Positions 1 to 64,000 of a stretch of DNA of 64,000 nucleotides are shown here, in pieces (position 1 is the first letter of the stretch; each line of letters starts with the position of its first letter). Source of the DNA: Caballeronia sp. LZ062 (GTDB lineage Bacteria > Pseudomonadota > Gammaproteobacteria > Burkholderiales > Burkholderiaceae); the NCBI RefSeq assembly GCF_031450785.1, contig NZ_JARTWB010000001.1, positions 806,001 to 870,000 of the forward strand. Reading direction: 5' to 3'. Under the pieces are notes generated by a model, which searched no databases, was not told the origin of the DNA, and was given only the letters and a program-made list of their open reading frames with translations. Position numbers and translations under genes: made by a program.

Positions 1-1319
<1,319 letters not shown>

Positions 1320-1358
1320 GGGCGCGGTGTCTCCGTTTTCTCTAATGGGCGACAGCGT

Positions 1359-1374
1359 ATCTCAAACTAGAGAC
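1359..1374. promoter_or_regulatory. Upstream activating palindrome, copy 1
   Basis: ATCTCAAACTAGAGAC closely matches the second copy 66 bp downstream; both share the TCTC/GAGAC dyad. It sits about 130 bp upstream of the sigma-54 promoter, the usual position for enhancer-type sites of sigma-54 activators. The inference that the divergent activator binds it is mine. Confidence 0.55.
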
Positions 1375-1424
1375 AGCACACAGCCTCGTTTTCCCAGGCG
1401 GGCGTGTGCGTTCGCAAGCCCGGC

Positions 1425-1440
1425 GTCTCTGAATAGAGAC
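1425..1440. promoter_or_regulatory. Upstream activating palindrome, copy 2
   Basis: GTCTCTGAATAGAGAC is a perfect 6-bp inverted repeat with a 4-bp spacer, about 65 bp upstream of the -24 element. Together with the copy at 1359 it forms a plausible enhancer for the divergent sigma-54 activator. Confidence 0.6.
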
Positions 1441-1505
1441 GATCTGTCCGCGTCCGCCTCGTTGCGCCGCCATCCAAAGGGCGCCGACCGCGTTCGCACC
1501 GTCAT

Positions 1506-1521
1506 TGGCACGGAAGCTGCA
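1506..1521 (+). promoter_or_regulatory. Sigma-54 (-24/-12) promoter of the GntP permease
   Basis: TGGCACGGAAGCTGCA carries the invariant GG (1507-1508) and GC (1519-1520) with exactly 10 bp between them, matching the TGGCAC-N5-TTGCA consensus except for one base of the -12 element. It lies 75 bp upstream of the permease start codon. Confidence 0.8.
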
Positions 1522-1595
1522 TCGTTCCGCCCGCCGACGGCCCGCACAAAACGGCCGCGGACGAAGTTCAGAGAACAACCATTAACGGAGACTCA

Positions 1596-2996
1596 ATGTC
1601 GTTCCTCATCGTGCTCGCCGCCCTGGCGTTCCTGATGCTGGCCGCCTATCGCGGCTACAGCGTCATTCTTTTCGCGCCGATCGCCGCGCTCGCGGCCGTC
1701 CTGCTGACCGATCCCGCCGCCGTCGCGCCCGTGTTTTCGGGCATCTTCATGGAGAAGATGGTCGGCTTCGTCAAGCTCTACTTCCCCGTGTTCCTGCTCG
1801 GCGCGGTGTTCGGCAAGGTCATCGAACTGTCCGGCTTCTCGGAGTCCATCGTCGCTGCGGCGATCCGCTATATCGGTAAGTCGCGCGTCAATGCGGTGAT
1901 CGTCGCCGTGTGCGCGCTGCTCACCTATGGCGGCGTGTCGCTCTTCGTGGTCGTGTTTGCCGTATATCCGTTCGCGGCGGAAATGTACCGGCAGAGCAAT
2001 ATCCCGAAGCGGCTGATGCCCGGCGCCATCGCGCTCGGCGCGTTCTCGTTCACGATGGATTCGCTGCCCGGCACGCCGCAGATTCAGAACATCATTCCGA
2101 CGACGTTCTTCAAGACGACCGGCTGGGCCGCGCCGTGGCTGGGCGTGATCGGGTCGGTGTTCATCATCGTGGTGGGACTTTCGTTTCTGGAATGGCGCCG
2201 GCGCTCGGCGATGGCGAAAGGCGAAGGCTACGGCACCTCGCTCGTGAACGAGCCGGAGCGCGTCGAGTCCGCGAATCTGCCGAATCCGCTGCTCGCGGTC
2301 GCGCCGCTCGTGCTCGTCGGCGTCGCGAACTTCTTCCTCACGCGCTGGATTCCGACGTGGTACGGCGCGAGCTATACCGTCGCGCCGGCTGCGCTGCCGG
2401 GCGTGCACACGCCGGTGACCACGGCCATCAAGCCGGTCATCGCGATCTGGGCGGTCGAGGGCGCGTTGCTGCTCGGCATCCTGCTTGTGCTCGTGACGGC
2501 GTTCCCGCGCGTGAAGGAGCGTTTCGCGCCGGGCACGCGCGCCGCCGTCGCGGGCGCGCTGCTGGCTGCGATGAACACGGCGTCGGAATATGGCTTCGGC
2601 GGCGTGATCGCTGCGCTGCCGGGCTTTCTCGTCGTCTCGGACGCGCTGAAAAGCATCCCGAACCCGCTCGTCAACGCCGCAATCTCCGTCAGTTCGCTCG
2701 CGGGCATCACCGGGTCCGCATCGGGCGGCATGAGCATCGCGCTGGCCGCCATGTCGGACGTCTTCATCAAGGGCGCGGAAGCCGCGCATATTCCGCTCGA
2801 AGTGCTGCATCGCGTGGTCGCGATGGCGAGCGGCGGCATGGACACGCTGCCGCACAACGGCGCGGTCATCACGCTGCTTGCGGTGACGGGCCTGACGCAC
2901 CGCGAGTCGTACCGCGATATTTTCGCGGTGACTGTGATCAAGACGCTGGCGGTTTTCTTTGTCATCGGCGTGTACTACGCGACGGGCATCGTGTAA
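1596..2996 (+). CDS. GntP family gluconate/organic-acid:H+ symporter
   Basis: A 466-residue, very hydrophobic protein with 12 or more membrane segments, of GntP-family length and composition. Recognisable segments include the N-terminal pair of helices, a glycine-rich loop TYGGVSLFVVVFAVYP and the helix-loop region FTMDSLPGTPQIQN. The start has a clear ribosome binding site (ggag, 8 bases upstream of the ATG). Family members import gluconate or related hydroxy-acids across the inner membrane with protons; the actual substrate here is not evident, and some members carry citrate or 3-hydroxybutyrate. The preceding sigma-54 promoter and divergent activator indicate substrate-inducible expression. 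A 3-hydroxybutyrate dehydrogenase 1.5 kb downstream makes 3-hydroxybutyrate a possible substrate, but that is only neighbourhood inference. Confidence 0.9.
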   Translation: MSFLIVLAALAFLMLAAYRGYSVILFAPIAALAAVLLTDPAAVAPVFSGIFMEKMVGFVKLYFPVFLLGAVFGKVIELSGFSESIVAAAIRYIGKSRVNAVIVAVCALLTYGGVSLFVVVFAVYPFAAEMYRQSNIPKRLMPGAIALGAFSFTMDSLPGTPQIQNIIPTTFFKTTGWAAPWLGVIGSVFIIVVGLSFLEWRRRSAMAKGEGYGTSLVNEPERVESANLPNPLLAVAPLVLVGVANFFLTRWIPTWYGASYTVAPAALPGVHTPVTTAIKPVIAIWAVEGALLLGILLVLVTAFPRVKERFAPGTRAAVAGALLAAMNTASEYGFGGVIAALPGFLVVSDALKSIPNPLVNAAISVSSLAGITGSASGGMSIALAAMSDVFIKGAEAAHIPLEVLHRVVAMASGGMDTLPHNGAVITLLAVTGLTHRESYRDIFAVTVIKTLAVFFVIGVYYATGIV

Positions 2997-3005
2997 CGAT
3001 TTGGC

Positions 3006-3033
3006 GAATGGCCGCAGCGTGGCGCGGCCATTC
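3006..3033 (+). terminator. Hairpin after the GntP gene
   Basis: GAATGGCCGC and GCGGCCATTC form a perfect 10-bp stem with an 8-base loop just after the stop codon. The following run (actttgaatt) is only weakly T-rich, so termination may be partial or Rho-assisted. Confidence 0.5.
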
Positions 3034-3179
3034 ACTTTGAATTCGTCTGGATAAAACGAACAGGTTAACCCTTATTACCGCCACATAGTCGCTCATTTAG
3101 TATTTACTGCGCCAGTTTCTGGCTTCGACCGACCAGCGCTTGAAGTAGGGGCGGGACGACAGCGCCATTCAGCGAGAGC

Positions 3180-4424
3180 ATGTGCTCACGCTTAATCAGG
3201 AACATTCAATTCGCGGGTTTCTACATGAATCTGACTCCTGAAAAAGACGAAGTCTCCCGCGCGAATATTCCGGTTTCCATCGACCGGTCTCTCACTTTCC
3301 AGCATTACCGCGATTCCGAAAGCATTCGGGCGATCGAAGCAGAATGGAGTGCGTTATATCGCCTGGCTAATGGCGAATATTTCCAGTCGTTCGAATATTG
3401 CTATAACAGTCTGATGTGCGAACACATCGGTACAAGGCGAAAACCGCATTGCGTCGTTGCACGGCGTAACGGGAAACTTGTTGCAGTGTGGCCATTGCTC
3501 GTGTCGTATCGCAGTTGCTGGAAATTCGCCGAAGCGCTGACACCGCAAAACCGTTCGCCGAGCGACATCCTGGTCGCCCCCGAAAACGACGCACAAAGTA
3601 TCGTCGATGCGGTTTTCAAAGAGACTGTGCGCGCCACGCGGGCGGACGTTTTCGAGTTGTGGCGCATTCGCAAGGCTTCACCGCTTTATGCGTGCGTTAC
3701 GCGCCAAGCGGTTATCCGTCGTGAGGAGGAAGATCCCACGCCTTATGCGGCGTTGCGCAGCGTTCAAGACTGGGAGTCTTTCAGCCGCTCGCGGTCCGGA
3801 CGCGAGAAGACCAAGCCGGAGTACCTCAAACGGCGACTCGCCAAGGACGGTCAGTTCACAGTCGAATTGATCGACGCTTCAGACCCGCGCCTCGAATCGT
3901 TCATCGAATGGTTCGTGGTTCAAAAGCGAAAATGGGCAACCGAGAAAGTCGGGGAGAGTCTATGGACATTCTCCGACGCCAGCCTCAGTTTCTGGAAAGC
4001 CCTTCTTTCCGGCCCCGCAGCAGCGTCCGGAATATTCCGGCTCTTTGTCATGACATTCAACGGCGAGCCGGTCGCGGCGAATATCGTTTCATGGAATCGC
4101 GATACCTTTTATCTGATCGCGATCACTTACGATATGAATCTGAAAAAATACTCACCAGGCACCATTCTCGTCGATGAATGCGTGAAATGGGCTTTCGAGG
4201 ATAATCTCGATTTCGACTTCGGTCCCGGTGAGCAGCGTTATAAAACGTCGTGGAGTGGCGGCGAGTCGTATCCGACTTCTTCGTTTATGGCGCTCGCCAC
4301 GCCGTGGGGACAAACCGGTTATATGACGAAGCAATTCGTTAAACAGACGCGGGAACGCGCCATGCGCGTCGTGCATCGCGTCGTGCGAAAGGCCGAAGCG
4401 CCGGCCACGCGCGAGAACGAATAA
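3180..4424 (+). CDS. GNAT-fold acetyltransferase, CelD/BcsL-like (Acetyltransf_6 type)
   Basis: 414 residues. The C-terminal half shows the pattern of CelD-like proteins: GIFRLFVMTFNGEPVAANIVSWNRDTFYLIAITYD followed by a region with YSPGTILVDECVKWAFEDNLDFDFGPGEQRYKTSW. Such double-GNAT proteins usually modify polysaccharides or peptidoglycan-like substrates and often travel with cellulose or capsule genes, but none is present here, so the substrate is unknown. The start is uncertain: the ATG at 3180 has no good ribosome binding site, and an in-frame ATG at 3225 gives a 399-residue version with a natural-looking N-terminus. Base composition is less G+C rich than the flanks (many AT-ending codons), which hints at transfer or weak expression. 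Confidence 0.75.
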   Translation: MCSRLIRNIQFAGFYMNLTPEKDEVSRANIPVSIDRSLTFQHYRDSESIRAIEAEWSALYRLANGEYFQSFEYCYNSLMCEHIGTRRKPHCVVARRNGKLVAVWPLLVSYRSCWKFAEALTPQNRSPSDILVAPENDAQSIVDAVFKETVRATRADVFELWRIRKASPLYACVTRQAVIRREEEDPTPYAALRSVQDWESFSRSRSGREKTKPEYLKRRLAKDGQFTVELIDASDPRLESFIEWFVVQKRKWATEKVGESLWTFSDASLSFWKALLSGPAAASGIFRLFVMTFNGEPVAANIVSWNRDTFYLIAITYDMNLKKYSPGTILVDECVKWAFEDNLDFDFGPGEQRYKTSWSGGESYPTSSFMALATPWGQTGYMTKQFVKQTRERAMRVVHRVVRKAEAPATRENE

Positions 4425-4480
4425 GATTCACTGAAAGATACTAGTCGTACCCGTAGAGCTACAGAAAAAGGAAACCGCTC

Positions 4481-5272
4481 ATGATTCAGTCCGCAGCAAA
4501 AACACTCGCCGGCAAGACCGCACTCGTGACCGGCTCGACGAGCGGCATCGGGCTCGGCATTGCCACGGCGCTCGCGCAAGCGGGCGCCAATCTCGTGCTG
4601 AACGGCTTCGGCGACGTCAGCGGCGCGCTCGCGCAAATCGAGGCGACCGGCGTCAAAGCCGTCCACCACAACGCCGACATGACGAAGCCCGCCGAAATCG
4701 AAGCGATGATCGCGTTTGCGACGGAGCGCTTCGGCGCGCTCGATGTTCTCGTGAACAACGCGGGCATTCAGCACGTCGCGACCATCGACGAATTCCCGGT
4801 CGAGCGCTGGGACGCGATCATCGCGATTAATCTCAGTTCCGCGTTCCATACCATGCGCGTCGCGCTGCCCGGTATGCGCGAACGCGGCTGGGGCCGCGTC
4901 ATCAACATCGCGTCGGTGCACGGGCTGGTCGGCTCGGCCGGCAAGTCGGCGTATGTCGCGGCGAAGCACGGCATTCTCGGCCTCACCAAAGTGGCCGCGC
5001 TGGAGAACGCGCGCACGGGCGTCACCGTGAACGCCATCTGCCCGGGCTTCGTGCTGACGCCGCTCGTGCAGAAACAGATCGACGATCTCGCCGCCCGCGA
5101 ATCGCTCTCGCCCGATGCGGCCCGCGCGAAACTGCTTGGCGAAAAGCAGCCGTCCGCGCAGTTCGTCACGCCGCAGCAGATCGGCGACATGGCCGTGTTC
5201 CTCTGCTCGGACGCGGCGAGCGAGATGCGCGGCTCGGCATTGCAGATCGACGGCGGATGGAGCGCGCAGTAA
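4481..5272 (+). CDS. bdhA: 3-hydroxybutyrate dehydrogenase
   Basis: 263-residue short-chain dehydrogenase. Visible motifs are the NAD-binding TGSTSGIG near residue 18, NNAG near 91, the catalytic Ser of INIASVHG, and YVAAKHG (Tyr/Lys pair). The C-terminal pattern ending in SALQIDGGWSAQ and the long loop containing LTPLVQKQIDDLAARE are typical of D-3-hydroxybutyrate dehydrogenases. It oxidises (R)-3-hydroxybutyrate to acetoacetate with NAD+, a step of polyhydroxybutyrate and ketone-body use. The ribosome binding site aaaagga is well placed. It appears to be transcribed on its own. Confidence 0.9.
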   Translation: MIQSAAKTLAGKTALVTGSTSGIGLGIATALAQAGANLVLNGFGDVSGALAQIEATGVKAVHHNADMTKPAEIEAMIAFATERFGALDVLVNNAGIQHVATIDEFPVERWDAIIAINLSSAFHTMRVALPGMRERGWGRVINIASVHGLVGSAGKSAYVAAKHGILGLTKVAALENARTGVTVNAICPGFVLTPLVQKQIDDLAARESLSPDAARAKLLGEKQPSAQFVTPQQIGDMAVFLCSDAASEMRGSALQIDGGWSAQ

Positions 5273-5381
5273 AGGCGAGCGGCGTCGCGCCGCGACCAAC
5301 GATCACGCCGCAGCGACGGCGTAGTCTTCAAGCGGGCGGCGCTTGGTACTATCGGGACATTGCCAACGAGGAGTGTCTCCG

Positions 5382-5615
5382 ATGACCGCTGAGAACAATC
5401 GCGCGGAAGAAGCGCGAGCGATGGAACGTATCGTCAACGCGACGCGGCAGGTGCAGTCCGCGTTCATCGCGCTGCAAAAGCAGTTTCCGCCGGAAGGCGA
5501 CGGCCGGCCTTCGCAGATGGCGCTCCAGACGTTCGACGCCGCGCTGCAAGAACTGGAAGACGCTCAGGCTTCCTTCGACACCATGCTCAACGATCTCTTC
5601 GACGGCAATCGCTAG
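5382..5615 (+). CDS. Small conserved hypothetical protein, predicted helical
   Basis: 77 residues from the ATG at 5382, which is preceded by the good ribosome binding site cgaggagtg; an in-frame upstream start at 5343 has none. The sequence is acidic and lacks membrane segments, with heptad-like helices (RIVNATRQVQSAFIALQKQF and a second helix ALQELEDAQASFDTMLNDLF). No function recognised. The stop overlaps the end of the convergent transporter gene by 4 bases. Confidence 0.7.
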   Translation: MTAENNRAEEARAMERIVNATRQVQSAFIALQKQFPPEGDGRPSQMALQTFDAALQELEDAQASFDTMLNDLFDGNR

Positions 5616-7627
5616 GCATTGCGCAACGCCGGCACGTCATCTTGCGCGGCGCGGCTGCGGTCGTCGACCGCGGGCGCGGACGCCTGCGAATCGAGCCCGG
5701 CCCACGACACGCCATCGGTGGACTGGCGGCGCGCCGCCGCAACGCAGGCATCGACCAGTTCCTTGAACGAGACCGCCGCCGAACTCGTGCGCACGAGCAC
5801 CTCGCCTTGCAGCGGGCTTTCCGCGACCACGAGCCCGACGATGAGTTCAGCAGCGGGCGCGCGCTGATGCAGCCGTCGGAGAAGATTGCGCAGATACGGC
5901 GGCGATTCGGCGGCATCGAACGAAACGACGCAGATGATGGTCACGCCGGCAAGGTCCACTTCGCCAAAGCGTCCGCGCGAGAACCGCTCGTAGCCGGTCA
6001 AATCCGCGCCGAGCCCGTGCTTGCGGAAAAGCTGCACCGCGATGGTCGCGGCCAGATCGTCGAGCGGACTTCGCCCCGCGATGCACAGCACGGACGCGGT
6101 ATGCCCTTCCGCGCCCGCGTCGAAGCGTTCGGGCGGCGATTCGGAGGCGACAGCGGCTATTTCGTCGGGCGTGGTAAGGCTCACGAGCGGCTCTTCCTTG
6201 CGCTGAACGGCAGGCGTCACGTCCTCCGCGTCCTCCAGTCCCTCGATGATGTCGAGCGCCGATTCGTTGATGCGCTTCAACTGGTCCGCCGTCACGACGC
6301 CGCGCAGCACGTCGTTATGGGCGAGGCGCAGGCCCTCGAGCGCGACTTCGTCGTAATACGCCACCAGCGACCGGTCCTTCAGCAGCGACTCCGCCTGCAC
6401 GAGCGCCTCGTCGGGATCGTTGGCGAGCAGCCGCTGATAGAAGTTCTCCGCCGGTGTCAGCGCGGGCCGGTCGCCGAAGAGCACGTCGAGAAATTCGAGA
6501 CGGTCCACGTGTCGCCCGAGAATGACGAGGCAGAGCGTGAGCGGCGTCGAGAGCACGAGCCCGATCGGCCCCCAGATCCAGCTCCAGAAGATGGCCGCGA
6601 CGATCACCGCGAACGGCGAAAGCCCCGTGCTGTGGCCGTATAAGAGCGGCTCGACAATCTGCCCGGCCACGATATCGGTCGCGCCGTACAGCACGATGGT
6701 CCAGATGAGCATGGTCCAGCCCGGCCCGACCGCCGCCGCGAAGATGACCGCGACCAGCGCGGCAATCCACGTCCCGACGTAAGGCACGAAGCGCAGGAGC
6801 GCCGTCATGACGCCGAAGAGCAGCGCGCCCGGCACGCCGATCACCGCGAGCCCGATGGAAATGACGATGCCCACGCCGACGTTGATGCCCAACTGCGCAA
6901 GAAAATAGCGCGACAGGCGGCGCGCGGCTTCGTCCATCGCGGTCGTCGCGCGGTGCAGGTCGCGCGACCCGAACAGGCGTATCAGCCGGTCGCGCAAGTC
7001 TTCTCGCTGCAACAGGATGAACACCGCGACCACGAGCACGATGCCGGTGGTTTCCAGCGGGCTGATGACGGGCGACAGGAACCGCTGCGCGAGTTCCAGC
7101 GGCGACGGCGCGGGCTCGTGCACTTCCACGGGCATCGGCTGATCGATAGGCGATGCGGCCGCGTTGTCCTCGTTCGCGCGCGGCTCCTGTTCGCGCGCCG
7201 GCGACAGACGCTTCAGCGCACGCGACGCGCGTCCGAGAAACGCGTCCGCGCGGCCGACTGTCATGCGCTGAATGCTGTCCACCTTGCGCTCGACGGCCAC
7301 CTGATACTTCGGCAAGTCGCCCGCGAGTTGCGCGACTTGCGCGCCGATCAACGCGCCGACAGCCGTGAGCACCGACAATGCGACGACCACCGCCACGATC
7401 ACCGACGGCACCTGCCCGAAGCGCAGCCGCCGCAGGAAGTCGACGAACGGCGCGAGCAGGAAGCTCAAGAGAATGGCGAGGATGATCGGAATCATCACCG
7501 CGCGCCCGAAGTACAGGGCGCAGATCACGACGACGACTGCCACCAGCGACGCCAGCGCGCGCAGGCCCGGCGCGTCGGGCGGCAGGATCTTAGCGGGAGG
7601 CCGGCGCGGGCCGGGAAGTGGAGGCAT
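5612..7627 (-). CDS. AI-2E family transporter (PerM/TqsA type) with extra C-terminal domain
   Basis: 671 residues from the ATG at 7627; a TTG start at 7666 would add 13 residues. Two membrane segments lie at the N-terminus, and a further helical cluster runs from about residue 200 to 370, including the family signature region around LRFVPYVGTWIAALVAVIFAAAVGPG and GQIVEPLLYGHSTGLSPFAVIVAAIFW. This is the usual AI-2E transporter core of about 350 residues. It is extended by about 290 soluble residues, with a segment after residue 500 (ASVLCIAGRSPLDDLAATIAVQLFRKHG ... TIICVVSF) that resembles a flavodoxin-like or B12-binding-like alpha/beta domain. Transport substrate unknown. Confidence 0.85.
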   Translation of the reverse strand: MPPLPGPRRPPAKILPPDAPGLRALASLVAVVVVICALYFGRAVMIPIILAILLSFLLAPFVDFLRRLRFGQVPSVIVAVVVALSVLTAVGALIGAQVAQLAGDLPKYQVAVERKVDSIQRMTVGRADAFLGRASRALKRLSPAREQEPRANEDNAAASPIDQPMPVEVHEPAPSPLELAQRFLSPVISPLETTGIVLVVAVFILLQREDLRDRLIRLFGSRDLHRATTAMDEAARRLSRYFLAQLGINVGVGIVISIGLAVIGVPGALLFGVMTALLRFVPYVGTWIAALVAVIFAAAVGPGWTMLIWTIVLYGATDIVAGQIVEPLLYGHSTGLSPFAVIVAAIFWSWIWGPIGLVLSTPLTLCLVILGRHVDRLEFLDVLFGDRPALTPAENFYQRLLANDPDEALVQAESLLKDRSLVAYYDEVALEGLRLAHNDVLRGVVTADQLKRINESALDIIEGLEDAEDVTPAVQRKEEPLVSLTTPDEIAAVASESPPERFDAGAEGHTASVLCIAGRSPLDDLAATIAVQLFRKHGLGADLTGYERFSRGRFGEVDLAGVTIICVVSFDAAESPPYLRNLLRRLHQRAPAAELIVGLVVAESPLQGEVLVRTSSAAVSFKELVDACVAAARRQSTDGVSWAGLDSQASAPAVDDRSRAAQDDVPALRNA

Positions 7628-7676
7628 GAGGGTCGGCTCGTAGGAAATACTTTCCGGACGAAGCAAGGCGCGTGCC

Positions 7677-7693
7677 GGTGAGTATTTTCGGGA
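7677..7693 (+). repeat. Rep-iteron-like motif outside the origin (left pair, copy 1)
   Basis: GGTGAGTATTTTCGGGA fits the origin iteron consensus GGTGAG-N4-T-N-CGGGA at every fixed base. It lies in the intergenic space between the transporter and GST genes, 29 kb from the main iteron array. Confidence 0.75.
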
Positions 7694-7708
7694 TGGGTGG
7701 CGCCAAAC

Positions 7709-7725
7709 GGTGAGCCGATACGGGA
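7709..7725 (+). repeat. Rep-iteron-like motif outside the origin (left pair, copy 2)
   Basis: GGTGAGCCGATACGGGA fits the iteron consensus fully and is almost identical to the origin copy at 36745. It starts 32 bp (three helical turns) after copy 1, in the same orientation. Confidence 0.75.
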
Positions 7726-7854
7726 GAGCGCGCGCGTATTGTTCGCGAAACGAGAACGGCGAATTGATTTCCGCTCGTATTCTGCTTGCGTCAGCACGAA
7801 CCCATACTGCTTGACAGGAGACCGGGATTCGCCCGGTCCGCAGAGGAGGCTCTC

Positions 7855-8475
7855 ATGAAGCTCTACCATCATCCGTTGTCGGGCCATTCCCACCGCGCGC
7901 GGCTCTTCCTGCATCTGCTCGGCGTCGAGCACGACGAAGTGGAAGTAAACCTCGCCGCCGGCGCGCACAAGACTCCCGATTTCCTGCGCCTCAACCGCTT
8001 CGGTCAGGTCCCCGTGCTGGTGGACGGCGAGCAAGTCGTTCAGGACTCGAACGCCATCCTCGTCTATGTCGCGAAGAAAACCGGCGCGACGCAATGGCTG
8101 CCGGAAACTCCCGCCGAAGCCGCCGCCGTGCAACGCTGGCTGTCCGTGGCGGCGGGGCAGATCGCGTTTGGGCCGGCTGCCGCGCGCCTCGTCACGGTGT
8201 TCGGCAGCAAGTTCAATGTCGATGAAGTCATCGCGCGTGCGCACGCCGTGCTGAACGTGATCGACGACGAATTGCAGAACCGCGACTGGATCGCGGATAT
8301 CGGCAGCGCGCATCCGACCATCGCGGATATCGCGCTCTACAGCTACATCGCGGGCGCTCCGGAAGGCAACGTCGATCTGTCCGGCTACCGCAACGTGCTC
8401 GCGTGGCTCGCGCGCATCGAAGCATTGCCGGGCTTCCTGCCGTTCCGGACGACGGCCGTGGGCCTGCGCGCCTAG
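7855..8475 (+). CDS. Glutathione S-transferase family protein
   Basis: 206 residues from the ATG at 7855 (ribosome binding site gaggaggc). The N-terminal thioredoxin-like half starts [19 protein letters not shown], with the glutathione-binding stretch [21 protein letters not shown], and the C-terminal half is all-helical. Fits a theta/beta-like GST of normal length. Such enzymes conjugate or reduce electrophiles with glutathione; substrate unknown. The next gene begins 24 bp downstream on the same strand, so the two are probably co-transcribed and may share a detoxification role. Two iteron-like repeats sit 130-180 bp upstream. Confidence 0.88.
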
Positions 8476-8498
8476 AGCCACCCTTGACGGAGACGATC

Positions 8499-10574
8499 AT
8501 GCCGATCACCGCCCCATCGCCCTGGCATCGCGGCGAAATCGCGATGCAAACCGCCGCCGGCGTCGCGGAGCGGATGCGCGACGTCGGTTCGCGCGTCGTG
8601 CGTTCGTTCATGCCGGAACAGCATCGGCAATTTTTCGCGCAGTTGCCGTTCATCGTCGCCGGAACGGTCGACGCCAACGGCGACGCCTGGGCCACGTTTC
8701 TCACCGGCCGCCCCGGTTTCGTGCGTTCGCCGGATGCGACGACGCTCTCCGTCGAGCGCACACGTGATCCGCTCGATCCCGCCGACGCCGGTCTCGCCGA
8801 CGGCGCGCCGGTCGGCTTGCTCGGCATCGAGCTGCACACGCGCCGCCGCAATCGCGCGAACGGCGTGATTCATCGCGACAACGCTGCTCACGGGCAAGCA
8901 TTCGAGGTGGCCGTCGAGCAGAGCTTCGGCAATTGTCCGCAGTACATCCAGTTGCGCGACTTCGCGTTCGTGCGCGACGCGTCGGCGCCCTCGCCGTCCG
9001 CGCCTGTCGCGCTCGACGTACAGTCGCCCCGTCTGCGCGCCATGATCGAGCGCGCCGATACGTTCTTCGTCGCGTCCTACTTCGACCGCGAGGACGGGCA
9101 TCGTCAGGTGGACGTGTCGCATCGCGGCGGCAAGGCCGGCTTCGTGCGCGTGTCCGACGACGGCGCCCTGACCATTCCCGACTTTGCGGGCAACCTGTTC
9201 TTCAACACGCTCGGCAACATTGCAGCGAACGGACGGGCGGGACTTGTGTTCGCGGACTTCGAAACCGGCGACGTCCTGCAACTGACCGGCGACGCGCAAG
9301 TCCTTCTCGACTCGCCCGAAACCGCCGCGTTCCAGGGCGCCGAACGCCTCTGGCGCTTCGTGCCGCGCCGCGTCGTGCTGCGCGAAGACGCGCTGCCGCT
9401 GCGCTGGACGTTTCGCCGCGAAGGCTGGTCGCCGAATTCGCTGATGACCGGCGACTGGAACGAAGCCGCGCAGCGCATGAAGGCGGCGGCGCTGGCGGAT
9501 GCGTGGCGGCCGTATCGCGTGAGCCGGATCGTCGATGAAAGCGACGTGATTCGCTCCTTTTGGCTCGAACCGGCGGACGGCGCGGGCATCGTGCCGCACG
9601 CGGCGGGCCAGCATTTGCCGGTGCGCGTCACGCTGCCGGGCGAAACGAAGCCGCTCGTGCGCACCTACACGCTCTCGGTCGGCCCGGCGGACGGCGTGGT
9701 TCGCATCAGCGTGAAGCGCGAAGGCCGGGCGTCGGCGCATCTGCACGACGCGCTGAAAGTGGGCGACATCATCGAAGCGCGTCAGCCGGCGGGCAGCTTC
9801 ACGATCGATCCGTTCGAAGCGCGCCCCGCCGTGATGCTGGCGGCGGGCGTCGGCATCACGCCGATGCTCGCGATGCTGCGTCACGTGGTCTATGAAGGAC
9901 TGCGCAAGCGGCGCGTGCGTCCGGTCTGGCTGATCGCGTCGGCGCGAACGCTCGCGAGCCGCGCGTTCGCCGCTGAGATCGACGCGCTCGCCAGAAGCGC
10001 GGAAGGCGCGGGCGGCGCAGTCAACGTGATACGCGTGCTGAGCGACCCGCGCGGCGCGCAATTGAAACGCGACTACGACGTGTCCGGCCGCATCGACATG
10101 GATCTGCTGACGAGCTTTTTGCCGTTCAACGACTACGACTTCTATCTGTGTGGCCCCGGCGCGTTCATGCAGACGCTTTACGACGGCCTGCGCGCATTGA
10201 ACATTGCCGATGCGCGCATTCACGCCGAAGCGTTCGGTCCCGCGTCGCTCGTTCGCCTGCCGGATCGCGGCGTCGAAATCAGGCCGATGCGCCCGCCCGC
10301 CACCGAAGCGGTGCCGGTGCGCTTCGTGAAGTCACAGCGCGACGCGCAATGGACGCCCGCGAGCGGCACGCTGCTGGAACTCGCCGAGGCGTGCGGCGTG
10401 GAGACGGAATCGAGCTGTCGCGGCGGCACGTGCGGGACGTGCAGAACGCGCATCGTGAGCGGCGCGGTGTCGTATTCGAGCGAGCCGGCGTTTCATGTCG
10501 ATGACGGCGAGGCGCTGATCTGCTGCGCGCGCCCGGCAGCGGACACCGAAGCGGCGCTGCAACTGGACCTCTAG
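8499..10574 (+). CDS. PNPOx-like / ferredoxin reductase / 2Fe-2S ferredoxin fusion protein
   Basis: 691 residues from the ATG at 8499 (ribosome binding site ggaga). Three modules are visible. Residues ~1-330 are pyridoxamine-phosphate-oxidase-like split-barrel sequence with the repeated pattern FLTGRPGFVR and VSHRGGKAGFVRVS. Residues ~345-590 are an FNR-type FAD/NAD(P) reductase with the FAD motif RTYTLS, the nucleotide motif AAGVGITPMLAMLRH and the C-terminal YLCGPGAFM. The last ~90 residues are a plant-type ferredoxin with cysteines in SSCRGGTCGTCRTRI and a fourth cysteine in LICCARP. Probably a soluble electron-transfer oxidoreductase using NAD(P)H, FAD and 2Fe-2S, coupled to a flavin-binding N-terminus. 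Substrate unknown. Similar fusions are annotated in other Burkholderiaceae. Confidence 0.88.
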   Translation: MPITAPSPWHRGEIAMQTAAGVAERMRDVGSRVVRSFMPEQHRQFFAQLPFIVAGTVDANGDAWATFLTGRPGFVRSPDATTLSVERTRDPLDPADAGLADGAPVGLLGIELHTRRRNRANGVIHRDNAAHGQAFEVAVEQSFGNCPQYIQLRDFAFVRDASAPSPSAPVALDVQSPRLRAMIERADTFFVASYFDREDGHRQVDVSHRGGKAGFVRVSDDGALTIPDFAGNLFFNTLGNIAANGRAGLVFADFETGDVLQLTGDAQVLLDSPETAAFQGAERLWRFVPRRVVLREDALPLRWTFRREGWSPNSLMTGDWNEAAQRMKAAALADAWRPYRVSRIVDESDVIRSFWLEPADGAGIVPHAAGQHLPVRVTLPGETKPLVRTYTLSVGPADGVVRISVKREGRASAHLHDALKVGDIIEARQPAGSFTIDPFEARPAVMLAAGVGITPMLAMLRHVVYEGLRKRRVRPVWLIASARTLASRAFAAEIDALARSAEGAGGAVNVIRVLSDPRGAQLKRDYDVSGRIDMDLLTSFLPFNDYDFYLCGPGAFMQTLYDGLRALNIADARIHAEAFGPASLVRLPDRGVEIRPMRPPATEAVPVRFVKSQRDAQWTPASGTLLELAEACGVETESSCRGGTCGTCRTRIVSGAVSYSSEPAFHVDDGEALICCARPAADTEAALQLDL

Positions 10575-10650
10575 ACAACGCGCGATTGCGGACCACTGCG
10601 GCATGCCCGAGAATGCACGGCAACTTACCCGCCCGCTTTTCGCATCCGAC

Positions 10651-11550
10651 ATGGACCGTTTTCAGGCAATGTCGACCTTCGTCACGGTGGTCGAAACCGG
10701 CGGCTTCGCCTCGGCCGCGCGCAAGCTCGACGTCTCGCCTTCGGTCGTGAGCCGCGTCGTGACCGAACTCGAAGAGCGGCTCGGCGTGCGCCTGCTCACC
10801 CGCACCACGCGCGTCGTGCGTCTCACGGACGCCGGCAGCGGCTTCTTCGAAGACTGCCGGCGCATTCTCGGCGAAGTGGACACCGCCGAACTCGCCGCGC
10901 GAGGCACGCACGCGGCGCCGCGCGGCGTGCTATCGCTCACCGCGCCGGTGCTTTTCGGCCGGCTGCACGTGACGCCTATCGTGCTCGACTATCTTTCGCG
11001 CTATCCCGAAGCCGATGCCAACTGCTGGTTCGTCGACCGCGTGGTGAATCTGGTCGACGAGGGCATCGACGTGGCCGTGCGCATCGCTCAACTGCCGGAT
11101 TCGTCGCTTCAGGCGATTCCCGTCGGGCGCGTGCGCCGCGTGCTGTGCGCGTCGCCCGCTTATCTCGCGAAGCACGGCACGCCCGCGCGCCCGGAAGACC
11201 TCGACGCCCACACGATCATCGCGTCCACGGGGTCGTCTTCGCCGCCCGAATGGCGTCTGCACGACGGCGAACGCACGGTGATCGTCCGCACGCGAGCGCG
11301 CCTCGTCACGACGACGAACGATTCCGCCATCGCCGCCGCGCTCGCGGACTTCGGTATCGCGCGGCTCATGTCGTATCAGGTCGCGCAGCATGTGAGCGAA
11401 GGCCGGCTCGTGATCGTGCTCGCCGAATTCGAGCCGCCGCCTCTGCCCATTCATCTCGTCCACCGCGAAGGCCGCCACGTCACGCAGAAAGTGCGCGCCT
11501 TTCTCGATCTCGCCGTGGCGACACTGCGCGCGGATGCATCGTTGCGCTAA
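10651..11550 (+). CDS. LysR family transcriptional regulator
   Basis: 299 residues from the ATG at 10651, chosen because LysR homologues begin at MDRFQAMSTF; an upstream in-frame ATG at 10603 would add 16 residues. The N-terminal winged helix shows SAARKLDVSPSVVSRVVTELEERLGVRLLTRTTR, followed by a periplasmic-binding-like effector domain of normal length. It lies 76 bp after, and on the same strand as, the PNPOx/FNR fusion. LysR proteins usually regulate divergent or adjacent genes, so the GST-oxidoreductase pair is a plausible target. Effector unknown. Confidence 0.88.
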   Translation: MDRFQAMSTFVTVVETGGFASAARKLDVSPSVVSRVVTELEERLGVRLLTRTTRVVRLTDAGSGFFEDCRRILGEVDTAELAARGTHAAPRGVLSLTAPVLFGRLHVTPIVLDYLSRYPEADANCWFVDRVVNLVDEGIDVAVRIAQLPDSSLQAIPVGRVRRVLCASPAYLAKHGTPARPEDLDAHTIIASTGSSSPPEWRLHDGERTVIVRTRARLVTTTNDSAIAAALADFGIARLMSYQVAQHVSEGRLVIVLAEFEPPPLPIHLVHREGRHVTQKVRAFLDLAVATLRADASLR

Positions 11551-11727
11551 ACGAACTAAACGGCGCGTGTGGCCGCTTCGTGAATCTTTGAGGATTCGAA
11601 CGCCCGTTAGCGCGCGAGCCGTGCAAAATGACGGCAAACCATGCAACATAGCCCTCTTCGGCGTATTTGCGCTTCACGTTCCGGCTCGACGAAACCGGCT
11701 CTTCCGAACCACAACGGCTCCCGCACC

Positions 11728-13203
11728 ATGACGAACCCGACCTCTCCCACGAACGAACGCCCGCTCGACATGATCATCTTCGGCGGCGGCGGAGACCTGG
11801 CGGCGCGCAAGCTGCTGCCCGCGCTGTACATGGCGCACTCGCACTGCAACCTGCCCGCCGAAACGCGTATTCTCGCCATCGGCCGCAAGGACTGGACGCG
11901 CGAAGATTATCTGAAGAACTTCATGGAGAAGCAGTCGCGCCCGTTCATCGACGAGAACGCTTTCGATGCCCAGTCGTGGGACAAATTTCTCGCGCTCTTC
12001 GACTACGTGCGCGTCGACGTGGAGAATCCCGACGACTTTCGCCGGCTCGCCGAAGCCACGCGCCAGAACGCGCAGCGCGTGTTCTATCTCTCGACGTCGC
12101 CGGAGCTTTTCACGACCATTTGCGACAACCTTTCTGCAGCCGGCATCGTGGACGACCAAGCGCGCGTCGTGCTCGAAAAGCCGCTCGGCCATGATCTCGC
12201 TTCCGCCCGCGCCATCAACGACGCGGTGGGCCAGCATTTCAAGGAAGAGCAGATCTACCGCATCGACCATTATCTCGGCAAGGAAACGGTGCAGAACCTG
12301 ATGGTCCTGCGCTTCGGCAATCCCATTTTCGGGCCGCTGTGGCAGGCGCCGTACATCAAGAGCGTGCAGATCACGGTGGCGGAAACCGTGGGCGTGGGCA
12401 GCCGCGCGGGCTTCTACGATCACACCGGCGCGCTGCGCGACATGGTGCAGAACCACTTGCTGCAACTGCTGTGCATCGTCGCGATGGAACCGCCCGTTTC
12501 GCTCGATCCTGACGCCGTGCGCGACGAAAAGCTGAAGGTGCTGAAATCGCTGCGCCCGATGAGCGTCGCCGACACCGCGCGCGACACCGTGCGCGGTCAA
12601 TACGCGGCGGGCGCGGTCGGCGGCGAGCCGGTCAAGGGTTATCTACAGGAAGACAACGTGCCGCCCGACAGCCGCGCGGAGACGTTCGTCGCGTTGCGCG
12701 CGCATATCAACAACTGGCGCTGGGCCAACGTGCCGTTCTTCCTGCGCACGGGCAAGCGCATGCAGACGCGGCGCTCGGAAATCGTCATCGATTTCGCGGA
12801 CCTGCCGTTTTCCATCATCCCGAGCGGGCCGCGCAATTACGGCAACCGTCTCATCATCACGCTTCAGCCGGAAGAGTCGATTCAGTTGCAGATGCTCGCG
12901 AAGGAACCGGGCAGCGGTATGCAGATGCTGCCCGTGAACCTGAATCTCGACCTTCAGCAAGCCATGACCCAGCGTCGCGCGGAAGCCTATGAGCGTTTGC
13001 TGATCGACGTGATTCGCGGACGCCTCACGCACTTCATGCGCCGCGACGAACTGGAAGCGGCGTGGGCGTGGGTCGAGCCGATTCTGAATGGCTGGAAGGA
13101 ACTCGGCGACAGGCCGCGCGGCTACACGGCGGGCACGTTCGGCCCGGCGGCCTCGTCCGCGTTGATGGCGCGGGAAAATCTGGCGTGGGCGGAAGAAGGT
13201 TGA
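11728..13203 (+). CDS. zwf: Glucose-6-phosphate 1-dehydrogenase
   Basis: 491 residues, the normal length, from the ATG at 11728. The NADP-binding segment is FGGGGDLAARKLLPALY, and the glucose-6-phosphate active site RIDHYLGKETVQN is intact, including the catalytic His and Lys. It oxidises glucose-6-phosphate to 6-phosphogluconolactone, feeding the Entner-Doudoroff and pentose phosphate routes. No pgl, edd or hexR is beside it, so this is probably a second, stand-alone paralogue on the secondary replicon. The coding region has an upstream in-frame extension to 11641 that lacks family similarity. Confidence 0.95.
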   Translation: MTNPTSPTNERPLDMIIFGGGGDLAARKLLPALYMAHSHCNLPAETRILAIGRKDWTREDYLKNFMEKQSRPFIDENAFDAQSWDKFLALFDYVRVDVENPDDFRRLAEATRQNAQRVFYLSTSPELFTTICDNLSAAGIVDDQARVVLEKPLGHDLASARAINDAVGQHFKEEQIYRIDHYLGKETVQNLMVLRFGNPIFGPLWQAPYIKSVQITVAETVGVGSRAGFYDHTGALRDMVQNHLLQLLCIVAMEPPVSLDPDAVRDEKLKVLKSLRPMSVADTARDTVRGQYAAGAVGGEPVKGYLQEDNVPPDSRAETFVALRAHINNWRWANVPFFLRTGKRMQTRRSEIVIDFADLPFSIIPSGPRNYGNRLIITLQPEESIQLQMLAKEPGSGMQMLPVNLNLDLQQAMTQRRAEAYERLLIDVIRGRLTHFMRRDELEAAWAWVEPILNGWKELGDRPRGYTAGTFGPAASSALMARENLAWAEEG

Positions 13204-13204
13204 T

Positions 13205-14497
13205 TCAGCGCATCGCGGGGCGCGCTGCGCGCCGCGATGCCAGCGCCTTGTCCGCGCCCATCACAGCCGCCAGCACGCCGATTCCGCAGAAAATGCCCGC
13301 GAGCCGAAGCGCCGCGGGCATGGGATCGGACGACCAGTGGTGATCCTGCACGAACACCATAATGAACGCGATGGTGAACTGCCGCCCCACGTAGCTCGCG
13401 CCCTGCGCGCCCGTCTGCACGTGACAGCCCATCCACACGCCCGCGCATAGCGCGAGCATGCACGCGATGTCGTTGTCGCCGATCAGCGGCAAAAGCGCGA
13501 GACTCACCGCGCCCGCGATCAGGCACCCGAGCACGCGCTGCACCATGCGCGCCGCGATAGGCCGGCGCGTCGGCTTGCCGAGCGCCGATGCGGGCAGGAT
13601 CAACACGGCGACCGCCGTGACCAGCGCCTGCGCGAATCCCGGCAGATTCCACGCATACGCGACTACCGCCAGTATCGCCACCGACCACGCCGCATGCCAT
13701 GCGAGGCGCTTGCGCATGGCGTTGGCAGCCTGCGTCGCCTGCATCGCGCCGAGAGCGTGCAGCGGGCCGGGCTGTATGACGGTGACGGTCGCGGTCTCGT
13801 GACTCGATCCATCGACGCGATCGGCCGTCGATGCGGCCCGCGCGTCCGGCATGAGCGCCGCGCCGCGCGACTTGCGATACCGCTGCGCCCCCGCGTGGAA
13901 GAGCGCGGAGACGCCCACGCACGCGAGCGTCCCGACGACGACCTCCGCCACGCGCAGCAACGCGAACGACGCCGTCGCCGAAGCCGACGCGAGCCGATGC
14001 GCATCGAACGTCACCATGAGCGCCGTCACCGCGCCCAACACCCACGCATAACCCGCGTCCGACACGAGCGCGCGATACACCGACACGCCCGCAATCAGCC
14101 CGAGCAGCGGCACGAAAAGCCACGGCGTGTCGCCGATGAGCGGCCCCGCGCTCGCGCCGAGCAATGCGCCCGCAACGGTGCCGAGCACGCGATGCACGCC
14201 GCGCTGCGCGCACGCCGAGAACTTCGACTGCATGACCGCGAAGCCGCTGATCGCCGCCCACCAGATGTGTTCGAGTCGAAAGGCGTACGCAAGCGCGACC
14301 GCCAGCGCCACGGACACCATCGCCTGAGTCGCGAACAGGGCGCGGGCGCGAGTCGGCCGGATGGCGCCGAGTTCGCGCGCGAGCGCGATCAATGCGTCGC
14401 GCACCAGTTCGGTGAGCGCGCTCAACGCAGCGGACGCGCCGCGCGACGATGACGTCGTAGAGGAAGAATGGTGAATCGTCGAATGATCGTGCGGCAT
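13205..14497 (-). CDS. FUSC family (fusaric acid resistance-like / aromatic acid exporter) inner-membrane protein
   Basis: 430 residues from the ATG at 14497. Two blocks of about five to six hydrophobic helices are separated by a cytoplasmic loop of ~80 residues (around residues 215-290), the FUSC/ArAE architecture. The segment HIWWAAISGFAVMQSKFSACAQRGVHRVLGTVAGALLG matches the family's first block (typical tandem WxxIS and Rx-GT-G). Proteins of this family export aromatic or other organic acids, usually with a membrane fusion partner, but none is adjacent. Convergent with zwf, with 1 bp between the stops. Confidence 0.85.
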   Translation of the reverse strand: MPHDHSTIHHSSSTTSSSRGASAALSALTELVRDALIALARELGAIRPTRARALFATQAMVSVALAVALAYAFRLEHIWWAAISGFAVMQSKFSACAQRGVHRVLGTVAGALLGASAGPLIGDTPWLFVPLLGLIAGVSVYRALVSDAGYAWVLGAVTALMVTFDAHRLASASATASFALLRVAEVVVGTLACVGVSALFHAGAQRYRKSRGAALMPDARAASTADRVDGSSHETATVTVIQPGPLHALGAMQATQAANAMRKRLAWHAAWSVAILAVVAYAWNLPGFAQALVTAVAVLILPASALGKPTRRPIAARMVQRVLGCLIAGAVSLALLPLIGDNDIACMLALCAGVWMGCHVQTGAQGASYVGRQFTIAFIMVFVQDHHWSSDPMPAALRLAGIFCGIGVLAAVMGADKALASRRAARPAMR

Positions 14498-14635
14498 CGT
14501 CGGCGGTAGCGAAGGTCTTGTCTGAGCGTAGACGCGGATCGGCGTGAGCGCAATGCATCCCGACAGCTTCCGGCAGCATCCGGATGCCGATGCTATGGTT
14601 GAGTCATCCAACCTGCGACACGACGAGGACATCTC

Positions 14636-15241
14636 ATGGCGAAAGTTCTGGTGCTCTACTACTCGATGTACGGCCACGTCGAGACCATGGCGCAAGCGGT
14701 CGCCGAAGGCGCAGGCGGCGTGCCGGGTGTCGAGGTCACGGTCAAGCGCGTGCCGGAAACCATTCCGGCGGATCAGGCCGCCGTGATCGGCGTGAAGCTG
14801 GATCAGCAGGCGCCGGTCGCGACCATCGACGAACTCGCGGACTACGACGCCATCATCTTCGGCACGCCCACGCGCTTCGGCAACATGGCCGGGCAGATGC
14901 GCACGTTCCTCGACCAGACGGGCGGCCTGTGGGTGAAAGGCGCGCTCGTCGGCAAGATCGGCAGCGTGTTCACGTCCACCGCTTCCCAGCATGGCGGGCA
15001 GGAAACCACCATCACGTCGTTTCACACGACGCTCCTGCATCACGGCATGGTCATCGCTGGGGTGCCTTACGCGTGCGCCGCGCTCACCAACATGGCCGAG
15101 ATTTCGGGCGGCACGCCGTACGGCGCGACGACCATCGTCGGGGCCGACGGCAAGCGTCAGGCGACGCAGAACGAGCTGGACATCGCGCGGTATCAGGGCA
15201 AGCACGTCGCCGAACTGGCGATGAGGATCGCGGGCAAGTGA
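14636..15241 (+). CDS. wrbA: NAD(P)H:quinone oxidoreductase, WrbA type
   Basis: 201 residues. The flavodoxin-like FMN site is seen in [13 protein letters not shown] near the N-terminus, with [23 protein letters not shown] and [12 protein letters not shown] further on, all typical of WrbA. It reduces quinones by two electrons and protects against redox cycling. Ribosome binding site gagga precedes the ATG. Divergent from the FUSC gene, so the two may respond to the same aromatic or quinone stress. Confidence 0.93.
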
Positions 15242-15739
15242 GTCGCGCGACTGACAGGCGCGGGCGAATAGATGTGCCAGCTTCTGTCGGCTCTTTCGCG
15301 GCATTGACGATGCGAGCGGTCCGCGCGTGCCTTGCCGCAGGCCGTCTCACCGTGACGGGCACGCTCACCGCATGAGAAGCGCGTCGCGCCTTGACTGCGT
15401 CGTGCCGGCTACGTTCGCGCGCGGATTCGTTCTCACGCATAACAGCCGGATGTATCGCAAGACCATCGGAGCGATCGTTCGGCAAGCTAATCATTCCGCC
15501 GCCTTGCGCTCTAATAAGTTCCAACACGTGCCCTGCGCTCGCAGAGCACCGTCGCTATCGCTGGGCGGCGGAGTCAAGGGTACCGGCGATGTCCGCGGTC
15601 CCAGCGCCTCGCGCGCATTTCCTCATGCTTGCCGCGCATTCAGCCGATGGCGATTGCGTCAAAATCAACGACGCTTTACCGTTGCTCACGGGAAGTGATC
15701 CGTTCGTAGCGAAGACGGATGCCGACCAAACGCCACCGC

Positions 15740-15756
15740 TCCCGAAAATCCTCACC
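15740..15756 (-). repeat. Rep-iteron-like motif outside the origin (15.7-kb pair, copy 1)
   Basis: On the minus strand this reads GGTGAGGATTTTCGGGA, a full match to the origin iteron consensus. It is 45 bp upstream of the deaminase start codon. Confidence 0.75.
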
Positions 15757-15765
15757 GCAAACCGA

Positions 15766-15782
15766 TCCCGTAACTCCTCACC
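15766..15782 (-). repeat. Rep-iteron-like motif outside the origin (15.7-kb pair, copy 2)
   Basis: On the minus strand this reads GGTGAGGAGTTACGGGA, again a full consensus match. It is offset 26 bp from copy 1 in the same orientation and ends 18 bp before the deaminase ATG, so a bound protein would probably interfere with expression. Confidence 0.75.
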
Positions 15783-15800
15783 TTTGCGAAACTCGCCCCC

Positions 15801-16334
15801 ATGAGCCTGACCACCCCCGCCTCGCATCACGACGCACTGCCGCCTCAGGGCCTCACGCCCACGCGCGAGCAGATCATCCGGCATCTGCGGCACGCGAGCG
15901 CCGTCGCCGAGCGCGCGACGCTGCTCGGGCATCATCCGTTCGGCGCGATTCTCGTCGGCCCGGATCAGGAAAGCGTGCTGATGGAGCAAGGCAATGTCGA
16001 TACCGTGAATCACGCCGAGTCGGTTTTGGCGCGCGTCGCGGCGCTCAACTTCACGCCGGACTATTTGTGGGGCTGCACGCTTTATACATCGGTCGAGCCG
16101 TGCTGCATGTGCGCGGGAACGGCGTACTGGGCGAACATCGGTCGCGTGGTCTACGGGCTGACCGAAGCCCGGCTGCTCGAAGCCACCGGCAATCACGCCG
16201 AGAATCCGACGATGAGCGTGTCGTCACGCTATGTCTTCGACCATTGCCAGAAGCCGGTGGATCTCATCGGGCCAATCGCCGAAGTCGAGGACGAAGTGTT
16301 GCGCGTACAGCGGGCGTTCTGGTCCGCGCGATAA
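15801..16334 (+). CDS. Zinc-dependent nucleoside/nucleobase deaminase (CMP/dCMP deaminase superfamily)
   Basis: 177 residues. The two zinc motifs are present: HAE (catalytic glutamate) followed 40-45 residues later by PCCMCAG. The remaining pattern (YTSVEPCCMCAGTAYWANIGRVVYGL) is that of guanine/cytosine deaminase-like proteins. The probable reaction is hydrolytic deamination of a purine or pyrimidine base or nucleoside. No good ribosome binding site precedes the ATG, and two iteron-like repeats occupy its immediate upstream DNA. Convergent with the IclR gene. Confidence 0.87.
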   Translation: MSLTTPASHHDALPPQGLTPTREQIIRHLRHASAVAERATLLGHHPFGAILVGPDQESVLMEQGNVDTVNHAESVLARVAALNFTPDYLWGCTLYTSVEPCCMCAGTAYWANIGRVVYGLTEARLLEATGNHAENPTMSVSSRYVFDHCQKPVDLIGPIAEVEDEVLRVQRAFWSAR

Positions 16335-16354
16335 GCGTTGGGCCGCGTTGGAGG

Positions 16355-17125
16355 CTAAATCACATTCAACATGGCAAGCGCCGTCTCCTGCAACGGCTGC
16401 AACACGCGGGCAAGCGCAGCCTCGTTCGTTTCCTTCCCGATAGGCATGTTCACCGATAACGCCGCGACCACGTGCCCGTGCCGGTTCTTGATCGGCACGG
16501 CGACGCCGCGCACTCCCACCTGCAACTGCTGTTCGATGGACACATAGCCGTCTGCACGCGCCTGACGGATCTTGTCGTACAGTGCTTCCTTGTTCGTGAG
16601 GGTGAGCGGCGTGAAAGGCTTGAAGTCGGTCGCGTCGAGCCATTTGCGCACGGCGTCTTCGTCCGGCTTGTAGGCGAGCATCACGAGTCCGCCCGACATC
16701 AACGCCGCCGGCACGCGTGCGCCGAGCACGAAGCCGGTGGTCATCACGCGCGTGGAGCCGTTACGCGCGATGATCACGAGGTCCCATTCGTCGAGCACGC
16801 TCACGTAGACGGATTCATGGATCGACGCGCTCAAGTGCTGCAAGTAAGGCTGCACGATACGCGGCAGCCGCGCCGAATCGAAATACGACCAGCCGACGCG
16901 CAGCACACGCGGCGTCAGATTGAAGAGCTTGCCGTCGGTCTGCACGTAACCGAGATGCGCGAGCGTGAGCAGATACCGCCGCGCCGCCGTGCGCGTCATG
17001 CCGGTGCGCGTGGCCGCTTGCGTCGGCGTCATGCGCGCGTGCTGGTCGTCGAAGGCTTCCAGGATCGCGAGACCCTTCTCCAGCCCTGCGATCCAGTCGC
17101 GCTTGTCGAGTGCCGGTTTCGTCAT
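16355..17125 (-). CDS. IclR family transcriptional regulator
   Basis: 256 residues from the ATG at 17125, consistent with PcaR/PobR-length IclR proteins; an upstream start at 17161 lacks support. The N-terminal winged helix contains LEKGLAILEAFD and TPTQAATRTGMTRTAARRYLLTLAHLGYV, the start of the pattern seen in beta-ketoadipate regulators, and the C-terminal effector domain is of normal size. Divergent from the MFS transporter at 17396, with a 9-bp inverted repeat in the shared intergenic region, so it probably controls that transporter in response to an aromatic or organic acid. Confidence 0.9.
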   Translation of the reverse strand: MTKPALDKRDWIAGLEKGLAILEAFDDQHARMTPTQAATRTGMTRTAARRYLLTLAHLGYVQTDGKLFNLTPRVLRVGWSYFDSARLPRIVQPYLQHLSASIHESVYVSVLDEWDLVIIARNGSTRVMTTGFVLGARVPAALMSGGLVMLAYKPDEDAVRKWLDATDFKPFTPLTLTNKEALYDKIRQARADGYVSIEQQLQVGVRGVAVPIKNRHGHVVAALSVNMPIGKETNEAALARVLQPLQETALAMLNVI

Positions 17126-17167
17126 ATTCGGTTCGCGCCTTCTGCTAGTGCTAACCCCCAAAGCGGT

Positions 17168-17197
17168 CGATTATCGAACACCTGCGTGCGATAATCG
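17168..17197. promoter_or_regulatory. Inverted repeat, candidate IclR operator
   Basis: CGATTATCG (17168-17176) and CGATAATCG (17189-17197) are perfect reverse complements with centres 21 bp apart, two helical turns. The pair lies just upstream of the IclR gene and within the IclR-MFS divergent region. Confidence 0.6.
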
Positions 17198-17395
17198 CGC
17201 ACAATTTATCACAAATCGTTGCCCGCGCGTGGCTGCGCTCTTATGCTCGGATCACTTGTAAGGGACATGCTCGCGGGCCTGAATCGACTGCCTTTCGCGC
17301 GGCCACACCGTGGCGCGCATCGGCACGACGTAGACAAGAAGAAGTGAACAGGCGCAGCAGGACCACTCGATAAACCATCATTCGGAGACACTTCT

Positions 17396-18802
17396 ATGGC
17401 TAGCCCTAAGGAAGAGGCGCACGGCGGCCGCCAGGCGAAAAAAGCGACGGCGAGCGGCTGGATCGGCTCGGCGCTCGAGTACTACGACTTCTTCATCTAC
17501 GCGCAGGCGGCCGCGCTCATCTTTCCGCAGTTGTTCTTCCCGTCGGGCAACCCGAAGGTGGCCATCGTCGCATCGCTTGCCACTTACGGCGTGGGTTACG
17601 TCGCGCGGCCGATCGGCGCGTTCGTGCTCGGCCATCTGGGCGACACGCACGGCCGCAAGAACGTGCTCCTTATCTGCATGTTCCTGATGGGCTTTTCGAC
17701 GATGGCCGTCGGTCTCTTGCCGACGTATCAGAGCGTCGGCATGCTCGCGCCGACCTTGCTCGTCGTGCTGCGTCTGGTTCAGGGCTTCGCGGTGGCGGGC
17801 GAAATCTCCGGCGCGAGCTCGATGATTCTGGAGCACGCGCCCTTCGGCAGGCGCGGCTACTACGCGAGCTTCACGCTTCAGGGCGTGCAGGCCGGACAGA
17901 TCCTCGCGGCTGCCGTCTTCCTGCCGCTCGCCGCGTTCATGCCCGAGAGCATGTTCAATTCGTGGGGCTGGCGCGTGCCGTTCCTGCTGTCGGCGCTGGT
18001 GCTGGTGGCGGGCTACATCATCCGTCGTGAAGTTCACGAAACGCCGGCATTCTCGGCCGAAGGCGCGCACGGCGCTGTGCCCAAGTCGCCGATCAAGGAA
18101 GCGTTTGCAAACAGCACGCCCGACATGATCCGCGTGGTCTGCATGGCGCTGATGAACGTGATTCCCGTCGTTGCGACTATCTTCGGCGCGGCCTACGCAG
18201 TGCAGGCGTCCTACGGCATCGGCTTTCAGAAGAGCGTGTATCTGTGGATTCCGGTAGTCGGCAATATCCTCGCCGTGCTGGTGATTCCGTATGTCGGCAA
18301 TCTGTCCGATAAAGTGGGCCGCCGCATGCCGATGATCGTCGGTTCGCTGCTCGCGGGTCTGCTCTCGTTCGCGTATCTGTATGCCATCAGCATTCGCAAC
18401 GTGCCGCTGGCCATTGTCATGTCGCTGCTGATGTGGGGCGTCGTCTACCAGGGCTACAACGCGATCTTCCCGAGCTTCTTCCCCGAGCTGTTCCCGACGC
18501 GTTCGCGCGTCTCGGCGATGGCGATTGCGCAAAACATCGGCACGACGATCACCGCGCTTCTGCCCGCGCTCTTTGCCGCCGTCGCGCCGCCGGGATCGGC
18601 GAACATTCCGCTGACGGTCGGCGCGCTTGCATTCGGCGTGACGATCATCGCGGCGATTGCGGCGTGGTCGGCGCGCGAGACGTATCGCGTGCGTCTGGAC
18701 GATCTCGGCAAGAAAGACGCCGTGCCCATGACCGAGCAGGAATACGAGCGTATGCGCGCGGATTCGATGGCCGTCGAGAAGGTGGCGAAGGCTCACGCGT
18801 AA
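17396..18802 (+). CDS. MFS transporter, metabolite:H+ symporter (MHS) family
   Basis: 468 residues with 12 predicted membrane helices. Family hallmarks are the N-terminal ASGWIGSALEYYDFFIYAQAAAL, the loop 2-3 motif GHLGDTHGRKNVL, and the second-half counterpart GNLSDKVGRRMPM. MHS members (shikimate, alpha-ketoglutarate, proline/betaine carriers) import small organic acids or zwitterions with protons. A strong ribosome binding site (ggaga) precedes the ATG. The IclR neighbour suggests an aromatic or dicarboxylic acid substrate. Confidence 0.92.
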   Translation: MASPKEEAHGGRQAKKATASGWIGSALEYYDFFIYAQAAALIFPQLFFPSGNPKVAIVASLATYGVGYVARPIGAFVLGHLGDTHGRKNVLLICMFLMGFSTMAVGLLPTYQSVGMLAPTLLVVLRLVQGFAVAGEISGASSMILEHAPFGRRGYYASFTLQGVQAGQILAAAVFLPLAAFMPESMFNSWGWRVPFLLSALVLVAGYIIRREVHETPAFSAEGAHGAVPKSPIKEAFANSTPDMIRVVCMALMNVIPVVATIFGAAYAVQASYGIGFQKSVYLWIPVVGNILAVLVIPYVGNLSDKVGRRMPMIVGSLLAGLLSFAYLYAISIRNVPLAIVMSLLMWGVVYQGYNAIFPSFFPELFPTRSRVSAMAIAQNIGTTITALLPALFAAVAPPGSANIPLTVGALAFGVTIIAAIAAWSARETYRVRLDDLGKKDAVPMTEQEYERMRADSMAVEKVAKAHA

Positions 18803-18825
18803 GCCGACTTTGCATGTGATTCAAC

Positions 18826-18846
18826 GGGCCCTTCGGGGCCCTTTTT
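18826..18846 (+). terminator. Rho-independent terminator of the MFS gene
   Basis: GGGCCC-TTCG-GGGCCC forms a perfect stem with a stable UUCG-type loop, followed directly by five T residues; it starts 24 bp after the MFS stop codon. Confidence 0.85.
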
Positions 18847-18897
18847 ATTGCTTCGCGATAACATGCGAGCCATTCGTTCCATGACGCGGAGGCATGA

Positions 18898-19812
18898 ATG
18901 GCGGGGTTCAACGAGCGCATCCTGAACGGCATCAGCGTCTTCGCGGCGATCGTCGATGCGGGCACGTTCGCCGCAGCCGGCGACAAGCTCGGCATGTCGC
19001 AGCCGGGCGTGAGCCGCGCCATCGCGCGGCTCGAAGCGCGCCTGAAGATTCGCCTGTTCGACCGGACGACGCGCACGGTTTCGCTCACCGACGATGGCCG
19101 CCGCTTCTTCGAACAAGTCATGCCGCATCTCGTCGGTCTGGAAGAAGCGGCCGCGACGGCGTCCGGCAGCGCGACGGCCGTGCGCGGGCGATTGCGCGTG
19201 AACGTCGATCCGATCTTCTCGCGGCTCGTGCTCGGACCGAAGCTCGAAGCGTTCATGGAAGCGCATCCGGAACTCGAGCTCGAATTGCTGACGCGCGACC
19301 GTCTGGGCGACATGATCGCCGAAGGTTTCGACCTCGCCGTGCGCTTCGGCGAGCCGCGCAATTCGAGTCTCGTCGCGCGCAAGCTGCTCGATACGCCGGT
19401 GCGCACGGTAGCCGCGCCGTCGTATATCGCGCGATACGGCCGGCCCGCGACGCCGCAGACGCTCGCGAGCGGCGCGCACACGTGCATCGAATTCCGTGAT
19501 CCCGAGACGGGGCGGCCGTTTCCGTGGGAGTTTCATCGCAAGAAGAAGCGCCTGACCGTGGAAACGCGCGGGCACCTCACGCTGAACGATCCGGGCACGA
19601 TGCTGAGCGCGTGTCTCTCGGGATACGGCATCGCGCAGATACTCGAACTCGGTCACGCGCATCTGATGGCGGAGGGCCAGCTCATCGACCTGTTTCCGGA
19701 CTGGCCCGACGAGCGGTTTCCGCTCTATGCGTTTCATCCGTCGCGGCATCATCCGCCGGCGAAAACGCGGGCGTTTCTGGATCTCGTGATTGCGTTGACG
19801 GGCGAGCGTTAG
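18898..19812 (+). CDS. LysR family transcriptional regulator
   Basis: 304 residues, ribosome binding site ggagg. The N-terminal winged helix includes GTFAAAGDKLGMSQPGVSRAIARLEARLKIRLFDRTTR; the rest is a standard LysR effector domain. It stands alone between a terminated MFS gene and a convergent small gene, so its target is not evident. Confidence 0.88.
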   Translation: MAGFNERILNGISVFAAIVDAGTFAAAGDKLGMSQPGVSRAIARLEARLKIRLFDRTTRTVSLTDDGRRFFEQVMPHLVGLEEAAATASGSATAVRGRLRVNVDPIFSRLVLGPKLEAFMEAHPELELELLTRDRLGDMIAEGFDLAVRFGEPRNSSLVARKLLDTPVRTVAAPSYIARYGRPATPQTLASGAHTCIEFRDPETGRPFPWEFHRKKKRLTVETRGHLTLNDPGTMLSACLSGYGIAQILELGHAHLMAEGQLIDLFPDWPDERFPLYAFHPSRHHPPAKTRAFLDLVIALTGER

Positions 19813-19825
19813 CCGGATTGCGGCA

Positions 19826-20047
19826 TTAGCGCGCGCAAGCATCCGGCCGCGCCTTCGTGCCGCGACGCTCCGGCGGCACCTTGCAGTTGTCGACGCGCTG
19901 TTCGTCGCTGGCCTTGTCGCCGAGCCGTTCCTTGAGCGTCTTCGGCTCGGAGGCGGCCGCGGCGCTGGCGGCGTCGTCGGCATGTGCGATTGGAGCCGCT
20001 GTCAGACCGATCAGCAAGACAGCCATATGAGAGTAGCGATTCATCAT
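19826..20047 (-). CDS. Small predicted secreted/periplasmic protein
   Basis: 73 residues with a signal peptide (hydrophobic segment MAVLLIGLTAAPIAHA, cleavage expected after AHA). The mature part is about 50 polar residues with two cysteines near the end, suggesting a possible disulfide. The minus-strand ribosome binding site (gagg) is placed 8-10 bases before the ATG. Directly downstream of, and on the same strand as, the qseBC-type genes (28 bp from the kinase stop), so it is probably the last gene of that operon. Function unknown. Confidence 0.65.
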   Translation of the reverse strand: MMNRYSHMAVLLIGLTAAPIAHADDAASAAAASEPKTLKERLGDKASDEQRVDNCKVPPERRGTKARPDACAR

Positions 20048-20074
20048 GATCGGCCTCGTCGAAAGGCTCGAGTT

Positions 20075-21454
20075 TCACCGCATCGCGACCGCCGCGCCTT
20101 CCGTCTCTTGCGCTTTCGTTTCGACGCCGCGCAGGCCGCGCACCGACACCGCGAGCCCGCTCGCGCCCTTGCGATTCTCGACCGTGAAGCTCGCCTGATG
20201 CCGCTGCGCCACGCGCAGCGCTATCGCAAGCCCGAGCCCGCTACCCTGTCCGTGCGTCCCCGCGCCGCGATAAAACCGGTCGCACGCGCGTTCGATCTCG
20301 TCGGGCGGAATGCCGGGGCCGGTATCGAGCACCGTCAGCGCGATGCCATCGGCGTCGCGGCGCAGCCGTACATCGACGCGTCCGCCGGGCGGCGTATGCC
20401 GGATCGCGTTGTCGAGCAGATTGTTGAGGAGCACCGCCAGCGCGTGCGTGTCGCCCAAAATCGCATACGCGTCCTGCTCGCCGCGCGCGGCTTCCAGTTC
20501 GAGGCCGAGGTCGATCGACTTCGCTTCCGCGATCAACGAAAAATCGGACACACGCGTTTCGCACAACGTGCGCAGGCTCATCGGGCCGATTGCCGCCTCG
20601 CGTGCCGCGTCCTCGCGCGCCATGCTGAGCAACTGCTGCGCGAGGTGAATCAGCCGGTTCAGCCGGCCGTCGATCTTGCCGACGGTCGCCGCGTCCACTC
20701 TCAGCGAGCCGTCGCTGATGGCGCCCTGAATCTGCAATTTGAGCGCCGTGAGCGGCGTGCGGAGTTCGTGAGCGGCATCCGCGACGAACGTTCGTTGCGC
20801 TTCCGAGGCATCGGAAAGGCGCGCGAGCAGGCCGTTCAACGCATCGACGAGCGGACGCAGCTCGACGGGCATTCGCTCGGCCTGCGACATCGGCGCGAGC
20901 GATTCCGGCGAGCGCGCGGCCAGCGAGCGCGAGAGCCCGCGCACCGGCGCAAGCCCGCGCGCCACGACGACGAGCACGATCACGACGACGACCGGAAACA
21001 ACAAAAGCAGCGGCCAGATGGTGTGCAGCGCGAGCGAAATGGCCATGTCGTCGCGGACGAAATACGGCTGGGCCACCTGCACGAAGCGGTCCGGCAGCGT
21101 CATGCCGAACGCACGCCAGCGGTAGCCTTCGCGCTCGCCGGACCGAAAACCGTCGCCGAAACGCGGCAGCGCGGGCTCGTGAGGCGAGTGATAGATGAGC
21201 CGCCCGGTCTTGTCCCAGATGTCGATCACGAGCCGGTCGTCGGCGATGCCTGCCAGTTCGTGACTGCGGCCTTCGGCGACATCGGCCGCGCCGATGTTGC
21301 CCGGCAGCGAGACTGCCACGGTGCGCAGTTCGTAGTCGAAGAGTTCGCCTGCCTCCAGCCGCGCCATGTGGAAAATGCCATAGCCCGCGAGCAGACACGT
21401 CACTGCAAGTCCGCAGATGAGCCAGCCGAGCAGCCAGCGCCGGATGGAGTTCAT
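20075..21454 (-). CDS. Two-component sensor histidine kinase, QseC/PmrB-like
   Basis: 459 residues. Two membrane helices (about 7-27 and 148-165) flank a periplasmic domain of ~120 residues. HAMP-like linker, then the H-box AAHELRTPL with the phosphorylated His at about residue 229, and the N, G1 and G2 ATP-binding boxes (NNLLDNAIRHTP, DTGPGIP, GSGLGLAI). The first base of its gene overlaps the regulator stop as ATGA. QseC/PmrB kinases sense periplasmic cues such as cations, peptides or catecholamines; the signal here is not known. Confidence 0.92.
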   Translation of the reverse strand: MNSIRRWLLGWLICGLAVTCLLAGYGIFHMARLEAGELFDYELRTVAVSLPGNIGAADVAEGRSHELAGIADDRLVIDIWDKTGRLIYHSPHEPALPRFGDGFRSGEREGYRWRAFGMTLPDRFVQVAQPYFVRDDMAISLALHTIWPLLLLFPVVVVIVLVVVARGLAPVRGLSRSLAARSPESLAPMSQAERMPVELRPLVDALNGLLARLSDASEAQRTFVADAAHELRTPLTALKLQIQGAISDGSLRVDAATVGKIDGRLNRLIHLAQQLLSMAREDAAREAAIGPMSLRTLCETRVSDFSLIAEAKSIDLGLELEAARGEQDAYAILGDTHALAVLLNNLLDNAIRHTPPGGRVDVRLRRDADGIALTVLDTGPGIPPDEIERACDRFYRGAGTHGQGSGLGLAIALRVAQRHQASFTVENRKGASGLAVSVRGLRGVETKAQETEGAAVAMR

Positions 21455-22113
21455 CCGAGTCCTTTCAGCCGATAACCGACGCCGCGCACGGTCACGATCT
21501 GCTCCGCGCCGATCTTGCGCCGCAAGCTATGCACGTGCACTTCGATGGTGTTGCTGCCCACTTCTTCGCCCCATCCATAGAGTTTCTCTTCGAGTTCCGA
21601 GCGGCGGAACACGCGCGACGGCTCCTCGATCAGCGCCTGCAACAACGCGAATTCGCGCGGCACGAGATTCAGCGCGACGCCGGCCTTCGCGGCTTCGTGC
21701 GCGGCGGGATCGAGCGACAGATCGCCGTGCGTATAGACGAGCTGAGTGTGACCCGTGCGGCGGCGCAGCAGCGCGCGCACGCGGGCGGCGAGTTCGTCGA
21801 GGTCGAAAGGCTTCAGCAGATAGTCGTCGGCGCCGGCGTCGAGGCCGCGGATGCGGTCGTCCACCGCGTCGCGCGCGGTGAGAATCATCACGGGCGCATT
21901 GCCGCCGTTCTTGCGGTAGCCGCCGAGCAGATCGAGGCCATCGCGTTTCGGCAAGGTGAGGTCCAGCAGCACGAGGTCGTACACGTCATTGCCGAGCGAC
22001 AGTTCAGCCGCACGGCCATCCTGCGCCCAATCCACGGTGTAGCTCGAACGGCGCAACGCGGCCAGCACCGTCTCGGCAATCATCTCGTCGTCCTCAACCA
22101 AAAGCAGGCGCAT
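21451..22113 (-). CDS. OmpR-family response regulator, QseB/PmrA-like
   Basis: 220 residues from the ATG at 22113, which has a ribosome binding site ggggaa and matches the family N-terminus MRLLLVEDDEMI; an upstream start at 22170 would run into the regulatory boxes. Receiver domain with acidic pocket EDD, phospho-acceptor Asp at ~51 (LVLLDLTLP) and KPFD lysine; C-terminal winged helix with SNTIEVHVHSLRRKIG. Operon with the kinase (ATGA overlap). Two CTTAAG-type direct repeats upstream argue for autoregulation. Confidence 0.93.
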   Translation of the reverse strand: MRLLLVEDDEMIAETVLAALRRSSYTVDWAQDGRAAELSLGNDVYDLVLLDLTLPKRDGLDLLGGYRKNGGNAPVMILTARDAVDDRIRGLDAGADDYLLKPFDLDELAARVRALLRRRTGHTQLVYTHGDLSLDPAAHEAAKAGVALNLVPREFALLQALIEEPSRVFRRSELEEKLYGWGEEVGSNTIEVHVHSLRRKIGAEQIVTVRGVGYRLKGLG

Positions 22114-22158
22114 GCGTTTCCCCAAGCTGAACTTCGCGGCCATTCTCCTTGCGGCTTG

Positions 22159-22175
22159 CTTAAGCGGCACTTAAC
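22159..22175. promoter_or_regulatory. PmrA/QseB-like box 1
   Basis: CTTAAGCGGCACTTAAC has two half-sites at 11-bp spacing (CTTAAG-N5-CTTAAC), the arrangement known for PmrA/BasR and QseB regulators. It sits about 45 bp upstream of the response regulator start. Confidence 0.75.
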
Positions 22176-22189
22176 GCCGCAGGGCGCAG

Positions 22190-22206
22190 CTTAAGCATCG
22201 CATAAG
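22190..22206. promoter_or_regulatory. PmrA/QseB-like box 2
   Basis: CTTAAGCATCGCATAAG repeats the same CTTAAG-N5 pattern with one mismatch in the second half-site, 31 bp (three turns) from box 1, so two dimers could bind the same face of the DNA. Confidence 0.7.
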
Positions 22207-22590
22207 CATGCAGCCCGCACTATACCGCTAGACGCGCCGCACGCCGTGCGCTCGGGCCATGGCGATGCAGGCGGTGCTCTTCGCGCCATGCGTCGCGGCT
22301 TCTGATGCGGTGCGGGTCGCTGTCTGACGATGCCCCAGCCACCTCGACGCGCTGCAATCACTCACGCTGTTCACGGCGACTGTCGTCAGCGAGGCGGGCG
22401 TGACGCTCGTCATGCGCCGCCGCGAATGACCGGTGCGCGGTCAGCCTCCATCTCGACGATGCGGGCGGCTGCTCGTCCAATTGCATCCTGCCGAAAGCCG
22501 GCGTGGCAGCGCATGCCGCTGTCATCCCGCGCGTCTTCGGCGAGAAGTCCACGCGGTCGGGCGTGACTCGGAACTCGCCCGGTCCGGTTG

Positions 22591-22621
22591 GAGCCCGGCT
22601 CTTCGCCGGGCTCTTTTTTTT
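22591..22621 (+). terminator. Orphan Rho-independent terminator
   Basis: GAGCCCGGC-TCTTC-GCCGGGCTC followed by a run of seven or more T residues is a textbook terminator, but no recognisable gene ends before it on this strand. It implies a transcript or former gene in 22.3-22.6 kb. Confidence 0.75.
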
Positions 22622-22649
22622 GTCCCGATGCCTGGTTGTCACGCGCTGA

Positions 22650-22666
22650 GGTGAGGGTTTTCGGGA
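22650..22666 (+). repeat. Rep-iteron-like motif outside the origin (22.7-kb pair, copy 1)
   Basis: GGTGAGGGTTTTCGGGA fits the iteron consensus and is preceded by gctga, as in copy 2. It differs only in the last base from the origin copy at 36887. Confidence 0.75.
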
Positions 22667-22712
22667 ACTGCACGGAAGAAGCGCCCGGCAACGGGCTTCG
22701 CAGCGTGGCTGA

Positions 22713-22729
22713 GGTGAGAGTTTTCGGGA
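22713..22729 (+). repeat. Rep-iteron-like motif outside the origin (22.7-kb pair, copy 2)
   Basis: GGTGAGAGTTTTCGGGA is identical to the origin iteron at 37066. It is offset 63 bp (six turns) from copy 1, in the same orientation. Confidence 0.8.
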
Positions 22730-23068
22730 TTAGGCGCGCTGTGGCCTGTCCGCGTGACATCGCCGGCTCGCCGGATAGCCCGTCGTGTCTCGCTACGCTT
22801 CGTCGCCGCGCGGTCGCGCTTGTCTCAGCAAGCACTCCCCGCATCTACGAGTGATTTCCGTCCAGTGACTGCGCGCGTCCGGACTAATTCGCCTTCGCGC
22901 GTGCGCTTTCGCAGTTGCGACGCGGCGCCTCTGACCTTGCTGGAACAGTACGCCGCGACGCCACGCAGTAGGGACAAGCGAGAATCGCGGTTACGGACCC
23001 ATGTGCTATAACTTTTTTTCGCACCTTGTGCGCTCATCCGATGCTTCGTTAACCTGACGGTGGAAATC

Positions 23069-23662
23069 ATGATGCAAAGACGAATTCTCGTGACGGCATC
23101 TACCGCCGTCCTCGCGCTGAGTTGCCTCGCACTGGATGGCTGCACGACCAACCGAAACGCAGGCGCCGAACACGCAGCGGGTGCCGCCGATCAGCGGCGA
23201 TCCATCGACGCAGATGTGGACGGCACGATACAGCGGCTCTATGCGAGCGTCCCCGGTTCGCGGGAACTGGTCAGCAAGGCGCGCGGCGTCCTGGTGTTTC
23301 CGTCGGTGCTCCAGGCCGGCTTCGTGGTCGGTGCCGAATACGGCAAGGGCGCGCTGCGCGTGGGCGGGAACACCGTCGGCTACTACAGCACGACTTCCGG
23401 CTCGTTCGGCTTGCAGGCCGGTGCGCAATCGAAGGCGCTTATCTTTCTCTTCATGACGCAGGACGCGCTCGAGAAGTTCCGCAACTCCAATGGATGGTCG
23501 GCGGGTGCCGACGCTTCGGTGGCGCTCCTCAAAATGGGCGCGAACGGCACGGTCGACACGAACACCGCCACGAAGCCGGTGACGGCAATCGTGCTGACGA
23601 ACGCGGGCCTGATGGCGGATGCCTCGCTTCAAGGCACCAAGATAAGCCGGCTCTCCGAATGA
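23069..23662 (+). CDS. SYLF/Ysc84 domain lipoprotein
   Basis: About 197 residues; start at the ATG at 23069 (a second ATG follows at 23072; ribosome binding site ggtgga). A lipoprotein signal ends at the lipobox LALDGC, then a SYLF (Ysc84, lipid-binding) domain with the characteristic ARGVLVFPSVLQAGFVVGAEYGKGALRV and YYSTTSGSFGLQAGAQSKALIFLFMTQDAL. In bacteria such proteins sit in the periplasm or outer membrane inner leaflet and bind phospholipid; the role is unclear. Monocistronic. Confidence 0.88.
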   Translation: MMQRRILVTASTAVLALSCLALDGCTTNRNAGAEHAAGAADQRRSIDADVDGTIQRLYASVPGSRELVSKARGVLVFPSVLQAGFVVGAEYGKGALRVGGNTVGYYSTTSGSFGLQAGAQSKALIFLFMTQDALEKFRNSNGWSAGADASVALLKMGANGTVDTNTATKPVTAIVLTNAGLMADASLQGTKISRLSE

Positions 23663-23772
23663 TTGCGCGGTGCCCGCGACGAGCGCGTTCGTGGGAACGC
23701 CCATGAGATGAGCGTGCTATCGCCCTCGTTGGCGCGCGCATCGCCAACGCGCCGTCGCGAGCCTTGCATTTC

Positions 23773-24462
23773 TCATGAATCGCAAGCGACGATGCGATCG
23801 GCGACCGCAAGAAGACTCGGCTCGATAATGTCCGGTTGCTCGCCCCATGGCAAAGGCGCGTTGCCGCGTCGTGTGACGAGCGCTGCGGCCCAGCCCGCCG
23901 CCTGCGCGCCCGTGGTGTCCCAGACATGCGCTGCAATCAACCGCAGGCGCGCTGGGTCGGCGCCAAGCCCTCGCGCAGTTTCGGTGTAGACGGCAAGCGC
24001 AGGCTTGAATTGATGTAGCGGGTCGACGGACAACACTTCGTCGAAGTAGTGCCGGATGCCGGCTTGCGACAGTGCTCCCTCACTCGATTCCTTCGGCGAA
24101 TTCGAAAGGCTCACCATGCGAAAGCCAGCGCCCGCGAGCTTGTCGAGAGCCGGAGCGACGTCAGCGTGTGGAGGTAGCGCCTTCAGCGTCGCGGTGAACT
24201 CGTCGATGTCGTCATCGCGCACGTGGACATCGCACGTTTGCGCGAGCATCTTCAAGACCGCCACCGCCAGCGTCCCGAAGTCCACATAACGCCCGCTCAG
24301 CGTGAGTGCCTGAGAGTAAAGGATTTGCTGATCGAACCAGCGACGCATTGAACAACCGCCAGAGAAGGTTCGAGCGAAGAACGGCTCTAACGCCTCGATA
24401 TCCAGGAGCGTTTCATTCACGTCGAATACGAGAATGCGCTCCCGGTTGTTCGCTAGCGGCAT
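23773..24462 (-). CDS. (S)-2-haloacid dehalogenase, type II (HAD superfamily)
   Basis: 229 residues; strong ribosome binding site aagga before the ATG at 24462. HAD motifs are FDVNETLLD with the nucleophilic Asp near residue 14, SLSNSP (motif II), the lysine of HQFKPALAVY, and AHVWDTTGAQAAGWAAALVTR (motif III/IV region). Motif order and length match type II L-2-haloacid dehalogenases, which hydrolyse S-2-haloacids to R-2-hydroxyacids. Many homologues act on unknown substrates, so the halide specificity is only inferred. Confidence 0.88.
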   Translation of the reverse strand: MPLANNRERILVFDVNETLLDIEALEPFFARTFSGGCSMRRWFDQQILYSQALTLSGRYVDFGTLAVAVLKMLAQTCDVHVRDDDIDEFTATLKALPPHADVAPALDKLAGAGFRMVSLSNSPKESSEGALSQAGIRHYFDEVLSVDPLHQFKPALAVYTETARGLGADPARLRLIAAHVWDTTGAQAAGWAAALVTRRGNAPLPWGEQPDIIEPSLLAVADRIVACDS

Positions 24463-24503
24463 GGAAACTCCTTGGAAGTCGTGGGATGCGGGTCGAGAGT
24501 TCG

Positions 24504-25697
24504 CTACTGCTTCGCAGCCGACAATGGGTTCGGTAATCTGACGGTAAAAGTCGTGCCTGTTTCCCGCGCGGATGCGACTGAAACCGATCCGCCATGTGCA
24601 TCGGCCACCTGCTTGACGATGAAGAGGCCGAGTCCGATGCCGCCTCTTGGTGTTCGCGCGTGCGCCGAGCTATCGGGCAATCGTCTGAGCGGATCGAAAA
24701 TGTCCACATGATTCGCTGCTGGGATCGGCTCGCCGATGTTATGCACGTCGAGCCGCACCCATTCATCCGTCTCCGCTACAGTGATCGTCACCGGTGTATC
24801 GGCGGCTCCATGTGCGAGCGCATTGCCCACGAGGTTCGAGACCACCTGCCGCACCCGCGCACGGTCCCAGTAACCGTCCAGCGATGGGTCAGCATTGAGG
24901 TCTATCTGCCGATCCGGATGAAGCGCCCTCAACTCGCCGACCGCGTCCTCACACACTTCGCGCAAAGACATATGGACAGGCGCAATCTCCAACTGCCCGC
25001 CCATTCTCACTTGCGCGAAGTCCAGCAGGTCGCCCACCATCTTCTCCATGATGTTCGCACTGCTAATAATACGGCTTGCTGCCATCGCTCCTGGATCGCC
25101 CAATGCCTCGCCGCGCAGAAGGTAATGTGCGGACATGACGATAGCGCCCAGCGGATTGCGCAAGTCATGTGCGATCATTCCTGAAAGTAATTCGCGCGAG
25201 CGTTGACTGCGCTCGCTGTACCAGGTAATCGACTCCGTCAGCGCCTGATCAATCGCTTCATTGAAGCGAACGACCTCTTCGACCGCCGTCGCGGGGTCGC
25301 CGACGCCCGCCGCGCGCCATCGTCGCAACACGCTTGCTCGCAAGGCGCGGTATTCAGCCGCGATCTCGATCAACGAAAAGTTGGCCTCGAGACGGTCGCG
25401 CGCGTGCTCCTTCGCATCTTCAGTGAGCGACGGCGAGTTCTCCGGCGCATCGCCGCGGCTTTTGCCCGAACGTTCGGACTCACCTTGCTCCGAATCCATA
25501 TCCTCCGCAATGTGTTTCAGCAGTTCGCTGGCGAGGTCACGCAGTGCTTCGTGAGGCAATTGTTTCGCGCTTTCGAGGTGACTACGCGCGAAGTCCGCGA
25601 ACTCGTCGACGATAGCGTCTCTATCCGCGCGAATGTAGTCCGAGAGGGAGACTTGGTCATGCTCGCTACCCGCATCTGCCGAGGCTTGTTTGCGCAT
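24504..25697 (-). CDS. Soluble sensor histidine kinase with RsbRD-like N-terminal domain
   Basis: 397 residues and no membrane helix. The N-terminal ~160 residues are helical and acidic, resembling the RsbR/RsbT co-antagonist type sensory region (LEANFSLIEIAAEYRALRASVLRRW). The kinase core has the H-box MIAHDLRNPLGAIVMSAHYLLRG with His at 177, the N-box VSNLVGNALAHG and the G2 box GGIGLGLFIVKQVADAHGG. No response regulator is next to it, so it is an orphan kinase that may act on a distant partner. HAD dehalogenase follows on the same strand after 41 bp and could share the transcript. Confidence 0.88.
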   Translation of the reverse strand: MRKQASADAGSEHDQVSLSDYIRADRDAIVDEFADFARSHLESAKQLPHEALRDLASELLKHIAEDMDSEQGESERSGKSRGDAPENSPSLTEDAKEHARDRLEANFSLIEIAAEYRALRASVLRRWRAAGVGDPATAVEEVVRFNEAIDQALTESITWYSERSQRSRELLSGMIAHDLRNPLGAIVMSAHYLLRGEALGDPGAMAASRIISSANIMEKMVGDLLDFAQVRMGGQLEIAPVHMSLREVCEDAVGELRALHPDRQIDLNADPSLDGYWDRARVRQVVSNLVGNALAHGAADTPVTITVAETDEWVRLDVHNIGEPIPAANHVDIFDPLRRLPDSSAHARTPRGGIGLGLFIVKQVADAHGGSVSVASARETGTTFTVRLPNPLSAAKQ

Positions 25698-26375
25698 TCT
25701 CGCGTCCTGTCATGACAGCGGTTCCTGTGCGTCAGCAGGCGCTATGCCGCATGACCCGCGGCGAGTGAGTCGGGGCGAGTTCTGCGAAAGGCTTGCTCTC
25801 GATGGGGGCTGTTTGAGGCGATTATTCACGCGAACTCGTGCTCGATGGTTGAAACGCAAGACGCTCATGTTTTTGGCCTTGGCAGCTTCTTTTTCGCCGC
25901 TGCGTGGTTTTCAGCGGCCCGCGTAGATGCGCCGCACGAGCCTTTCGGCGGGCGTCCGTTCTTAGACATCGGAGTGCGTGTCGACTTTCTTTGCGTGGGC
26001 GCCTCGATCGAGTTTGGCGTGCCGAGACGGTCGTTCCCGACGTTGGAACGGCTTGTGTCGTCGACGTTGAGACGAGCGGAACTGCGTGATCTCGCGCATG
26101 ATCTCGCTAGCGAAGCCGCTCGCGGATTGCAGCTTGATCGTGTTGAAATACATGACGGTTGTGCCCGCGCGCCCGGTCGACTCATGCGCGGCCGAAGTTT
26201 TCAGGAGAGACCAGCTCACCGTAAAGTCCAGCACCGCCGGTCGGAAACGGTGGACGTTGAAGGAGGCTTTGGAAACGCTGTCTTTGCCACGCTTGTTTTT
26301 TGCTTGGCTACGCTATCCTTTTCGGACCGCTGACGGGAGGCGCCGTCGCTGGATGGAACCGTCGAGCCGACTCCT
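25698..26375. other. Gene-free stretch of about 680 bp
   Basis: Several overlapping open frames exist on both strands, but none has family features, a plausible ribosome binding site or coherent composition. One minus-strand frame (25865-26185) ends in a Lys/Pro-rich basic tail and could be a decayed or unrecognised DNA-binding protein, but I cannot support it as a gene. Confidence 0.45.
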
Positions 26376-26603
26376 TTATGCCGATAATCTGATGGGCGGT
26401 ACAGGCAATTCGTCGCCCTCGATAAACGCCGTCGCAGATCGAATCGCGAAGTACATTGCGCAATCTTCGCTGGCGAAAAGGCCCCACTTGCCAATCGACG
26501 TTGCATGGCCGTCTTCTTCGAGAATCGACGCAGTTGCTATGAAGGTGTTGCCGTCGCGCGTGACATTCGGCTCGAAGGCGGCTCCGCCGTGATAAATGAC
26601 CAT
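26376..26603 (-). CDS. Small hypothetical protein
   Basis: 75 residues from the ATG at 26603, chosen for the excellent ribosome binding site gagggag 6 bases upstream; a longer frame to 26780 has no such site. The sequence (e.g. GGAAFEPNVTRDGNTFIATASI and GLFASEDCAMYFAIRSATAFIEG) looks like the small beta-alpha modules of the CV_2116/DUF-type proteins common in Burkholderia, with an N-terminal beta-sheet and a C-terminal helix. Function unknown; stands alone in a gene-poor region. Confidence 0.65.
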   Translation of the reverse strand: MVIYHGGAAFEPNVTRDGNTFIATASILEEDGHATSIGKWGLFASEDCAMYFAIRSATAFIEGDELPVPPIRLSA

Positions 26604-28410
26604 CGTCTTCTCCCTCAAGTTCTTTAGTGGGCCGGCAGTCACTGCTGCCGTTGTCTTCCTCTGCGACAAATGGGTGCGACGCCGCGACACCGCCCATTCT
26701 GTCGAGGCCACATTGTTAAATCCAGAAACGCGGTGTGATATTACCGAGCCAAAATTCGTCCAATCAGCAGTTTTAACCATTGCTTACAGTTGCGCAGTGT
26801 GCTTTTACTTCAGCCGGTTGACGCTGGTTGCACTGGCTTAGCGGTCAATCTTGAAGAAAACGCTTGTGGCATTGCGGCGCTAACGATTGAGCGCTGCATT
26901 GTTGCGGTTTTGCCCTTGGTGGGGCGCGGCCCCTTTCTAACGGGCGCGCTGGCAATACCGCGACGGTGCACGGGCGTTTGCCGCGGCGAACGTCGTCGAT
27001 GGACATTCTTCTTTACGCGTACCGGGTGCCGCATGACGGTGACCGATGAAACGTATCGAGCGGACATTGCGACAGGGCTGTTGCCCCAAATTGTCTCACC
27101 GCACGTATCGATTCCTTTGCGAGGATACGAGAACGTCATCGATATCCCGGTTTTGTCGTTGCCGCACTATGCAGATTAACGGCGACGATAGCGGACTTCG
27201 CTGCAAGCCCGATACAGCGAATCAAGTCCGTTTCTCCTCCTATTCGCCTGTTGGGTATTCATTAGAGCCGCTTCGGTGCACTGGAGCTTATTCTTTGCTC
27301 TCAATCAATTTCGGCAGTCTTGGAGCGATGAACAGAAGATGCCGAAAGCGCTTGATAGATCGGATGCATTGCGGCGGAATCGAGGGTCACTCATATGGCC
27401 TCGAGCAGAACAGCAATTATGCGCGCGAAGGAGCAACGGCAAGCCAATCGCTCGCAGTCATGTCATCGCTGAAAATACGCGCAGAAGATGTCAGCGACCT
27501 GCTGTCCCGTCTTGAGTTATTCGCGGACAGCAGGTGCGAAGCTCGGGTTATGGGCTTTCGAATTCCGACAGTCCGATGCCTTCAACTCCCCGGCTCCTCT
27601 TTTGCGACGAAACGTGTCTGCGGGAACTACAGCGCTTGCTCGAGCACACTAGGCTTATTTGCTCCCGAATCTTCTCACCCATGACATGGACAGAATCCAC
27701 GATCAGTGAATTGAGTGGTGGCGGTCTACGGTGAACATAGAGTGTGGCCAGCGTATTGCGTCACACGTGGACACGCCGGCACTTCGCGTGGCGACGCAAT
27801 CAGATGGCTCTGACCGCCGCGCTCCGACGAATTCGCTTCAGCCGCCGACGAGCTGAAGCTCTGCGGCGACGACAGTCGCGCGTTGCACAGTCTCGCGAGC
27901 GGAGCTCTCTCAGATTCGCGCGCTGCCCTCCACGCTCACGCAGGCCATGCGCTAAGGCGCGCCTATCGCAGGCGCGCACCGAACGCGTCGCGAACGTCGT
28001 CGCGCTCAAGGAAAGTGCCGGGACGTGGGCGCCGTAGCCGCAATCATCGCGGTTGCGGCGGGACGTGCCGTCATTCAGCTGCTCGCGCACATCGCAGGCG
28101 CTTCGAAACGGAAGTTCTCGTTCATTACAGCGCACGCGCACGGAGTCCGCGATAACGGCATGAAAATACGCGCATACCGTCGCAAGCGTTGGTTTTGGAC
28201 GAGTCAAGGGGCGCGAAGGACGCGGTGACTAGAGGGCGCAGAAGTTGATCAGGCGTGCGAATTAACTCAACGCATGGCCTTTATGCGGAGTAACCACACT
28301 CATAGTGCTGCGGGCGCGGAATGATGCACTCCTTGCTTACGGCGGCTATCACCGCCGCAGCCGAACACGATCTGAATCAGTGACGCTTCAACTGAACATG
28401 CAAACTCGAA
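26604..28410. other. Gene-poor region of about 1.8 kb
   Basis: Only short, unconvincing frames are present on either strand, with frequent stops and Arg/Ser-rich translations. Base composition is lower in G+C than the flanks in parts. One iteron-like 17-mer lies at 27663. This may be degraded or recently acquired DNA; I recognise no transposon or phage remnant. Confidence 0.5.
27663..27679 (-). repeat. Rep-iteron-like motif outside the origin (27.7 kb)
   Basis: On the minus strand this reads GGTGAGAAGATTCGGGA, a full match to the origin iteron consensus. No second copy was seen within 200 bp, unlike the other distal loci. Confidence 0.7.
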
Positions 28411-28938
28411 TCAGAACCTCACGCGAAGCTGAAATCCAATAGTGAACGGCAGATCGCTGGACGGAATGGGCGGAATCAGGATGAAGTTGGCGCCGACGCG
28501 CTTATAAGCAACCATCACGAGCGGCGCGGCCACCGGGCCGACCATGTGGTCGTGTCCAATGCCCCAGCGACCGTAGTCGTAGCCGGAAATCAGACCGCCC
28601 ATCGCGGCAATCCGTACGAAGCCGAAATGCAAGAATTCTGGCGCCCAGACCCCGCCGCCGTAGAACGACGGCTTAGAGAGCGAATTCCGGAAATAGCCGG
28701 CAGTGACGGCCCACTGCGGCGCGACCCAGCACTCGGCGCCGATGCCCGGATTGAACTGCTCGAAGTGCTTGTCGGGGTGGAAGTGGTGAGAGCCGATCAT
28801 CGCGTCGATCCATAGCCCGTCGTCGCACCATGCCGCCTCGGCTGGAGACGCCCAGCAGACGGCTGCTGAAACGATCAGCAGCGTCGCGGCAAGCAAACGG
28901 GAGCGATGCGGGCGGAAGAGGGACGGCCAAAAGCGCAT
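28411..28938 (-). CDS. Predicted outer-membrane beta-barrel protein
   Basis: 175 residues with a signal peptide (LLAATLLIVSAAVCWASPAEA, cleavage after AEA). The mature part has alternating amphipathic strands with glycines and aromatic residues, and ends in FQLRVRF, the terminal aromatic pattern of outer-membrane barrels. The motif NPGIGAECWVAPQWAVTAGYFRNS recalls PagP/PagL-sized eight-stranded barrels seen in Burkholderia, but I cannot assign an enzymatic activity. No membrane partner genes nearby. Confidence 0.65.
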   Translation of the reverse strand: MRFWPSLFRPHRSRLLAATLLIVSAAVCWASPAEAAWCDDGLWIDAMIGSHHFHPDKHFEQFNPGIGAECWVAPQWAVTAGYFRNSLSKPSFYGGGVWAPEFLHFGFVRIAAMGGLISGYDYGRWGIGHDHMVGPVAAPLVMVAYKRVGANFILIPPIPSSDLPFTIGFQLRVRF

Positions 28939-29100
28939 GGTTTATCCGCCATCGCCCGAGACGTGGCGCCCTTTTTTTGAGATGAGGTCGACGCGAACTC
29001 TACCTGAATCGCGTTATCTTCGTATGCGCGGACCAAATCTGCGTGACGGCCGTTTATGGTGCGTGATCGCTTATTGACTTGTTTCTCGCGGGAGACGGCT

Positions 29101-29730
29101 TTGAAATCTCCAAAGCGCAGTTTGGCACTGGCGGGCTCGATTGCGGTGTTGAGCGCGTGCACGGCCTTGCACGTGGCAACGCACCATGTTTCGGCAAACG
29201 AAGCCAGTGTTCCTGCCGGACACTACGAGCTAGATCCGCATCACTGGAACGTCAGCTTTGACGTTGATCACTTCCAATATTCGCGATTCGTCATTCGCTT
29301 TGACAAGGCGTCGGCGCGGCTCGACTGGAACGCTGGCGGCATCGCGGCGAGTCGCGTTGAGGCGACTATCGACGCGTCGAGCGTCGACACGAATGTGCCG
29401 CTGCTCGACCGGATGGTGAAGGGACCAGATATGTTCGACGCAGCGCGCTATCCGAACATCACCTTCGCGAGCACAACGTTCACGCGCACCGGCGATGATG
29501 CGGGCACCCTGACCGGCGATCTGACCATTCGCGGCGTCACACGTCCGGTCAAACTCAGCGTGACGTTCAACGGTCACGCAGTGAACCCGCTGACTAAGCA
29601 GGAAACGCTCGGTTTTGCCGCCGACGGCCATTTCAGCCGCGCGGAGTTCGGTCTGACTACGTGGTTTCCGGCGGTAGGCGACGATGTTCACGTCGCCATT
29701 CAAGCCGAGTTTGGCAAAGTGAAGGAGTAG
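29101..29730 (+). CDS. YceI-like lipoprotein
   Basis: 209 residues from the TTG at 29101, which has a ribosome binding site gggaga. This start gives a clean lipoprotein signal with lipobox VLSAC (Cys at 20); an ATG at 29056 would place the lipobox about 35 residues in, which is too far. The mature domain is a YceI lipocalin-like barrel (HYELDPHHWNVSFDVDHF, DMFDAARYPNITFASTTF, LTGDLTIRGVTRPVKLSVTF). YceI proteins are periplasmic isoprenoid/polyprenoid-binding proteins. Convergent with tdh, whose end lies 10 bp beyond its stop. Confidence 0.85.
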   Translation: MKSPKRSLALAGSIAVLSACTALHVATHHVSANEASVPAGHYELDPHHWNVSFDVDHFQYSRFVIRFDKASARLDWNAGGIAASRVEATIDASSVDTNVPLLDRMVKGPDMFDAARYPNITFASTTFTRTGDDAGTLTGDLTIRGVTRPVKLSVTFNGHAVNPLTKQETLGFAADGHFSRAEFGLTTWFPAVGDDVHVAIQAEFGKVKE

Positions 29731-29740
29731 GTTTTAGCGG

Positions 29741-30772
29741 CTAAGCCGTCGTCCAGTCGAGCACGACCTTGCCGCTGTTTCCAGAGAGCATGGTGTCGAA
29801 CGCGCGCTCGAAGTCATCGACGGGGAAGGTGTGCGTGAGGATCGGGGAAAGATCGAGCCCGCTTTGCAGCATCGCGACCATCTTGTACCAGGTTTCAAAC
29901 ATCTCGCGACCATAGATGCCTTTGATTTCGAGCCCTTTGAAGATCACCTGATTCCAGTCGATGGCTGTTTGTGCGGGCGGGATACCAAGAAGCGCAATCT
30001 TGCCGCCGTGGTTCATCGCATCGAGCATTCCTGTGAATGCGATCGGCACACCAGACATTTCGAGCCCGACGTCGAAACCTTCCGTCATCCCGAGTTCATC
30101 CATGACATCACGCAGATCTTCGTGTGTCACGTTGACTGCCCGCGTCGCGCCCATCCTGCGCGCGAGTTCCAGCCGATAGCCGTTGACATCAGTGATTACG
30201 ATGTTTCGCGCGCCGACGTGGCGGGCAATCGCGGCTGCCATGACGCCGATCGGCCCAGCGCCCGTGATCAGCACGTCCTCACCGACGAGATTGAACGACA
30301 GGGCGGTATGAGTCGCGTTGCCGAAAGGATTGAAGATGGCGGCAACGTCATCGGAGATGTCGGCCGGGATCTTGAACGCGTTGAACGCGGGAATCACGAG
30401 GTATTCGGCGAACGCGCCTTCGCGATTGACGCCGACGCCGACGGTATTGCGGCACAGATGGCGTCGTCCCGCGCGGCAATTGCGGCAGAAGCCGCATGTG
30501 ATGTGGCCTTCGCCTGAGACGCGATCGCCGATCGAAAAGCCACGCACTTCCTGCCCCATCTCTACTATCTCGCCGACGTACTCATGACCCACGTGCATCG
30601 GAACTGGGATCGTCTTCTGCGCCCAGTCGTCCCATTTCCAGATGTGAATGTCAGTGCCGCAAATTGCGGTCTTCCGGATGCGGATGAGAACATCGTTATG
30701 GCCGACCTCCGGACGCTTCACACGCGTCAGCGTGAGGCCCGGCGCGCGTTCCAGTTTAGCGAGAGCTTTCAT
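29741..30772 (-). CDS. tdh: L-threonine 3-dehydrogenase
   Basis: 343 residues. Zinc-dependent MDR with catalytic-site cysteine [22 protein letters not shown], structural-zinc cluster [15 protein letters not shown] and the cofactor segment [19 protein letters not shown], all matching Tdh. It oxidises L-threonine to 2-amino-3-ketobutyrate, which Kbl (upstream gene) cleaves with CoA to glycine and acetyl-CoA. kbl-tdh is the usual operon order, here with a parS site in the intergenic space. Confidence 0.95.
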
Positions 30773-30828
30773 GTGCGGTTTGTCTTAGCGGTTGTTGATG
30801 GGCGGTGATCGGCGGTGGGCTCGGGAGC

Positions 30829-30844
30829 CTTTATGCGCATAAAG
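30829..30844. promoter_or_regulatory. parS centromere site (kbl-tdh intergenic)
   Basis: CTTTATGCGCATAAAG, a perfect 16-bp palindrome identical to the copies beside parAB. It occupies the gap between the kbl stop and tdh start, 9.5 kb from parB, so the ParB-bound complex would span this operon. Confidence 0.85.
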
Positions 30845-30862
30845 TTCCGAGGCCCGGGCGCA

Positions 30863-32065
30863 TCACTGAATCACCCCAAGCGACCGCCCCACGCGAGCGA
30901 ACGCCTCTACCGCACGATCGATCTGCTCTGCAGTGTGCGCCGCGCTCATCTGCGTGCGGATGCGTGCGCGTCCCTTGGGAACAACGGGATACGAGAAGCC
31001 GATCACATACACGCCTTCGTCTAGAAGCGCGTCGGCCATGCGGGACGCCAATTGCGCATCGCCGAGCATCACGGGAATGATCGGATGCTCGCCCGGAACG
31101 AGATCGAAGCCTAGAGAAGACATCGCCTGACGGAAGCGAGTGCCGTTCTCCCGCACGCGCTCCCGGAGCGCCGCGCCTTCATCGCTGTCCAACAATGCAA
31201 GGACTTGCAGAGACGCCGTTGCAATGCTGGGCGCAAGTGTGTTGGAAAACAGGTAGGGCCGGCTTCGCTGACGCAACAACTCGACAATCTCCTTGTGAGC
31301 TGCGACGTACCCGCCGGAAGCGCCGCCAAGCGCCTTGCCGAGTGTGCCGGTAATGATATCGACGCGGTCCCGCACGCCGCAGTGCTCAGGCGTGCCACGC
31401 CCCTTTTCGCCGATGAAGCCGACGGCATGTGAATCGTCCACCATGACGAGCGCGCCGTAACGGTCTGCGAGGTCGCAGATGCCCGCAAGGTTCGCGATGA
31501 TGCCGTCCATCGAAAATACGCCGTCCGTCGCGATAAGCTTGAAACGTGCGCCGGCCGCGTCGGCTTCCTTCAGGCGAGCTTCGAGGTCCTCGAGATCGTT
31601 GTTCTTGTAGCGCAGACGTCGCGCTTTCGAAAGCCTCACGCCGTCAATGATGCTCGCGTGATTCAACTCATCGCTGATGATGGCGTCTTCGTCGCCAAGC
31701 AGCGTTTCGAACAGGCCGCCGTTGGCATCGAAACAACTCGAATAGAGGATTGCGTCGTCAGTCTCTAGGAACTGTGCGATGGCGCTTTCCAGCGACTTGT
31801 GCACTGTCTGAGTGCCGCATATGAAGCGCACCGAGGCCATGCCGAATCCGTCGGCGTCCAGCCCCGCTTTGGCAGCTTCAATCAAACGTGGGTCATCGGC
31901 CAGTCCAAGGTAATTGTTCGCGCAGAAGTTGAGCACGCCCTGGCCGTTCGCAAGGCGGATGGCCGACGACTGGGGACTGGCAATGACGCGCTCGTTCTTG
32001 TAGAACCCAGCCGCGCGAATGTCGTCGATGGTACTGCGGAGGTAGGACAGGTACTGGTCTCGCAT
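30863..32065 (-). CDS. kbl: Glycine C-acetyltransferase (2-amino-3-ketobutyrate CoA ligase)
   Basis: 400 residues from the ATG at 32065, the normal length with a ribosome binding site ggaga; a TTG-led extension to 32125 is not needed. Class II PLP-dependent alpha-oxoamine synthase: the Schiff-base Lys lies in [16 protein letters not shown], with the conserved [16 protein letters not shown] and DGVFSMDG segments. It works with Tdh in threonine degradation to glycine. Confidence 0.95.
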
Positions 32066-32199
32066 CGCTTCTCCGGTTACATCCGCGCAGTCGGCACGCG
32101 GCTTCTTAGCCCTGTTATAGTCCATTCATCGCGTCGGACATATTCGATATTTCGAACATGATTCCAGTATGACGAACACTCTAAGGGATCAAAAGCATC

Positions 32200-32802
32200 A
32201 TGGCAAGTTCGCGTCCAGCGCCACCAACGGGAGAAAGTGCTTCGACAGGCTCGGTCCCGCCTCGCGTCGGCGAGCACATTCAACGACTCCGCAACGAAAG
32301 AAAGTTGACACTGGACGATTTGTCGCGAGCGGCCGGCGTCTCGAAGTCCATGTTGTCCGAGATTGAGCGCGATAAGGCCAATCCGACGATAGCGGTGGCG
32401 TGGCGGCTCACTAACGCCCTCGGCATCAGTCTGGATCAGCTGTTCGCTCAACAACGACCCGCCGAGGCGATTCGAGTTTCGAGCCTCCACGAGATTCCGA
32501 CGCTAATGGGCGACAACGGTGATTATCAGCTGCGGGTTTGGGGGCCGATTGAACTTGCCGGAAAGTTCGAATGGTATGAACTCACGCTTCAGGCGGGGGC
32601 GGAATTGCGGTCGAATGCGCACGAGCCGGGTACGCGCGAGCATTTGACGGTTTTGAATGGAGCGCTAGAAGTGGAGGCTTTGGCGTCGACGCGTCGCCTC
32701 AAGGCCGGTGAGACAGCTCGATATGCGGCTGATGATGCTCACGCCATTCGCAATGTCGGACGCTCGGAAGCCAAAGCGCTGCTCGTCGTGATCCACGGTT
32801 GA
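32200..32802 (+). CDS. XRE-cupin transcriptional regulator
   Basis: 200 residues. An N-terminal XRE/lambda-repressor helix-turn-helix (HIQRLRNERKLTLDDLSRAAGVSKSMLSEIER) is joined to a C-terminal cupin (segments FEWYELTLQAGAELRSNAHEPGTREHLTVLNGALEVEA). This architecture is common in amino-acid, polyamine or sugar-metabolism regulators that bind a small ligand in the cupin. It is divergent from kbl with 134 bp between, so it is a likely regulator of threonine degradation. Confidence 0.9.
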   Translation: MASSRPAPPTGESASTGSVPPRVGEHIQRLRNERKLTLDDLSRAAGVSKSMLSEIERDKANPTIAVAWRLTNALGISLDQLFAQQRPAEAIRVSSLHEIPTLMGDNGDYQLRVWGPIELAGKFEWYELTLQAGAELRSNAHEPGTREHLTVLNGALEVEALASTRRLKAGETARYAADDAHAIRNVGRSEAKALLVVIHG

Positions 32803-32820
32803 CGTGTGACGGCGAGCCGA

Positions 32821-32836
32821 CTTTATGCGCATCAAG
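32821..32836. promoter_or_regulatory. parS-like site, one mismatch
   Basis: CTTTATGCGCATCAAG differs from the perfect parS palindrome at one position. It lies 19 bp after the XRE-cupin stop. Confidence 0.6.
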
Positions 32837-32922
32837 TTTCGGTAGCGGCACGCGCATGGGAGCAGGACGTTCGTAGAACGCCCCGCTCCACACAGGGCCG
32901 CCTTAACGGCGGGATCTAAAGG

Positions 32923-33111
32923 TTACGGGTTCTTCTTCACGCTATCCTTCAGGTCTTCGCGGACGTCGCCCGCTCCCTTTTGTATCTTGCCAGCGACTTG
33001 CTGCATATCGCCCTTGGCTTCTTGGGCGGGGTCATCGGTCGCCTTGCCGACCACCTCATTCATCTTCCCCTTCACTTGCTCACCGACGCCTTTCACTTGG
33101 TCCTTGTTCAT
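32923..33111 (-). CDS. CsbD-family stress protein
   Basis: 62 residues from the ATG at 33111 (ribosome binding site aaggaga). The sequence MNKDQVKGVGEQVKGKMNEVVGK and the repeated GDMQQVAGKIQKGAGD pattern are typical of CsbD/YjbJ proteins, small hydrophilic helical proteins induced by general stress. Monocistronic. Confidence 0.88.
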   Translation of the reverse strand: MNKDQVKGVGEQVKGKMNEVVGKATDDPAQEAKGDMQQVAGKIQKGAGDVREDLKDSVKKNP

Positions 33112-33313
33112 CTCATTCTCCTTTAGGTTCGGCGCGAAAGAACTTCGCGATGCCCTTAGCGCGATCATTCCCGCAGTCGGCGGAAGTCAGCGCATAGCTG
33201 TAGGATGCGCTTCCTCGCTACGCCTGTGCAGCCGCCGATGTCTGAATCCCGCGTAGGCGGAATCGCACATACACCCGGCTCGAACAGCGCGACGCTACTT
33301 CCAATGGCGCTAG

Positions 33314-33333
33314 TACTGTATATTTATACAGTA
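33314..33333. promoter_or_regulatory. LexA/SOS box
   Basis: TACTGTATATTTATACAGTA is a 20-bp near-palindrome differing from the Escherichia coli SOS-box consensus at only one internal position. The invariant CTG and CAG halves are intact and flanked by TA on both sides. It lies 26 bp upstream of the ATG at 33360. Confidence 0.85.
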
Positions 33334-33359
33334 CAAAGAGCGCTGCTGGGGGCGAGAAC

Positions 33360-33716
33360 ATGGAGTCAAATGGCGAACATCTGGGCAAAAAGCAGTTCGA
33401 ACGCGCCGTGCGCGACCTCGAGCGCATTACTCGGCAAATTGCAGGCCGCTACATCGACAAAGGCGTGCCGCTGACCTGGCGCCTCCTGCACGCCATCGAA
33501 GCGGAGGCGGTTGCCGACCTCGGTTTTGCGGGGCGGCATGAAGCCGCGCTTCGCGAGCTGTTCGCGCGCCCCGAAAGCTTCCAGTTTCCTGAGACCGATG
33601 ACGTCGTGCATATTGCCTCCTCCGATGCCTTGCCCGCCGTATTCGCATTCGCGGTCGACGCCTACGAGTGCGCCGCGCGGCAAGGTCGGCCGCAACTCGC
33701 CGTCGCCGGTCATTGA
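33360..33716 (+). CDS. Orphan protein of unknown function under LexA control
   Basis: 118 residues; start ATG at 33360 with a ribosome binding site gggggcg. Soluble, helix-rich (MESNGEHLGKKQFERAVRDL; AIEAEAVADLGFAGRHEAALRELFARPE), without cysteines pairs, membrane segments or a motif I recognise. The LexA box directly upstream says it is a DNA-damage gene. Its position next to the chromosome-2 replication/partition block suggests a role in SOS control of replication, partition or repair, but that is inference from neighbourhood only. Confidence 0.65.
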   Translation: MESNGEHLGKKQFERAVRDLERITRQIAGRYIDKGVPLTWRLLHAIEAEAVADLGFAGRHEAALRELFARPESFQFPETDDVVHIASSDALPAVFAFAVDAYECAARQGRPQLAVAGH

Positions 33717-33968
33717 TCGCACAGAGCGCGCGGCATCTTTCCGACGTGACCGCTCCCTACGTTAGGCGAGCGGTCGACGCTGACCGCTTGCTTCGCGACG
33801 CTCTCGAACGAAACCGGACCAAAAGACGCCGTGCGTGTGTATCGCGCCAGCGCATTAGACGCGCATCGACATTTCGCCACACATGGACGCACGTGTGACC
33901 TTGACGCAGGCCACTCGAAGCCCGAACCTTTGTGCAAAGCAAACCGCGCAGAGCGCCCCTCGAACACC

Positions 33969-34988
33969 ATGCCGAACACTACTGATCTCTTCGACCAACA
34001 GCGCGCGGACTGGCAGGCCGACCCGCATGCCGCCTTCGATGCATGGCTAGCCCAACAAGAATTCCGCGCTTCGTCAGCCGATGTGTATCGTGCGCAATGG
34101 GGCAACTTTCTTGAGTGGCTCCAGGCGAAGCGCGCGACGCTTCATTCAGTGCAGCGTCCCGTCATCGAACAATTTGTCTCGCAGCTGGATATCCGGCGTC
34201 CGCAGCGGATGCGTTACCTGCGCCTGATTGAGCGTGTGCTCGATCACGTGAGAGAGATTGAGGCAGCCGGGACCAACCCCGCGCGGTTCATCGCTCAAGA
34301 CGGCGACGCGTCCTGGCGCAAAGCGCGCGACAACGAGCCGACCGGCTTTCTAACCCACGACGAGCGCGCGTTGTTGATCGCGCATTTGTTCTCGCCGCTC
34401 GGCGCACTGCCGGCCGGTCAACGCTGGCGCGAGCGGCGCGACCGCGCGCTCGTCGCCGCGTTTCTGGGTGCGGGCGTGAAAACGGGCGAGGCCGCCCAGT
34501 TGACCGTCGATTGCTATGCGCCCGGCGCGCCTTACATGACCGTGGATGCGTCGAATCCGCTTCTCATCCGACAGGCGCGGCTTGCGCCGTTTGCCGTCGA
34601 ACTGCTCGACGGCTGGATTGGCGAGCGCAAATCGGCCGGGTTGGCGGGTGACTTGCTGTTCCCCGCAGCACCCTCCGGCCGGTCCATGCACAAAGCGACG
34701 ATGCTTCGCGCCATCGATGCCGTCGTCGCCGCTTCAGGCATCGCTGCGTCGCGCGTGGCCCGGGCGAGTCCGCAGACACTTCGCAATACCTACGCCGCAG
34801 AACTGTTCGATGAAGGCGCCGACCCCGAGCGCGTCGGCCAATATCTCGGATTCCAGCAGATGATTTCGGTGCATCGGCTGCACCGGGCGTGGCAGGAGTG
34901 GATGGGTGAGCAAATACGGGAGCGCGATATCGCTCAGGCGCAAGCCGGCGCGGGTGATGAACCGGGAAGTACGAGCATCTCACCCTAG
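33969..34988 (+). CDS. Tyrosine-recombinase-fold protein near the origin (integrase-like, active site degenerate)
   Basis: 339 residues from the ATG at 33969. An N-terminal core-binding (SAM-like) domain is followed by a catalytic-type domain that aligns with XerC/D around FLTHDERALLIAHL...RDRALVAAFLGAGVKTGEAAQL and SPQTLRNTYAAELFDEGADPERVGQYLGF. Key residues are altered: the first catalytic Arg is Lys171, the H of HxLR is Gln269 (only Arg272 remains), and the LGH and Tyr positions are LGF and a non-Tyr. It is a conserved neighbour of the kfrA-like and rep genes, so it probably binds DNA without recombining it. An iteron-like 17-mer lies inside its 3' end. Confidence 0.8.
   Translation: MPNTTDLFDQQRADWQADPHAAFDAWLAQQEFRASSADVYRAQWGNFLEWLQAKRATLHSVQRPVIEQFVSQLDIRRPQRMRYLRLIERVLDHVREIEAAGTNPARFIAQDGDASWRKARDNEPTGFLTHDERALLIAHLFSPLGALPAGQRWRERRDRALVAAFLGAGVKTGEAAQLTVDCYAPGAPYMTVDASNPLLIRQARLAPFAVELLDGWIGERKSAGLAGDLLFPAAPSGRSMHKATMLRAIDAVVAASGIAASRVARASPQTLRNTYAAELFDEGADPERVGQYLGFQQMISVHRLHRAWQEWMGEQIRERDIAQAQAGAGDEPGSTSISP
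34905..34921 (+). repeat. Rep-iteron-like motif within the integrase-like gene
   Basis: GGTGAGCAAATACGGGA fits the consensus fully and is close to the origin copy at 36745. It lies in the coding sequence 67 bp before the stop. Confidence 0.7.
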
Positions 34989-35005
34989 TCCCGAAAACAC
35001 TCACC
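34989..35005 (-). repeat. Rep-iteron-like motif between the integrase-like and KfrA genes
   Basis: On the minus strand this reads GGTGAGTGTTTTCGGGA, a full consensus match, facing the copy at 34905 and occupying the 42-bp convergent gap. Confidence 0.75.
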
Positions 35006-35030
35006 TATCGCTTCGACTCACCCATTCGCG

Positions 35031-36227
35031 TCAGACCCGCACTCGCGAACGATGCCGGAAGCTATGCAATGCGGACAGTTTTGACGACGCAGCCCCGGAC
35101 GTTCGCTCGCACTTCGGGCAAGACAACTCGTATTCGCCCTCGTGCAACTGCAATTCCGGCTCTCCGTCCTCGCAGCTCGGACAGGCCACTGGCACCTTCA
35201 CATACGCATCCGCTTCCGTGCCGAGGCCCGCGATTTCGTTCTCGGTCAGTCGCCCGGTAGCCGCCAAAGAAGCGATTAGCTTCCCAGTTTCCGCGCTCAT
35301 GCTGGCTTGGACGCGACGCGCGTCGCGCTCGCGCGTCAAGGCTTCGATTTCGTCCGACTGCTCGCGCACTTGCGATTCGAGTCGATCCGCTCGAGCGCGG
35401 GCGACGCTCAACTGTTGAATGAACTCGAACTCCTTACGGCCAGCATCGCGAATGCTCGCCTGATAAGTCGCCGCGACGCCTCTTAGGCTGTCAAGCTCGA
35501 CCAGCATCGGCTTCACGCGCCGTTCGGCGTCCTTGGCCGCGTCGTGGATCTGCTGAGCGTACCGTTCCGTGTTGCGGCGAAGTTCGTCTTGGAGCTCGTC
35601 GATCCGGTCACGCAGACGCGCTGCCTGCGACTGTTCGGTCGATACACGGTCAGCGAGCGCCGCATTGTCGGCCTGAGCGCGCGCCGTCGCGTCGCGTAAT
35701 TCGGTCTGTAACGCGTTGTTTGTCTCTCGTAGTCGGTCCAGTTCCGTTTCGAGCGACGCGATCCGCACCGCCGCTGCTTCCGCGCGAGCCTCGGCGCGTA
35801 TTCGTGCCTTCTCGACGGTGTCGCAACGAATCTCCGCCTCGCGCGCACTCGCTTCCGCCCGGCGCACACTCTCGTTGACTTCGACGCGTTCGCCATCGAG
35901 CGCGGCGCTCGCATGCAGTCGAGCCTCGGCGAAGAGCTCAGCCAGCAAATCGCCCGCGCGCTCCTGCAGTGCCTGCGGAATACCGCCTGCCTCGACGCGT
36001 ACGCGAAGACTGGAACGCACGGTTTCCCAGAAAGCGTCGATATCGCGCGGGATGTCCGTTGCACTTCCGACTTGTGTCAGATCGCGCACCGCCGTGACTG
36101 AAGGCCGGATTCCGAGATCGAAAAAAAGTCGCCTGCAGGCATGCTGCGAGAGTTCTTGTCGGCGCGCGCCGGCGGCGCGCATGCTTTCTAGCTCTTGTCG
36201 GACGGTGTCACGTACGTGCGAGTCCAT
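35031..36227 (-). CDS. KfrA-like coiled-coil DNA-binding protein with C-terminal zinc ribbon
   Basis: 398 residues from the ATG at 36227; the frame extends to a TTG at 36260 with less support. The N-terminal ~110 residues match the KfrA DNA-binding domain type (VRDTVRQELESMRAAGARRQELSQHACRRLFFDLGIRPSVTAVRDL). A long coiled coil runs from about residue 115 to 345 (many EAR/LE repeats). The C-terminus carries CPSCEDGEPELQLHEGEYELSCPKC, a four-cysteine zinc-ribbon-like knot. KfrA proteins bind operators at their own promoters and polymerise along DNA, helping plasmid stability. Next to the rep origin it is probably an accessory partition or structural factor. Confidence 0.85.
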   Translation of the reverse strand: MDSHVRDTVRQELESMRAAGARRQELSQHACRRLFFDLGIRPSVTAVRDLTQVGSATDIPRDIDAFWETVRSSLRVRVEAGGIPQALQERAGDLLAELFAEARLHASAALDGERVEVNESVRRAEASAREAEIRCDTVEKARIRAEARAEAAAVRIASLETELDRLRETNNALQTELRDATARAQADNAALADRVSTEQSQAARLRDRIDELQDELRRNTERYAQQIHDAAKDAERRVKPMLVELDSLRGVAATYQASIRDAGRKEFEFIQQLSVARARADRLESQVREQSDEIEALTRERDARRVQASMSAETGKLIASLAATGRLTENEIAGLGTEADAYVKVPVACPSCEDGEPELQLHEGEYELSCPKCERTSGAASSKLSALHSFRHRSRVRV

Positions 36228-37919
36228 TGATTTCCAACCAATGTGTTTCGGGGATGACAATTTACGTTACGCTCGATACAACGTCGGCCGCAGCGTTAGG
36301 GTGCGACCGCTTGCAGCTGATTTTCGGACGTCCTAACGGCATACGAACCGCTTGATTGTAGACGATGCGTGTGAAACACGGTGAGGAAGTTGTGCTAAGC
36401 GCTTGTTTTCACGACGTTACCGGCGTTTCGCGTGCAGCAGTGAATGTTTCACAGCCCGTAGGGGAGGTTAACGACCGGCAGCCCTTGCAGATAAGAGCGT
36501 GCTCTCAGTTGCGTTTCATCGGCACGCTCTTGAGAGTAATAAAAGTAAACACCGTTGAACCTTGTTGAAAACAGTTAACGCTCGAGCAAAGCCTTATGGC
36601 GCAAGGCTGTCGAGGCGGTTCGGTGAGAGTTTGCGGGATCGATGGTGAGACTTAACGGGTGTCGCTGGTGGTGGGCTTCGGGATCGACAGTGAGGGGAAC
36701 CGGGAAAGATAGTGAGCGGCTTCAGGGGACACACGCAGCGCACCGGTGAGCCAATACGGGATGGAGCGGCGTCGAACCCGCACGGGCGTGAAGTCGGTGC
36801 CACACGCTGGCTTTTTGTTGGTGAGGATCTGCGGGAGGCGCGCATCAGCATGGCTCCATTCAGTTTTTGTGTCCTTTCTTCCTAGAGGTGAGGGTTTTCG
36901 GGCGAAAACGCTTTCCTGAGGTGAGGTCTTACGGGACGAGCGTGCTAAAAGCCGGTGTATCGCTCTCGAAATCGCCTTCAAAGTGAGCTTTTACGGGAGC
37001 TCGCTGCATCTAGATGTCGCTCAAGAGACTAATTCAATGCTCGACAGCCTCAGACAAAGGTCCAAGGTGAGAGTTTTCGGGAGCTTCCGTCGCTGAGTGG
37101 AGCGTGATTAGGCTCAGGTGAGGAGATACGGGATGGCGTTCTTGCATGGTCGGTTCAAGCAAATCCGGGACAGTAAGATTGGAAAAGTCTCTGCGGTACA
37201 AGGACTTGAGTATCAGGTGCGCGGGTTTGTTGCGACTGTCCTACGCCTTTGCGCGGCTGCCGGGACACGATGGTGAGGTTTTTCGGGAGGGCCGTTCGAC
37301 GATGCAAAACCGAGCGTCAACGGACCGCGATGCCAGCGTTTTTCAAGCCACATGACCTAAGGCGAGGGATTACAGGAACCCAAAGGTGAGGCGTTCCGGG
37401 AGCCTCCCGGAAGGTTGATCGACACTTAGGTGAGCGCTTTCGGGAGCGAGTCGCGCGCAGTCCAACGAGCTATAAGGACACTGGAACCGGTTAGCCAAAG
37501 CGCGCGCGTCGCTAAGGTGAGGCTTTGCGGGAGTCGAAGTCGCGCGTCCGCGTAGCGCCCTGTCGCTTCTAGCCTTGAGGGCGAGCGCGCTAGACGACAC
37601 GGGGTCGATTTTCGAAGGATCGCCCGCTGTCTCGGCCGCACCACATTGGCTGGCGGCCCGAGAAAAAATTTCAGGTGAGTCTATTCGGGAGCAAAACGGC
37701 TAGCGGGAAAAGCGTACCAAAACCGCCGCCGACCGTTTACCCGCGCGCGCTCTGGAAAAATGAGACAGCAGCTTTAGGTGAGCGGTGAGCCTTTTCGGGA
37801 ACGCACCGCAGTGAGTCCGTTCGATGCTGCCTGCATCACCCACGGACGGTGATGCCACCCGGTAGACGCCGTTCACCGCACCCGCTATGCTTGCCGGAAA
37901 TATCGTATCCATTACCTGT
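36228..37919. other. Replication origin region (Rep_3/iteron type)
   Basis: Non-coding DNA between the kfrA-like gene and rep. It carries an A+T-rich stretch around 36535-36590, then at least 15 clear 17-bp iterons over 1.2 kb. I saw no perfect DnaA box (TTATCCACA) in it. A 9-bp inverted repeat TGTGAAACA / TGTTTCACA (36370-36378 and 36445-36453) precedes the iterons on the kfrA side. Open frames within it have no supporting features. Confidence 0.8.
36622..37800 (+). repeat. Rep iteron array (about 15 clear and 4 degenerate 17-mers, one orientation)
   Basis: Direct repeats of GGTGAG-N4-T-N-CGGGA begin at 36622, 36644, 36745, 36820, 36887, 36920, 36982, 37066, 37117, 37272, 37385, 37429, 37516, 37674 and 37784; the 36644, 36887 and 36982 copies carry one or two end changes. 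Degenerate copies appear at 36667, 36689, 36711 and 37361. All point towards rep, as in iteron-controlled Rep_3 origins, and would bind the initiator for both replication and copy control. Spacing is irregular. Confidence 0.85.
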
Positions 37920-39278
37920 ATGGCGACCAGGCGCGCAAAGAAGACCGACGTAGTCAGCCCCAGTTCGGCCGAATTGCGCAAGGCCGTCGAGGCAATCGCG
38001 ATCCAGCCCAAAAGTGGCAAGATCACGCTGCTGACTCGCAAGCTTTTCAACGTCCTGCTTGCGGTGGCGCAGCAGGCAGACGAGTCCGGCGACACATACC
38101 GCGCGCTGTTATCCGATATCGTCGCGAATTCGGCGTTCGACTCGAACGATACCGCGCTCGTTAAGGAACACTTGCGCCGCATGGTGTCGGTGCAGGTCGA
38201 GTGGAGCACCGGTACGTCGAGCCAGAAGCCCGGGCGGAAGTGGGGTATCTCCACCCTGATCGCCGACGCTGAAATTCTCGAAGACCCCTCGACGCGTCGC
38301 GTGTGGGTCGAATTCTCTTTCGCCCCGAAGATCAAGAAGAAGCTGCTCGATCCGGTCCAGTATGCCCGACTGAGCCTGCAGTTCCAAAGCCAATTGCGCA
38401 GCAGCGCCGGCCTCGCGCTATACGAAATCTGCGTCCGATATCTGACGAATCCCAGCCACCTGACGATGCGCGAAACATGGGAATGGTGGCGTCCAATTCT
38501 GTCGGGGACACCTGATACCGAAGCGGGCGACGAGGCAAAGCGCGAATACAAGTACTTTAAACGCGATTATCTGCGTCCTGCGATTGCTGAAGTGAACGCG
38601 GTAACGAATATCTTCGTCGAACTGGTGGAGCATCGAGAGGGGCGGCGTGTTGCGGAGATTCAGTTCCGCGTCACCGAGCGCAAGCAGCCGATGCTCGCGC
38701 TGGATGAGCACCCCAACGTATTCGACAGTACGCTCGTCGATCGCATGGTGAAGATCGGCATCCCGCTTAAGGAGGCGCAGACGCTCTATGCCGACAGCGA
38801 GGAGAATCGGATTCGCGCCGCTTTGTTGATGACGGAGCAGCGCATGCGCAGTACCACACTGCCGCCGGTCCGCAGTGCGGCCGCGTTGTTCAAGGATGCG
38901 CTCAAGAAGGGCTACGCACCGCCGGTGGAAGCGTTACCGCCGACGGCCAACGGCGCGGGACCGCGGGCGGCGAGCGCCTCGGCTGCTGACGACCCGAAGG
39001 CGCGCTTGCTCGGAGAATTCGCGGCGTTTCGGCGTAAGGAAGCGCGTGCGATGTACGAGGAACAAGGTGAGGAAGAACGGGAGCTTGCGCGTCAGAGCTT
39101 CGAGGAAGAGTTGTTGCCGGAACTCGGTGCGCATATGCGCGACGACTGGCGCAAGCGCGGATTGGAATCGAAGCTCGCCGAAACGTCCTTCTTCGACTGG
39201 CTCGCCCGCAAGACGTGGGGTGAGCCGACCGACGGCGACTTGCTCGCCTTCACGCTCAGCCAGTCGCGGGCGGCCTGA
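37920..39278 (+). CDS. RepA/Rep_3-family replication initiator
   Basis: 452 residues from the ATG at 37920 (the frame opens earlier at 37887; the later start gives the natural MATRRAKK N-terminus). Rep_3-type double winged helix visible in KSGKITLLTRKLFNVLLAVAQQ, SALVKEHLRRMVSVQVEW and the SSAGLALYEICVRYLTNPS block, with a less conserved C-terminal half. The protein should bind the iterons upstream. A further iteron-like 17-mer lies within the gene at 39066. No ribosome binding site is obvious, which is common for autoregulated initiators. Confidence 0.88.
   Translation: MATRRAKKTDVVSPSSAELRKAVEAIAIQPKSGKITLLTRKLFNVLLAVAQQADESGDTYRALLSDIVANSAFDSNDTALVKEHLRRMVSVQVEWSTGTSSQKPGRKWGISTLIADAEILEDPSTRRVWVEFSFAPKIKKKLLDPVQYARLSLQFQSQLRSSAGLALYEICVRYLTNPSHLTMRETWEWWRPILSGTPDTEAGDEAKREYKYFKRDYLRPAIAEVNAVTNIFVELVEHREGRRVAEIQFRVTERKQPMLALDEHPNVFDSTLVDRMVKIGIPLKEAQTLYADSEENRIRAALLMTEQRMRSTTLPPVRSAAALFKDALKKGYAPPVEALPPTANGAGPRAASASAADDPKARLLGEFAAFRRKEARAMYEEQGEEERELARQSFEEELLPELGAHMRDDWRKRGLESKLAETSFFDWLARKTWGEPTDGDLLAFTLSQSRAA
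39066..39082 (+). repeat. Iteron-like motif inside the rep gene (weaker)
   Basis: GGTGAGGAAGAACGGGA keeps the outer GGTGAG and CGGGA blocks but has A instead of T at the eleventh position. It is in frame with coding sequence (segment EQGEEERE), so chance is a real possibility. Confidence 0.45.
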
Positions 39279-39311
39279 AGGTCGCCACCCCGCGACCGTG
39301 AACGCGATTTG

Positions 39312-40376
39312 TCACTCGCTCGCGTGACCCGCCTGCAGCATCGTTTCGATCTGGTGGAGCAGCTCGTCGCGCTTCTCGCGTGACAAGCCTCGCAGTCTCA
39401 ATTCAAGCCGGTCCTCGCCATACGATTTGAGATCGCCGACCGCGACGCCGTCGAGCTTGATCTCCAGCCGCTGTGCGTACCGCTGACGGCCGGGCGGCTT
39501 CGGCGCGTCTTGCGCGCTCGCCCGGCCTTTGACGATGTCCGCGACCTGGCGCGTGCTCAGGTCATCGGATGTGATTTTGTTGATCAGTCGCAGCGTCGCA
39601 TCGCTTCCGCGTGCCGTGTGATACCGAGAGATCTGATAGGCCATGTTGGACCCGAACCGGTCCGGCCGCGCCACCATTTCCTGCATCACGTGCTCAGGCA
39701 ACTTGGCGATGGATAGCGCGACCGCAATGGTCGATTCGTCCAATCCGAGATGTTCTGCCAATTCACGCTGGCTCTGAAAATGCGCCTCGTCGAGGAAGCG
39801 GCGCCAAACGACAGCGTTATCGAATACGGTCTGTGAGTCGCGCTGGACATTCAGGTCGTAGCCCAGCTTGTAGCTTTCGATCCCGATCGGCAAATCGACG
39901 ACGACGGCCTTTACTGTCTCCTTGTTCGCTTCTCTGAGCGCACGAACGCGCCGTCCCCCGTCACTGACAAAGAAGCTGCCCGGATTGTCGTAGTCGGGAA
40001 TCACATGAATGGCTTGCTGCTGGCCCTGCTTCGCCAGGTTGACTGCCAGTTCCGCAATGGAAGCCTTGAGGTAGAAATGCCGAGGGTTGAACGGGCTCGG
40101 CTTGATCGCCTTGAGCGGCAATTCAATCACCTGCCCCGCGGTGTAGCGATTCGCCCGTCGCCATGCGCGGTACTGGTCTGATTCGTGTGCGGTCGCGACG
40201 TCGGCTTGGTCCTCCGCGACGAATGCGCTTGAGCGCGCATTCGCTGCCGCTTGCGACGCTTGTTGAATATCCACGATGCCGTCGATAGCGTTGATTCGAT
40301 CGAGAGCAGTCCTCTTCTCACTGCTGGTGGTATCGGGGCGGGCCTTGAAGCCCTTTGCGAATTGCGACGGTTTCAT
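39312..40376 (-). CDS. parB: Chromosome-partition protein ParB
   Basis: 354 residues. Box I GGRRVRALREANKETV and the ParB motif ISDGGRRVR-like region ... are represented here by PSPFNPRHFYL and SDGGRRVRALREANK, followed by a helix-turn-helix region (HLGLDESTIAVALSIAKLP) and the C-terminal dimerisation stretch. It binds the CTTTATGCGCATAAAG sites and, with ParA, moves the replicon. The ribosome binding site is formed by the last bases of the upstream parS. Convergent with rep. Confidence 0.95.
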   Translation of the reverse strand: MKPSQFAKGFKARPDTTSSEKRTALDRINAIDGIVDIQQASQAAANARSSAFVAEDQADVATAHESDQYRAWRRANRYTAGQVIELPLKAIKPSPFNPRHFYLKASIAELAVNLAKQGQQQAIHVIPDYDNPGSFFVSDGGRRVRALREANKETVKAVVVDLPIGIESYKLGYDLNVQRDSQTVFDNAVVWRRFLDEAHFQSQRELAEHLGLDESTIAVALSIAKLPEHVMQEMVARPDRFGSNMAYQISRYHTARGSDATLRLINKITSDDLSTRQVADIVKGRASAQDAPKPPGRQRYAQRLEIKLDGVAVGDLKSYGEDRLELRLRGLSREKRDELLHQIETMLQAGHASE

Positions 40377-40384
40377 TCAGCGTC

Positions 40385-40400
40385 CTTTATGCGCATAAAG
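40385..40400. promoter_or_regulatory. parS site within the parA-parB operon
   Basis: CTTTATGCGCATAAAG fills the whole 24-bp gap between the parA stop and the parB start. Read on the minus strand, its end (AAAG) together with GACG forms the Shine-Dalgarno aaagga of parB, so the centromere site overlaps parB translation signals. Confidence 0.9.
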
Positions 40401-41063
40401 TCAGGCGAGCATGCCGAGGATCTCGTCGGCGCACGCGCGGATCTCAGCCGCGGCGAGGCGCGAGCCCCGGTCAGTCATTTGCAGCACGGTCTGGCCAAGC
40501 GCCATGGCTTGCTTGTAGCACTCTCGCGTAGGAATTTGCGTCTTCAGCAACGGAAACCCTAGTTCCTCGAGGGCGACTTTGAGTTCTCGCGTAAGCATCC
40601 GCTTCTCCTCCGTCTTGTTGAGTAAGAAGACGGCGCGCAGGTCCTCATTCATGACTTGGGCCTGCTGGACAAGCTTCACCAGTCCCACACTGGACCAGTA
40701 ATCCGCTGGCGACGATGACGTCGGAATAACGGCGATACTCGCGGCCAGAAGTACGACCCCGGACACCTTCTCCGTAATCGACGGTGGGCAATCTACAACG
40801 ATGATGTCGTAGTCGTTGATGAACTTCCTGATCTCGCGATGGATCTGGCCACCGGCCTCGGACAGATTGACGACCGGAAATGGAATGCCTGCGGCCTCGT
40901 CCGAAGCGGCGCTTGACCAATGAATCAGCGTGTTTTGGCCATCGGCGTCGACCACAAGCACGCGTTTCTTCTTCTCGTGAAAGGCCGCGCCCAGATGCAT
41001 CGCTATCGTGCTTTTGCCGACTCCGCCCTTCTGCTGCGTGATCGCTATGATTTCCGCCGCCAC
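40401..41063 (-). CDS. parA: Chromosome-partition ATPase ParA
   Basis: 220 residues beginning with a GTG at 41063 (ribosome binding site ggag). Deviant Walker A QKGGVGKST near residue 12-19, then a Walker B-type DYDIIVVDCPPSITE. Short, MipZ/ParA type Ib without an N-terminal helix-turn-helix, as in chromosomal and chromid ParA. Uses ATP to drive segregation of ParB-parS complexes. Confidence 0.95.
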   Translation of the reverse strand: MAAEIIAITQQKGGVGKSTIAMHLGAAFHEKKKRVLVVDADGQNTLIHWSSAASDEAAGIPFPVVNLSEAGGQIHREIRKFINDYDIIVVDCPPSITEKVSGVVLLAASIAVIPTSSSPADYWSSVGLVKLVQQAQVMNEDLRAVFLLNKTEEKRMLTRELKVALEELGFPLLKTQIPTRECYKQAMALGQTVLQMTDRGSRLAAAEIRACADEILGMLA

Positions 41064-41161
41064 GTTTTGCTCCGAAAATGTATGTTCGGATTCTATATTG
41101 CGTAAGATTAATGTTTAAGTGTTTTTTGTCCGCATCCTAGGCGTTGGCCATTCGGATAAGG

Positions 41162-41177
41162 CTTTATGCGCATAAAG
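41162..41177. promoter_or_regulatory. parS site upstream of parA, copy 1
   Basis: CTTTATGCGCATAAAG in the parA-upstream intergenic region; a second perfect copy follows 34 bp later. Confidence 0.9.
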
Positions 41178-41195
41178 ATGGCCCCACCGCCGGCC

Positions 41196-41211
41196 CTTTA
41201 TGCGCATAAAG
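41196..41211. promoter_or_regulatory. parS site upstream of parA, copy 2
   Basis: CTTTATGCGCATAAAG, identical to copy 1; the pair lies between parA and the divergent acetyltransferase, close to both promoters. Confidence 0.9.
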
Positions 41212-41301
41212 TCTTCGGCGCAGTGACTGCGCGGCGCTATTGCCGGGATCGCAAGCGAAATCGCCTATCCTTAGCCCTGACCAACTTCGTTCGGGGCCGC
41301 C

Positions 41302-43728
41302 ATGACCGTCCGCAATCTCGACATCTTGTTCGCGCCGCAGTCGATCGCTGTTATAGGCGCATCGTCGCGAGCGGGCAGCATTGGCGATATGGTCTGGAAG
41401 CGCGCAACGTCTGCCGGTTTCAGCGGCTCAATCTGGCCCGTGAACCCCAAGCACAAATCGCTGGACGGACAGAGGGTCTTCGCGGCCGTCGACCAATTGC
41501 CGCAAGCGCCGAGTGTCGCCGTTTTATGCACGCGGCCCGAGACGTGGCCCTTGCTGATTGAACAGTTAGGGCGGCGGGGAACGAGAGCCGTGATCATTGT
41601 CGGGGAAGCCGGCCCCCGCAGCGACGCTGAGTCCATCAAGCCAAGGGCCGGCGCATCGCTGACCGACTGGACTGCTCGCTCGCTCGCCGCCGCTCGCCCG
41701 TTTTTGCTTCGCGTCGTCGGTCCTGGCAGTCTGTGCGTCGTGACGCCGTCCATCGGAGCCTGTCTTGGCGCGCCGGTGTGTCAGATTAAGTCGGGCGGTG
41801 TTGCGTGGGTGTCGGCATCGAATGCGCTCACGAACGGCGTCCTCGGATGGGCGAGCGCGCGCGGCTTGGGATTCTCGCGGATCGTCGCGCTAGGCGATGA
41901 AGCCGACGTCGATGCAGGCGATATCCTCGACTTCCTGGCGAGCGACGCATCCACGCGCGCAATCTTGCTTGCCATCGAAACCATCAGCGCGGCCCGCAAG
42001 TTCATGTCCGCAGCGCGGGCGGCGGCTCGGAACAAGCCGGTGCTCATTCTTAGAACAGGTCACGACGATCCGTTCGATCGCCTGTACGGCGCAGCTTTTC
42101 GACGCGCAGGTCTCGTGCGCGTGGATTCCCTCGATGACCTTCTCGACGAGATAGAGACGCTCGGTGTCGGGCGCGTCGCTGCGAGCGACGCGGCGACTGT
42201 CATCACGAGCGATCGCGGCGTGGCCGCGCTTGCAAAGGACGCATTCGGCATGGCGGGCGACGGTCTCGCCCCATTCCCGGCGGCTGCGCGCGACGCCGTC
42301 GCCGCCGCGCTGCCGAAAGCGCAAGCCGGCAATCCGCTTCTCCTGGGCGACGACGCAACCGCCGCCGACTTCGGCGCCGCGCTACAAACTCTCGCGCCGC
42401 ATCGAGAGACCGGAACGATGTTCATCGTGCATGCGCCCACGCACAGCGCGCCGGTCGCAGACGTTGCACGCACGCTGATCGCCGAACGTCGGCATGGCTA
42501 TCGCGGCTTGCTCGCGTGCTTCTTCGGATGCATCGATGCCGCGACGCGCGACGATCTGCACGCGAGTGGCATTCCGGTGCACACGACGCCGCATCGACTG
42601 GCACGCGGTTTCGCGCGGCTCGTCGATTTCCGGCACGGCCGCGAACTGCTGATGCAAACACCCGATGGTTTGCCCGCGGAAGTCCCGAAAGACATCGACG
42701 ATGCACAGAGCGAAATCCGCGTCGCGCTCGCCGGCGGCGATGCAGAATTGAACGGGGAAAGAGCGGCGCGCACTCTTGCCCGGTTCGGCATCGCCGTGAG
42801 GCCGGAAAAGGGCGACCCGTCCTCGAGCGACGCGGTCGAGATTCAGACGCGGCTTCTGATCCATCGCGTATTTGGTCCGGTGTTCGAGTTCCGGGCAGAA
42901 GGCGCGCTCGGTCTCGCCGACGCACTTCATGAATTCGCGCTGCCGCCTCTTAATCCGGTGCTTGCCCGCGACCTGATCACGCGCTCGCCACGTTCGCGCG
43001 AGCTGCCCGGCGAGAAGCTGTTGCTCGCGTTGACGGCGTTGTCGCAGCTGGTTTGTTATATCGAGGAAATCGTCGCGCTGCGACTGACGTTGCGGGTGAC
43101 ACGCGACTCGGTTGCGGTGCACGAGCCGCAATTGACCTTGGGCGCGCATCGCATGCCGCTTGCGATCGTGCCGTATCCCCGAGCGATGGAGGATACGCTT
43201 GACTGGCGCGGTATGCGGATCACCGTGCGGCCGATCCGACCGGAGGACGAAGATGCGCATCGCGCGTTCGTCGCTGCGAACACTGCCGAAGATTTGCGGC
43301 TGCGCTTCTTCGGTGCTGTTCGCAGCTTCGATCATTCGCAACTCGCGCGAATGACGCAGATCGACTATGACCGGGAGATGGCGCTGATCGTCACTCGCAC
43401 GACCGAGAACGGCGCGCCCGAGACGCTCGCGGTGGCGCGCGCCATTGCCGATCCGGACAACGAAACGGCCGAGTTTGCGCTCGCCGCGCGCTCTGACATG
43501 AAAGGGAAGGGCTTGGGATCGTTGCTTCTCACGCGGATCATCGACTATGAGAAAAAGCGCGGCACGCGATGGATGATCGGCGAGGCGCTACGTGAAAACG
43601 CCGGCATGATCGCGCTGGCGCGCAAGCTCGGTTTCGAGCTGACGCGCACCGAGGATCCCGGCGTCGTCGGCTTCAGGATGCGGCTTTGCGGAACGGTCGC
43701 ACAGCCGCCGTCCGTCATCCACAATTAA
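41302..43728 (+). CDS. Pat-type protein acetyltransferase: acyl-CoA synthetase-like (NDP-forming) domain fused to GNAT
   Basis: 808 residues. The first ~650 residues are the ADP-forming acetyl-CoA synthetase-like CoA-binding and ATP-grasp region (MTVRNLDILFAPQSIAVIGASSRAGSIG, WPVNPKHKSL, SRIVALGDEADVDAGDILDFL); the last ~170 form a GNAT acetyltransferase (ELAARSDMKGKGLGSLLLTRIIDYEKKRG). This matches Pat/PatZ bifunctional proteins that acetylate lysines of acetyl-CoA synthetase and other enzymes. Catalytic residues of the synthetase half seem altered, as in Pat. It is divergent from parA with two parS sites between, and the linkage to partition genes is probably incidental. Confidence 0.88.
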   Translation: MTVRNLDILFAPQSIAVIGASSRAGSIGDMVWKRATSAGFSGSIWPVNPKHKSLDGQRVFAAVDQLPQAPSVAVLCTRPETWPLLIEQLGRRGTRAVIIVGEAGPRSDAESIKPRAGASLTDWTARSLAAARPFLLRVVGPGSLCVVTPSIGACLGAPVCQIKSGGVAWVSASNALTNGVLGWASARGLGFSRIVALGDEADVDAGDILDFLASDASTRAILLAIETISAARKFMSAARAAARNKPVLILRTGHDDPFDRLYGAAFRRAGLVRVDSLDDLLDEIETLGVGRVAASDAATVITSDRGVAALAKDAFGMAGDGLAPFPAAARDAVAAALPKAQAGNPLLLGDDATAADFGAALQTLAPHRETGTMFIVHAPTHSAPVADVARTLIAERRHGYRGLLACFFGCIDAATRDDLHASGIPVHTTPHRLARGFARLVDFRHGRELLMQTPDGLPAEVPKDIDDAQSEIRVALAGGDAELNGERAARTLARFGIAVRPEKGDPSSSDAVEIQTRLLIHRVFGPVFEFRAEGALGLADALHEFALPPLNPVLARDLITRSPRSRELPGEKLLLALTALSQLVCYIEEIVALRLTLRVTRDSVAVHEPQLTLGAHRMPLAIVPYPRAMEDTLDWRGMRITVRPIRPEDEDAHRAFVAANTAEDLRLRFFGAVRSFDHSQLARMTQIDYDREMALIVTRTTENGAPETLAVARAIADPDNETAEFALAARSDMKGKGLGSLLLTRIIDYEKKRGTRWMIGEALRENAGMIALARKLGFELTRTEDPGVVGFRMRLCGTVAQPPSVIHN

Positions 43729-44270
43729 GCGGCGAGTTTCGACAACGCGTCGTCGATCTGTTCGCGCGACAGCGAAAGTTCGCCAAGTAATGCTTCGGCA
43801 TACGAAACGCCGGTTTCGCGTTCCAGCCGCGCGATGGTCAGGGCGCAGCGCGCCGCGTCCTTAGGCGTTGCAATAAACGCCTTCACCGAATGGCCGGCCG
43901 TGAAGGCCTCGAAGAGCGGCGCGCGGATTTCTTCCGGCAACGCGCGCGACGTCCATTGGTATGGTTTGCCGTTGTACGTCAACTGCGGCGGCAGCGTGCG
44001 CTCCTTCTTTGCGACGGGGATCAGACCATACGTGCGCGCCGCCTCGCCAATCTGCTCGGGCGAGAAGAGTTCGTCGGGGCTAATGTCGAACTGCACGATG
44101 TACGTTTCGATGGCCTGCATCGCGGCGGCGCGATCGTCGCGTTTCTTCTGCGCCCGCGCGACGATATCGCGCAGTTCATCGGCTTCTTCCGCCGTGATGG
44201 TGAAGCTAGCTTGCTTTTGCTGAAGTTCGGAAAAACGCTGGAATTCGGAATCGGAAAGAAGTTTCGCCAT
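43725..44270 (-). CDS. Hypothetical protein with H-NS-like C-terminal motif
   Basis: 181 residues, convergent with and overlapping the end of the acetyltransferase by 4 bases. N-terminal helical/coiled-coil half (ELQQKQASFTITAEEADELRDIV); a segment YNGKPYQWTSRALPEEI resembles the DNA-binding tail of H-NS-like proteins, but the match is short. No clear family. Monocistronic. Confidence 0.65.
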   Translation of the reverse strand: MAKLLSDSEFQRFSELQQKQASFTITAEEADELRDIVARAQKKRDDRAAAMQAIETYIVQFDISPDELFSPEQIGEAARTYGLIPVAKKERTLPPQLTYNGKPYQWTSRALPEEIRAPLFEAFTAGHSVKAFIATPKDAARCALTIARLERETGVSYAEALLGELSLSREQIDDALSKLAA

Positions 44271-44358
44271 GAATGATGCGTCGAGATGTGCGTGGCGGCT
44301 CCCGTCCGGCAGCCGCTATTTTGAGAGGGCCGCCATTCTAACGTGATCCACGTGCGGC

Positions 44359-45159
44359 TCAGTCGCGTGACATCGAAAGCGCGGCGGCGGCGTCTTTCAT
44401 GAGCGAGGTGATTTCGTCGACGGACGGCGCGACGTACTCGTCGATCCGCCGCATATACGGACACGTCAGCGCGGCAATGGCCTGTCCGGACGGGCCGAGC
44501 AGCGGGAATGTCACATCCGTGACGCCGAACGTTTGTTGACTGTCCTTTCTCGAAAAGCCCGCTTCGCGGATCTGGCGGTAGTCAGCGTCGAGCACCGCGC
44601 GGTCGATCGGCAATTCGCCTTTGACCCTTGTGTGCTCGGCCAACATGTAGTCGCGCTGTTCGTCGCTCTGAAACGCCAGCAACACCCGGCCCGATCCCGT
44701 GTCGATCAATCCGATGCGCGAGCCGAGCCGCACGGAAATGCCCCACGCGCCCGGCCCGTCGACCTGCGCGATCACGAGCAAATTGCCGCGGTCGTAGATG
44801 GCGAGATGCACTGACTGCTCGGCGGCATCGGCGAAACGCTGCATGACGGGCAGCGCCTCTGCGATCAGCCGGTTCATCGGCGGATGCCGGTGCGCGAGCG
44901 CGTACAACTTGAGGCTCAGCGAATAGCGGTCGCCCTCGGGCGAGCGCACGACGTACTGCCGCGCGACGAGCCGTTCCAGCATGCGATACATCTCGCTGGC
45001 GTTACGTCCCAGCAGCTTCGTGATTTCCGCGCGTGTCAGTCCTGACTTCTGTTCGGCGAGCAGTTCGAGGATATCCAGGCCCTTGTCGAGCGCGGGCGCG
45101 CGGTATCGGTCGGCATCGTTGTCTGCTGCGTCCACGGCGATCGGCGTCTGTCGGTTCAT
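44359..45159 (-). CDS. IclR family regulator of the fucose-type sugar cluster
   Basis: 266 residues from the ATG at 45159 (upstream frame to 45225 without support). Winged helix with YRAPALDKGLDILELLAEQKSGLTRAEITKLLGRNASEMYRMLERL, and a C-terminal effector domain of IclR size. Divergent from the aldose dehydrogenase at 45350; a 14-bp palindrome lies between. It probably represses the sugar pathway in absence of a keto-deoxy sugar-acid intermediate. Confidence 0.9.
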   Translation of the reverse strand: MNRQTPIAVDAADNDADRYRAPALDKGLDILELLAEQKSGLTRAEITKLLGRNASEMYRMLERLVARQYVVRSPEGDRYSLSLKLYALAHRHPPMNRLIAEALPVMQRFADAAEQSVHLAIYDRGNLLVIAQVDGPGAWGISVRLGSRIGLIDTGSGRVLLAFQSDEQRDYMLAEHTRVKGELPIDRAVLDADYRQIREAGFSRKDSQQTFGVTDVTFPLLGPSGQAIAALTCPYMRRIDEYVAPSVDEITSLMKDAAAALSMSRD

Positions 45160-45262
45160 GAGTTGGCAACGCTGGCGGGTCCGGTCAGAGCGATAAGGGA
45201 ATACACCGACTCTTCGAACCTGCATCGTCCTTGACTTGGTTTTGTGCGTCTATGAATAATAC

Positions 45263-45276
45263 GTTCATTAATGAAC
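45263..45276. promoter_or_regulatory. Palindrome, candidate IclR operator of the sugar cluster
   Basis: GTTCATTAATGAAC is a perfect 14-bp palindrome; a TGAAT half-site 15 bp earlier extends the pattern. It lies 87 bp upstream of the aldose dehydrogenase ATG, in the shared promoter region. Confidence 0.65.
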
Positions 45277-45349
45277 TGATGGCCACATCGAGCGAATTAT
45301 CAAACTCCGGCTTGTTCGCCGCAATCGCACTATTCACCGAGGCTTCGAG

Positions 45350-46396
45350 ATGACCGCTGAAACGCAGGACGTTCTACGCCGCCGCAAGCTTGGACGAACC
45401 TCGGTCGAACTGACGGCGCTATCGCTCGGCACCGCGCCGCTCGGCGGTCTCTACCACGAACTCACCGAAGACGAAGCGCGCGCCACCGTGGATGCCGCGT
45501 GGCAGGCGGGCATGCGCTTCTTCGACACCGCGCCGCATTACGGCCACACGAAGGCCGAACATCGTTTGGGCGATGCGTTGCGGCGGTATCCGCGCGAGGA
45601 CTTCGTTCTCTCCACGAAGGTCGGCCGTCGCTTCGTGCCACGCACGATGCCCGATGACGGGAGCGAAGGCTGGGCGAATCCGCTGCCGTTTCAGGCCATC
45701 TACGACTACACGTACGACGGCATTCTTCGCTCGTTCGAAGACAGTCAGCAGCGGCTCGGCATGATCGATATCGACATCGTGTTGATCCACGATATCGGGC
45801 GATACACGCACGGCGAGAAGAACGCGCAATATTGGCGGCAACTGACCGACGAAGGCGGCTTCCGCGCGCTCGACCAGTTGAAGCAATCGCGCGGCGTCAA
45901 GGCCGTCGGGCTCGGCGTGAACGAAGGCGCGGCCGTCATGGAAGCGATGGCGGAATACGACATCGACTGCGCGCTGCTCGCCGGGCGCTATACGCTGCTC
46001 GAACAGAACACGCTGGACGATCTGCTGCCCGAGTGCGAGAAGCGCGGCGTAAGCATTCTGCTGGGCGGCGCGTTCAACTCCGGCATTCTGGCGCGCGGGC
46101 TCGATACAAACGCCCACGGCGATCTCAAATTCAATTACGGCGACGCGCCCAAGGAGATCATCGAGCGCGTCGGCAAACTGGAGCGTGTCTGCCGCGACTT
46201 CGGCGTGGCGCTCTCCAGCGCGGCGCTGCAGTTTCCTTATGCGCATAAAGTCGTGGCCACCGTGCTGATGGGCGCGCGCACGCCGGACGAGGTGCGCGAA
46301 AACGCCGCTTCATTTGCGACGCCGATTCCGCCCGCGCTGTGGGATGCGCTTCGCGCCGAAAGTCTGCTTCACGCGAACGCGCCGGTGCCGCGATGA
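45350..46396 (+). CDS. Aldo/keto reductase, probable L-fucose (aldose) 1-dehydrogenase
   Basis: 348 residues; ribosome binding site gagg. AKR fold with FFDTAPHYGHTKAEHRLGDALR (Asp/Tyr), the catalytic Lys of LSTKVGRR and His of VLIHDIGRY. Followed directly by a lactonase (ATGA overlap), a KDF-type dehydrogenase and a hydrolase, so it most likely oxidises L-fucose or a related aldose to the lactone, as known for non-phosphorylating fucose pathways in Burkholderia and Xanthomonas. A parS-like 16-mer with one mismatch lies inside the gene (46235). Confidence 0.88.
   Translation: MTAETQDVLRRRKLGRTSVELTALSLGTAPLGGLYHELTEDEARATVDAAWQAGMRFFDTAPHYGHTKAEHRLGDALRRYPREDFVLSTKVGRRFVPRTMPDDGSEGWANPLPFQAIYDYTYDGILRSFEDSQQRLGMIDIDIVLIHDIGRYTHGEKNAQYWRQLTDEGGFRALDQLKQSRGVKAVGLGVNEGAAVMEAMAEYDIDCALLAGRYTLLEQNTLDDLLPECEKRGVSILLGGAFNSGILARGLDTNAHGDLKFNYGDAPKEIIERVGKLERVCRDFGVALSSAALQFPYAHKVVATVLMGARTPDEVRENAASFATPIPPALWDALRAESLLHANAPVPR
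46235..46250. promoter_or_regulatory. parS-like site inside the aldose dehydrogenase gene, one mismatch
   Basis: CCTTATGCGCATAAAG differs from the perfect palindrome at one position. It encodes the conserved-looking stretch FPYAHKVV, so it may be a coincidence of codon choice. Confidence 0.5.
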
Positions 46397-47241
46397 TCGC
46401 CGTGGACACGATCGACGCGCATCAGCATTACTGGGACCCCGCCCGCGGCGATTACGGCTGGCTCACGCCGGAACTTCGGCCGCTCTATCGCGCGTTCGGA
46501 CCGCACGACCTCGCCCCGCTGCGCGAGGCGACGGGCGTCAGCCGCACGGTCGTCGTTCAGGCCGCGCCGACCGTGGATGAAACGCGCTATCTGCTCGCGC
46601 TCGCCCGCGACGACCCATCGATTGCGGGCGTCGTGGGCTGGGTTCCGCTCGATTCCGACGACGCACCGGAAATCATCGACGAATTCGCACGCGAGCCGAA
46701 GTTCAAAGGCGTGCGCCCGATGCTTCAGGATCTGCCCGACGATACGTGGATTGCGCACGCGCCCCGCGACGCAGCCATACAGCGCCTGATCGACCTCGAC
46801 CTCGCCTTCGACGCGCTGATCTTCGCACGGCACGTGCCGTCGCTGATCGAGTTCGCGCGTCGGTATCCAAAGCTGCGGATCGTCGTGGATCACGGCGCCA
46901 AGCCGCCGATTCGCGATGGCATCGACGCCGGCTGGCAACCGTGGGCCGAGGGCATCGCGCAACTTGCGGCGCTGCCACAGCGGCTTCACTGCAAGCTGTC
47001 TGGCCTCGCCACCGAAGCCGTGCCGGGCTGGACGGATGCCACGCTCCAACCGTACGTCGCGCATCTGATCGAACAGTTCGGCGCAGAACGTCTGATGTGG
47101 GGCAGCGATTGGCCGGTACTGAACATCAAGGGCGGCTACACTGAATGGCACGCTGCCGCCGTGCGTCTGACAGCGCATCTCGAAAATGGCGGGCAAGCGG
47201 CGATTTTCGGCGCAAACGCCCGCGCGTTCTACCGTCTCTGA
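46393..47241 (+). CDS. Amidohydrolase-fold lactonase, probable L-fuconolactonase
   Basis: 282 residues from the ATG overlapping the previous stop (ATGA). TIM-barrel amidohydrolase with N-terminal metal motif DAHQHYWDP, then DHGAKPPIRDG and HCKLSGLATE and WGSDWPVLN, matching the COG3618 lactonase group. Hydrolyses the sugar-1,5/1,4-lactone to the aldonate, second step of the pathway. Confidence 0.88.
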   Translation: MIAVDTIDAHQHYWDPARGDYGWLTPELRPLYRAFGPHDLAPLREATGVSRTVVVQAAPTVDETRYLLALARDDPSIAGVVGWVPLDSDDAPEIIDEFAREPKFKGVRPMLQDLPDDTWIAHAPRDAAIQRLIDLDLAFDALIFARHVPSLIEFARRYPKLRIVVDHGAKPPIRDGIDAGWQPWAEGIAQLAALPQRLHCKLSGLATEAVPGWTDATLQPYVAHLIEQFGAERLMWGSDWPVLNIKGGYTEWHAAAVRLTAHLENGGQAAIFGANARAFYRL

Positions 47242-47293
47242 GGCGCGCCATATACCCGGCATGTCTCAAAATCAACCTGGACTGGAGCAGTGG

Positions 47294-48037
47294 ATGGTAC
47301 AAAGACTCGCAGGCAAGACCGCGCTGATCACGGCGGCCGGACAAGGCATCGGGCTCGCGACGGCCGAAATGTTCGCCGCTGAAGGCGCGCGCGTGATCGC
47401 GACCGACATTCGCGTCGAATCGCTGGAAGGCAAGCCGTTCGAGGCGCGCAAGCTCGACGTGCTGGACGCGCAGGCCATCAGCGACCTCGCCAACGAGATC
47501 GGCGCAATCGACGTGCTGTTCAACTGCGCGGGATACGTTCACGCCGGCTCGATTCTCGAAGCGACCGAAGCCGACTGGGACTTCGCCTTCGATCTGAATG
47601 CGAAGGCCATGTACCGTACGATCCGCGCGTTCCTGCCGGCGATGCTCGAAAAAGGCGGCGGCTCGATCATCAATATGTCGTCGGCGGCGTCGAGCGTGAA
47701 GGGCGTGCCGAACCGCTTCGTGTACGGCGCGTCAAAGGCGGCGGTCATCGGCTTGACGAAGTCGGTCGCGGCGGATTTCGTCACGCGCGGCATCCGCTGC
47801 AACGCGATTTGTCCGGGCACGGTGGAGTCGCCGTCGCTGAAGGAGCGCATCGCAGAGCAGGCGCAGGCGCAAGGCGCGACCGTCGAGCAGGTGCAGGCCG
47901 CGTTCGTCGCCCGTCAGCCGATGGGGCGCGTCGGCCGCGCGAGCGAGATCGCGGCGCTTGCGCTGTATCTCGGCTCGGATGAGTCGTCGTTCACCACGGG
48001 TCAGATTCATGTCATCGATGGCGGCTGGTCCAACTGA
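47294..48037 (+). CDS. Short-chain dehydrogenase, probable 2-keto-3-deoxy-L-fuconate dehydrogenase
   Basis: 247 residues from the ATG at 47294 (ribosome binding site ggag). SDR pattern TAAGQGIGLATAE, NCAG, INMSSAASSVKG, YGASKAAVIGLTKSVAAD; sequence and length match fucose-pathway SDRs. It would oxidise the 2-keto-3-deoxy sugar acid to the 2,4-diketo form. Co-transcribed with flanking genes. Confidence 0.88.
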   Translation: MVQRLAGKTALITAAGQGIGLATAEMFAAEGARVIATDIRVESLEGKPFEARKLDVLDAQAISDLANEIGAIDVLFNCAGYVHAGSILEATEADWDFAFDLNAKAMYRTIRAFLPAMLEKGGGSIINMSSAASSVKGVPNRFVYGASKAAVIGLTKSVAADFVTRGIRCNAICPGTVESPSLKERIAEQAQAQGATVEQVQAAFVARQPMGRVGRASEIAALALYLGSDESSFTTGQIHVIDGGWSN

Positions 48038-48082
48038 CCGTCCGTCGCTTTTCAACTTTCAGAACCACGAGGATCACATCAG

Positions 48083-48931
48083 ATGAAGCTGCTTCGTTAC
48101 GGCCCGAAGGGTCAGGAAAAGCCGGGCCTGCTCGACGCGGACGGCCAGATTCGCGACGTTTCGTCGGTCGTGAGCGACATCGCCGGCGACACGCTGACCG
48201 ACGCCGGGCTGGCGAAACTGCGCGCCGTCGATCCGGCGTCGCTGCCGGTCGTCGAGGGCAATCCGCGCATCGGACCGTGCGTCGCGCGCGTCGGCAAGTT
48301 CGTCTGCATCGGCCTGAACTACGCGGACCACGCCGCCGAATCGAACCTGCCGGTGCCGACCGAGCCTGTCATTTTCGGCAAGTGGACGAGCGCGATTTGC
48401 GGCCCGAACGACGACGTCGAGATCCCGCGCGATTCGAAGAAGACCGACTGGGAAGTCGAACTGGGCGTCGTGATCGGCAAAGAAGCGAAGTACGTCGATG
48501 AAGCCACGGCGCTCGATTACGTCGCGGGCTATTGCGTGATCAACGACGTGTCCGAGCGCGAATGGCAGCTCGAACACGGTACGCAGTGGGACAAGGGCAA
48601 GGGCTTCGACACGTTCGGCCCGATCGGCCCGTGGCTCGTCACGAAGGACGAAATCGACGATCCGCAGAAGCTGGACTTGTGGCTCGAAGTGGACGGGCAT
48701 CGTTACCAGAACGGCAACACGAAGACGATGGTCTTCACGGTGGCGCAGCTGGTCGCGTATCTGTCGCGGACGATGAGCCTGCAACCGGGCGATATCATCT
48801 CGACCGGCACGCCGCCGGGCGTCGGCATGGGCGTGAAGCCGAGCCCGGTGTTCCTGAAGGCCGGCCAGACGATGCGTCTCGGCATTCAGGGTCTCGGCGA
48901 GCAGCAGCAGAAGACCGTCGCGGCGAAATAA
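48083..48931 (+). CDS. Fumarylacetoacetate hydrolase family protein, probable 2,4-diketo-3-deoxy-L-fuconate hydrolase
   Basis: 282 residues (ribosome binding site gagga). FAH fold with CIGLNYADHAAES, KWTSAICGPNDDV, the metal site ...TDWEVELGVVIGKEAK and the motif TFGPIGPWLVT. Last step: cleavage to lactate and pyruvate. The cluster lacks the fuconate dehydratase (enolase superfamily) and a transporter within this window, so they must be encoded elsewhere or the substrate differs. Terminator follows at 48955. Confidence 0.9.
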   Translation: MKLLRYGPKGQEKPGLLDADGQIRDVSSVVSDIAGDTLTDAGLAKLRAVDPASLPVVEGNPRIGPCVARVGKFVCIGLNYADHAAESNLPVPTEPVIFGKWTSAICGPNDDVEIPRDSKKTDWEVELGVVIGKEAKYVDEATALDYVAGYCVINDVSEREWQLEHGTQWDKGKGFDTFGPIGPWLVTKDEIDDPQKLDLWLEVDGHRYQNGNTKTMVFTVAQLVAYLSRTMSLQPGDIISTGTPPGVGMGVKPSPVFLKAGQTMRLGIQGLGEQQQKTVAAK

Positions 48932-48954
48932 GCACTCCGCGTCCGGAAACGAGA

Positions 48955-48978
48955 AACCTCGCCGCGGCGAGGTTTTTT
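48955..48978 (+). terminator. Rho-independent terminator after the sugar operon
   Basis: AACCTCGCC-GC-GGCGAGGTT followed by six T residues; ends the four-gene operon before the convergent thioesterase gene. Confidence 0.85.
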
Positions 48979-49000
48979 GCTTCTGGACGGCGGCAAGCGG

Positions 49001-49438
49001 TTACGCGTCGTAGAGCGCTTCGGCCGCTCCGTCGCTGATACGCGTGATGGTGCCCTGCGCGACCGCGACGAGCCGCTCGGCGTTGCCGTCGGTGACGAAT
49101 ACATCGCATTGGCAAGTCGCCTGCGTCATGCCGGCATGGACCACGCGCGCGCGCGCCATCAGCGTGCCCGTCACCGCCGGACGCAAATGATTGATCTTGA
49201 ATTCACCCGTGACGACCTTCGGACCGAGCCTCAACGCGCCCGCAAAGGTGAGCGCGTTGTCCACCAGATAGCTCACCACGCCGCCATGCACGAAGCCGTG
49301 CTGTTGCCTCAATTCGTCGCGGATCGGCAGACACAGCGTGAGACTCGCTGAATCGACCTGCATGAGCTTGGTTCCAAGCAACGCGCTGAACGGCTGCGCG
49401 TTCAGTGCACCGCGTGCGATATCGACAATCTCGGCCAT
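49001..49438 (-). CDS. PaaI-like hotdog-fold thioesterase
   Basis: 145 residues from the ATG at 49438, which has a ribosome binding site aaggag. Hotdog signature ELRQQHGFVHGGVVSYLVDNALTFAGAL, the PaaI/HGG motif. Hydrolyses acyl-CoA esters in aromatic or fatty acid metabolism; substrate unknown. Monocistronic. Confidence 0.88.
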   Translation of the reverse strand: MAEIVDIARGALNAQPFSALLGTKLMQVDSASLTLCLPIRDELRQQHGFVHGGVVSYLVDNALTFAGALRLGPKVVTGEFKINHLRPAVTGTLMARARVVHAGMTQATCQCDVFVTDGNAERLVAVAQGTITRISDGAAEALYDA

Positions 49439-49685
49439 TCGGACACTCCTTGGTGGGTTCGGCGCCGTCCTGCAAAGACAATAGATAGCGTTCGCGCGCT
49501 TCGCAAGGAAGTTCGGCAAAAATCGTGCAATGGTGCATTTCGGTGCATCCCGCCGGCCTCGGCGACCGGCATCGCCCCGCCCTGGACACGCTTCGCTGCA
49601 TCCGATTCAAGCTTGTCGCGCTGCCTGCCGTAAACCCGCACTGTCGCCGTCATGGAACGGTCAATCGTCAGTACGGGTGGAAGTG

Positions 49686-51227
49686 ATGTTTGGAAAAATC
49701 AAGGTAGCATCGGGCTTGCTTGCAGTACTGGTCGTCTTCTGCGTCTTTCAGTTCGTGACCGGAGGGCTGGGTTTCTGGTCGCTTTCGAGCACGCACGACG
49801 ACGTCAATAACCTCTCGAACATCGCCCTTAAGCAGGTAAACGCCGTTAACCAGACGACGCAGCATCTGATGGACGCGCGGATCAACCTGTCACGCGCCGG
49901 TACGCGCATGGTGCGCGGCGGCACGGAGCCGGTGGAGATCGTGCAGCACGCGCGTGAGCAGATCGCGAGCGCGGAAAAGTCGTTCGGCGCTTTCATGAAC
50001 GCGCCGAAAACCGGCGATGAAAACGTGGCGCGCATGAACGCGTTGCAGGCGAAGTATGCCGAGTACGCGAAGGCGCTTTCCGAACTCGTGCAGTATCTCG
50101 ACGCGGGCAACATCCAGGCGTTCCTGGACCAGCCGACGCAGGGCTTTCAGGACCGCTATCTCGCGGAACAGCAGAAGTTCGTCGATTTCGGCAATGCGTC
50201 GAGCAACGCCTACCTCGACTCGATCGACACGCGCTATGCGTTGTTCCGCGCGGTCGGCATCGTGATCGCGATTGCGCTGATCGCGGGCATCGTGCTCGTA
50301 CACCTCGCGCTGCGTCGTGGCGTGATCGCGCCGCTGGAAGAAGCCGGGCGACACTTCGAGCGCATCGCGCAGGGGCGTCTGGATGAGCGCATCGCCGATC
50401 GCGGCACCAACGAAATCGGCCGTCTGTTCGCCGGTCTTGCCGCCATGCAGGCGAGCGTCGCGAACACCGTGAAGACCGTGCGCGAAACGTCGGAATCGAT
50501 CAACTTCGGCGCGGACGAAATCGCGAGCGGCAACGCCGACTTGTCGGCGCGCACGGAGAATCAGGCGGCTTCGCTGGAAGAAACCGCATCGAGCATGGAA
50601 GAGCTGACCGCCACCGTGCGCCAGAACGCCGACCACGCGCGTGAAGCCAACACGCTCGCCGGCGAAGCGCTCGAAGCGACGTCGCGCGGTTCGAGCGTAG
50701 TGGACGACGTGGTCGACAAGATGCGCGTGATCGCGCGAAGCTCGGACAAGATCGCGGAGATCATCTCCGTCATCGACGGGATCGCGTTCCAGACCAACAT
50801 TCTCGCGTTGAACGCGGCGGTGGAAGCCGCGCGCGCGGGCGAGCAGGGCCGCGGCTTCGCGGTCGTCGCGGGCGAAGTGCGCGGACTTGCGCAGCGTTCG
50901 GCGCAATCGGCGAAGGAGATCAAGGAGCTGATCGGCGAATCCGTCGCGCAGGTCAGCGACGGCTCGGAACTCGTCGAGCGCGCCGGCTCCGCGATGCGCG
51001 AAGTGTCCACGTCGATCTCGCGCGTCACGCAGATGATGGCGGAAATCAGCGCGTCGTCGCTGGAGCAGAGCGTCGGCATCGAACAGGTGAATCAGGCCGT
51101 GACGCAGATGGACGAGATGACGCAGCAGAACGCGGCGCTCGTCGAACAGGCGGCGGCTGCCGCGTCGTCGCTGCACGAGCAGACGCGGCAGTTGAAGGCG
51201 GCCGTCTCCGTGTTTCAGCTCGCCTAA
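49686..51227 (+). CDS. Methyl-accepting chemotaxis protein
   Basis: 513 residues from the ATG at 49686 (ribosome binding site ggaag). Two membrane helices (about 8-29 and 185-210) flank a Tar-type periplasmic four-helix ligand domain of ~150 residues; then HAMP and a long cytoplasmic hairpin with the tip [42 protein letters not shown]. Senses a small ligand and signals to CheA. No che genes nearby. Confidence 0.92.
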
Positions 51228-52336
51228 GCAGGCAACGACGCGTACGCCGTGGCAAGGTGATACGGCGTCGTGGACGGCATTTCGGCTCGGCTGATGCTGC
51301 CATCGGCCGAGCGGCATTCCACCCAGCCGCGCGCGTGCAGAAAGCGCGCGGCGTAGCGCCCGATCTGCTCGCCGAGCGCGTCGCCACGCGTGGCGAGCGC
51401 GCGCAGATATTCGGTCTGCGCCCAGATGCGCTGCGTGCCGTCGATGACGCGGCCGGTTTCATCGAGCGCGGCAAACACGCCGCCTGATTTCTCGTCGATG
51501 CCGTGCTTCTGCGCGAAGTCGAACGCACGTTCCAGCCGCTCGTCCAGCGCGACGGCCCTGAACGCCGCGTGCCCGCTGCCTTTGACCAAAAAATACCATT
51601 CGAACTGATGGCCCGGCTCCAGCCGGTTGTTCGCTGCGCCGATCGGCAGTTCGGCGATGCAGCCGGTCGCCTCGTGCGTGAACGTGCGCGCGATGGATTC
51701 GGCGAGGGTCGCGAGGCGTGCGTCGTAAGCGGCGTCGCCGGTCGCTTCGCTCGCGGCGAGCCATGCCTCGGCCAGATGCATCAGCGGATTCTGCAGCGGC
51801 CCTTCGAGCGTCGCGGCGAAATCTTCGGCCAGGACCGCACTCAGCGCGTCCCCAGCATTCCCGAACCGCGTTTCGACGAGCTTCGCCGTTTCGTCGAGCA
51901 CGGCGAATGCGCGCGACGAGCCGCTCTTCCTCGCGTAATGCGCGCACGCGAAAACCACGAACGCGTGCGTGTACAAGTCTTTTTGCCGCTCGAGCGGCGC
52001 GCCGTTTGCATCCACGCTGTAGAACCAACCGCCGTTGCGCGTGTCGTGGAAGTAATGCTGCAACGATTCGAACAATGTCGCGGCGTGGTCCAGATCGCCG
52101 GCATCCGCGAAAACGAATAACTGGCGCGCGCACGCCATCGCGCGGTAGCGTTTGGGCGGCAGCGGCGCATGGTCGTCGGGGCCGACGGCTTCGAACGGCA
52201 GACGCAGCGTCGCGTTGAAGCCGGGGCCGCGCCACACCGGGAGCACGACGTTCGCGTAGTGCGCGCGCAGCGCCGCGCCGGAATGCAGATTCGCGGACGG
52301 CGTCGACGGTGCGGCGGCTGTGGATTGATGTTGCAT
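51224..52336 (-). CDS. AGE-family epimerase/isomerase
   Basis: 370 residues; (alpha/alpha)6-barrel type with [33 protein letters not shown] and a [16 protein letters not shown] region, matching N-acylglucosamine 2-epimerase / mannose or aldose-ketose isomerases. Overlaps the MCP stop by 4 bases, convergent. Could assist sugar use in the fucose cluster, but that is only proximity. Confidence 0.85.
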
Positions 52337-52440
52337 ACGACAGTCTTTAGAAGTGTTCCGAGTGCGCTACGGCGTAGCCAGGCAAGCATAGCAAACGACA
52401 CCCGTTGCGCGATCGGCCGGCATCACGAGGAGAGAAAAAC

Positions 52441-53124
52441 ATGTTGAACAACGTCGAACTTGTATCGCGGCTCGTCATGGCGGCTGCGCTCGGCAGCATG
52501 ATCGGCTTCGAGCGCGAGCGGCTATCGTGGGCCGCCGGGCTGCGCACGCATATGCTCGTGTGCGTCGGCTCGGCGCTGATCATGATCGTGTCGGCGTTCG
52601 GTTTCGCCGATGCGCTCAAGGCGGAGCACGTGGTGCTCGATCCGTCGCGGGTGGCCGCGCAGGTCGTGTCCGGCATCGGCTTTCTCGGCGCGGGATCGAT
52701 TCTGCTGCGCGGCGAGATCGTTCGCGGCCTCACGACGGCGGCGAGCCTGTGGTCCGTCGCGGCCATCGGGCTCGCGGTCGGCGGCGGCCTGTACACGGCG
52801 TCCATCGCTGCGACCGTCATCATCCTCGTCATTCTCGCGGGGTTGAAGCCGCTGGAGCGGCGCTTCATCTCGGCGAAGCAGCGCAGACAACTGACGATGC
52901 TCGTCGATCGCGGCTCGCTCTCCTTTCACGGACTGCACGAGGCGCTGGGACCGGGCAGCGTGCGCGTGAAGCAGTTCGTCGTGCAGCAGAGCGAAGAATC
53001 ACCCGATTCCGACGAGGTCCAGGTGGAGTTGTCGCGCGTGTCGGAGCAGGAGTATCGGGCGATTTGCGCGCGCTTGCGGCAACTCGAAGTCGTCCGCGAG
53101 TTCCGGGAAGGCGACACCGTCTGA
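52441..53124 (+). CDS. MgtC/SapB family membrane protein
   Basis: 227 residues from the ATG at 52441 (ribosome binding site ggagag). Four to five helices with the MgtC signature GSMIGFERERLSWAAGLRTHMLVCVGSALIMIVS and a C-terminal soluble ACT-like domain. Such proteins modulate magnesium-related or ATP-synthase activities and virulence; in soil species the role is less clear. Monocistronic. Confidence 0.88.
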   Translation: MLNNVELVSRLVMAAALGSMIGFERERLSWAAGLRTHMLVCVGSALIMIVSAFGFADALKAEHVVLDPSRVAAQVVSGIGFLGAGSILLRGEIVRGLTTAASLWSVAAIGLAVGGGLYTASIAATVIILVILAGLKPLERRFISAKQRRQLTMLVDRGSLSFHGLHEALGPGSVRVKQFVVQQSEESPDSDEVQVELSRVSEQEYRAICARLRQLEVVREFREGDTV

Positions 53125-53277
53125 AACTTGCATAAAGCCGCTGGATAAGGGGTCGGTTACGGCTCGACAAGGCCCGCAGCCGTGCGACAATGCGGCCTCG
53201 AAATTTAATGCCTGACCGCACGGCGCTTGCGCGCCGACAGCTCCGGCCGCAGTCTTTCGATCCGCAGCTTTCGACCT

Positions 53278-53844
53278 ATGCCAGATTCCGCTGTACCCCG
53301 AAATCCTGACGCTTCATCGGACGCTCACGTTCCCCCCGCAAAAGCCGGCCGCCGTGCTCCCGCGCGCACCGCGCAGCGCGTCGCGCAGTTACGCGATGCC
53401 ATTCGCCCCGGCGAAACGCTCGACCTCTTCGCGGAGGACGCCGAACGCGCCACGCAGCAGGCGAAGAATACCGATATTCGTCAGGGCACCTTCGAAGGCT
53501 TCGAGTTGCCGGAGGTGTTTCTGGCGGCGGTGGAATCGTCAGCGAAGCGGCGCACGGGGCGCGCGGCGGCACCGCTCGGGGAGCCGGAGAGCGCGCCGAT
53601 GCAGGGCGAACTGATCGCGGATGCCCCCGATACGTCGGATGAAAGCGCGAAGCTCTTCGCTATCGCGACCGTTCTCCGACCGCTTCGCACCGGCCCGCGC
53701 GACCAATGCCGCCCGACGGTCGCATCTCGCGCTTTCCCGGTGCCCGCGCTGATCCTCTGCGCGATGCTAGTGACGCTCGCCGTCACCTTCACAGCACCGG
53801 TCGCACTCGATACCGCCTCCGCTGACGCCTTCGTCACGCAGTAG
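53278..53844 (+). CDS. Hypothetical protein with one C-terminal membrane helix
   Basis: 188 residues from the ATG at 53278 (a TTG extension to 53227 is unsupported). N-terminal two-thirds soluble and Ala/Arg/Glu rich; one hydrophobic segment near the end (VPALILCAMLVTLAVTFTAPVAL). No family recognised. Confidence 0.6.
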   Translation: MPDSAVPRNPDASSDAHVPPAKAGRRAPARTAQRVAQLRDAIRPGETLDLFAEDAERATQQAKNTDIRQGTFEGFELPEVFLAAVESSAKRRTGRAAAPLGEPESAPMQGELIADAPDTSDESAKLFAIATVLRPLRTGPRDQCRPTVASRAFPVPALILCAMLVTLAVTFTAPVALDTASADAFVTQ

Positions 53845-53990
53845 CCGCTTGCGGCGACGTGTCGCGCCGTGCCGTCGACAATCCTCGCCATTAGTCCTGA
53901 ATCGGTCAAAACGGCCGGTCGTGTAGAAAAACTACCACACTTTTGCGTGCGAAATGCTGCATTGCACTAGGAATCGGGCAGGGCAAACCC

Positions 53991-53996
53991 TATAAT
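53991..53996 (+). promoter_or_regulatory. Candidate -10 box of the DUF3563 gene
   Basis: A perfect TATAAT lies 42 bp upstream of the ATG at 54038. The best -35-like hexamer (TTGCAC at 53972) is too far away at a 23-bp spacing, so the promoter may be of activated type. Confidence 0.4.
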
Positions 53997-54037
53997 CATT
54001 GCTAAGGGAAAACCCTCAACACCAACCGGAGCCTGAC

Positions 54038-54190
54038 ATGAGCTACCTCTTCGCACTGCTGCAAAAATTCGCATCGTTCTTCGAATCGCCGCACCTCCCG
54101 ATGGACAAAGACTACTCGTATCAAGCACGTTTCCGCGAATCCGAGCGTCAACGCAAGGCGCGCGGCACGGCATTCGGCTTCTATCTGTAA
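54038..54190 (+). CDS. DUF3563 family small protein
   Basis: 50 residues from the ATG at 54038, ribosome binding site ccgga. N-terminal MSYLFALLQKFASFFESPHL and the central DKDYSYQARFRESERQRKAR match the DUF3563 pattern common in Burkholderiaceae. Function unknown; strong single-gene expression is suggested by the TATAAT upstream. Confidence 0.75.
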   Translation: MSYLFALLQKFASFFESPHLPMDKDYSYQARFRESERQRKARGTAFGFYL

Positions 54191-54434
54191 TGCGCGGCTA
54201 AAGGCGGCGCGGGACAAATCAAAGTAAGCAAGACGTGACGGCAAGCGCCGTACACCCGCCCGCCAGTTTTTTCGTTGTTGTAGTTTTTCTAGCCGTCATC
54301 CACGCTTTTCTTCTCCGCGCTCAGTCGCGCGCGAGTCAGCCGTCCTCCCTCCCCGTTTTTCCGCGCCCGTCGTCGGACGAGCCGCCGCGGTATGCTTTCG
54401 CTCTCACGAACCCTTGCGCATTGCGCGGCCCCAC

Positions 54435-55052
54435 ATGACTGGCGACGTCCATTTCTACGATCCGAGCAAAGGCCACGGCCTGCCGCATGACCCATTCAAG
54501 GCGATCGTCGCGCCGCGCGTGATCGGCTGGATCTCCAGCCGTACCGCTGAAGGCGGCGTCAACCTCGCGCCGTACAGCTTTTTCGGCGCATTCGCGAGCT
54601 TTCCGTACGTGATCGGCTTCTCGAGCGAAGGCCGCAAGGACAGCATCAGCAACATAGAGGCGACGGGCGAGTTCGTCTGGAACATGTCGACGCGGCCGCT
54701 CGCGGAGCGCATGAACCGCACGTCCGCGCCGGTGGCTCCGGAAGTCGATGAGTTCGAACTCGCCGGGCTGACGAAGGGGCATGGCCGCAACGTGGACGTG
54801 CCGCATGTCGCTGAATCTCCGGCGGCGCTCGAATGCAAGCTGCTGCAAGTCGTCCGCATCCACGATCTCGCCGGCCAGCCGATGAACAACTGGCTCGCGC
54901 TCGGCCAGGTGGTCGGTGTCCATATCCGCAACGAGTTCCTCAAAGACGGTCTCTTCGATACCGCCGCCGCGCGCCCGATCATGCGTGCGGGTTATCGCGC
55001 CGATTACGCCGAAATCGGCGAGATGTTCCAGATGTTCCGGCCGAGCGCCTGA
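54435..55052 (+). CDS. Flavin reductase-like domain protein
   Basis: 205 residues; FMN-binding split-barrel pattern KAIVAPRVIGWISSRTAEGGVNLAPYSFFGAFASFPYVIGFSSEGRKDSISNIEATGEFVWNMS. Flavin reductases of this type supply reduced FMN or act in coenzyme F420-like oxidoreductions; the partner is unknown. No good ribosome binding site is seen. Confidence 0.85.
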   Translation: MTGDVHFYDPSKGHGLPHDPFKAIVAPRVIGWISSRTAEGGVNLAPYSFFGAFASFPYVIGFSSEGRKDSISNIEATGEFVWNMSTRPLAERMNRTSAPVAPEVDEFELAGLTKGHGRNVDVPHVAESPAALECKLLQVVRIHDLAGQPMNNWLALGQVVGVHIRNEFLKDGLFDTAAARPIMRAGYRADYAEIGEMFQMFRPSA

Positions 55053-55183
55053 GCCAATAGGCCGAAGCATCGGCTTCGCGCCGCGACTTGTCGCGGCGCG
55101 ACACGCCTGCATCGTTCCCCGCTTCTACCGCTTCCGTCGCGGAGCCTTGTCCAATAAGGGCCTCCGGGCGTGTCTTCTCGAAG

Positions 55184-55224
55184 TGCGACAAATCGGTGTC
55201 GTATTTCCACATGTGATTGTCGCA
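55184..55224. promoter_or_regulatory. Inverted repeat upstream of proV, candidate operator
   Basis: TGCGACAA (55184-55191) and TTGTCGCA (55217-55224) are perfect reverse complements, centres 33 bp apart (about three turns), 84 bp before proV. The GlxA/GbdR regulator at 57389 is a possible binder. Confidence 0.5.
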
Positions 55225-55307
55225 AATAGTCGGCTCACGGCACTTTTTTCTGGCAACTATGTATGCAGAGCGCGGAAGCGCGTCCGCCACGGTTCTGGAG
55301 AGTGTCG

Positions 55308-56486
55308 ATGGATTCCCCCAAGGTAGTGGTCGAAGGGCTGTGCAAAGTGTTCGGCAGCAACCCGAAACAGGCGATCGACCTGTTGGCCGGCGGCGCGTCG
55401 AAGGAGGAAGTCTTCGCGCGTACCGGGCAGATCGTCGGCGTGCACAACGTCTCGTTCGACGTCAGGGAAGGCGAAATCTTCGTGCTGATGGGCTTGTCCG
55501 GCTCCGGCAAGTCCACGCTGATCCGTCTTATCAACCGGCTCGTCGATCCGACCGCCGGCAAGGTGCTGATCGACGGGCGCGACGTGGCCGCCGTGCCGCG
55601 CTCCGAACTGACCGCGCTGCGCCGCCGCGACATGAGCATGGTGTTTCAGTCGTTCGCGCTGATGCCGCAGCGCACCGTGTTGTCGAACGCCGCTTTCGGG
55701 CTGGAAGTCGCGGGCGTCGGGCGCAAGGAACGCGAGTCGCGCGCCATGACCGTGCTCGAACAAGTGGGCCTCGCGCCGTTCGCGCAGAAACTGCCGTCGC
55801 AATTGTCGGGTGGCATGCAGCAGCGCGTGGGCCTCGCGCGGGCGCTTGCCGTCAACCCTTCGCTGATGATCATGGACGAGGCGTTCTCCGCGCTCGATCC
55901 GTTGAAGCGCAAGGAAATGCAGAACGTGCTGCTCGATCTTCAGCGCGAGCAACGCCGTACGATTCTCTTCGTCTCGCACGATCTCGAAGAAGCCATGCGC
56001 ATCGGCACGCGCATCGCAATCATGGAAGGCGGCCGCGTGGTGCAGATCGGCACGCCGCAGGAAATCATCACGAATCCCGCTGACGACTACGTGCAGGCCT
56101 TCTTCGAAGGCATCGACACGAGCCGTTACCTGACGGCCGGCGATCTCATGCAGACCGACGCCGTGCCGGTCATGAAGCATTCGCCGCAGATCGACGCATC
56201 GAGCGTCGCGAAGACGCTCAACGGCAGCGCCGAGTACGCGTTCGTGCTGGACGCCGAGCGCCGCATTCGCGGCCTCGTCGGGCGCGATGCGAGCGGCAAT
56301 GCCGTGCCGCAAATCCATCATGTCGAGTGCATTCAGCGCAGCATGACGCTCGACGACGTGGTGAACCGCGTCGTCGCGAGCCCCGCCCCGCTGCCCGTCG
56401 TCGATGCGGACGGTTCGTACTGTGGTTCGGTCAACAAGACGAACGTGCTTCAGGTCTTAACGCGCCATCGAGGTTCCCATGTCTGA
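55308..56486 (+). CDS. proV: Glycine betaine/proline ABC transporter ATP-binding protein
   Basis: 392 residues from the ATG at 55308 (ribosome binding site ggagag). Walker A GLSGSGKST, signature LSGGMQQRVGLARALA, Walker B LMIMDEAFSALDPL; the C-terminal ~110 residues form paired CBS-like domains that sense ionic strength in ProV/OpuA. It energises betaine uptake, with ProW overlapping by 8 bases. No substrate-binding ProX gene is in the window. Confidence 0.93.
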   Translation: MDSPKVVVEGLCKVFGSNPKQAIDLLAGGASKEEVFARTGQIVGVHNVSFDVREGEIFVLMGLSGSGKSTLIRLINRLVDPTAGKVLIDGRDVAAVPRSELTALRRRDMSMVFQSFALMPQRTVLSNAAFGLEVAGVGRKERESRAMTVLEQVGLAPFAQKLPSQLSGGMQQRVGLARALAVNPSLMIMDEAFSALDPLKRKEMQNVLLDLQREQRRTILFVSHDLEEAMRIGTRIAIMEGGRVVQIGTPQEIITNPADDYVQAFFEGIDTSRYLTAGDLMQTDAVPVMKHSPQIDASSVAKTLNGSAEYAFVLDAERRIRGLVGRDASGNAVPQIHHVECIQRSMTLDDVVNRVVASPAPLPVVDADGSYCGSVNKTNVLQVLTRHRGSHV

Positions 56487-57381
56487 AATCATTCCGCTCG
56501 GTAGCTGGGTCGATCACGGCGTCCACTATCTGCTCGACCACGACGCGAAAACGTTCGACTCCATCGGCAAGGTCATCGAGAGTTTCGCCGCGCTCATCGA
56601 ACATGGTCTGCAGGCCATCCCGATGTGGGCGCTCATGGCGATCTTCGTCGGCATCGGCTTGTGGCGCGTCGGCTGGCGTTTCGCGGCGTTCACGCTGCTG
56701 TCGCTGCTCCTCGTCTATGCCACAGGCTTCTGGGATCAGATGGTCATCACGTTGGGTCTTACGTTGTCCTCAACGTTTATCAGCCTGTTGCTGGGCGTAC
56801 CGCTCGGCATCTGGACAGCAAAGAGCAAGGTCGTCGAAATGGTCGTGCGTCCTGTGCTCGACCTCATGCAGACCATGCCCGCGTTCGTGTATCTGATTCC
56901 GGCTGCCATGCTATTCGGCCTCGGTCGCGTGCCCGGCATTCTGTCGACGGTTATCTTCGCGATGCCGCCTGCGGTGCGCCTCACGTCGCTCGGGATCAAG
57001 CACGTGAATCGGGAGATCGTGGAAGCGGGTCAGGCGTTCGGTTGCACGCAGTGGCAACTGCTTTACAAGGTGCAAATTCCCAACGCGCTGCCGTCCATCA
57101 TGACCGGCGTGAACCAGACCATCATGATGGCGCTGTCGATGGTCATCATCGCGTCGATGGTCGGCGCAGGCGGCCTCGGCAACGACGTGCTCGCGAGCAT
57201 TCAGCGGCTCGATATCGGCCTGGGCTTCGAAAGCGGCTTGTCTGTGGTGTTGCTCGCGATCATTCTCGATCGCATCACGGAGAGCTTCGGACGCTCGCCG
57301 GGCATGGCTCGCGCGCCGCTTCTCTCGGGCTTCAAGTCCGTGATGCGCGTGCGCCGCGCGCCCGCCGCGCAACAAGGTTGA
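56479..57381 (+). CDS. proW: Glycine betaine/proline ABC transporter permease
   Basis: 300 residues, BPD_transp_1 fold with about six helices and the EAA loop (EAGQAFGCTQWQLLYKVQIPNALPSIMTGVNQ). Starts within proV and its stop leaves 7 bp before the GlxA-type regulator, so proV-proW-regulator form one transcription unit. Confidence 0.93.
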   Translation: MSEIIPLGSWVDHGVHYLLDHDAKTFDSIGKVIESFAALIEHGLQAIPMWALMAIFVGIGLWRVGWRFAAFTLLSLLLVYATGFWDQMVITLGLTLSSTFISLLLGVPLGIWTAKSKVVEMVVRPVLDLMQTMPAFVYLIPAAMLFGLGRVPGILSTVIFAMPPAVRLTSLGIKHVNREIVEAGQAFGCTQWQLLYKVQIPNALPSIMTGVNQTIMMALSMVIIASMVGAGGLGNDVLASIQRLDIGLGFESGLSVVLLAIILDRITESFGRSPGMARAPLLSGFKSVMRVRRAPAAQQG

Positions 57382-57388
57382 TGCGTCC

Positions 57389-58381
57389 ATGAAGCGCGAT
57401 GCAGTCGTTCCCGCAGCCACCGACTCGCCGCTCGCCCATCTTGCGCACTTCGGCTTTCTCACGCTGCCGAACTTCTCGATGATCGCGTTCACGAGCGCAG
57501 TCGAAGTGCTGCGCATGGCGAACTACATCGGCCGCGCGGAGCATTACACGTGGTCGGTCATCACGCCGGATGGCGAGCCCGCGCGTGCGAGCAACGGCAT
57601 CACGGTGAAGCCAGCGAAGACGCTCGACAAAGCGGGAATGCCCGACGTGCTGATCGTCTGCGCAGGCTGGCACGTCGCCGATTATGTCGACGATACCGTG
57701 ATCGCGCTGTTGCAGCGCGCGCACGCGGCGGGCGTGCCGCTCGGCGGTATCTGCACCGGTCCGTATGCGCTGCTTGCGGCGAAGCTCTTGGACGGCTACC
57801 GCTGCACGCTGCACTGGGAAGACATGTCGCCGGTCAACAAGCGTTTCCCGCATGTGCGTTTCGCCGACGAGCTTTTCGTGATCGACCGCGACCGCGTGAC
57901 CTGCACGGGCGGCACGGCGCCGCTCGATCTCATGCTCAATCTCGTGAGCCTCAGGCTCGGGCAGGCGCATGCGGCGCAAGTGTCGGAACAGTTCATCGTC
58001 GAGCGTATTCGCGGCTCCACCGACTACCAGCCCATTCCGGTGGATGCGCGCGTCGGCTTCTCGCGGGCGGAACTCGTGGAAGTGGTGCGACTGATGGAAG
58101 CGAATATCGAAGAACCGCTTTCCCTCGATGAACTCGCGCGGCTCGTTCATTTGTCCCAGCGGCACCTTCAGCGCATGTTCAAGATGTTCCTGAGCGTCTC
58201 GCCGACGCATTACTACCTGACGTTGCGGCTGCGACGCGCACGCGATCTGCTGCGCAATACCGATGCATCGATCGCGCGCGTAACGAGCGTCTGCGGTTTC
58301 CATTCGCCTTGTCACTTCAGCAAGGCGTATCGCGCGCAGTTCGGCCATGCGCCGAGCGCGGAGCGGCGTCTGTCTGCGTGA
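57389..58381 (+). CDS. GlxA family AraC-type regulator (GbdR-like)
   Basis: 330 residues. N-terminal DJ-1/PfpI-like domain (LIVCAGWHVADYVDD, GGICTGPYALLAAKLLDG) and C-terminal AraC helix-turn-helix (LSLDELARLVHLSQRHLQRMFKMFLSVSPTHYYLTLRLRRARDLL). This is the GbdR/CdhR type controlling betaine, carnitine or dimethylglycine catabolism; sitting after proVW supports glycine betaine control. Confidence 0.88.
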   Translation: MKRDAVVPAATDSPLAHLAHFGFLTLPNFSMIAFTSAVEVLRMANYIGRAEHYTWSVITPDGEPARASNGITVKPAKTLDKAGMPDVLIVCAGWHVADYVDDTVIALLQRAHAAGVPLGGICTGPYALLAAKLLDGYRCTLHWEDMSPVNKRFPHVRFADELFVIDRDRVTCTGGTAPLDLMLNLVSLRLGQAHAAQVSEQFIVERIRGSTDYQPIPVDARVGFSRAELVEVVRLMEANIEEPLSLDELARLVHLSQRHLQRMFKMFLSVSPTHYYLTLRLRRARDLLRNTDASIARVTSVCGFHSPCHFSKAYRAQFGHAPSAERRLSA

Positions 58382-58413
58382 CCCCGCCGCTGAGCCGCGA
58401 AGCTAACCGACGA

Positions 58414-59178
58414 TCACGTTCGATAATCCGTCTTGCCGCCTTCGATCATGCGCAACGCGGCTTGCCATTGCAGCGCGGTGATGCCGTCTATCTCATCGCT
58501 GCGATACTGCGCGGAGGTAGTCTCGCAGACTTCACGCGAAGGCAGGTTCAGCTCGCCGCCGCCCGCAAGCGCGCGCAGTTGAATCTCGCAAGCGCGCTCC
58601 AGAAAATAGATCTCCTGAAACGCAGCGGGAATCGACCTGCCGCATGCAAGCAGGCCGTGATTGCGCAGGATCATCGCGTTATGCGGGCCGAGATCGTTGA
58701 CGAGACGGTCACGCTCCGCGAGATCCAGCGCAATGCCTTCATAGTCGTGATACGCAAGCTGCCCGTAGTACTTCAGCGCATGCTGGCTGATGGGCAAGAG
58801 CCCTTGTTTCTGCGCGGACACGGCGGCGCCCGCGGGCGTATGCGTATGCACGACACACACCACATCCGGCCGCGCCATGTGAATGGCCGAGTGAATGGTA
58901 AAACCCGCCGGGTTCACGCGATACCTATCCGGATGCTCGGCCGCCTTCGCATCCACCGCGCGGCCGTCGCTATCGATGCGCACGAGGTCCGATGCGCGCA
59001 TCTCGTCGAACAGCACGCCGTATCGGTTGATAAGGAAATGATGCTCCGGCCCAGGCACGCGCGCACTGATGTGCGTGAAGATCATGTCGGTCCAGCGGAA
59101 ATGCGCGATCACGCGATACAGCGCCGCCAGATCGCAGCGTAGCGCCCATTCTTGCTCGGAATAACCGTTAGTCTCCAT
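58414..59178 (-). CDS. Class II aldolase/adducin family protein
   Basis: 254 residues, ribosome binding site gaagga. Metal-binding class II aldolase/adducin domain with HFRWTDMIFTHISARVPGPEHHFLINRYG and HTHTPAGAAVSAQ and ILRNHGLLACG. Probable sugar-phosphate or keto-acid aldolase; the true substrate is unclear. Possibly co-transcribed with the next regulator on the same strand (25 bp apart). Confidence 0.85.
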   Translation of the reverse strand: METNGYSEQEWALRCDLAALYRVIAHFRWTDMIFTHISARVPGPEHHFLINRYGVLFDEMRASDLVRIDSDGRAVDAKAAEHPDRYRVNPAGFTIHSAIHMARPDVVCVVHTHTPAGAAVSAQKQGLLPISQHALKYYGQLAYHDYEGIALDLAERDRLVNDLGPHNAMILRNHGLLACGRSIPAAFQEIYFLERACEIQLRALAGGGELNLPSREVCETTSAQYRSDEIDGITALQWQAALRMIEGGKTDYRT

Positions 59179-59203
59179 GCCAGTCTCCTTCGGTTGAGAT
59201 GGA

Positions 59204-60292
59204 TCAGATGGCCTGTGCGCGGCCGGGAAACGTCTCGTCGTAGTCCGTTGCGTGATTCGCTTCTTCGGCGTCCTGCGCGCCGCGCTGCTCGCGGTACATC
59301 ATCGGCGGCAGGCCGAACTGCTTGCGGAATTCGCGGCCGAGGTGCGATGCATCGGAGAAGCCGCAGCTCGACGCGATATCGGCCACTGTCTTGTCCGAAC
59401 TCGTCAGCAGCCACGCGGCCGTGCGCAGCCGCACCTGCTTGGCGTACGCCTGCGGCGCCTTGCCTGTCTCGGCCTTGAAGAGACGTTCGAGTTGCCGCGT
59501 CGACATGTCCAGCTTGTGCGCGAGTTCGTCGAGCGTGAGCGAACGGCCCACGTGCTGCTCCATCAGAAGAATCGCGCGTTTGACCTTCGGATGCGTGGCA
59601 GGCGCCAGTCCCGGCGGATGCGGCTGCGGCGCATTGCCCTTTTGCATGTCGTCGACGAGCAGAATGCGCAGCGCCTTCTGCACCGTCGCGGTTTCGAAGT
59701 GACGCAGCAAAATGGCGGCGGCCACGTCGATGGAAGCGCGCCCGCCCGAACACGTGATGCGTCTTCTGTCGATCACGAAGAGCCGGTCCGCAACGAGCAG
59801 TTGCTCGTCGGCTTGCGGAAAACGCTCGACGAAATCCCAGTAGTGGAACCAGCTCACGCATACGCGATGGCCGTCCAGCACGCCCGCGCGCATCAGCGTG
59901 AAAACGCCCGTGCACATGCCGACGATGGTCGCGTCGCGGGCGGCGGCGCGGCGGATGAACTGGAGCGTGGCATCGCTCGCTGAAGGCCCGGAATGCAGAA
60001 GGCCGCCTACGACGACCACGTAGTCGAACGGTTCGGCCTGCTCGTACGTTTCCCACGGCGTGATCTGGATGCCGCAACTGGCGCGCACCGGCGCGAGCGT
60101 TTCGCCTATCACGCTCCATGAACATCGTACCGGGCGGCTGAAGTCGCCTTCGTCAGCGGAAAGACGCAGCAGATCGACGAAGCCGGAGAATGCAGTCAGC
60201 GTGAAATTCGGCAACAGCACGATGCCGAAACGGATGCGCGACTTCGACTGGCCGTCGATGGAGAGCGGCGGGAGAGACTCTGCGGGGTTCAT
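59204..60292 (-). CDS. GlxA family AraC-type regulator
   Basis: 362 residues from the ATG at 60292. PfpI-like N-terminus (DYVVVVGGLLHSGPSAS, GMCTGVFTLMRAGVLDG) and AraC C-terminus (GRSLTLDELAHKLDMSTRQLERLFKAETGKAPQAYAKQVRLRTAAWLL). Second GbdR-like regulator here; it may govern the aldolase or the serine/sarcosine genes. The N-terminal extension to 60337 is not supported. Confidence 0.87.
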   Translation of the reverse strand: MNPAESLPPLSIDGQSKSRIRFGIVLLPNFTLTAFSGFVDLLRLSADEGDFSRPVRCSWSVIGETLAPVRASCGIQITPWETYEQAEPFDYVVVVGGLLHSGPSASDATLQFIRRAAARDATIVGMCTGVFTLMRAGVLDGHRVCVSWFHYWDFVERFPQADEQLLVADRLFVIDRRRITCSGGRASIDVAAAILLRHFETATVQKALRILLVDDMQKGNAPQPHPPGLAPATHPKVKRAILLMEQHVGRSLTLDELAHKLDMSTRQLERLFKAETGKAPQAYAKQVRLRTAAWLLTSSDKTVADIASSCGFSDASHLGREFRKQFGLPPMMYREQRGAQDAEEANHATDYDETFPGRAQAI

Positions 60293-60408
60293 GCGCGTGA
60301 CGTGCGGCGGCTCTGGGGTATGCGGCGAGCATAACACCGGGCGCGCGCCACGGGCGCATGGTCAGAAAAGGGAAACGCCGCGCAGAACGCGCGGCGTGAA
60401 GTGATGAA

Positions 60409-60723
60409 TCAGGAGCCGAGAACGGCGAACGCCCAGGCAAACACGCCGCCGATGAGCGCGCCCGTCGAACGGCCAAGAACGCTCGCGACGGTGTAGTCGC
60501 CCCAACGCTGTTCGACTTCGGCTTTCAACACGCCGAAGTAGCGCAGTGCCGGATCGATGGAGCAGACGAGCATCAGGGCGGCCCATAGCGGCGCTTCGCG
60601 AGTGAGCACGTGTTCGGGAGCCAGAACGCCTGTCGCCTGAAGCCCGCCGACGACGGCGACGCCGACAAGAAACGCGAAAACCCAGGACTTGAAGAACTGA
60701 TCGGGAAGAGCGTGACTTTCCAT
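60409..60723 (-). CDS. Small hypothetical membrane protein
   Basis: 104 residues from the ATG at 60723; three hydrophobic segments (FFKSWVFAFLVGVAVVGGLQATG, APLWAALMLVCSIDPAL, ALIGGVFAWAFAVLG). No family recognised and no good ribosome binding site. The longer frame to 60975 is less likely. Upstream (60724-61030) I see no further gene. Confidence 0.55.
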   Translation of the reverse strand: MESHALPDQFFKSWVFAFLVGVAVVGGLQATGVLAPEHVLTREAPLWAALMLVCSIDPALRYFGVLKAEVEQRWGDYTVASVLGRSTGALIGGVFAWAFAVLGS

Positions 60724-61030
60724 TGCTGCAAACGGGATAAACGTGGGGATCGAAGAGGAGAAACGCGTGTGGGCGCTCCTCACGGACCTAGGGAATATAC
60801 CGAGGCCAGTCTCTTTAGCCGTTCGGAGCAATCTCAAAAAAGCCCCGGTTTGCAACGAAGCTGCGGAAAAACGCGCTGCGTCTAATGCGCTCTGGTACGC
60901 GCTGACGCCGGCATCCCATTTCCATGCCGTTTTTGTTCTATCGGCCGATATTGCGGTTTGGTGCAATGAGGCCATGTCGAACGCGCTCGTTCGCGCCGAC
61001 GACGCCTAACGCCAACCTTGAGGGCACGTC

Positions 61031-62425
61031 ATGAATGTGAGCGTTTTCGACCTGTTCAAGATCGGCATCGGACCTTCGAGCTCGCACACTGTCGGGCCGA
61101 TGATCGCCGCGTGCCGCTTTGCATCGCATGTCGAGGACGCCAATCTGCTCGGCTTCGTCACGCGCGTGCGCGCCGAGCTGTTCGGCTCGCTGGGCGCTAC
61201 GGGCAAGGGTCACGGCACCGACAAGGCGGTGCTGCTCGGTCTCGAAGGCAATCTGCCCGACCTGATCGATCCCGACACCATTGCGCCACGTCTCGCCGAC
61301 GTCCGCGCGAACAAGCGACTGAATCTGCTTGGCAAGCGCGCCATTGTCTTCGACGAGCGCGAGCACATCGGCTTCTATCGCAAGCTGATGCCGGGCGCGG
61401 CGGGATCGAGCATGGTGCATCCGAACGGCATGCGCTTTCAGGCGTTCGATGAACATGGGCAATTGCTTGTCGAGAAAGAGTATTACTCCGTGGGCGGCGG
61501 CTTCGTGACGAACCGCGAAGGCGATCGCGTCAACGGTGTGCGCGCGGGCGGGAGCGTGCCGTATCCGTTTCGCACCGGCGAAGACCTTATGCGTATCTGC
61601 CGGGAGACAGGTCTGTCTATCGCGGAAGTCACGTTTCAGAACGAATGCGCGAATCGCAGCCAGCAAGAGGTGCGCGAAGGCGTGCTGGCCGTATGGCGCG
61701 TGATGGCCGCGTGCGTCGAGCGCGGCTGCAAGGAGCGCGGCGAGCTGCCCGGACCGATGCACGTCAAGCGGCGCGCGGCGGACCTGTGCGCGCAATTGCG
61801 CTCGCGTTCCGAGGAATCGCTGCGCGATCCGCTCTCGATGCTCGACTGGGTGAATCTTTACGCGATGGCCGTCAACGAAGAAAACGCTTCGGGCGGACGC
61901 GTGGTCACTGCGCCGACCAACGGCGCGGCAGGCGTGATCCCTGCCGTGTTGCACTACTACGTGAAGTTCATGCACGGCGCGAACGACGAAGGCATTGTGC
62001 GGTTCCTTTTGACGGCGGCGGCCATCGGCATCATCTACAAGGAGACGGCTTCGATCTCCGGCGCGGAAGTGGGCTGTCAGGGCGAAGTGGGCGTCGCGTG
62101 TTCGATGGCCGCCGCCGCGCTGGCAGCCGTGATGGGCGGCACGCCCGCGCAAGTGGAAAACGCCGCTGAAATAGGCATGGAACACAACCTCGGCATGACG
62201 TGCGATCCCGTCGGCGGCCTCGTGCAGATTCCGTGCATCGAGCGCAACGCGATGGGCGCAATCAAGGCGATCAACGCCGCGCGCATGGCGATGAAGGGCG
62301 ACGGCCAGCATTACGTCTCGCTCGATTCGGTCATCAAGACCATGCGCGAAACGGGCGCGGACATGAAGACGAAATACAAGGAGACGTCACGCGGCGGGCT
62401 GGCCGTGAACGTCATCGAGTGCTGA
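61031..62425 (+). CDS. sdaA: L-serine ammonia-lyase (L-serine dehydratase)
   Basis: 464 residues, ribosome binding site gaggg. Single-chain iron-sulfur SdaA: N-terminal beta domain with [16 protein letters not shown], alpha domain with [22 protein letters not shown] and [20 protein letters not shown], providing the 4Fe-4S cysteines. It deaminates serine to pyruvate. Placed before soxBD as in the glyA-sox-sda gene set of betaine catabolism: sarcosine to glycine to serine to pyruvate. Confidence 0.95.
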
Positions 62426-62450
62426 AACACCGCTACGAAGGAAGAGACAC

Positions 62451-63695
62451 ATGGGCCGCTATTCGATATTCAGCCTGCTGCGCAACGGCATGTCGTATCA
62501 CGAGAACTGGGAGCGCCAATGGCGCAGCCCCGAGCCCAAGCGCGAATACGACGTGGTGATCGTCGGCGGCGGCGGGCATGGTCTCGCGACCGCCTACTAT
62601 CTCGCGAAAGAGCACGGCATTGCCAACGTCGCGATTCTGGAGAAGGGCTGGATCGGCGGCGGCAATACGGCGCGCAACACGACCATCGTGCGTTCCAACT
62701 ACCTGTGGGACGAATCGGCCGCGCTGTACGAGAAGGCAATGAAGCTGTGGGAGGGCCTCTCGCAAGACCTCAACTACAACGTGATGTTCAGCCAGCGCGG
62801 CGTGATGAACCTCGCGCACACGCTGCAAGACGTGCGCGATACCGAACGCCGCGTGAATGCGAACCGGCTCAATGGCGTGGATGCCGAGTTCCTCACACCC
62901 GCGCAGATCAAGGAAATCGAGCCGACCATCAACCTGAATAGCCGTTATCCGGTGCTCGGTGCGTCGATTCAGCGTCGCGGCGGCGTCGCGCGTCACGATG
63001 CGGTGGCGTGGGGCTTCGCACGTGGCGCGGATCAGGCGGGCGTGGACATCATCCAGAACTGCCAGGTCGTGGGCATTCGGCGTGACGGTGATCGCGTGAC
63101 CGGCGTCGATACGACGAGAGGTCATATCAAGGCAAAGAAGGTTGCCATCGTCGCGGCGGGAAATACCACAACGCTCGCGGACATGGCGGGCGTGCGGCTG
63201 CCGCTCGAAAGCCATCCGTTGCAGGCGCTCGTGTCCGAGCCCATTAAGCCGGTGGTCAACACGGTCGTGATGTCGAACGCGGTGCATGCGTATATCAGCC
63301 AGTCGGACAAGGGCGATCTCGTGATCGGCGCGGGCGTCGATCAATACACGGGCTTCGGGCAGCGCGGCAGCTTTCAGATCATCGAAGGCACGCTGGAAGC
63401 GATCGTCGAGATGTTCCCTGTGTTCTCGCGTGTGCGCATGAACCGCCAGTGGGGCGGCATAGTCGATGTTTCGCCGGACGCGTGCCCGATCATCAGCAAG
63501 ACCGACGTGAAGGGCCTCTACTTCAATTGCGGCTGGGGCACGGGCGGCTTCAAGGCGACGCCGGGTTCTGGCTGGGCGTATGCGCACACCATCGCGAAAG
63601 ACGAGCCTCATGCGTTGAATGCGCCGTTCTCGCTCGACCGCTTCTATACCGGCCATCTGATTGACGAACACGGCGCGGCTGCCGTGGCGCACTGA
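62451..63695 (+). CDS. soxB: Sarcosine oxidase beta subunit
   Basis: 414 residues, ribosome binding site gaagag. FAD-binding N-terminus [24 protein letters not shown], then [23 protein letters not shown]; the C-terminal region includes the conserved [17 protein letters not shown]. Heterotetrameric sarcosine oxidase oxidises sarcosine to glycine and formaldehyde/methylene-THF. Followed after 13 bp by soxD. Confidence 0.94.
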
Positions 63696-63708
63696 AGGAG
63701 TACGAAAC

Positions 63709-64000
63709 ATGTTGCTGATCGAATGCCCCTGGTGCGGGCCGCGCGCCGAAAGCGAATTCGCCTGCGGCGGCGAAGCAGACATTGCGCGTCCGCTGGATAC
63801 GGAAAAGCTCACCGACAAGGAATGGGGCGATTACCTTTTCATGCGCAAGAACTCGCGTGGCGTGCATCGCGAGCAATGGATGCATGCGCAAGGCTGCCGC
63901 CGCTGGTTCAAGGCGCAGCGTGACACGGTGACTTACGAGATCCAGGGCTACGAGACGTTCGACCGTCCGCTGGCTGCGATGGACAACAAGGACGGAGCGT
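63709..64000 (+). CDS. soxD: Sarcosine oxidase delta subunit (3' end outside window)
   Basis: 97 codons visible from the ATG at 63709 (ribosome binding site aaggag); runs off the right edge. The zinc-binding pattern MLLIECPWCGPR followed by WMHAQGCRRWF is typical of SoxD, the small zinc subunit. soxA and soxG would be expected next. Confidence 0.9.
   Translation, partial: MLLIECPWCGPRAESEFACGGEADIARPLDTEKLTDKEWGDYLFMRKNSRGVHREQWMHAQGCRRWFKAQRDTVTYEIQGYETFDRPLAAMDNKDGA

Follow-up and report, generated by a model that had tools for sequence, protein, structure and literature searches.

Iteron plasmids such as P1, F and R6K combine a Rep3-type initiator with iterons and a logic of titration and handcuffing, and their extra iterons are confined to a few kilobases. 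In Vibrio, the sites of the chromosome 2 initiator are known to titrate and inhibit (PMC3937223). For Burkholderia, a study of B. cenocepacia J2315 mentions, in one legend, scattered copies of the chromosome 2 (c2) iteron and a second cluster 140 kb off (PMC4948915); apart from this legend, we found no account in the literature of the features described below. Replication timing in multi-chromosome bacteria other than Vibrio is largely open, and a 2026 survey (PMC13342612) calls for replicon timers to be sought next in additional systems. Here we consider a 64,000-nt stretch (the window) of the 1.32-Mb chromid of Caballeronia sp. LZ062, in which the origin iteron recurs far from its array.

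The origin and its dispersed iterons

Exact matches to GGTGAGN4TNCGGGA number 21 in the window, of which 12 belong to the array preceding rep and nine lie elsewhere, whereas shuffled windows hold a mean of 0.01 and at most 1, in agreement with the rough chance expectation of the initial annotation. A reversed-pattern control gave 0 matches in this genome and four in all ten genomes surveyed. The features are as follows.

7677..7725, + strand: distal iteron pair, two exact intergenic copies spaced 32 bp, matched by a pair in 4/4 other same-genus regions
15740..15782, - strand: distal iteron pair, two exact copies 26 bp apart, intergenic (motif scan)
22650..22729, + strand: distal iteron pair spaced 63 bp, in an intergenic stretch adjoining a response-regulator gene
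27663..27679, - strand: lone distal iteron flanking gene F9 (28411-28938) on its 3' side
33831..34988, + strand: tyrosine recombinase gene (PF00589)
34905..34921, + strand: distal iteron within the 3'-terminal part of the recombinase gene
34989..35005, - strand: distal iteron in the pocket where the recombinase and KfrA-like genes converge
35031..36260, - strand: gene for a KfrA-like DNA-binding protein (PF11740)
36535..36590, no strand: AT-rich stretch at the array's outer end, a candidate unwinding element
36622..37800, + strand: iteron array of the origin; its 12 exact iterons are all + (motif scan)
37887..39278, + strand: rep, chromid replication initiator of the Rep3 superfamily, WH1+WH2 (Pfam Rep3_N and Rep3_C)
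39066..39082, + strand: one-mismatch copy within rep
39312..41063, - strand: parB and parA partition genes
40385..41211, no strand: parS-like palindromes CTTTATGCGCATAAAG at 40385, 41162 and 41196, with a further one at 30829, at two mismatches from a reference parS palindrome

The 12 exact direct repeats lie immediately upstream of the Rep3_N/Rep3_C gene, the arrangement that characterizes Rep3-type iterons; among PDB entries Rep itself weakly matches the Pi protein of R6K (2nra, E 0.003), and its relatives, 77-98% identical, are present in several genera. Since the array also includes degenerate copies (among them 36644, 36887, 36982 and 37361), the initial figure of about 15 repeats is fair. 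A string similar to the AT-rich stretch is found in the origin regions of two other genomes, G075 and G074, and a search of 36200-39400 for DnaA boxes at up to one mismatch returned none.

Every one of the nine distal coordinates proposed earlier is an exact match, and the weaker copy proposed at 39066 is the one-mismatch copy within rep; at that position 80 relatives have 0 exact and 46 one-mismatch copies, and the copy is probably incidental. The description of all distal sites but one as intergenic holds if the 212-aa open reading frame around 27663, which lacks a Pfam match and was dropped from our gene table, is no gene, with 34905 as the genic copy. The scatter exceeds the 29 kb first described, as on the chromid three copies stand together at -39 kb, a lone copy at -48 kb and another at -110 kb. 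All exact distal copies do lie left of rep in the window (0 were found to its right), but because the same chromid has two exact copies right of rep, at distances of ~516 and ~529 kb, this one-sidedness applies only near the origin.

Replicon specificity, conservation and Rep type

How specific is the motif to the replicon that Rep serves? The initial annotation had named an equal density on the other chromosome as grounds for refuting a role in replication control, and the counts do not give that refutation: this chromid has 28 exact copies, the 3.0-Mb main chromosome 1 and the third contig 0. Across ten genomes of six genera (genus assignments inferred, partly via Rep similarity; rep starts of G021 and G006 approximate), 152 distal copies fall on the rep replicon versus nine on 39.6 Mb of other replicons, so that, as in Vibrio Chr2-type titration, origin-type sites occur outside the origin on the cognate replicon. 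They are also near the origin: density is 74/Mb within 130 kb upstream of rep (96 copies) and 8.5/Mb downstream, versus 2.8/Mb on the remaining rep replicon and 0.23/Mb, near chance, elsewhere. Lying near the origin, the sites would be duplicated early. Exact distal copies number anywhere from six to 25 per genome, and as the species share ancestry, none of the fractions given here counts independent cases.

The nine copies off the rep replicon also serve as a crtS-like check, in which the scan sees iteron-type motifs only. As candidate chromosome-1 timers with this motif we set aside the sole exact main-chromosome copy (C2:2845561), which sits in a 401-codon open frame, and a one-mismatch copy (C2:2538869) whose surroundings are common with C1:52127 and thus form a repeat; a copy common to G004:C22 and G021:C52 adjoins ssb- and primase-like genes and looks mobile-element-borne. 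Outside Caballeronia, upstream sites mainly point away from the origin (57 versus 11), for which an upstream leading-strand G/C of 1.03-1.14 (six genomes) seems too little as sole cause; because orientation within Caballeronia is mixed, we attach no claim to polarity. Pair spacings of 31-32, 43-44, 62-63 and 83-84 bp recur, mostly from orthologous Caballeronia pairs, and for that reason we make no claim of helical phasing.

Individual sites are conserved to differing depths. The 15740 pair has a counterpart, pair or single as judged by neighbouring genes, in 4/4 other same-genus regions; a pair or single also answers to the 22650 pair in 4/4 of them, and sites occur on the same 3' side of F9 in G133, G106, G171, G148, G150 and G137. 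Of the 80 loci, 34 align at 34905; 28 of these keep the motif codons, and six have gaps or other residues. The pocket at 34989, ~3 kb upstream, has an exact motif in 71 of 78 loci (two of the 80 were too short), one mismatch in six and three mismatches in one, with the fixed bases retained amid diverged flanks; among 72 downstream control stretches, 0 had a copy with at most one mismatch.

An additional copy lies inside an hpnD-like gene. It is full in 38/41 genomes of this group (11/11, 27/29 and 0/1, the last a reduced genome; the gene of L268 is cut short) and in 0/11 outgroup genes, these being the genes found at E 1e-60 among 21 genomes searched, from genomes without this Rep type. The copy is preserved via a rare Arg codon, and among 186 columns scored this Arg column deviates most (AGG 24, AGA 14); in L247, Ser (AGC) replaces Arg and the DNA motif is retained. 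In a 300-contig draft (G025) the site is kept and the Rep search gave no match. Wherever distance is readable, the copy is 9-18 kb downstream of rep outside Caballeronia and Mycetohabitans, and its position is not fixed, since the gene, its motif unbroken, is found 48-67 kb upstream in Caballeronia and at a distance of ~178 kb in G150. Judged from its codons, this copy is under DNA-level selection inside coding DNA.

Additionally, the distal copies share the preferences of the array. At the non-fixed positions, log-odds of 119 array and 119 distal copies correlate with r=0.88, and the array motif varies with Rep type, the distal copies varying along with it in one genome tested: G073, whose Rep is 34% identical, uses a motif of its own both in its array and at distal positions, with 0 copies of our motif in 100 kb; the G073 motif in turn has 0 matches in 893 kb of our region type. 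These shared preferences and the shift with Rep type disfavour another reader (KfrA, ParB or an FtsK-orienting protein); for ParB, the parS-like palindrome also differs in sequence from the motif. Distal sites are no general rule of such origins, because few or none occur in the stretches examined of chromids whose Rep is of another type (c3, G179, G075), and genome-wide 4/12 matches to a longer G073 pattern fall on another contig.

How the dispersed sites might act

We favour, with a probability of about 0.6, the view that the distal copies are binding sites of the chromid's own Rep, selected and kept near the origin, where they would titrate or handcuff for once-per-cycle replication. When the origin fires, forks would soon duplicate the nearby distal sites; the surplus sites would soak up free Rep and probably handcuff with origin iterons; and the origin would be blocked from refiring until Rep accumulates, a plasmid-derived origin thereby gaining chromosome-like once-per-cycle timing. 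The sequence itself shows a common motif, replicon specificity, origin nearness, conservation, selection in coding DNA and a change of array motif with Rep type; that Rep binds both kinds of copy, that it is titrated or handcuffed there, and that timing is affected are what we infer. The titration or copy-control reading of the initial annotation is supported by replicon specificity, shared preferences and the change of motif with Rep, its control role being the conditional part. Several observations fit less well: one hpnD site is retained more strongly than titration by plain count predicts, titration does not require sites to point away from the origin, and the number of distal copies varies widely.

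Could some sites, above all the hpnD copy, instead be position-dependent timers or switches (crtS-like or DARS-like), with Rep remodelled or released as the fork passes? The retention of a lone site despite a rare codon, once at the cost of the amino acid, its recurrent place downstream of rep, and the presence in 6/14 c3 replicons of a single site of their own type, 10.5-12.3 kb downstream, would suit such a role; we consider it rather unlikely, as the gene stands elsewhere in Caballeronia and G150 with its motif intact, and a clear second motif was not found around 130 distal sites, where some 7-mers are iteron pieces and several 8-mers (9-13 occurrences) are enriched 5- to 20-fold, perhaps as orthologous flanks. 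Rep-type initiators are able to pair iterons, and Rep might bridge distal iterons and array, folding a >100-kb domain for origin cohesion or segregation; the sites do cluster around ori and par in pairs, with parS-like sites interspersed, yet near the origin their distribution is strongly one-sided, and we hold this to be improbable.

It is more improbable still that Rep acts as a transcription factor on adjacent genes. Both neighbours were called for 104 of the intergenic distal sites (gene calls here and in the neighbour comparisons are home-made), and 36 of these lie between divergent genes, several in Caballeronia, and RctB has a positive effect on a single V. cholerae gene, VC1803; however, the authors of that study regard RctB as apparently self-regulating only (PMC11711613), the multi-genus loci are not promoters (one within hpnD, one at -3 kb where two genes converge, one flanking F9 on its 3' side), and other flanking genes mostly vary between genera or lack an assigned family. 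Least credible of all are functionless relics of duplicated or transposed origins, or a spreading mobile repeat: a tandem array well away from ori in Burkholderia could stem from duplication of part of an origin, and the one-mismatch repeat noted above occurs on two replicons, but the flanks of distal copies are unlike one another, fixed bases are conserved amid diverging flanks, and codon-level retention at hpnD already disfavours relics.

Chromosome 3 and comparison with known systems

In 10 of 14 Burkholderia chromosome-3 (c3) replicons, a pair of c2-type sites spaced 32-34 bp lies 1.6-1.8 kb upstream of the c3 rep. Of 218 plasmid-collection records with a c3-like Rep, all seven at >=95% identity and three others were examined, plus two further stretches chosen by accession; the pair is missing from both B. 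multivorans records examined and from G125, whose strain probably coincides with that of one of the two. Distal sites are numerous on c2-type replicons and few on c3-type ones, which speaks for the favoured reading together with the published phasing in B. cenocepacia, where c2 is phased as well as c1 and c3 is more random (PMC4948915). Tentatively, and at somewhat less than even odds, the c2 initiator may directly control the c3 origin via this conserved pair, in which case c3 firing would depend on c2 initiator freed or titrated by the c2 cycle. If true, dispersed c2 sites, the selected hpnD site and the c3 pair would make up an initiator-based replicon hierarchy, c2 before c3.

What, then, is shared with described systems? 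The iteron is that of B. cenocepacia J2315 c2, the reverse complement of the published consensus, and relative to the accessible part of that paper the count, statistics, conservation, coding site and c3 link are additions here (PMC4948915). In E. coli, datA and dispersed DnaA boxes near the origin are duplicated early and lower free initiator (PMC3937223), as the chromid sites would. The initiator there is a different one, and datA promotes DnaA-ATP hydrolysis, to which nothing at the chromid sites points. V. cholerae crtS offers the precedent of one replicon's initiator site on another replicon, which the c2-type pair near c3 might match, although crtS is a non-iteron site on chromosome 1 acting on chromosome 2, whereas the iteron-type c2 sites adjoin the c3 origin and control would run from c2 to c3. 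Unlike in the iteron plasmids P1, F and R6K, the chromid's extra iterons spread over >100 kb.

In this beta-proteobacterial group the putative initiator sites are conserved and can be counted, one of them is silently removable inside a gene, and some Burkholderia offer a concrete cross-replicon site, making titration, handcuffing and c2-to-c3 coupling directly testable. The scattered selected sites and c3-origin copies suggest how such bacteria may time multi-chromosome copying. Vibrio chromosome 2 likewise bears, close to its origin, extra copies of the sites that its own initiator uses there (PMC3937223), with RctB sites also in coding sequence (VC0643, VC1643; PMC11711613); it differs in iteron sequence, in having five distal copies rather than 6-25 exact ones, and in its 39-mers, of which we recognised no counterpart here, while cross-genus conservation and codon-level selection at one coding site distinguish the chromid. 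Chromosome-like control of a plasmid-type origin may thus have arisen outside Vibrio from different parts.

Iterons around the chromid origin and across relatives

Within the 64-kb window, GGTGAG-N4-T-N-CGGGA has 21 exact matches compared with a mean of 0.01 in shuffled sequence, and the features at the origin are the following.

36622-37800, origin iteron array, 12 exact copies
37887-39278 (+), rep, Rep3-type initiator with a weak PDB match to the R6K Pi protein
adjoining rep, parAB and a KfrA-like gene

The nine full-consensus copies that the initial annotation had placed outside the array are all exact matches in our motif scan, and the copy at 39066, described there as weaker, does carry one mismatch; it has no exact-site conservation across 80 relatives. 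Perfect palindromes CTTTATGCGCATAAAG at 30829, 40385, 41162 and 41196, around and upstream of parAB, are likely parS sites.

In keeping with the idea that the scattered copies serve this replicon, the motif is not equally dense on the other chromosome: exact copies number 28 on the chromid contig (1,316,194 bp, with the window at 806001-870000), one on the main chromosome and none on the third contig (the other contigs measure 3.01 and 0.73 Mb), and the reversed pattern, i.e. the motif read backwards as a chance control, has no match in this genome. Further upstream copies on the chromid form a triple at about -39 kb from rep, with lone copies at -48 and -110 kb, and two exact copies lie 516-529 kb to the right. 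The nearest named Rep among the matches listed, 97% identical, is from Caballeronia sp. GAFFF1.

All 37 same-genus genomes contain the motif, with 4 to 32 copies each, and the reversed pattern occurs 0 to 4 times per genome (14 in total); in other families, 9 of 24 genomes have one or two copies. Five same-genus regions have a common constellation, made up of one copy inside a gene, one triple, one pair, two positions with either a pair or a lone copy, and a group of two sites at -3 kb. Of 80 Rep loci from named records, 71 have a copy some 3 kb upstream of rep, and no exact copy falls in the 0 to +9 kb bins of these loci (71-80 covered per bin). In the convergent pocket between the tyrosine-recombinase and KfrA-like genes, the minus-strand copy is exact in 71 of 78 loci, with one mismatch in six and three in one, and none of 72 downstream control stretches has a copy at ≤1 mismatch. 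Of 34 loci that align at the motif in the window's recombinase gene, 28 have the motif codons.

Across ten genomes of six genera (our own, G133, G106, G100, G161, G171, G102, G150, G137 and G148), the rep replicon holds 87 array and 152 distal copies, and the other replicons hold nine. The density per Mb is 73.8 over the 130 kb upstream of rep, 8.5 over the 130 kb downstream, 2.8 on the remaining rep replicon and 0.23 elsewhere, the last value standing against a shuffled expectation of about 0.16 for the window; p-values are indicative only, as the samples are related by descent. In the regions extracted around rep, conserved ORF extents cover 64% of the territory and hold 25 of 129 distal copies, 11 of these 25 in a single gene. 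At the pattern-free positions, 119 array and 119 distal copies give log-odds that correlate at 0.88, with common preferences for A at -1 to -3, T at three inner positions and G then C 3' of the core.

Reduced genomes of 1.1-1.2 Mb (L121, L122 and L123 from G066 and G113; also G086 and G123) keep Rep and one to four exact iterons, none off the array among the matches listed; the G113 copies lie at contig ends, beside rep. One exact iteron (L282, G150:C3:24799; NC_014723.1) sits on the Mycetohabitans rhizoxinica conjugative plasmid pBRH02, a few kb from partition genes. Stretches L042 (at 7193) and L043 (at 7553) each have an exact iteron directly preceded by a degenerate copy, with adjoining ssb- and primase-like genes; the surroundings are probably a Caballeronia mobile element.

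A coding copy in an hpnD-like gene

One distal copy lies within F7, a gene matching squalene/phytoene synthase (PF00494) that we take to be hpnD. In Caballeronia, F7 lies 48-67 kb upstream of rep, and in G150 the two are about 178 kb apart; in genera other than Caballeronia and Mycetohabitans it lies 9-18 kb downstream wherever the distance is readable. The motif is read as TCG-GTG-AGR-ATN-TTC-GGG-A (Ser-Val-Arg-Ile-Phe-Gly, with GTN for ATN in some) and is complete in 38 of 41 genomes: 11/11 region genomes, 27/29 further group members (L248 and L267 have one mismatch each) and 0/1 reduced genome (G113, where it is lost). Among 21 genomes of the family that lack this Rep type, 11 carry the same gene, and none of the 11 has the motif.

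Codon usage is unusual here: Arg is AGG in 24 and AGA in 14 of 40 sequences (38/40), the top deviation among 186 scored columns (4.8 bits), and the remaining Arg columns of F7 are mainly CGN in the 11 region genomes. In L247, Ser (AGC) replaces Arg and the DNA motif is intact. The motif is also present in the same-genus, 300-contig draft G025, one of the 29, though no Rep was found there; this draft (contigs C232 and C234) has four exact copies, one inside the hpnD-like gene, and its origin may be lost or unassembled.

Other Rep types, chromosome 3 and tandem copies

Other Rep types have iterons of their own: GGTANCCNNNYATGGG on Burkholderia c3 (chromosome 3), GGTGAANNNATTTGGGG in G179, GGTGMAYNNNNATGGT in G073 and GGTGAGN6CAGGGA in G075. 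The G073 motif also has distal copies, to either side of rep and up to about 20 kb from it (100 kb covered; reversed control 0), and the same 100 kb has no copy of GGTGAG-N4-T-N-CGGGA; conversely, the G073 and c3 motifs have no match in 893 kb of regions with the window's Rep type. A longer G073 motif has 12 matches genome-wide, four on a different contig (reversed control 1), with scattered matches in two sister genomes. G179 has no own-motif copy off the array within 40 kb, G075 has one full-motif copy outside the array at +5.5 kb (100 kb covered), and c3 replicons have at most two own-type copies beyond 2 kb of rep, a figure that the pattern used may undercount. Thus, distal sites are not a general rule.

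In G074, whose Rep is about 40% identical, eight iteron-like copies (L137) cluster at +6.6 to +7.1 kb from rep. A single c3-type iteron lies 10.5-12.3 kb downstream of rep in 6 of 14 c3 replicons (G069, G144, G190, G176, L285, L288); the one in G069 appears intergenic.

Beside the c3 rep of Burkholderia (L124, L285-L289 and related stretches) there is a pair of c2-type (chromosome-2-type) iterons spaced by 32-34 bp, 1.60-1.77 kb upstream of the point where the rep match begins. It is present in 10 of 14 c3 replicons; two of the 14, those of G125 and a B. multivorans record, probably come from one strain. Five of seven G-numbered genomes have it (G069, G104, G144 and G209 with ≤1 mismatch per copy; G190 with one exact copy and one with two mismatches), as do five of seven species records, again at ≤1 mismatch per copy (B. 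arboris, two B. pyrrocinia, B. cenocepacia CMCC(B)23006 and B. stagnalis); none was found upstream of c3 rep in G176, G125 or two B. multivorans records. With one mismatch allowed, the reversed motif matches twice in ten records, both times in the 27 kb of CMCC(B)23006. The pair is also absent from G171 C4, from a c3-like replicon of Paraburkholderia and from two small plasmids whose Reps are more distant. Because the flanking DNA hardly aligns, we regard it as a conserved island. G069 has an extra exact c2-type copy 20 kb upstream.

Tandem iterons with 23-bp spacing occur in 13 of 16 genomes that probably belong to Burkholderia. In the ten genomes with rep and tandem copies on one contig, not crossing the record start, the tandem copies share the orientation of rep and are some 134-186 kb downstream of it; G125 has a single tandem pair only. 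The cluster L145 (G161:C2:2775317-2775587) is compact, with 23-bp spacing, about 148 kb downstream. The accessible part of one B. cenocepacia study remarks on a second c2 iteron cluster (PMC4948915), which these tandem iterons fit.

Possible titration and timing roles, and known systems

What might the distal copies do? We favor a model, at a probability of roughly 60%, in which they would titrate the initiator, with handcuffing; it draws on the agreement of distal counts with c2/c3 phasing and on the precedent of Vibrio cholerae. The main rival to titration gives single distal sites a timer-like role. Open full-text literature, as far as accessible, yielded no account of how the sites are conserved, of the copy inside hpnD or of the pair beside c3 rep, and no match for Caballeronia with iteron; a description in subscription papers or supplements is possible.

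For Burkholderia, the accessible text of the foci study reports segregation in the order c1, c2, c3, with c2 almost always ahead of c3, and c2 phased as well as c1 with c3 more random (PMC4948915). The distribution of distal sites, numerous on c2 and sparse on c3, is consistent with this phasing. For V. cholerae, the portions of the papers available to us describe iterons near but outside ori2 that titrate the initiator RctB and inhibit (PMC3937223), and report little effect from deleting single such sites (PMC11711613, PMC3937223).
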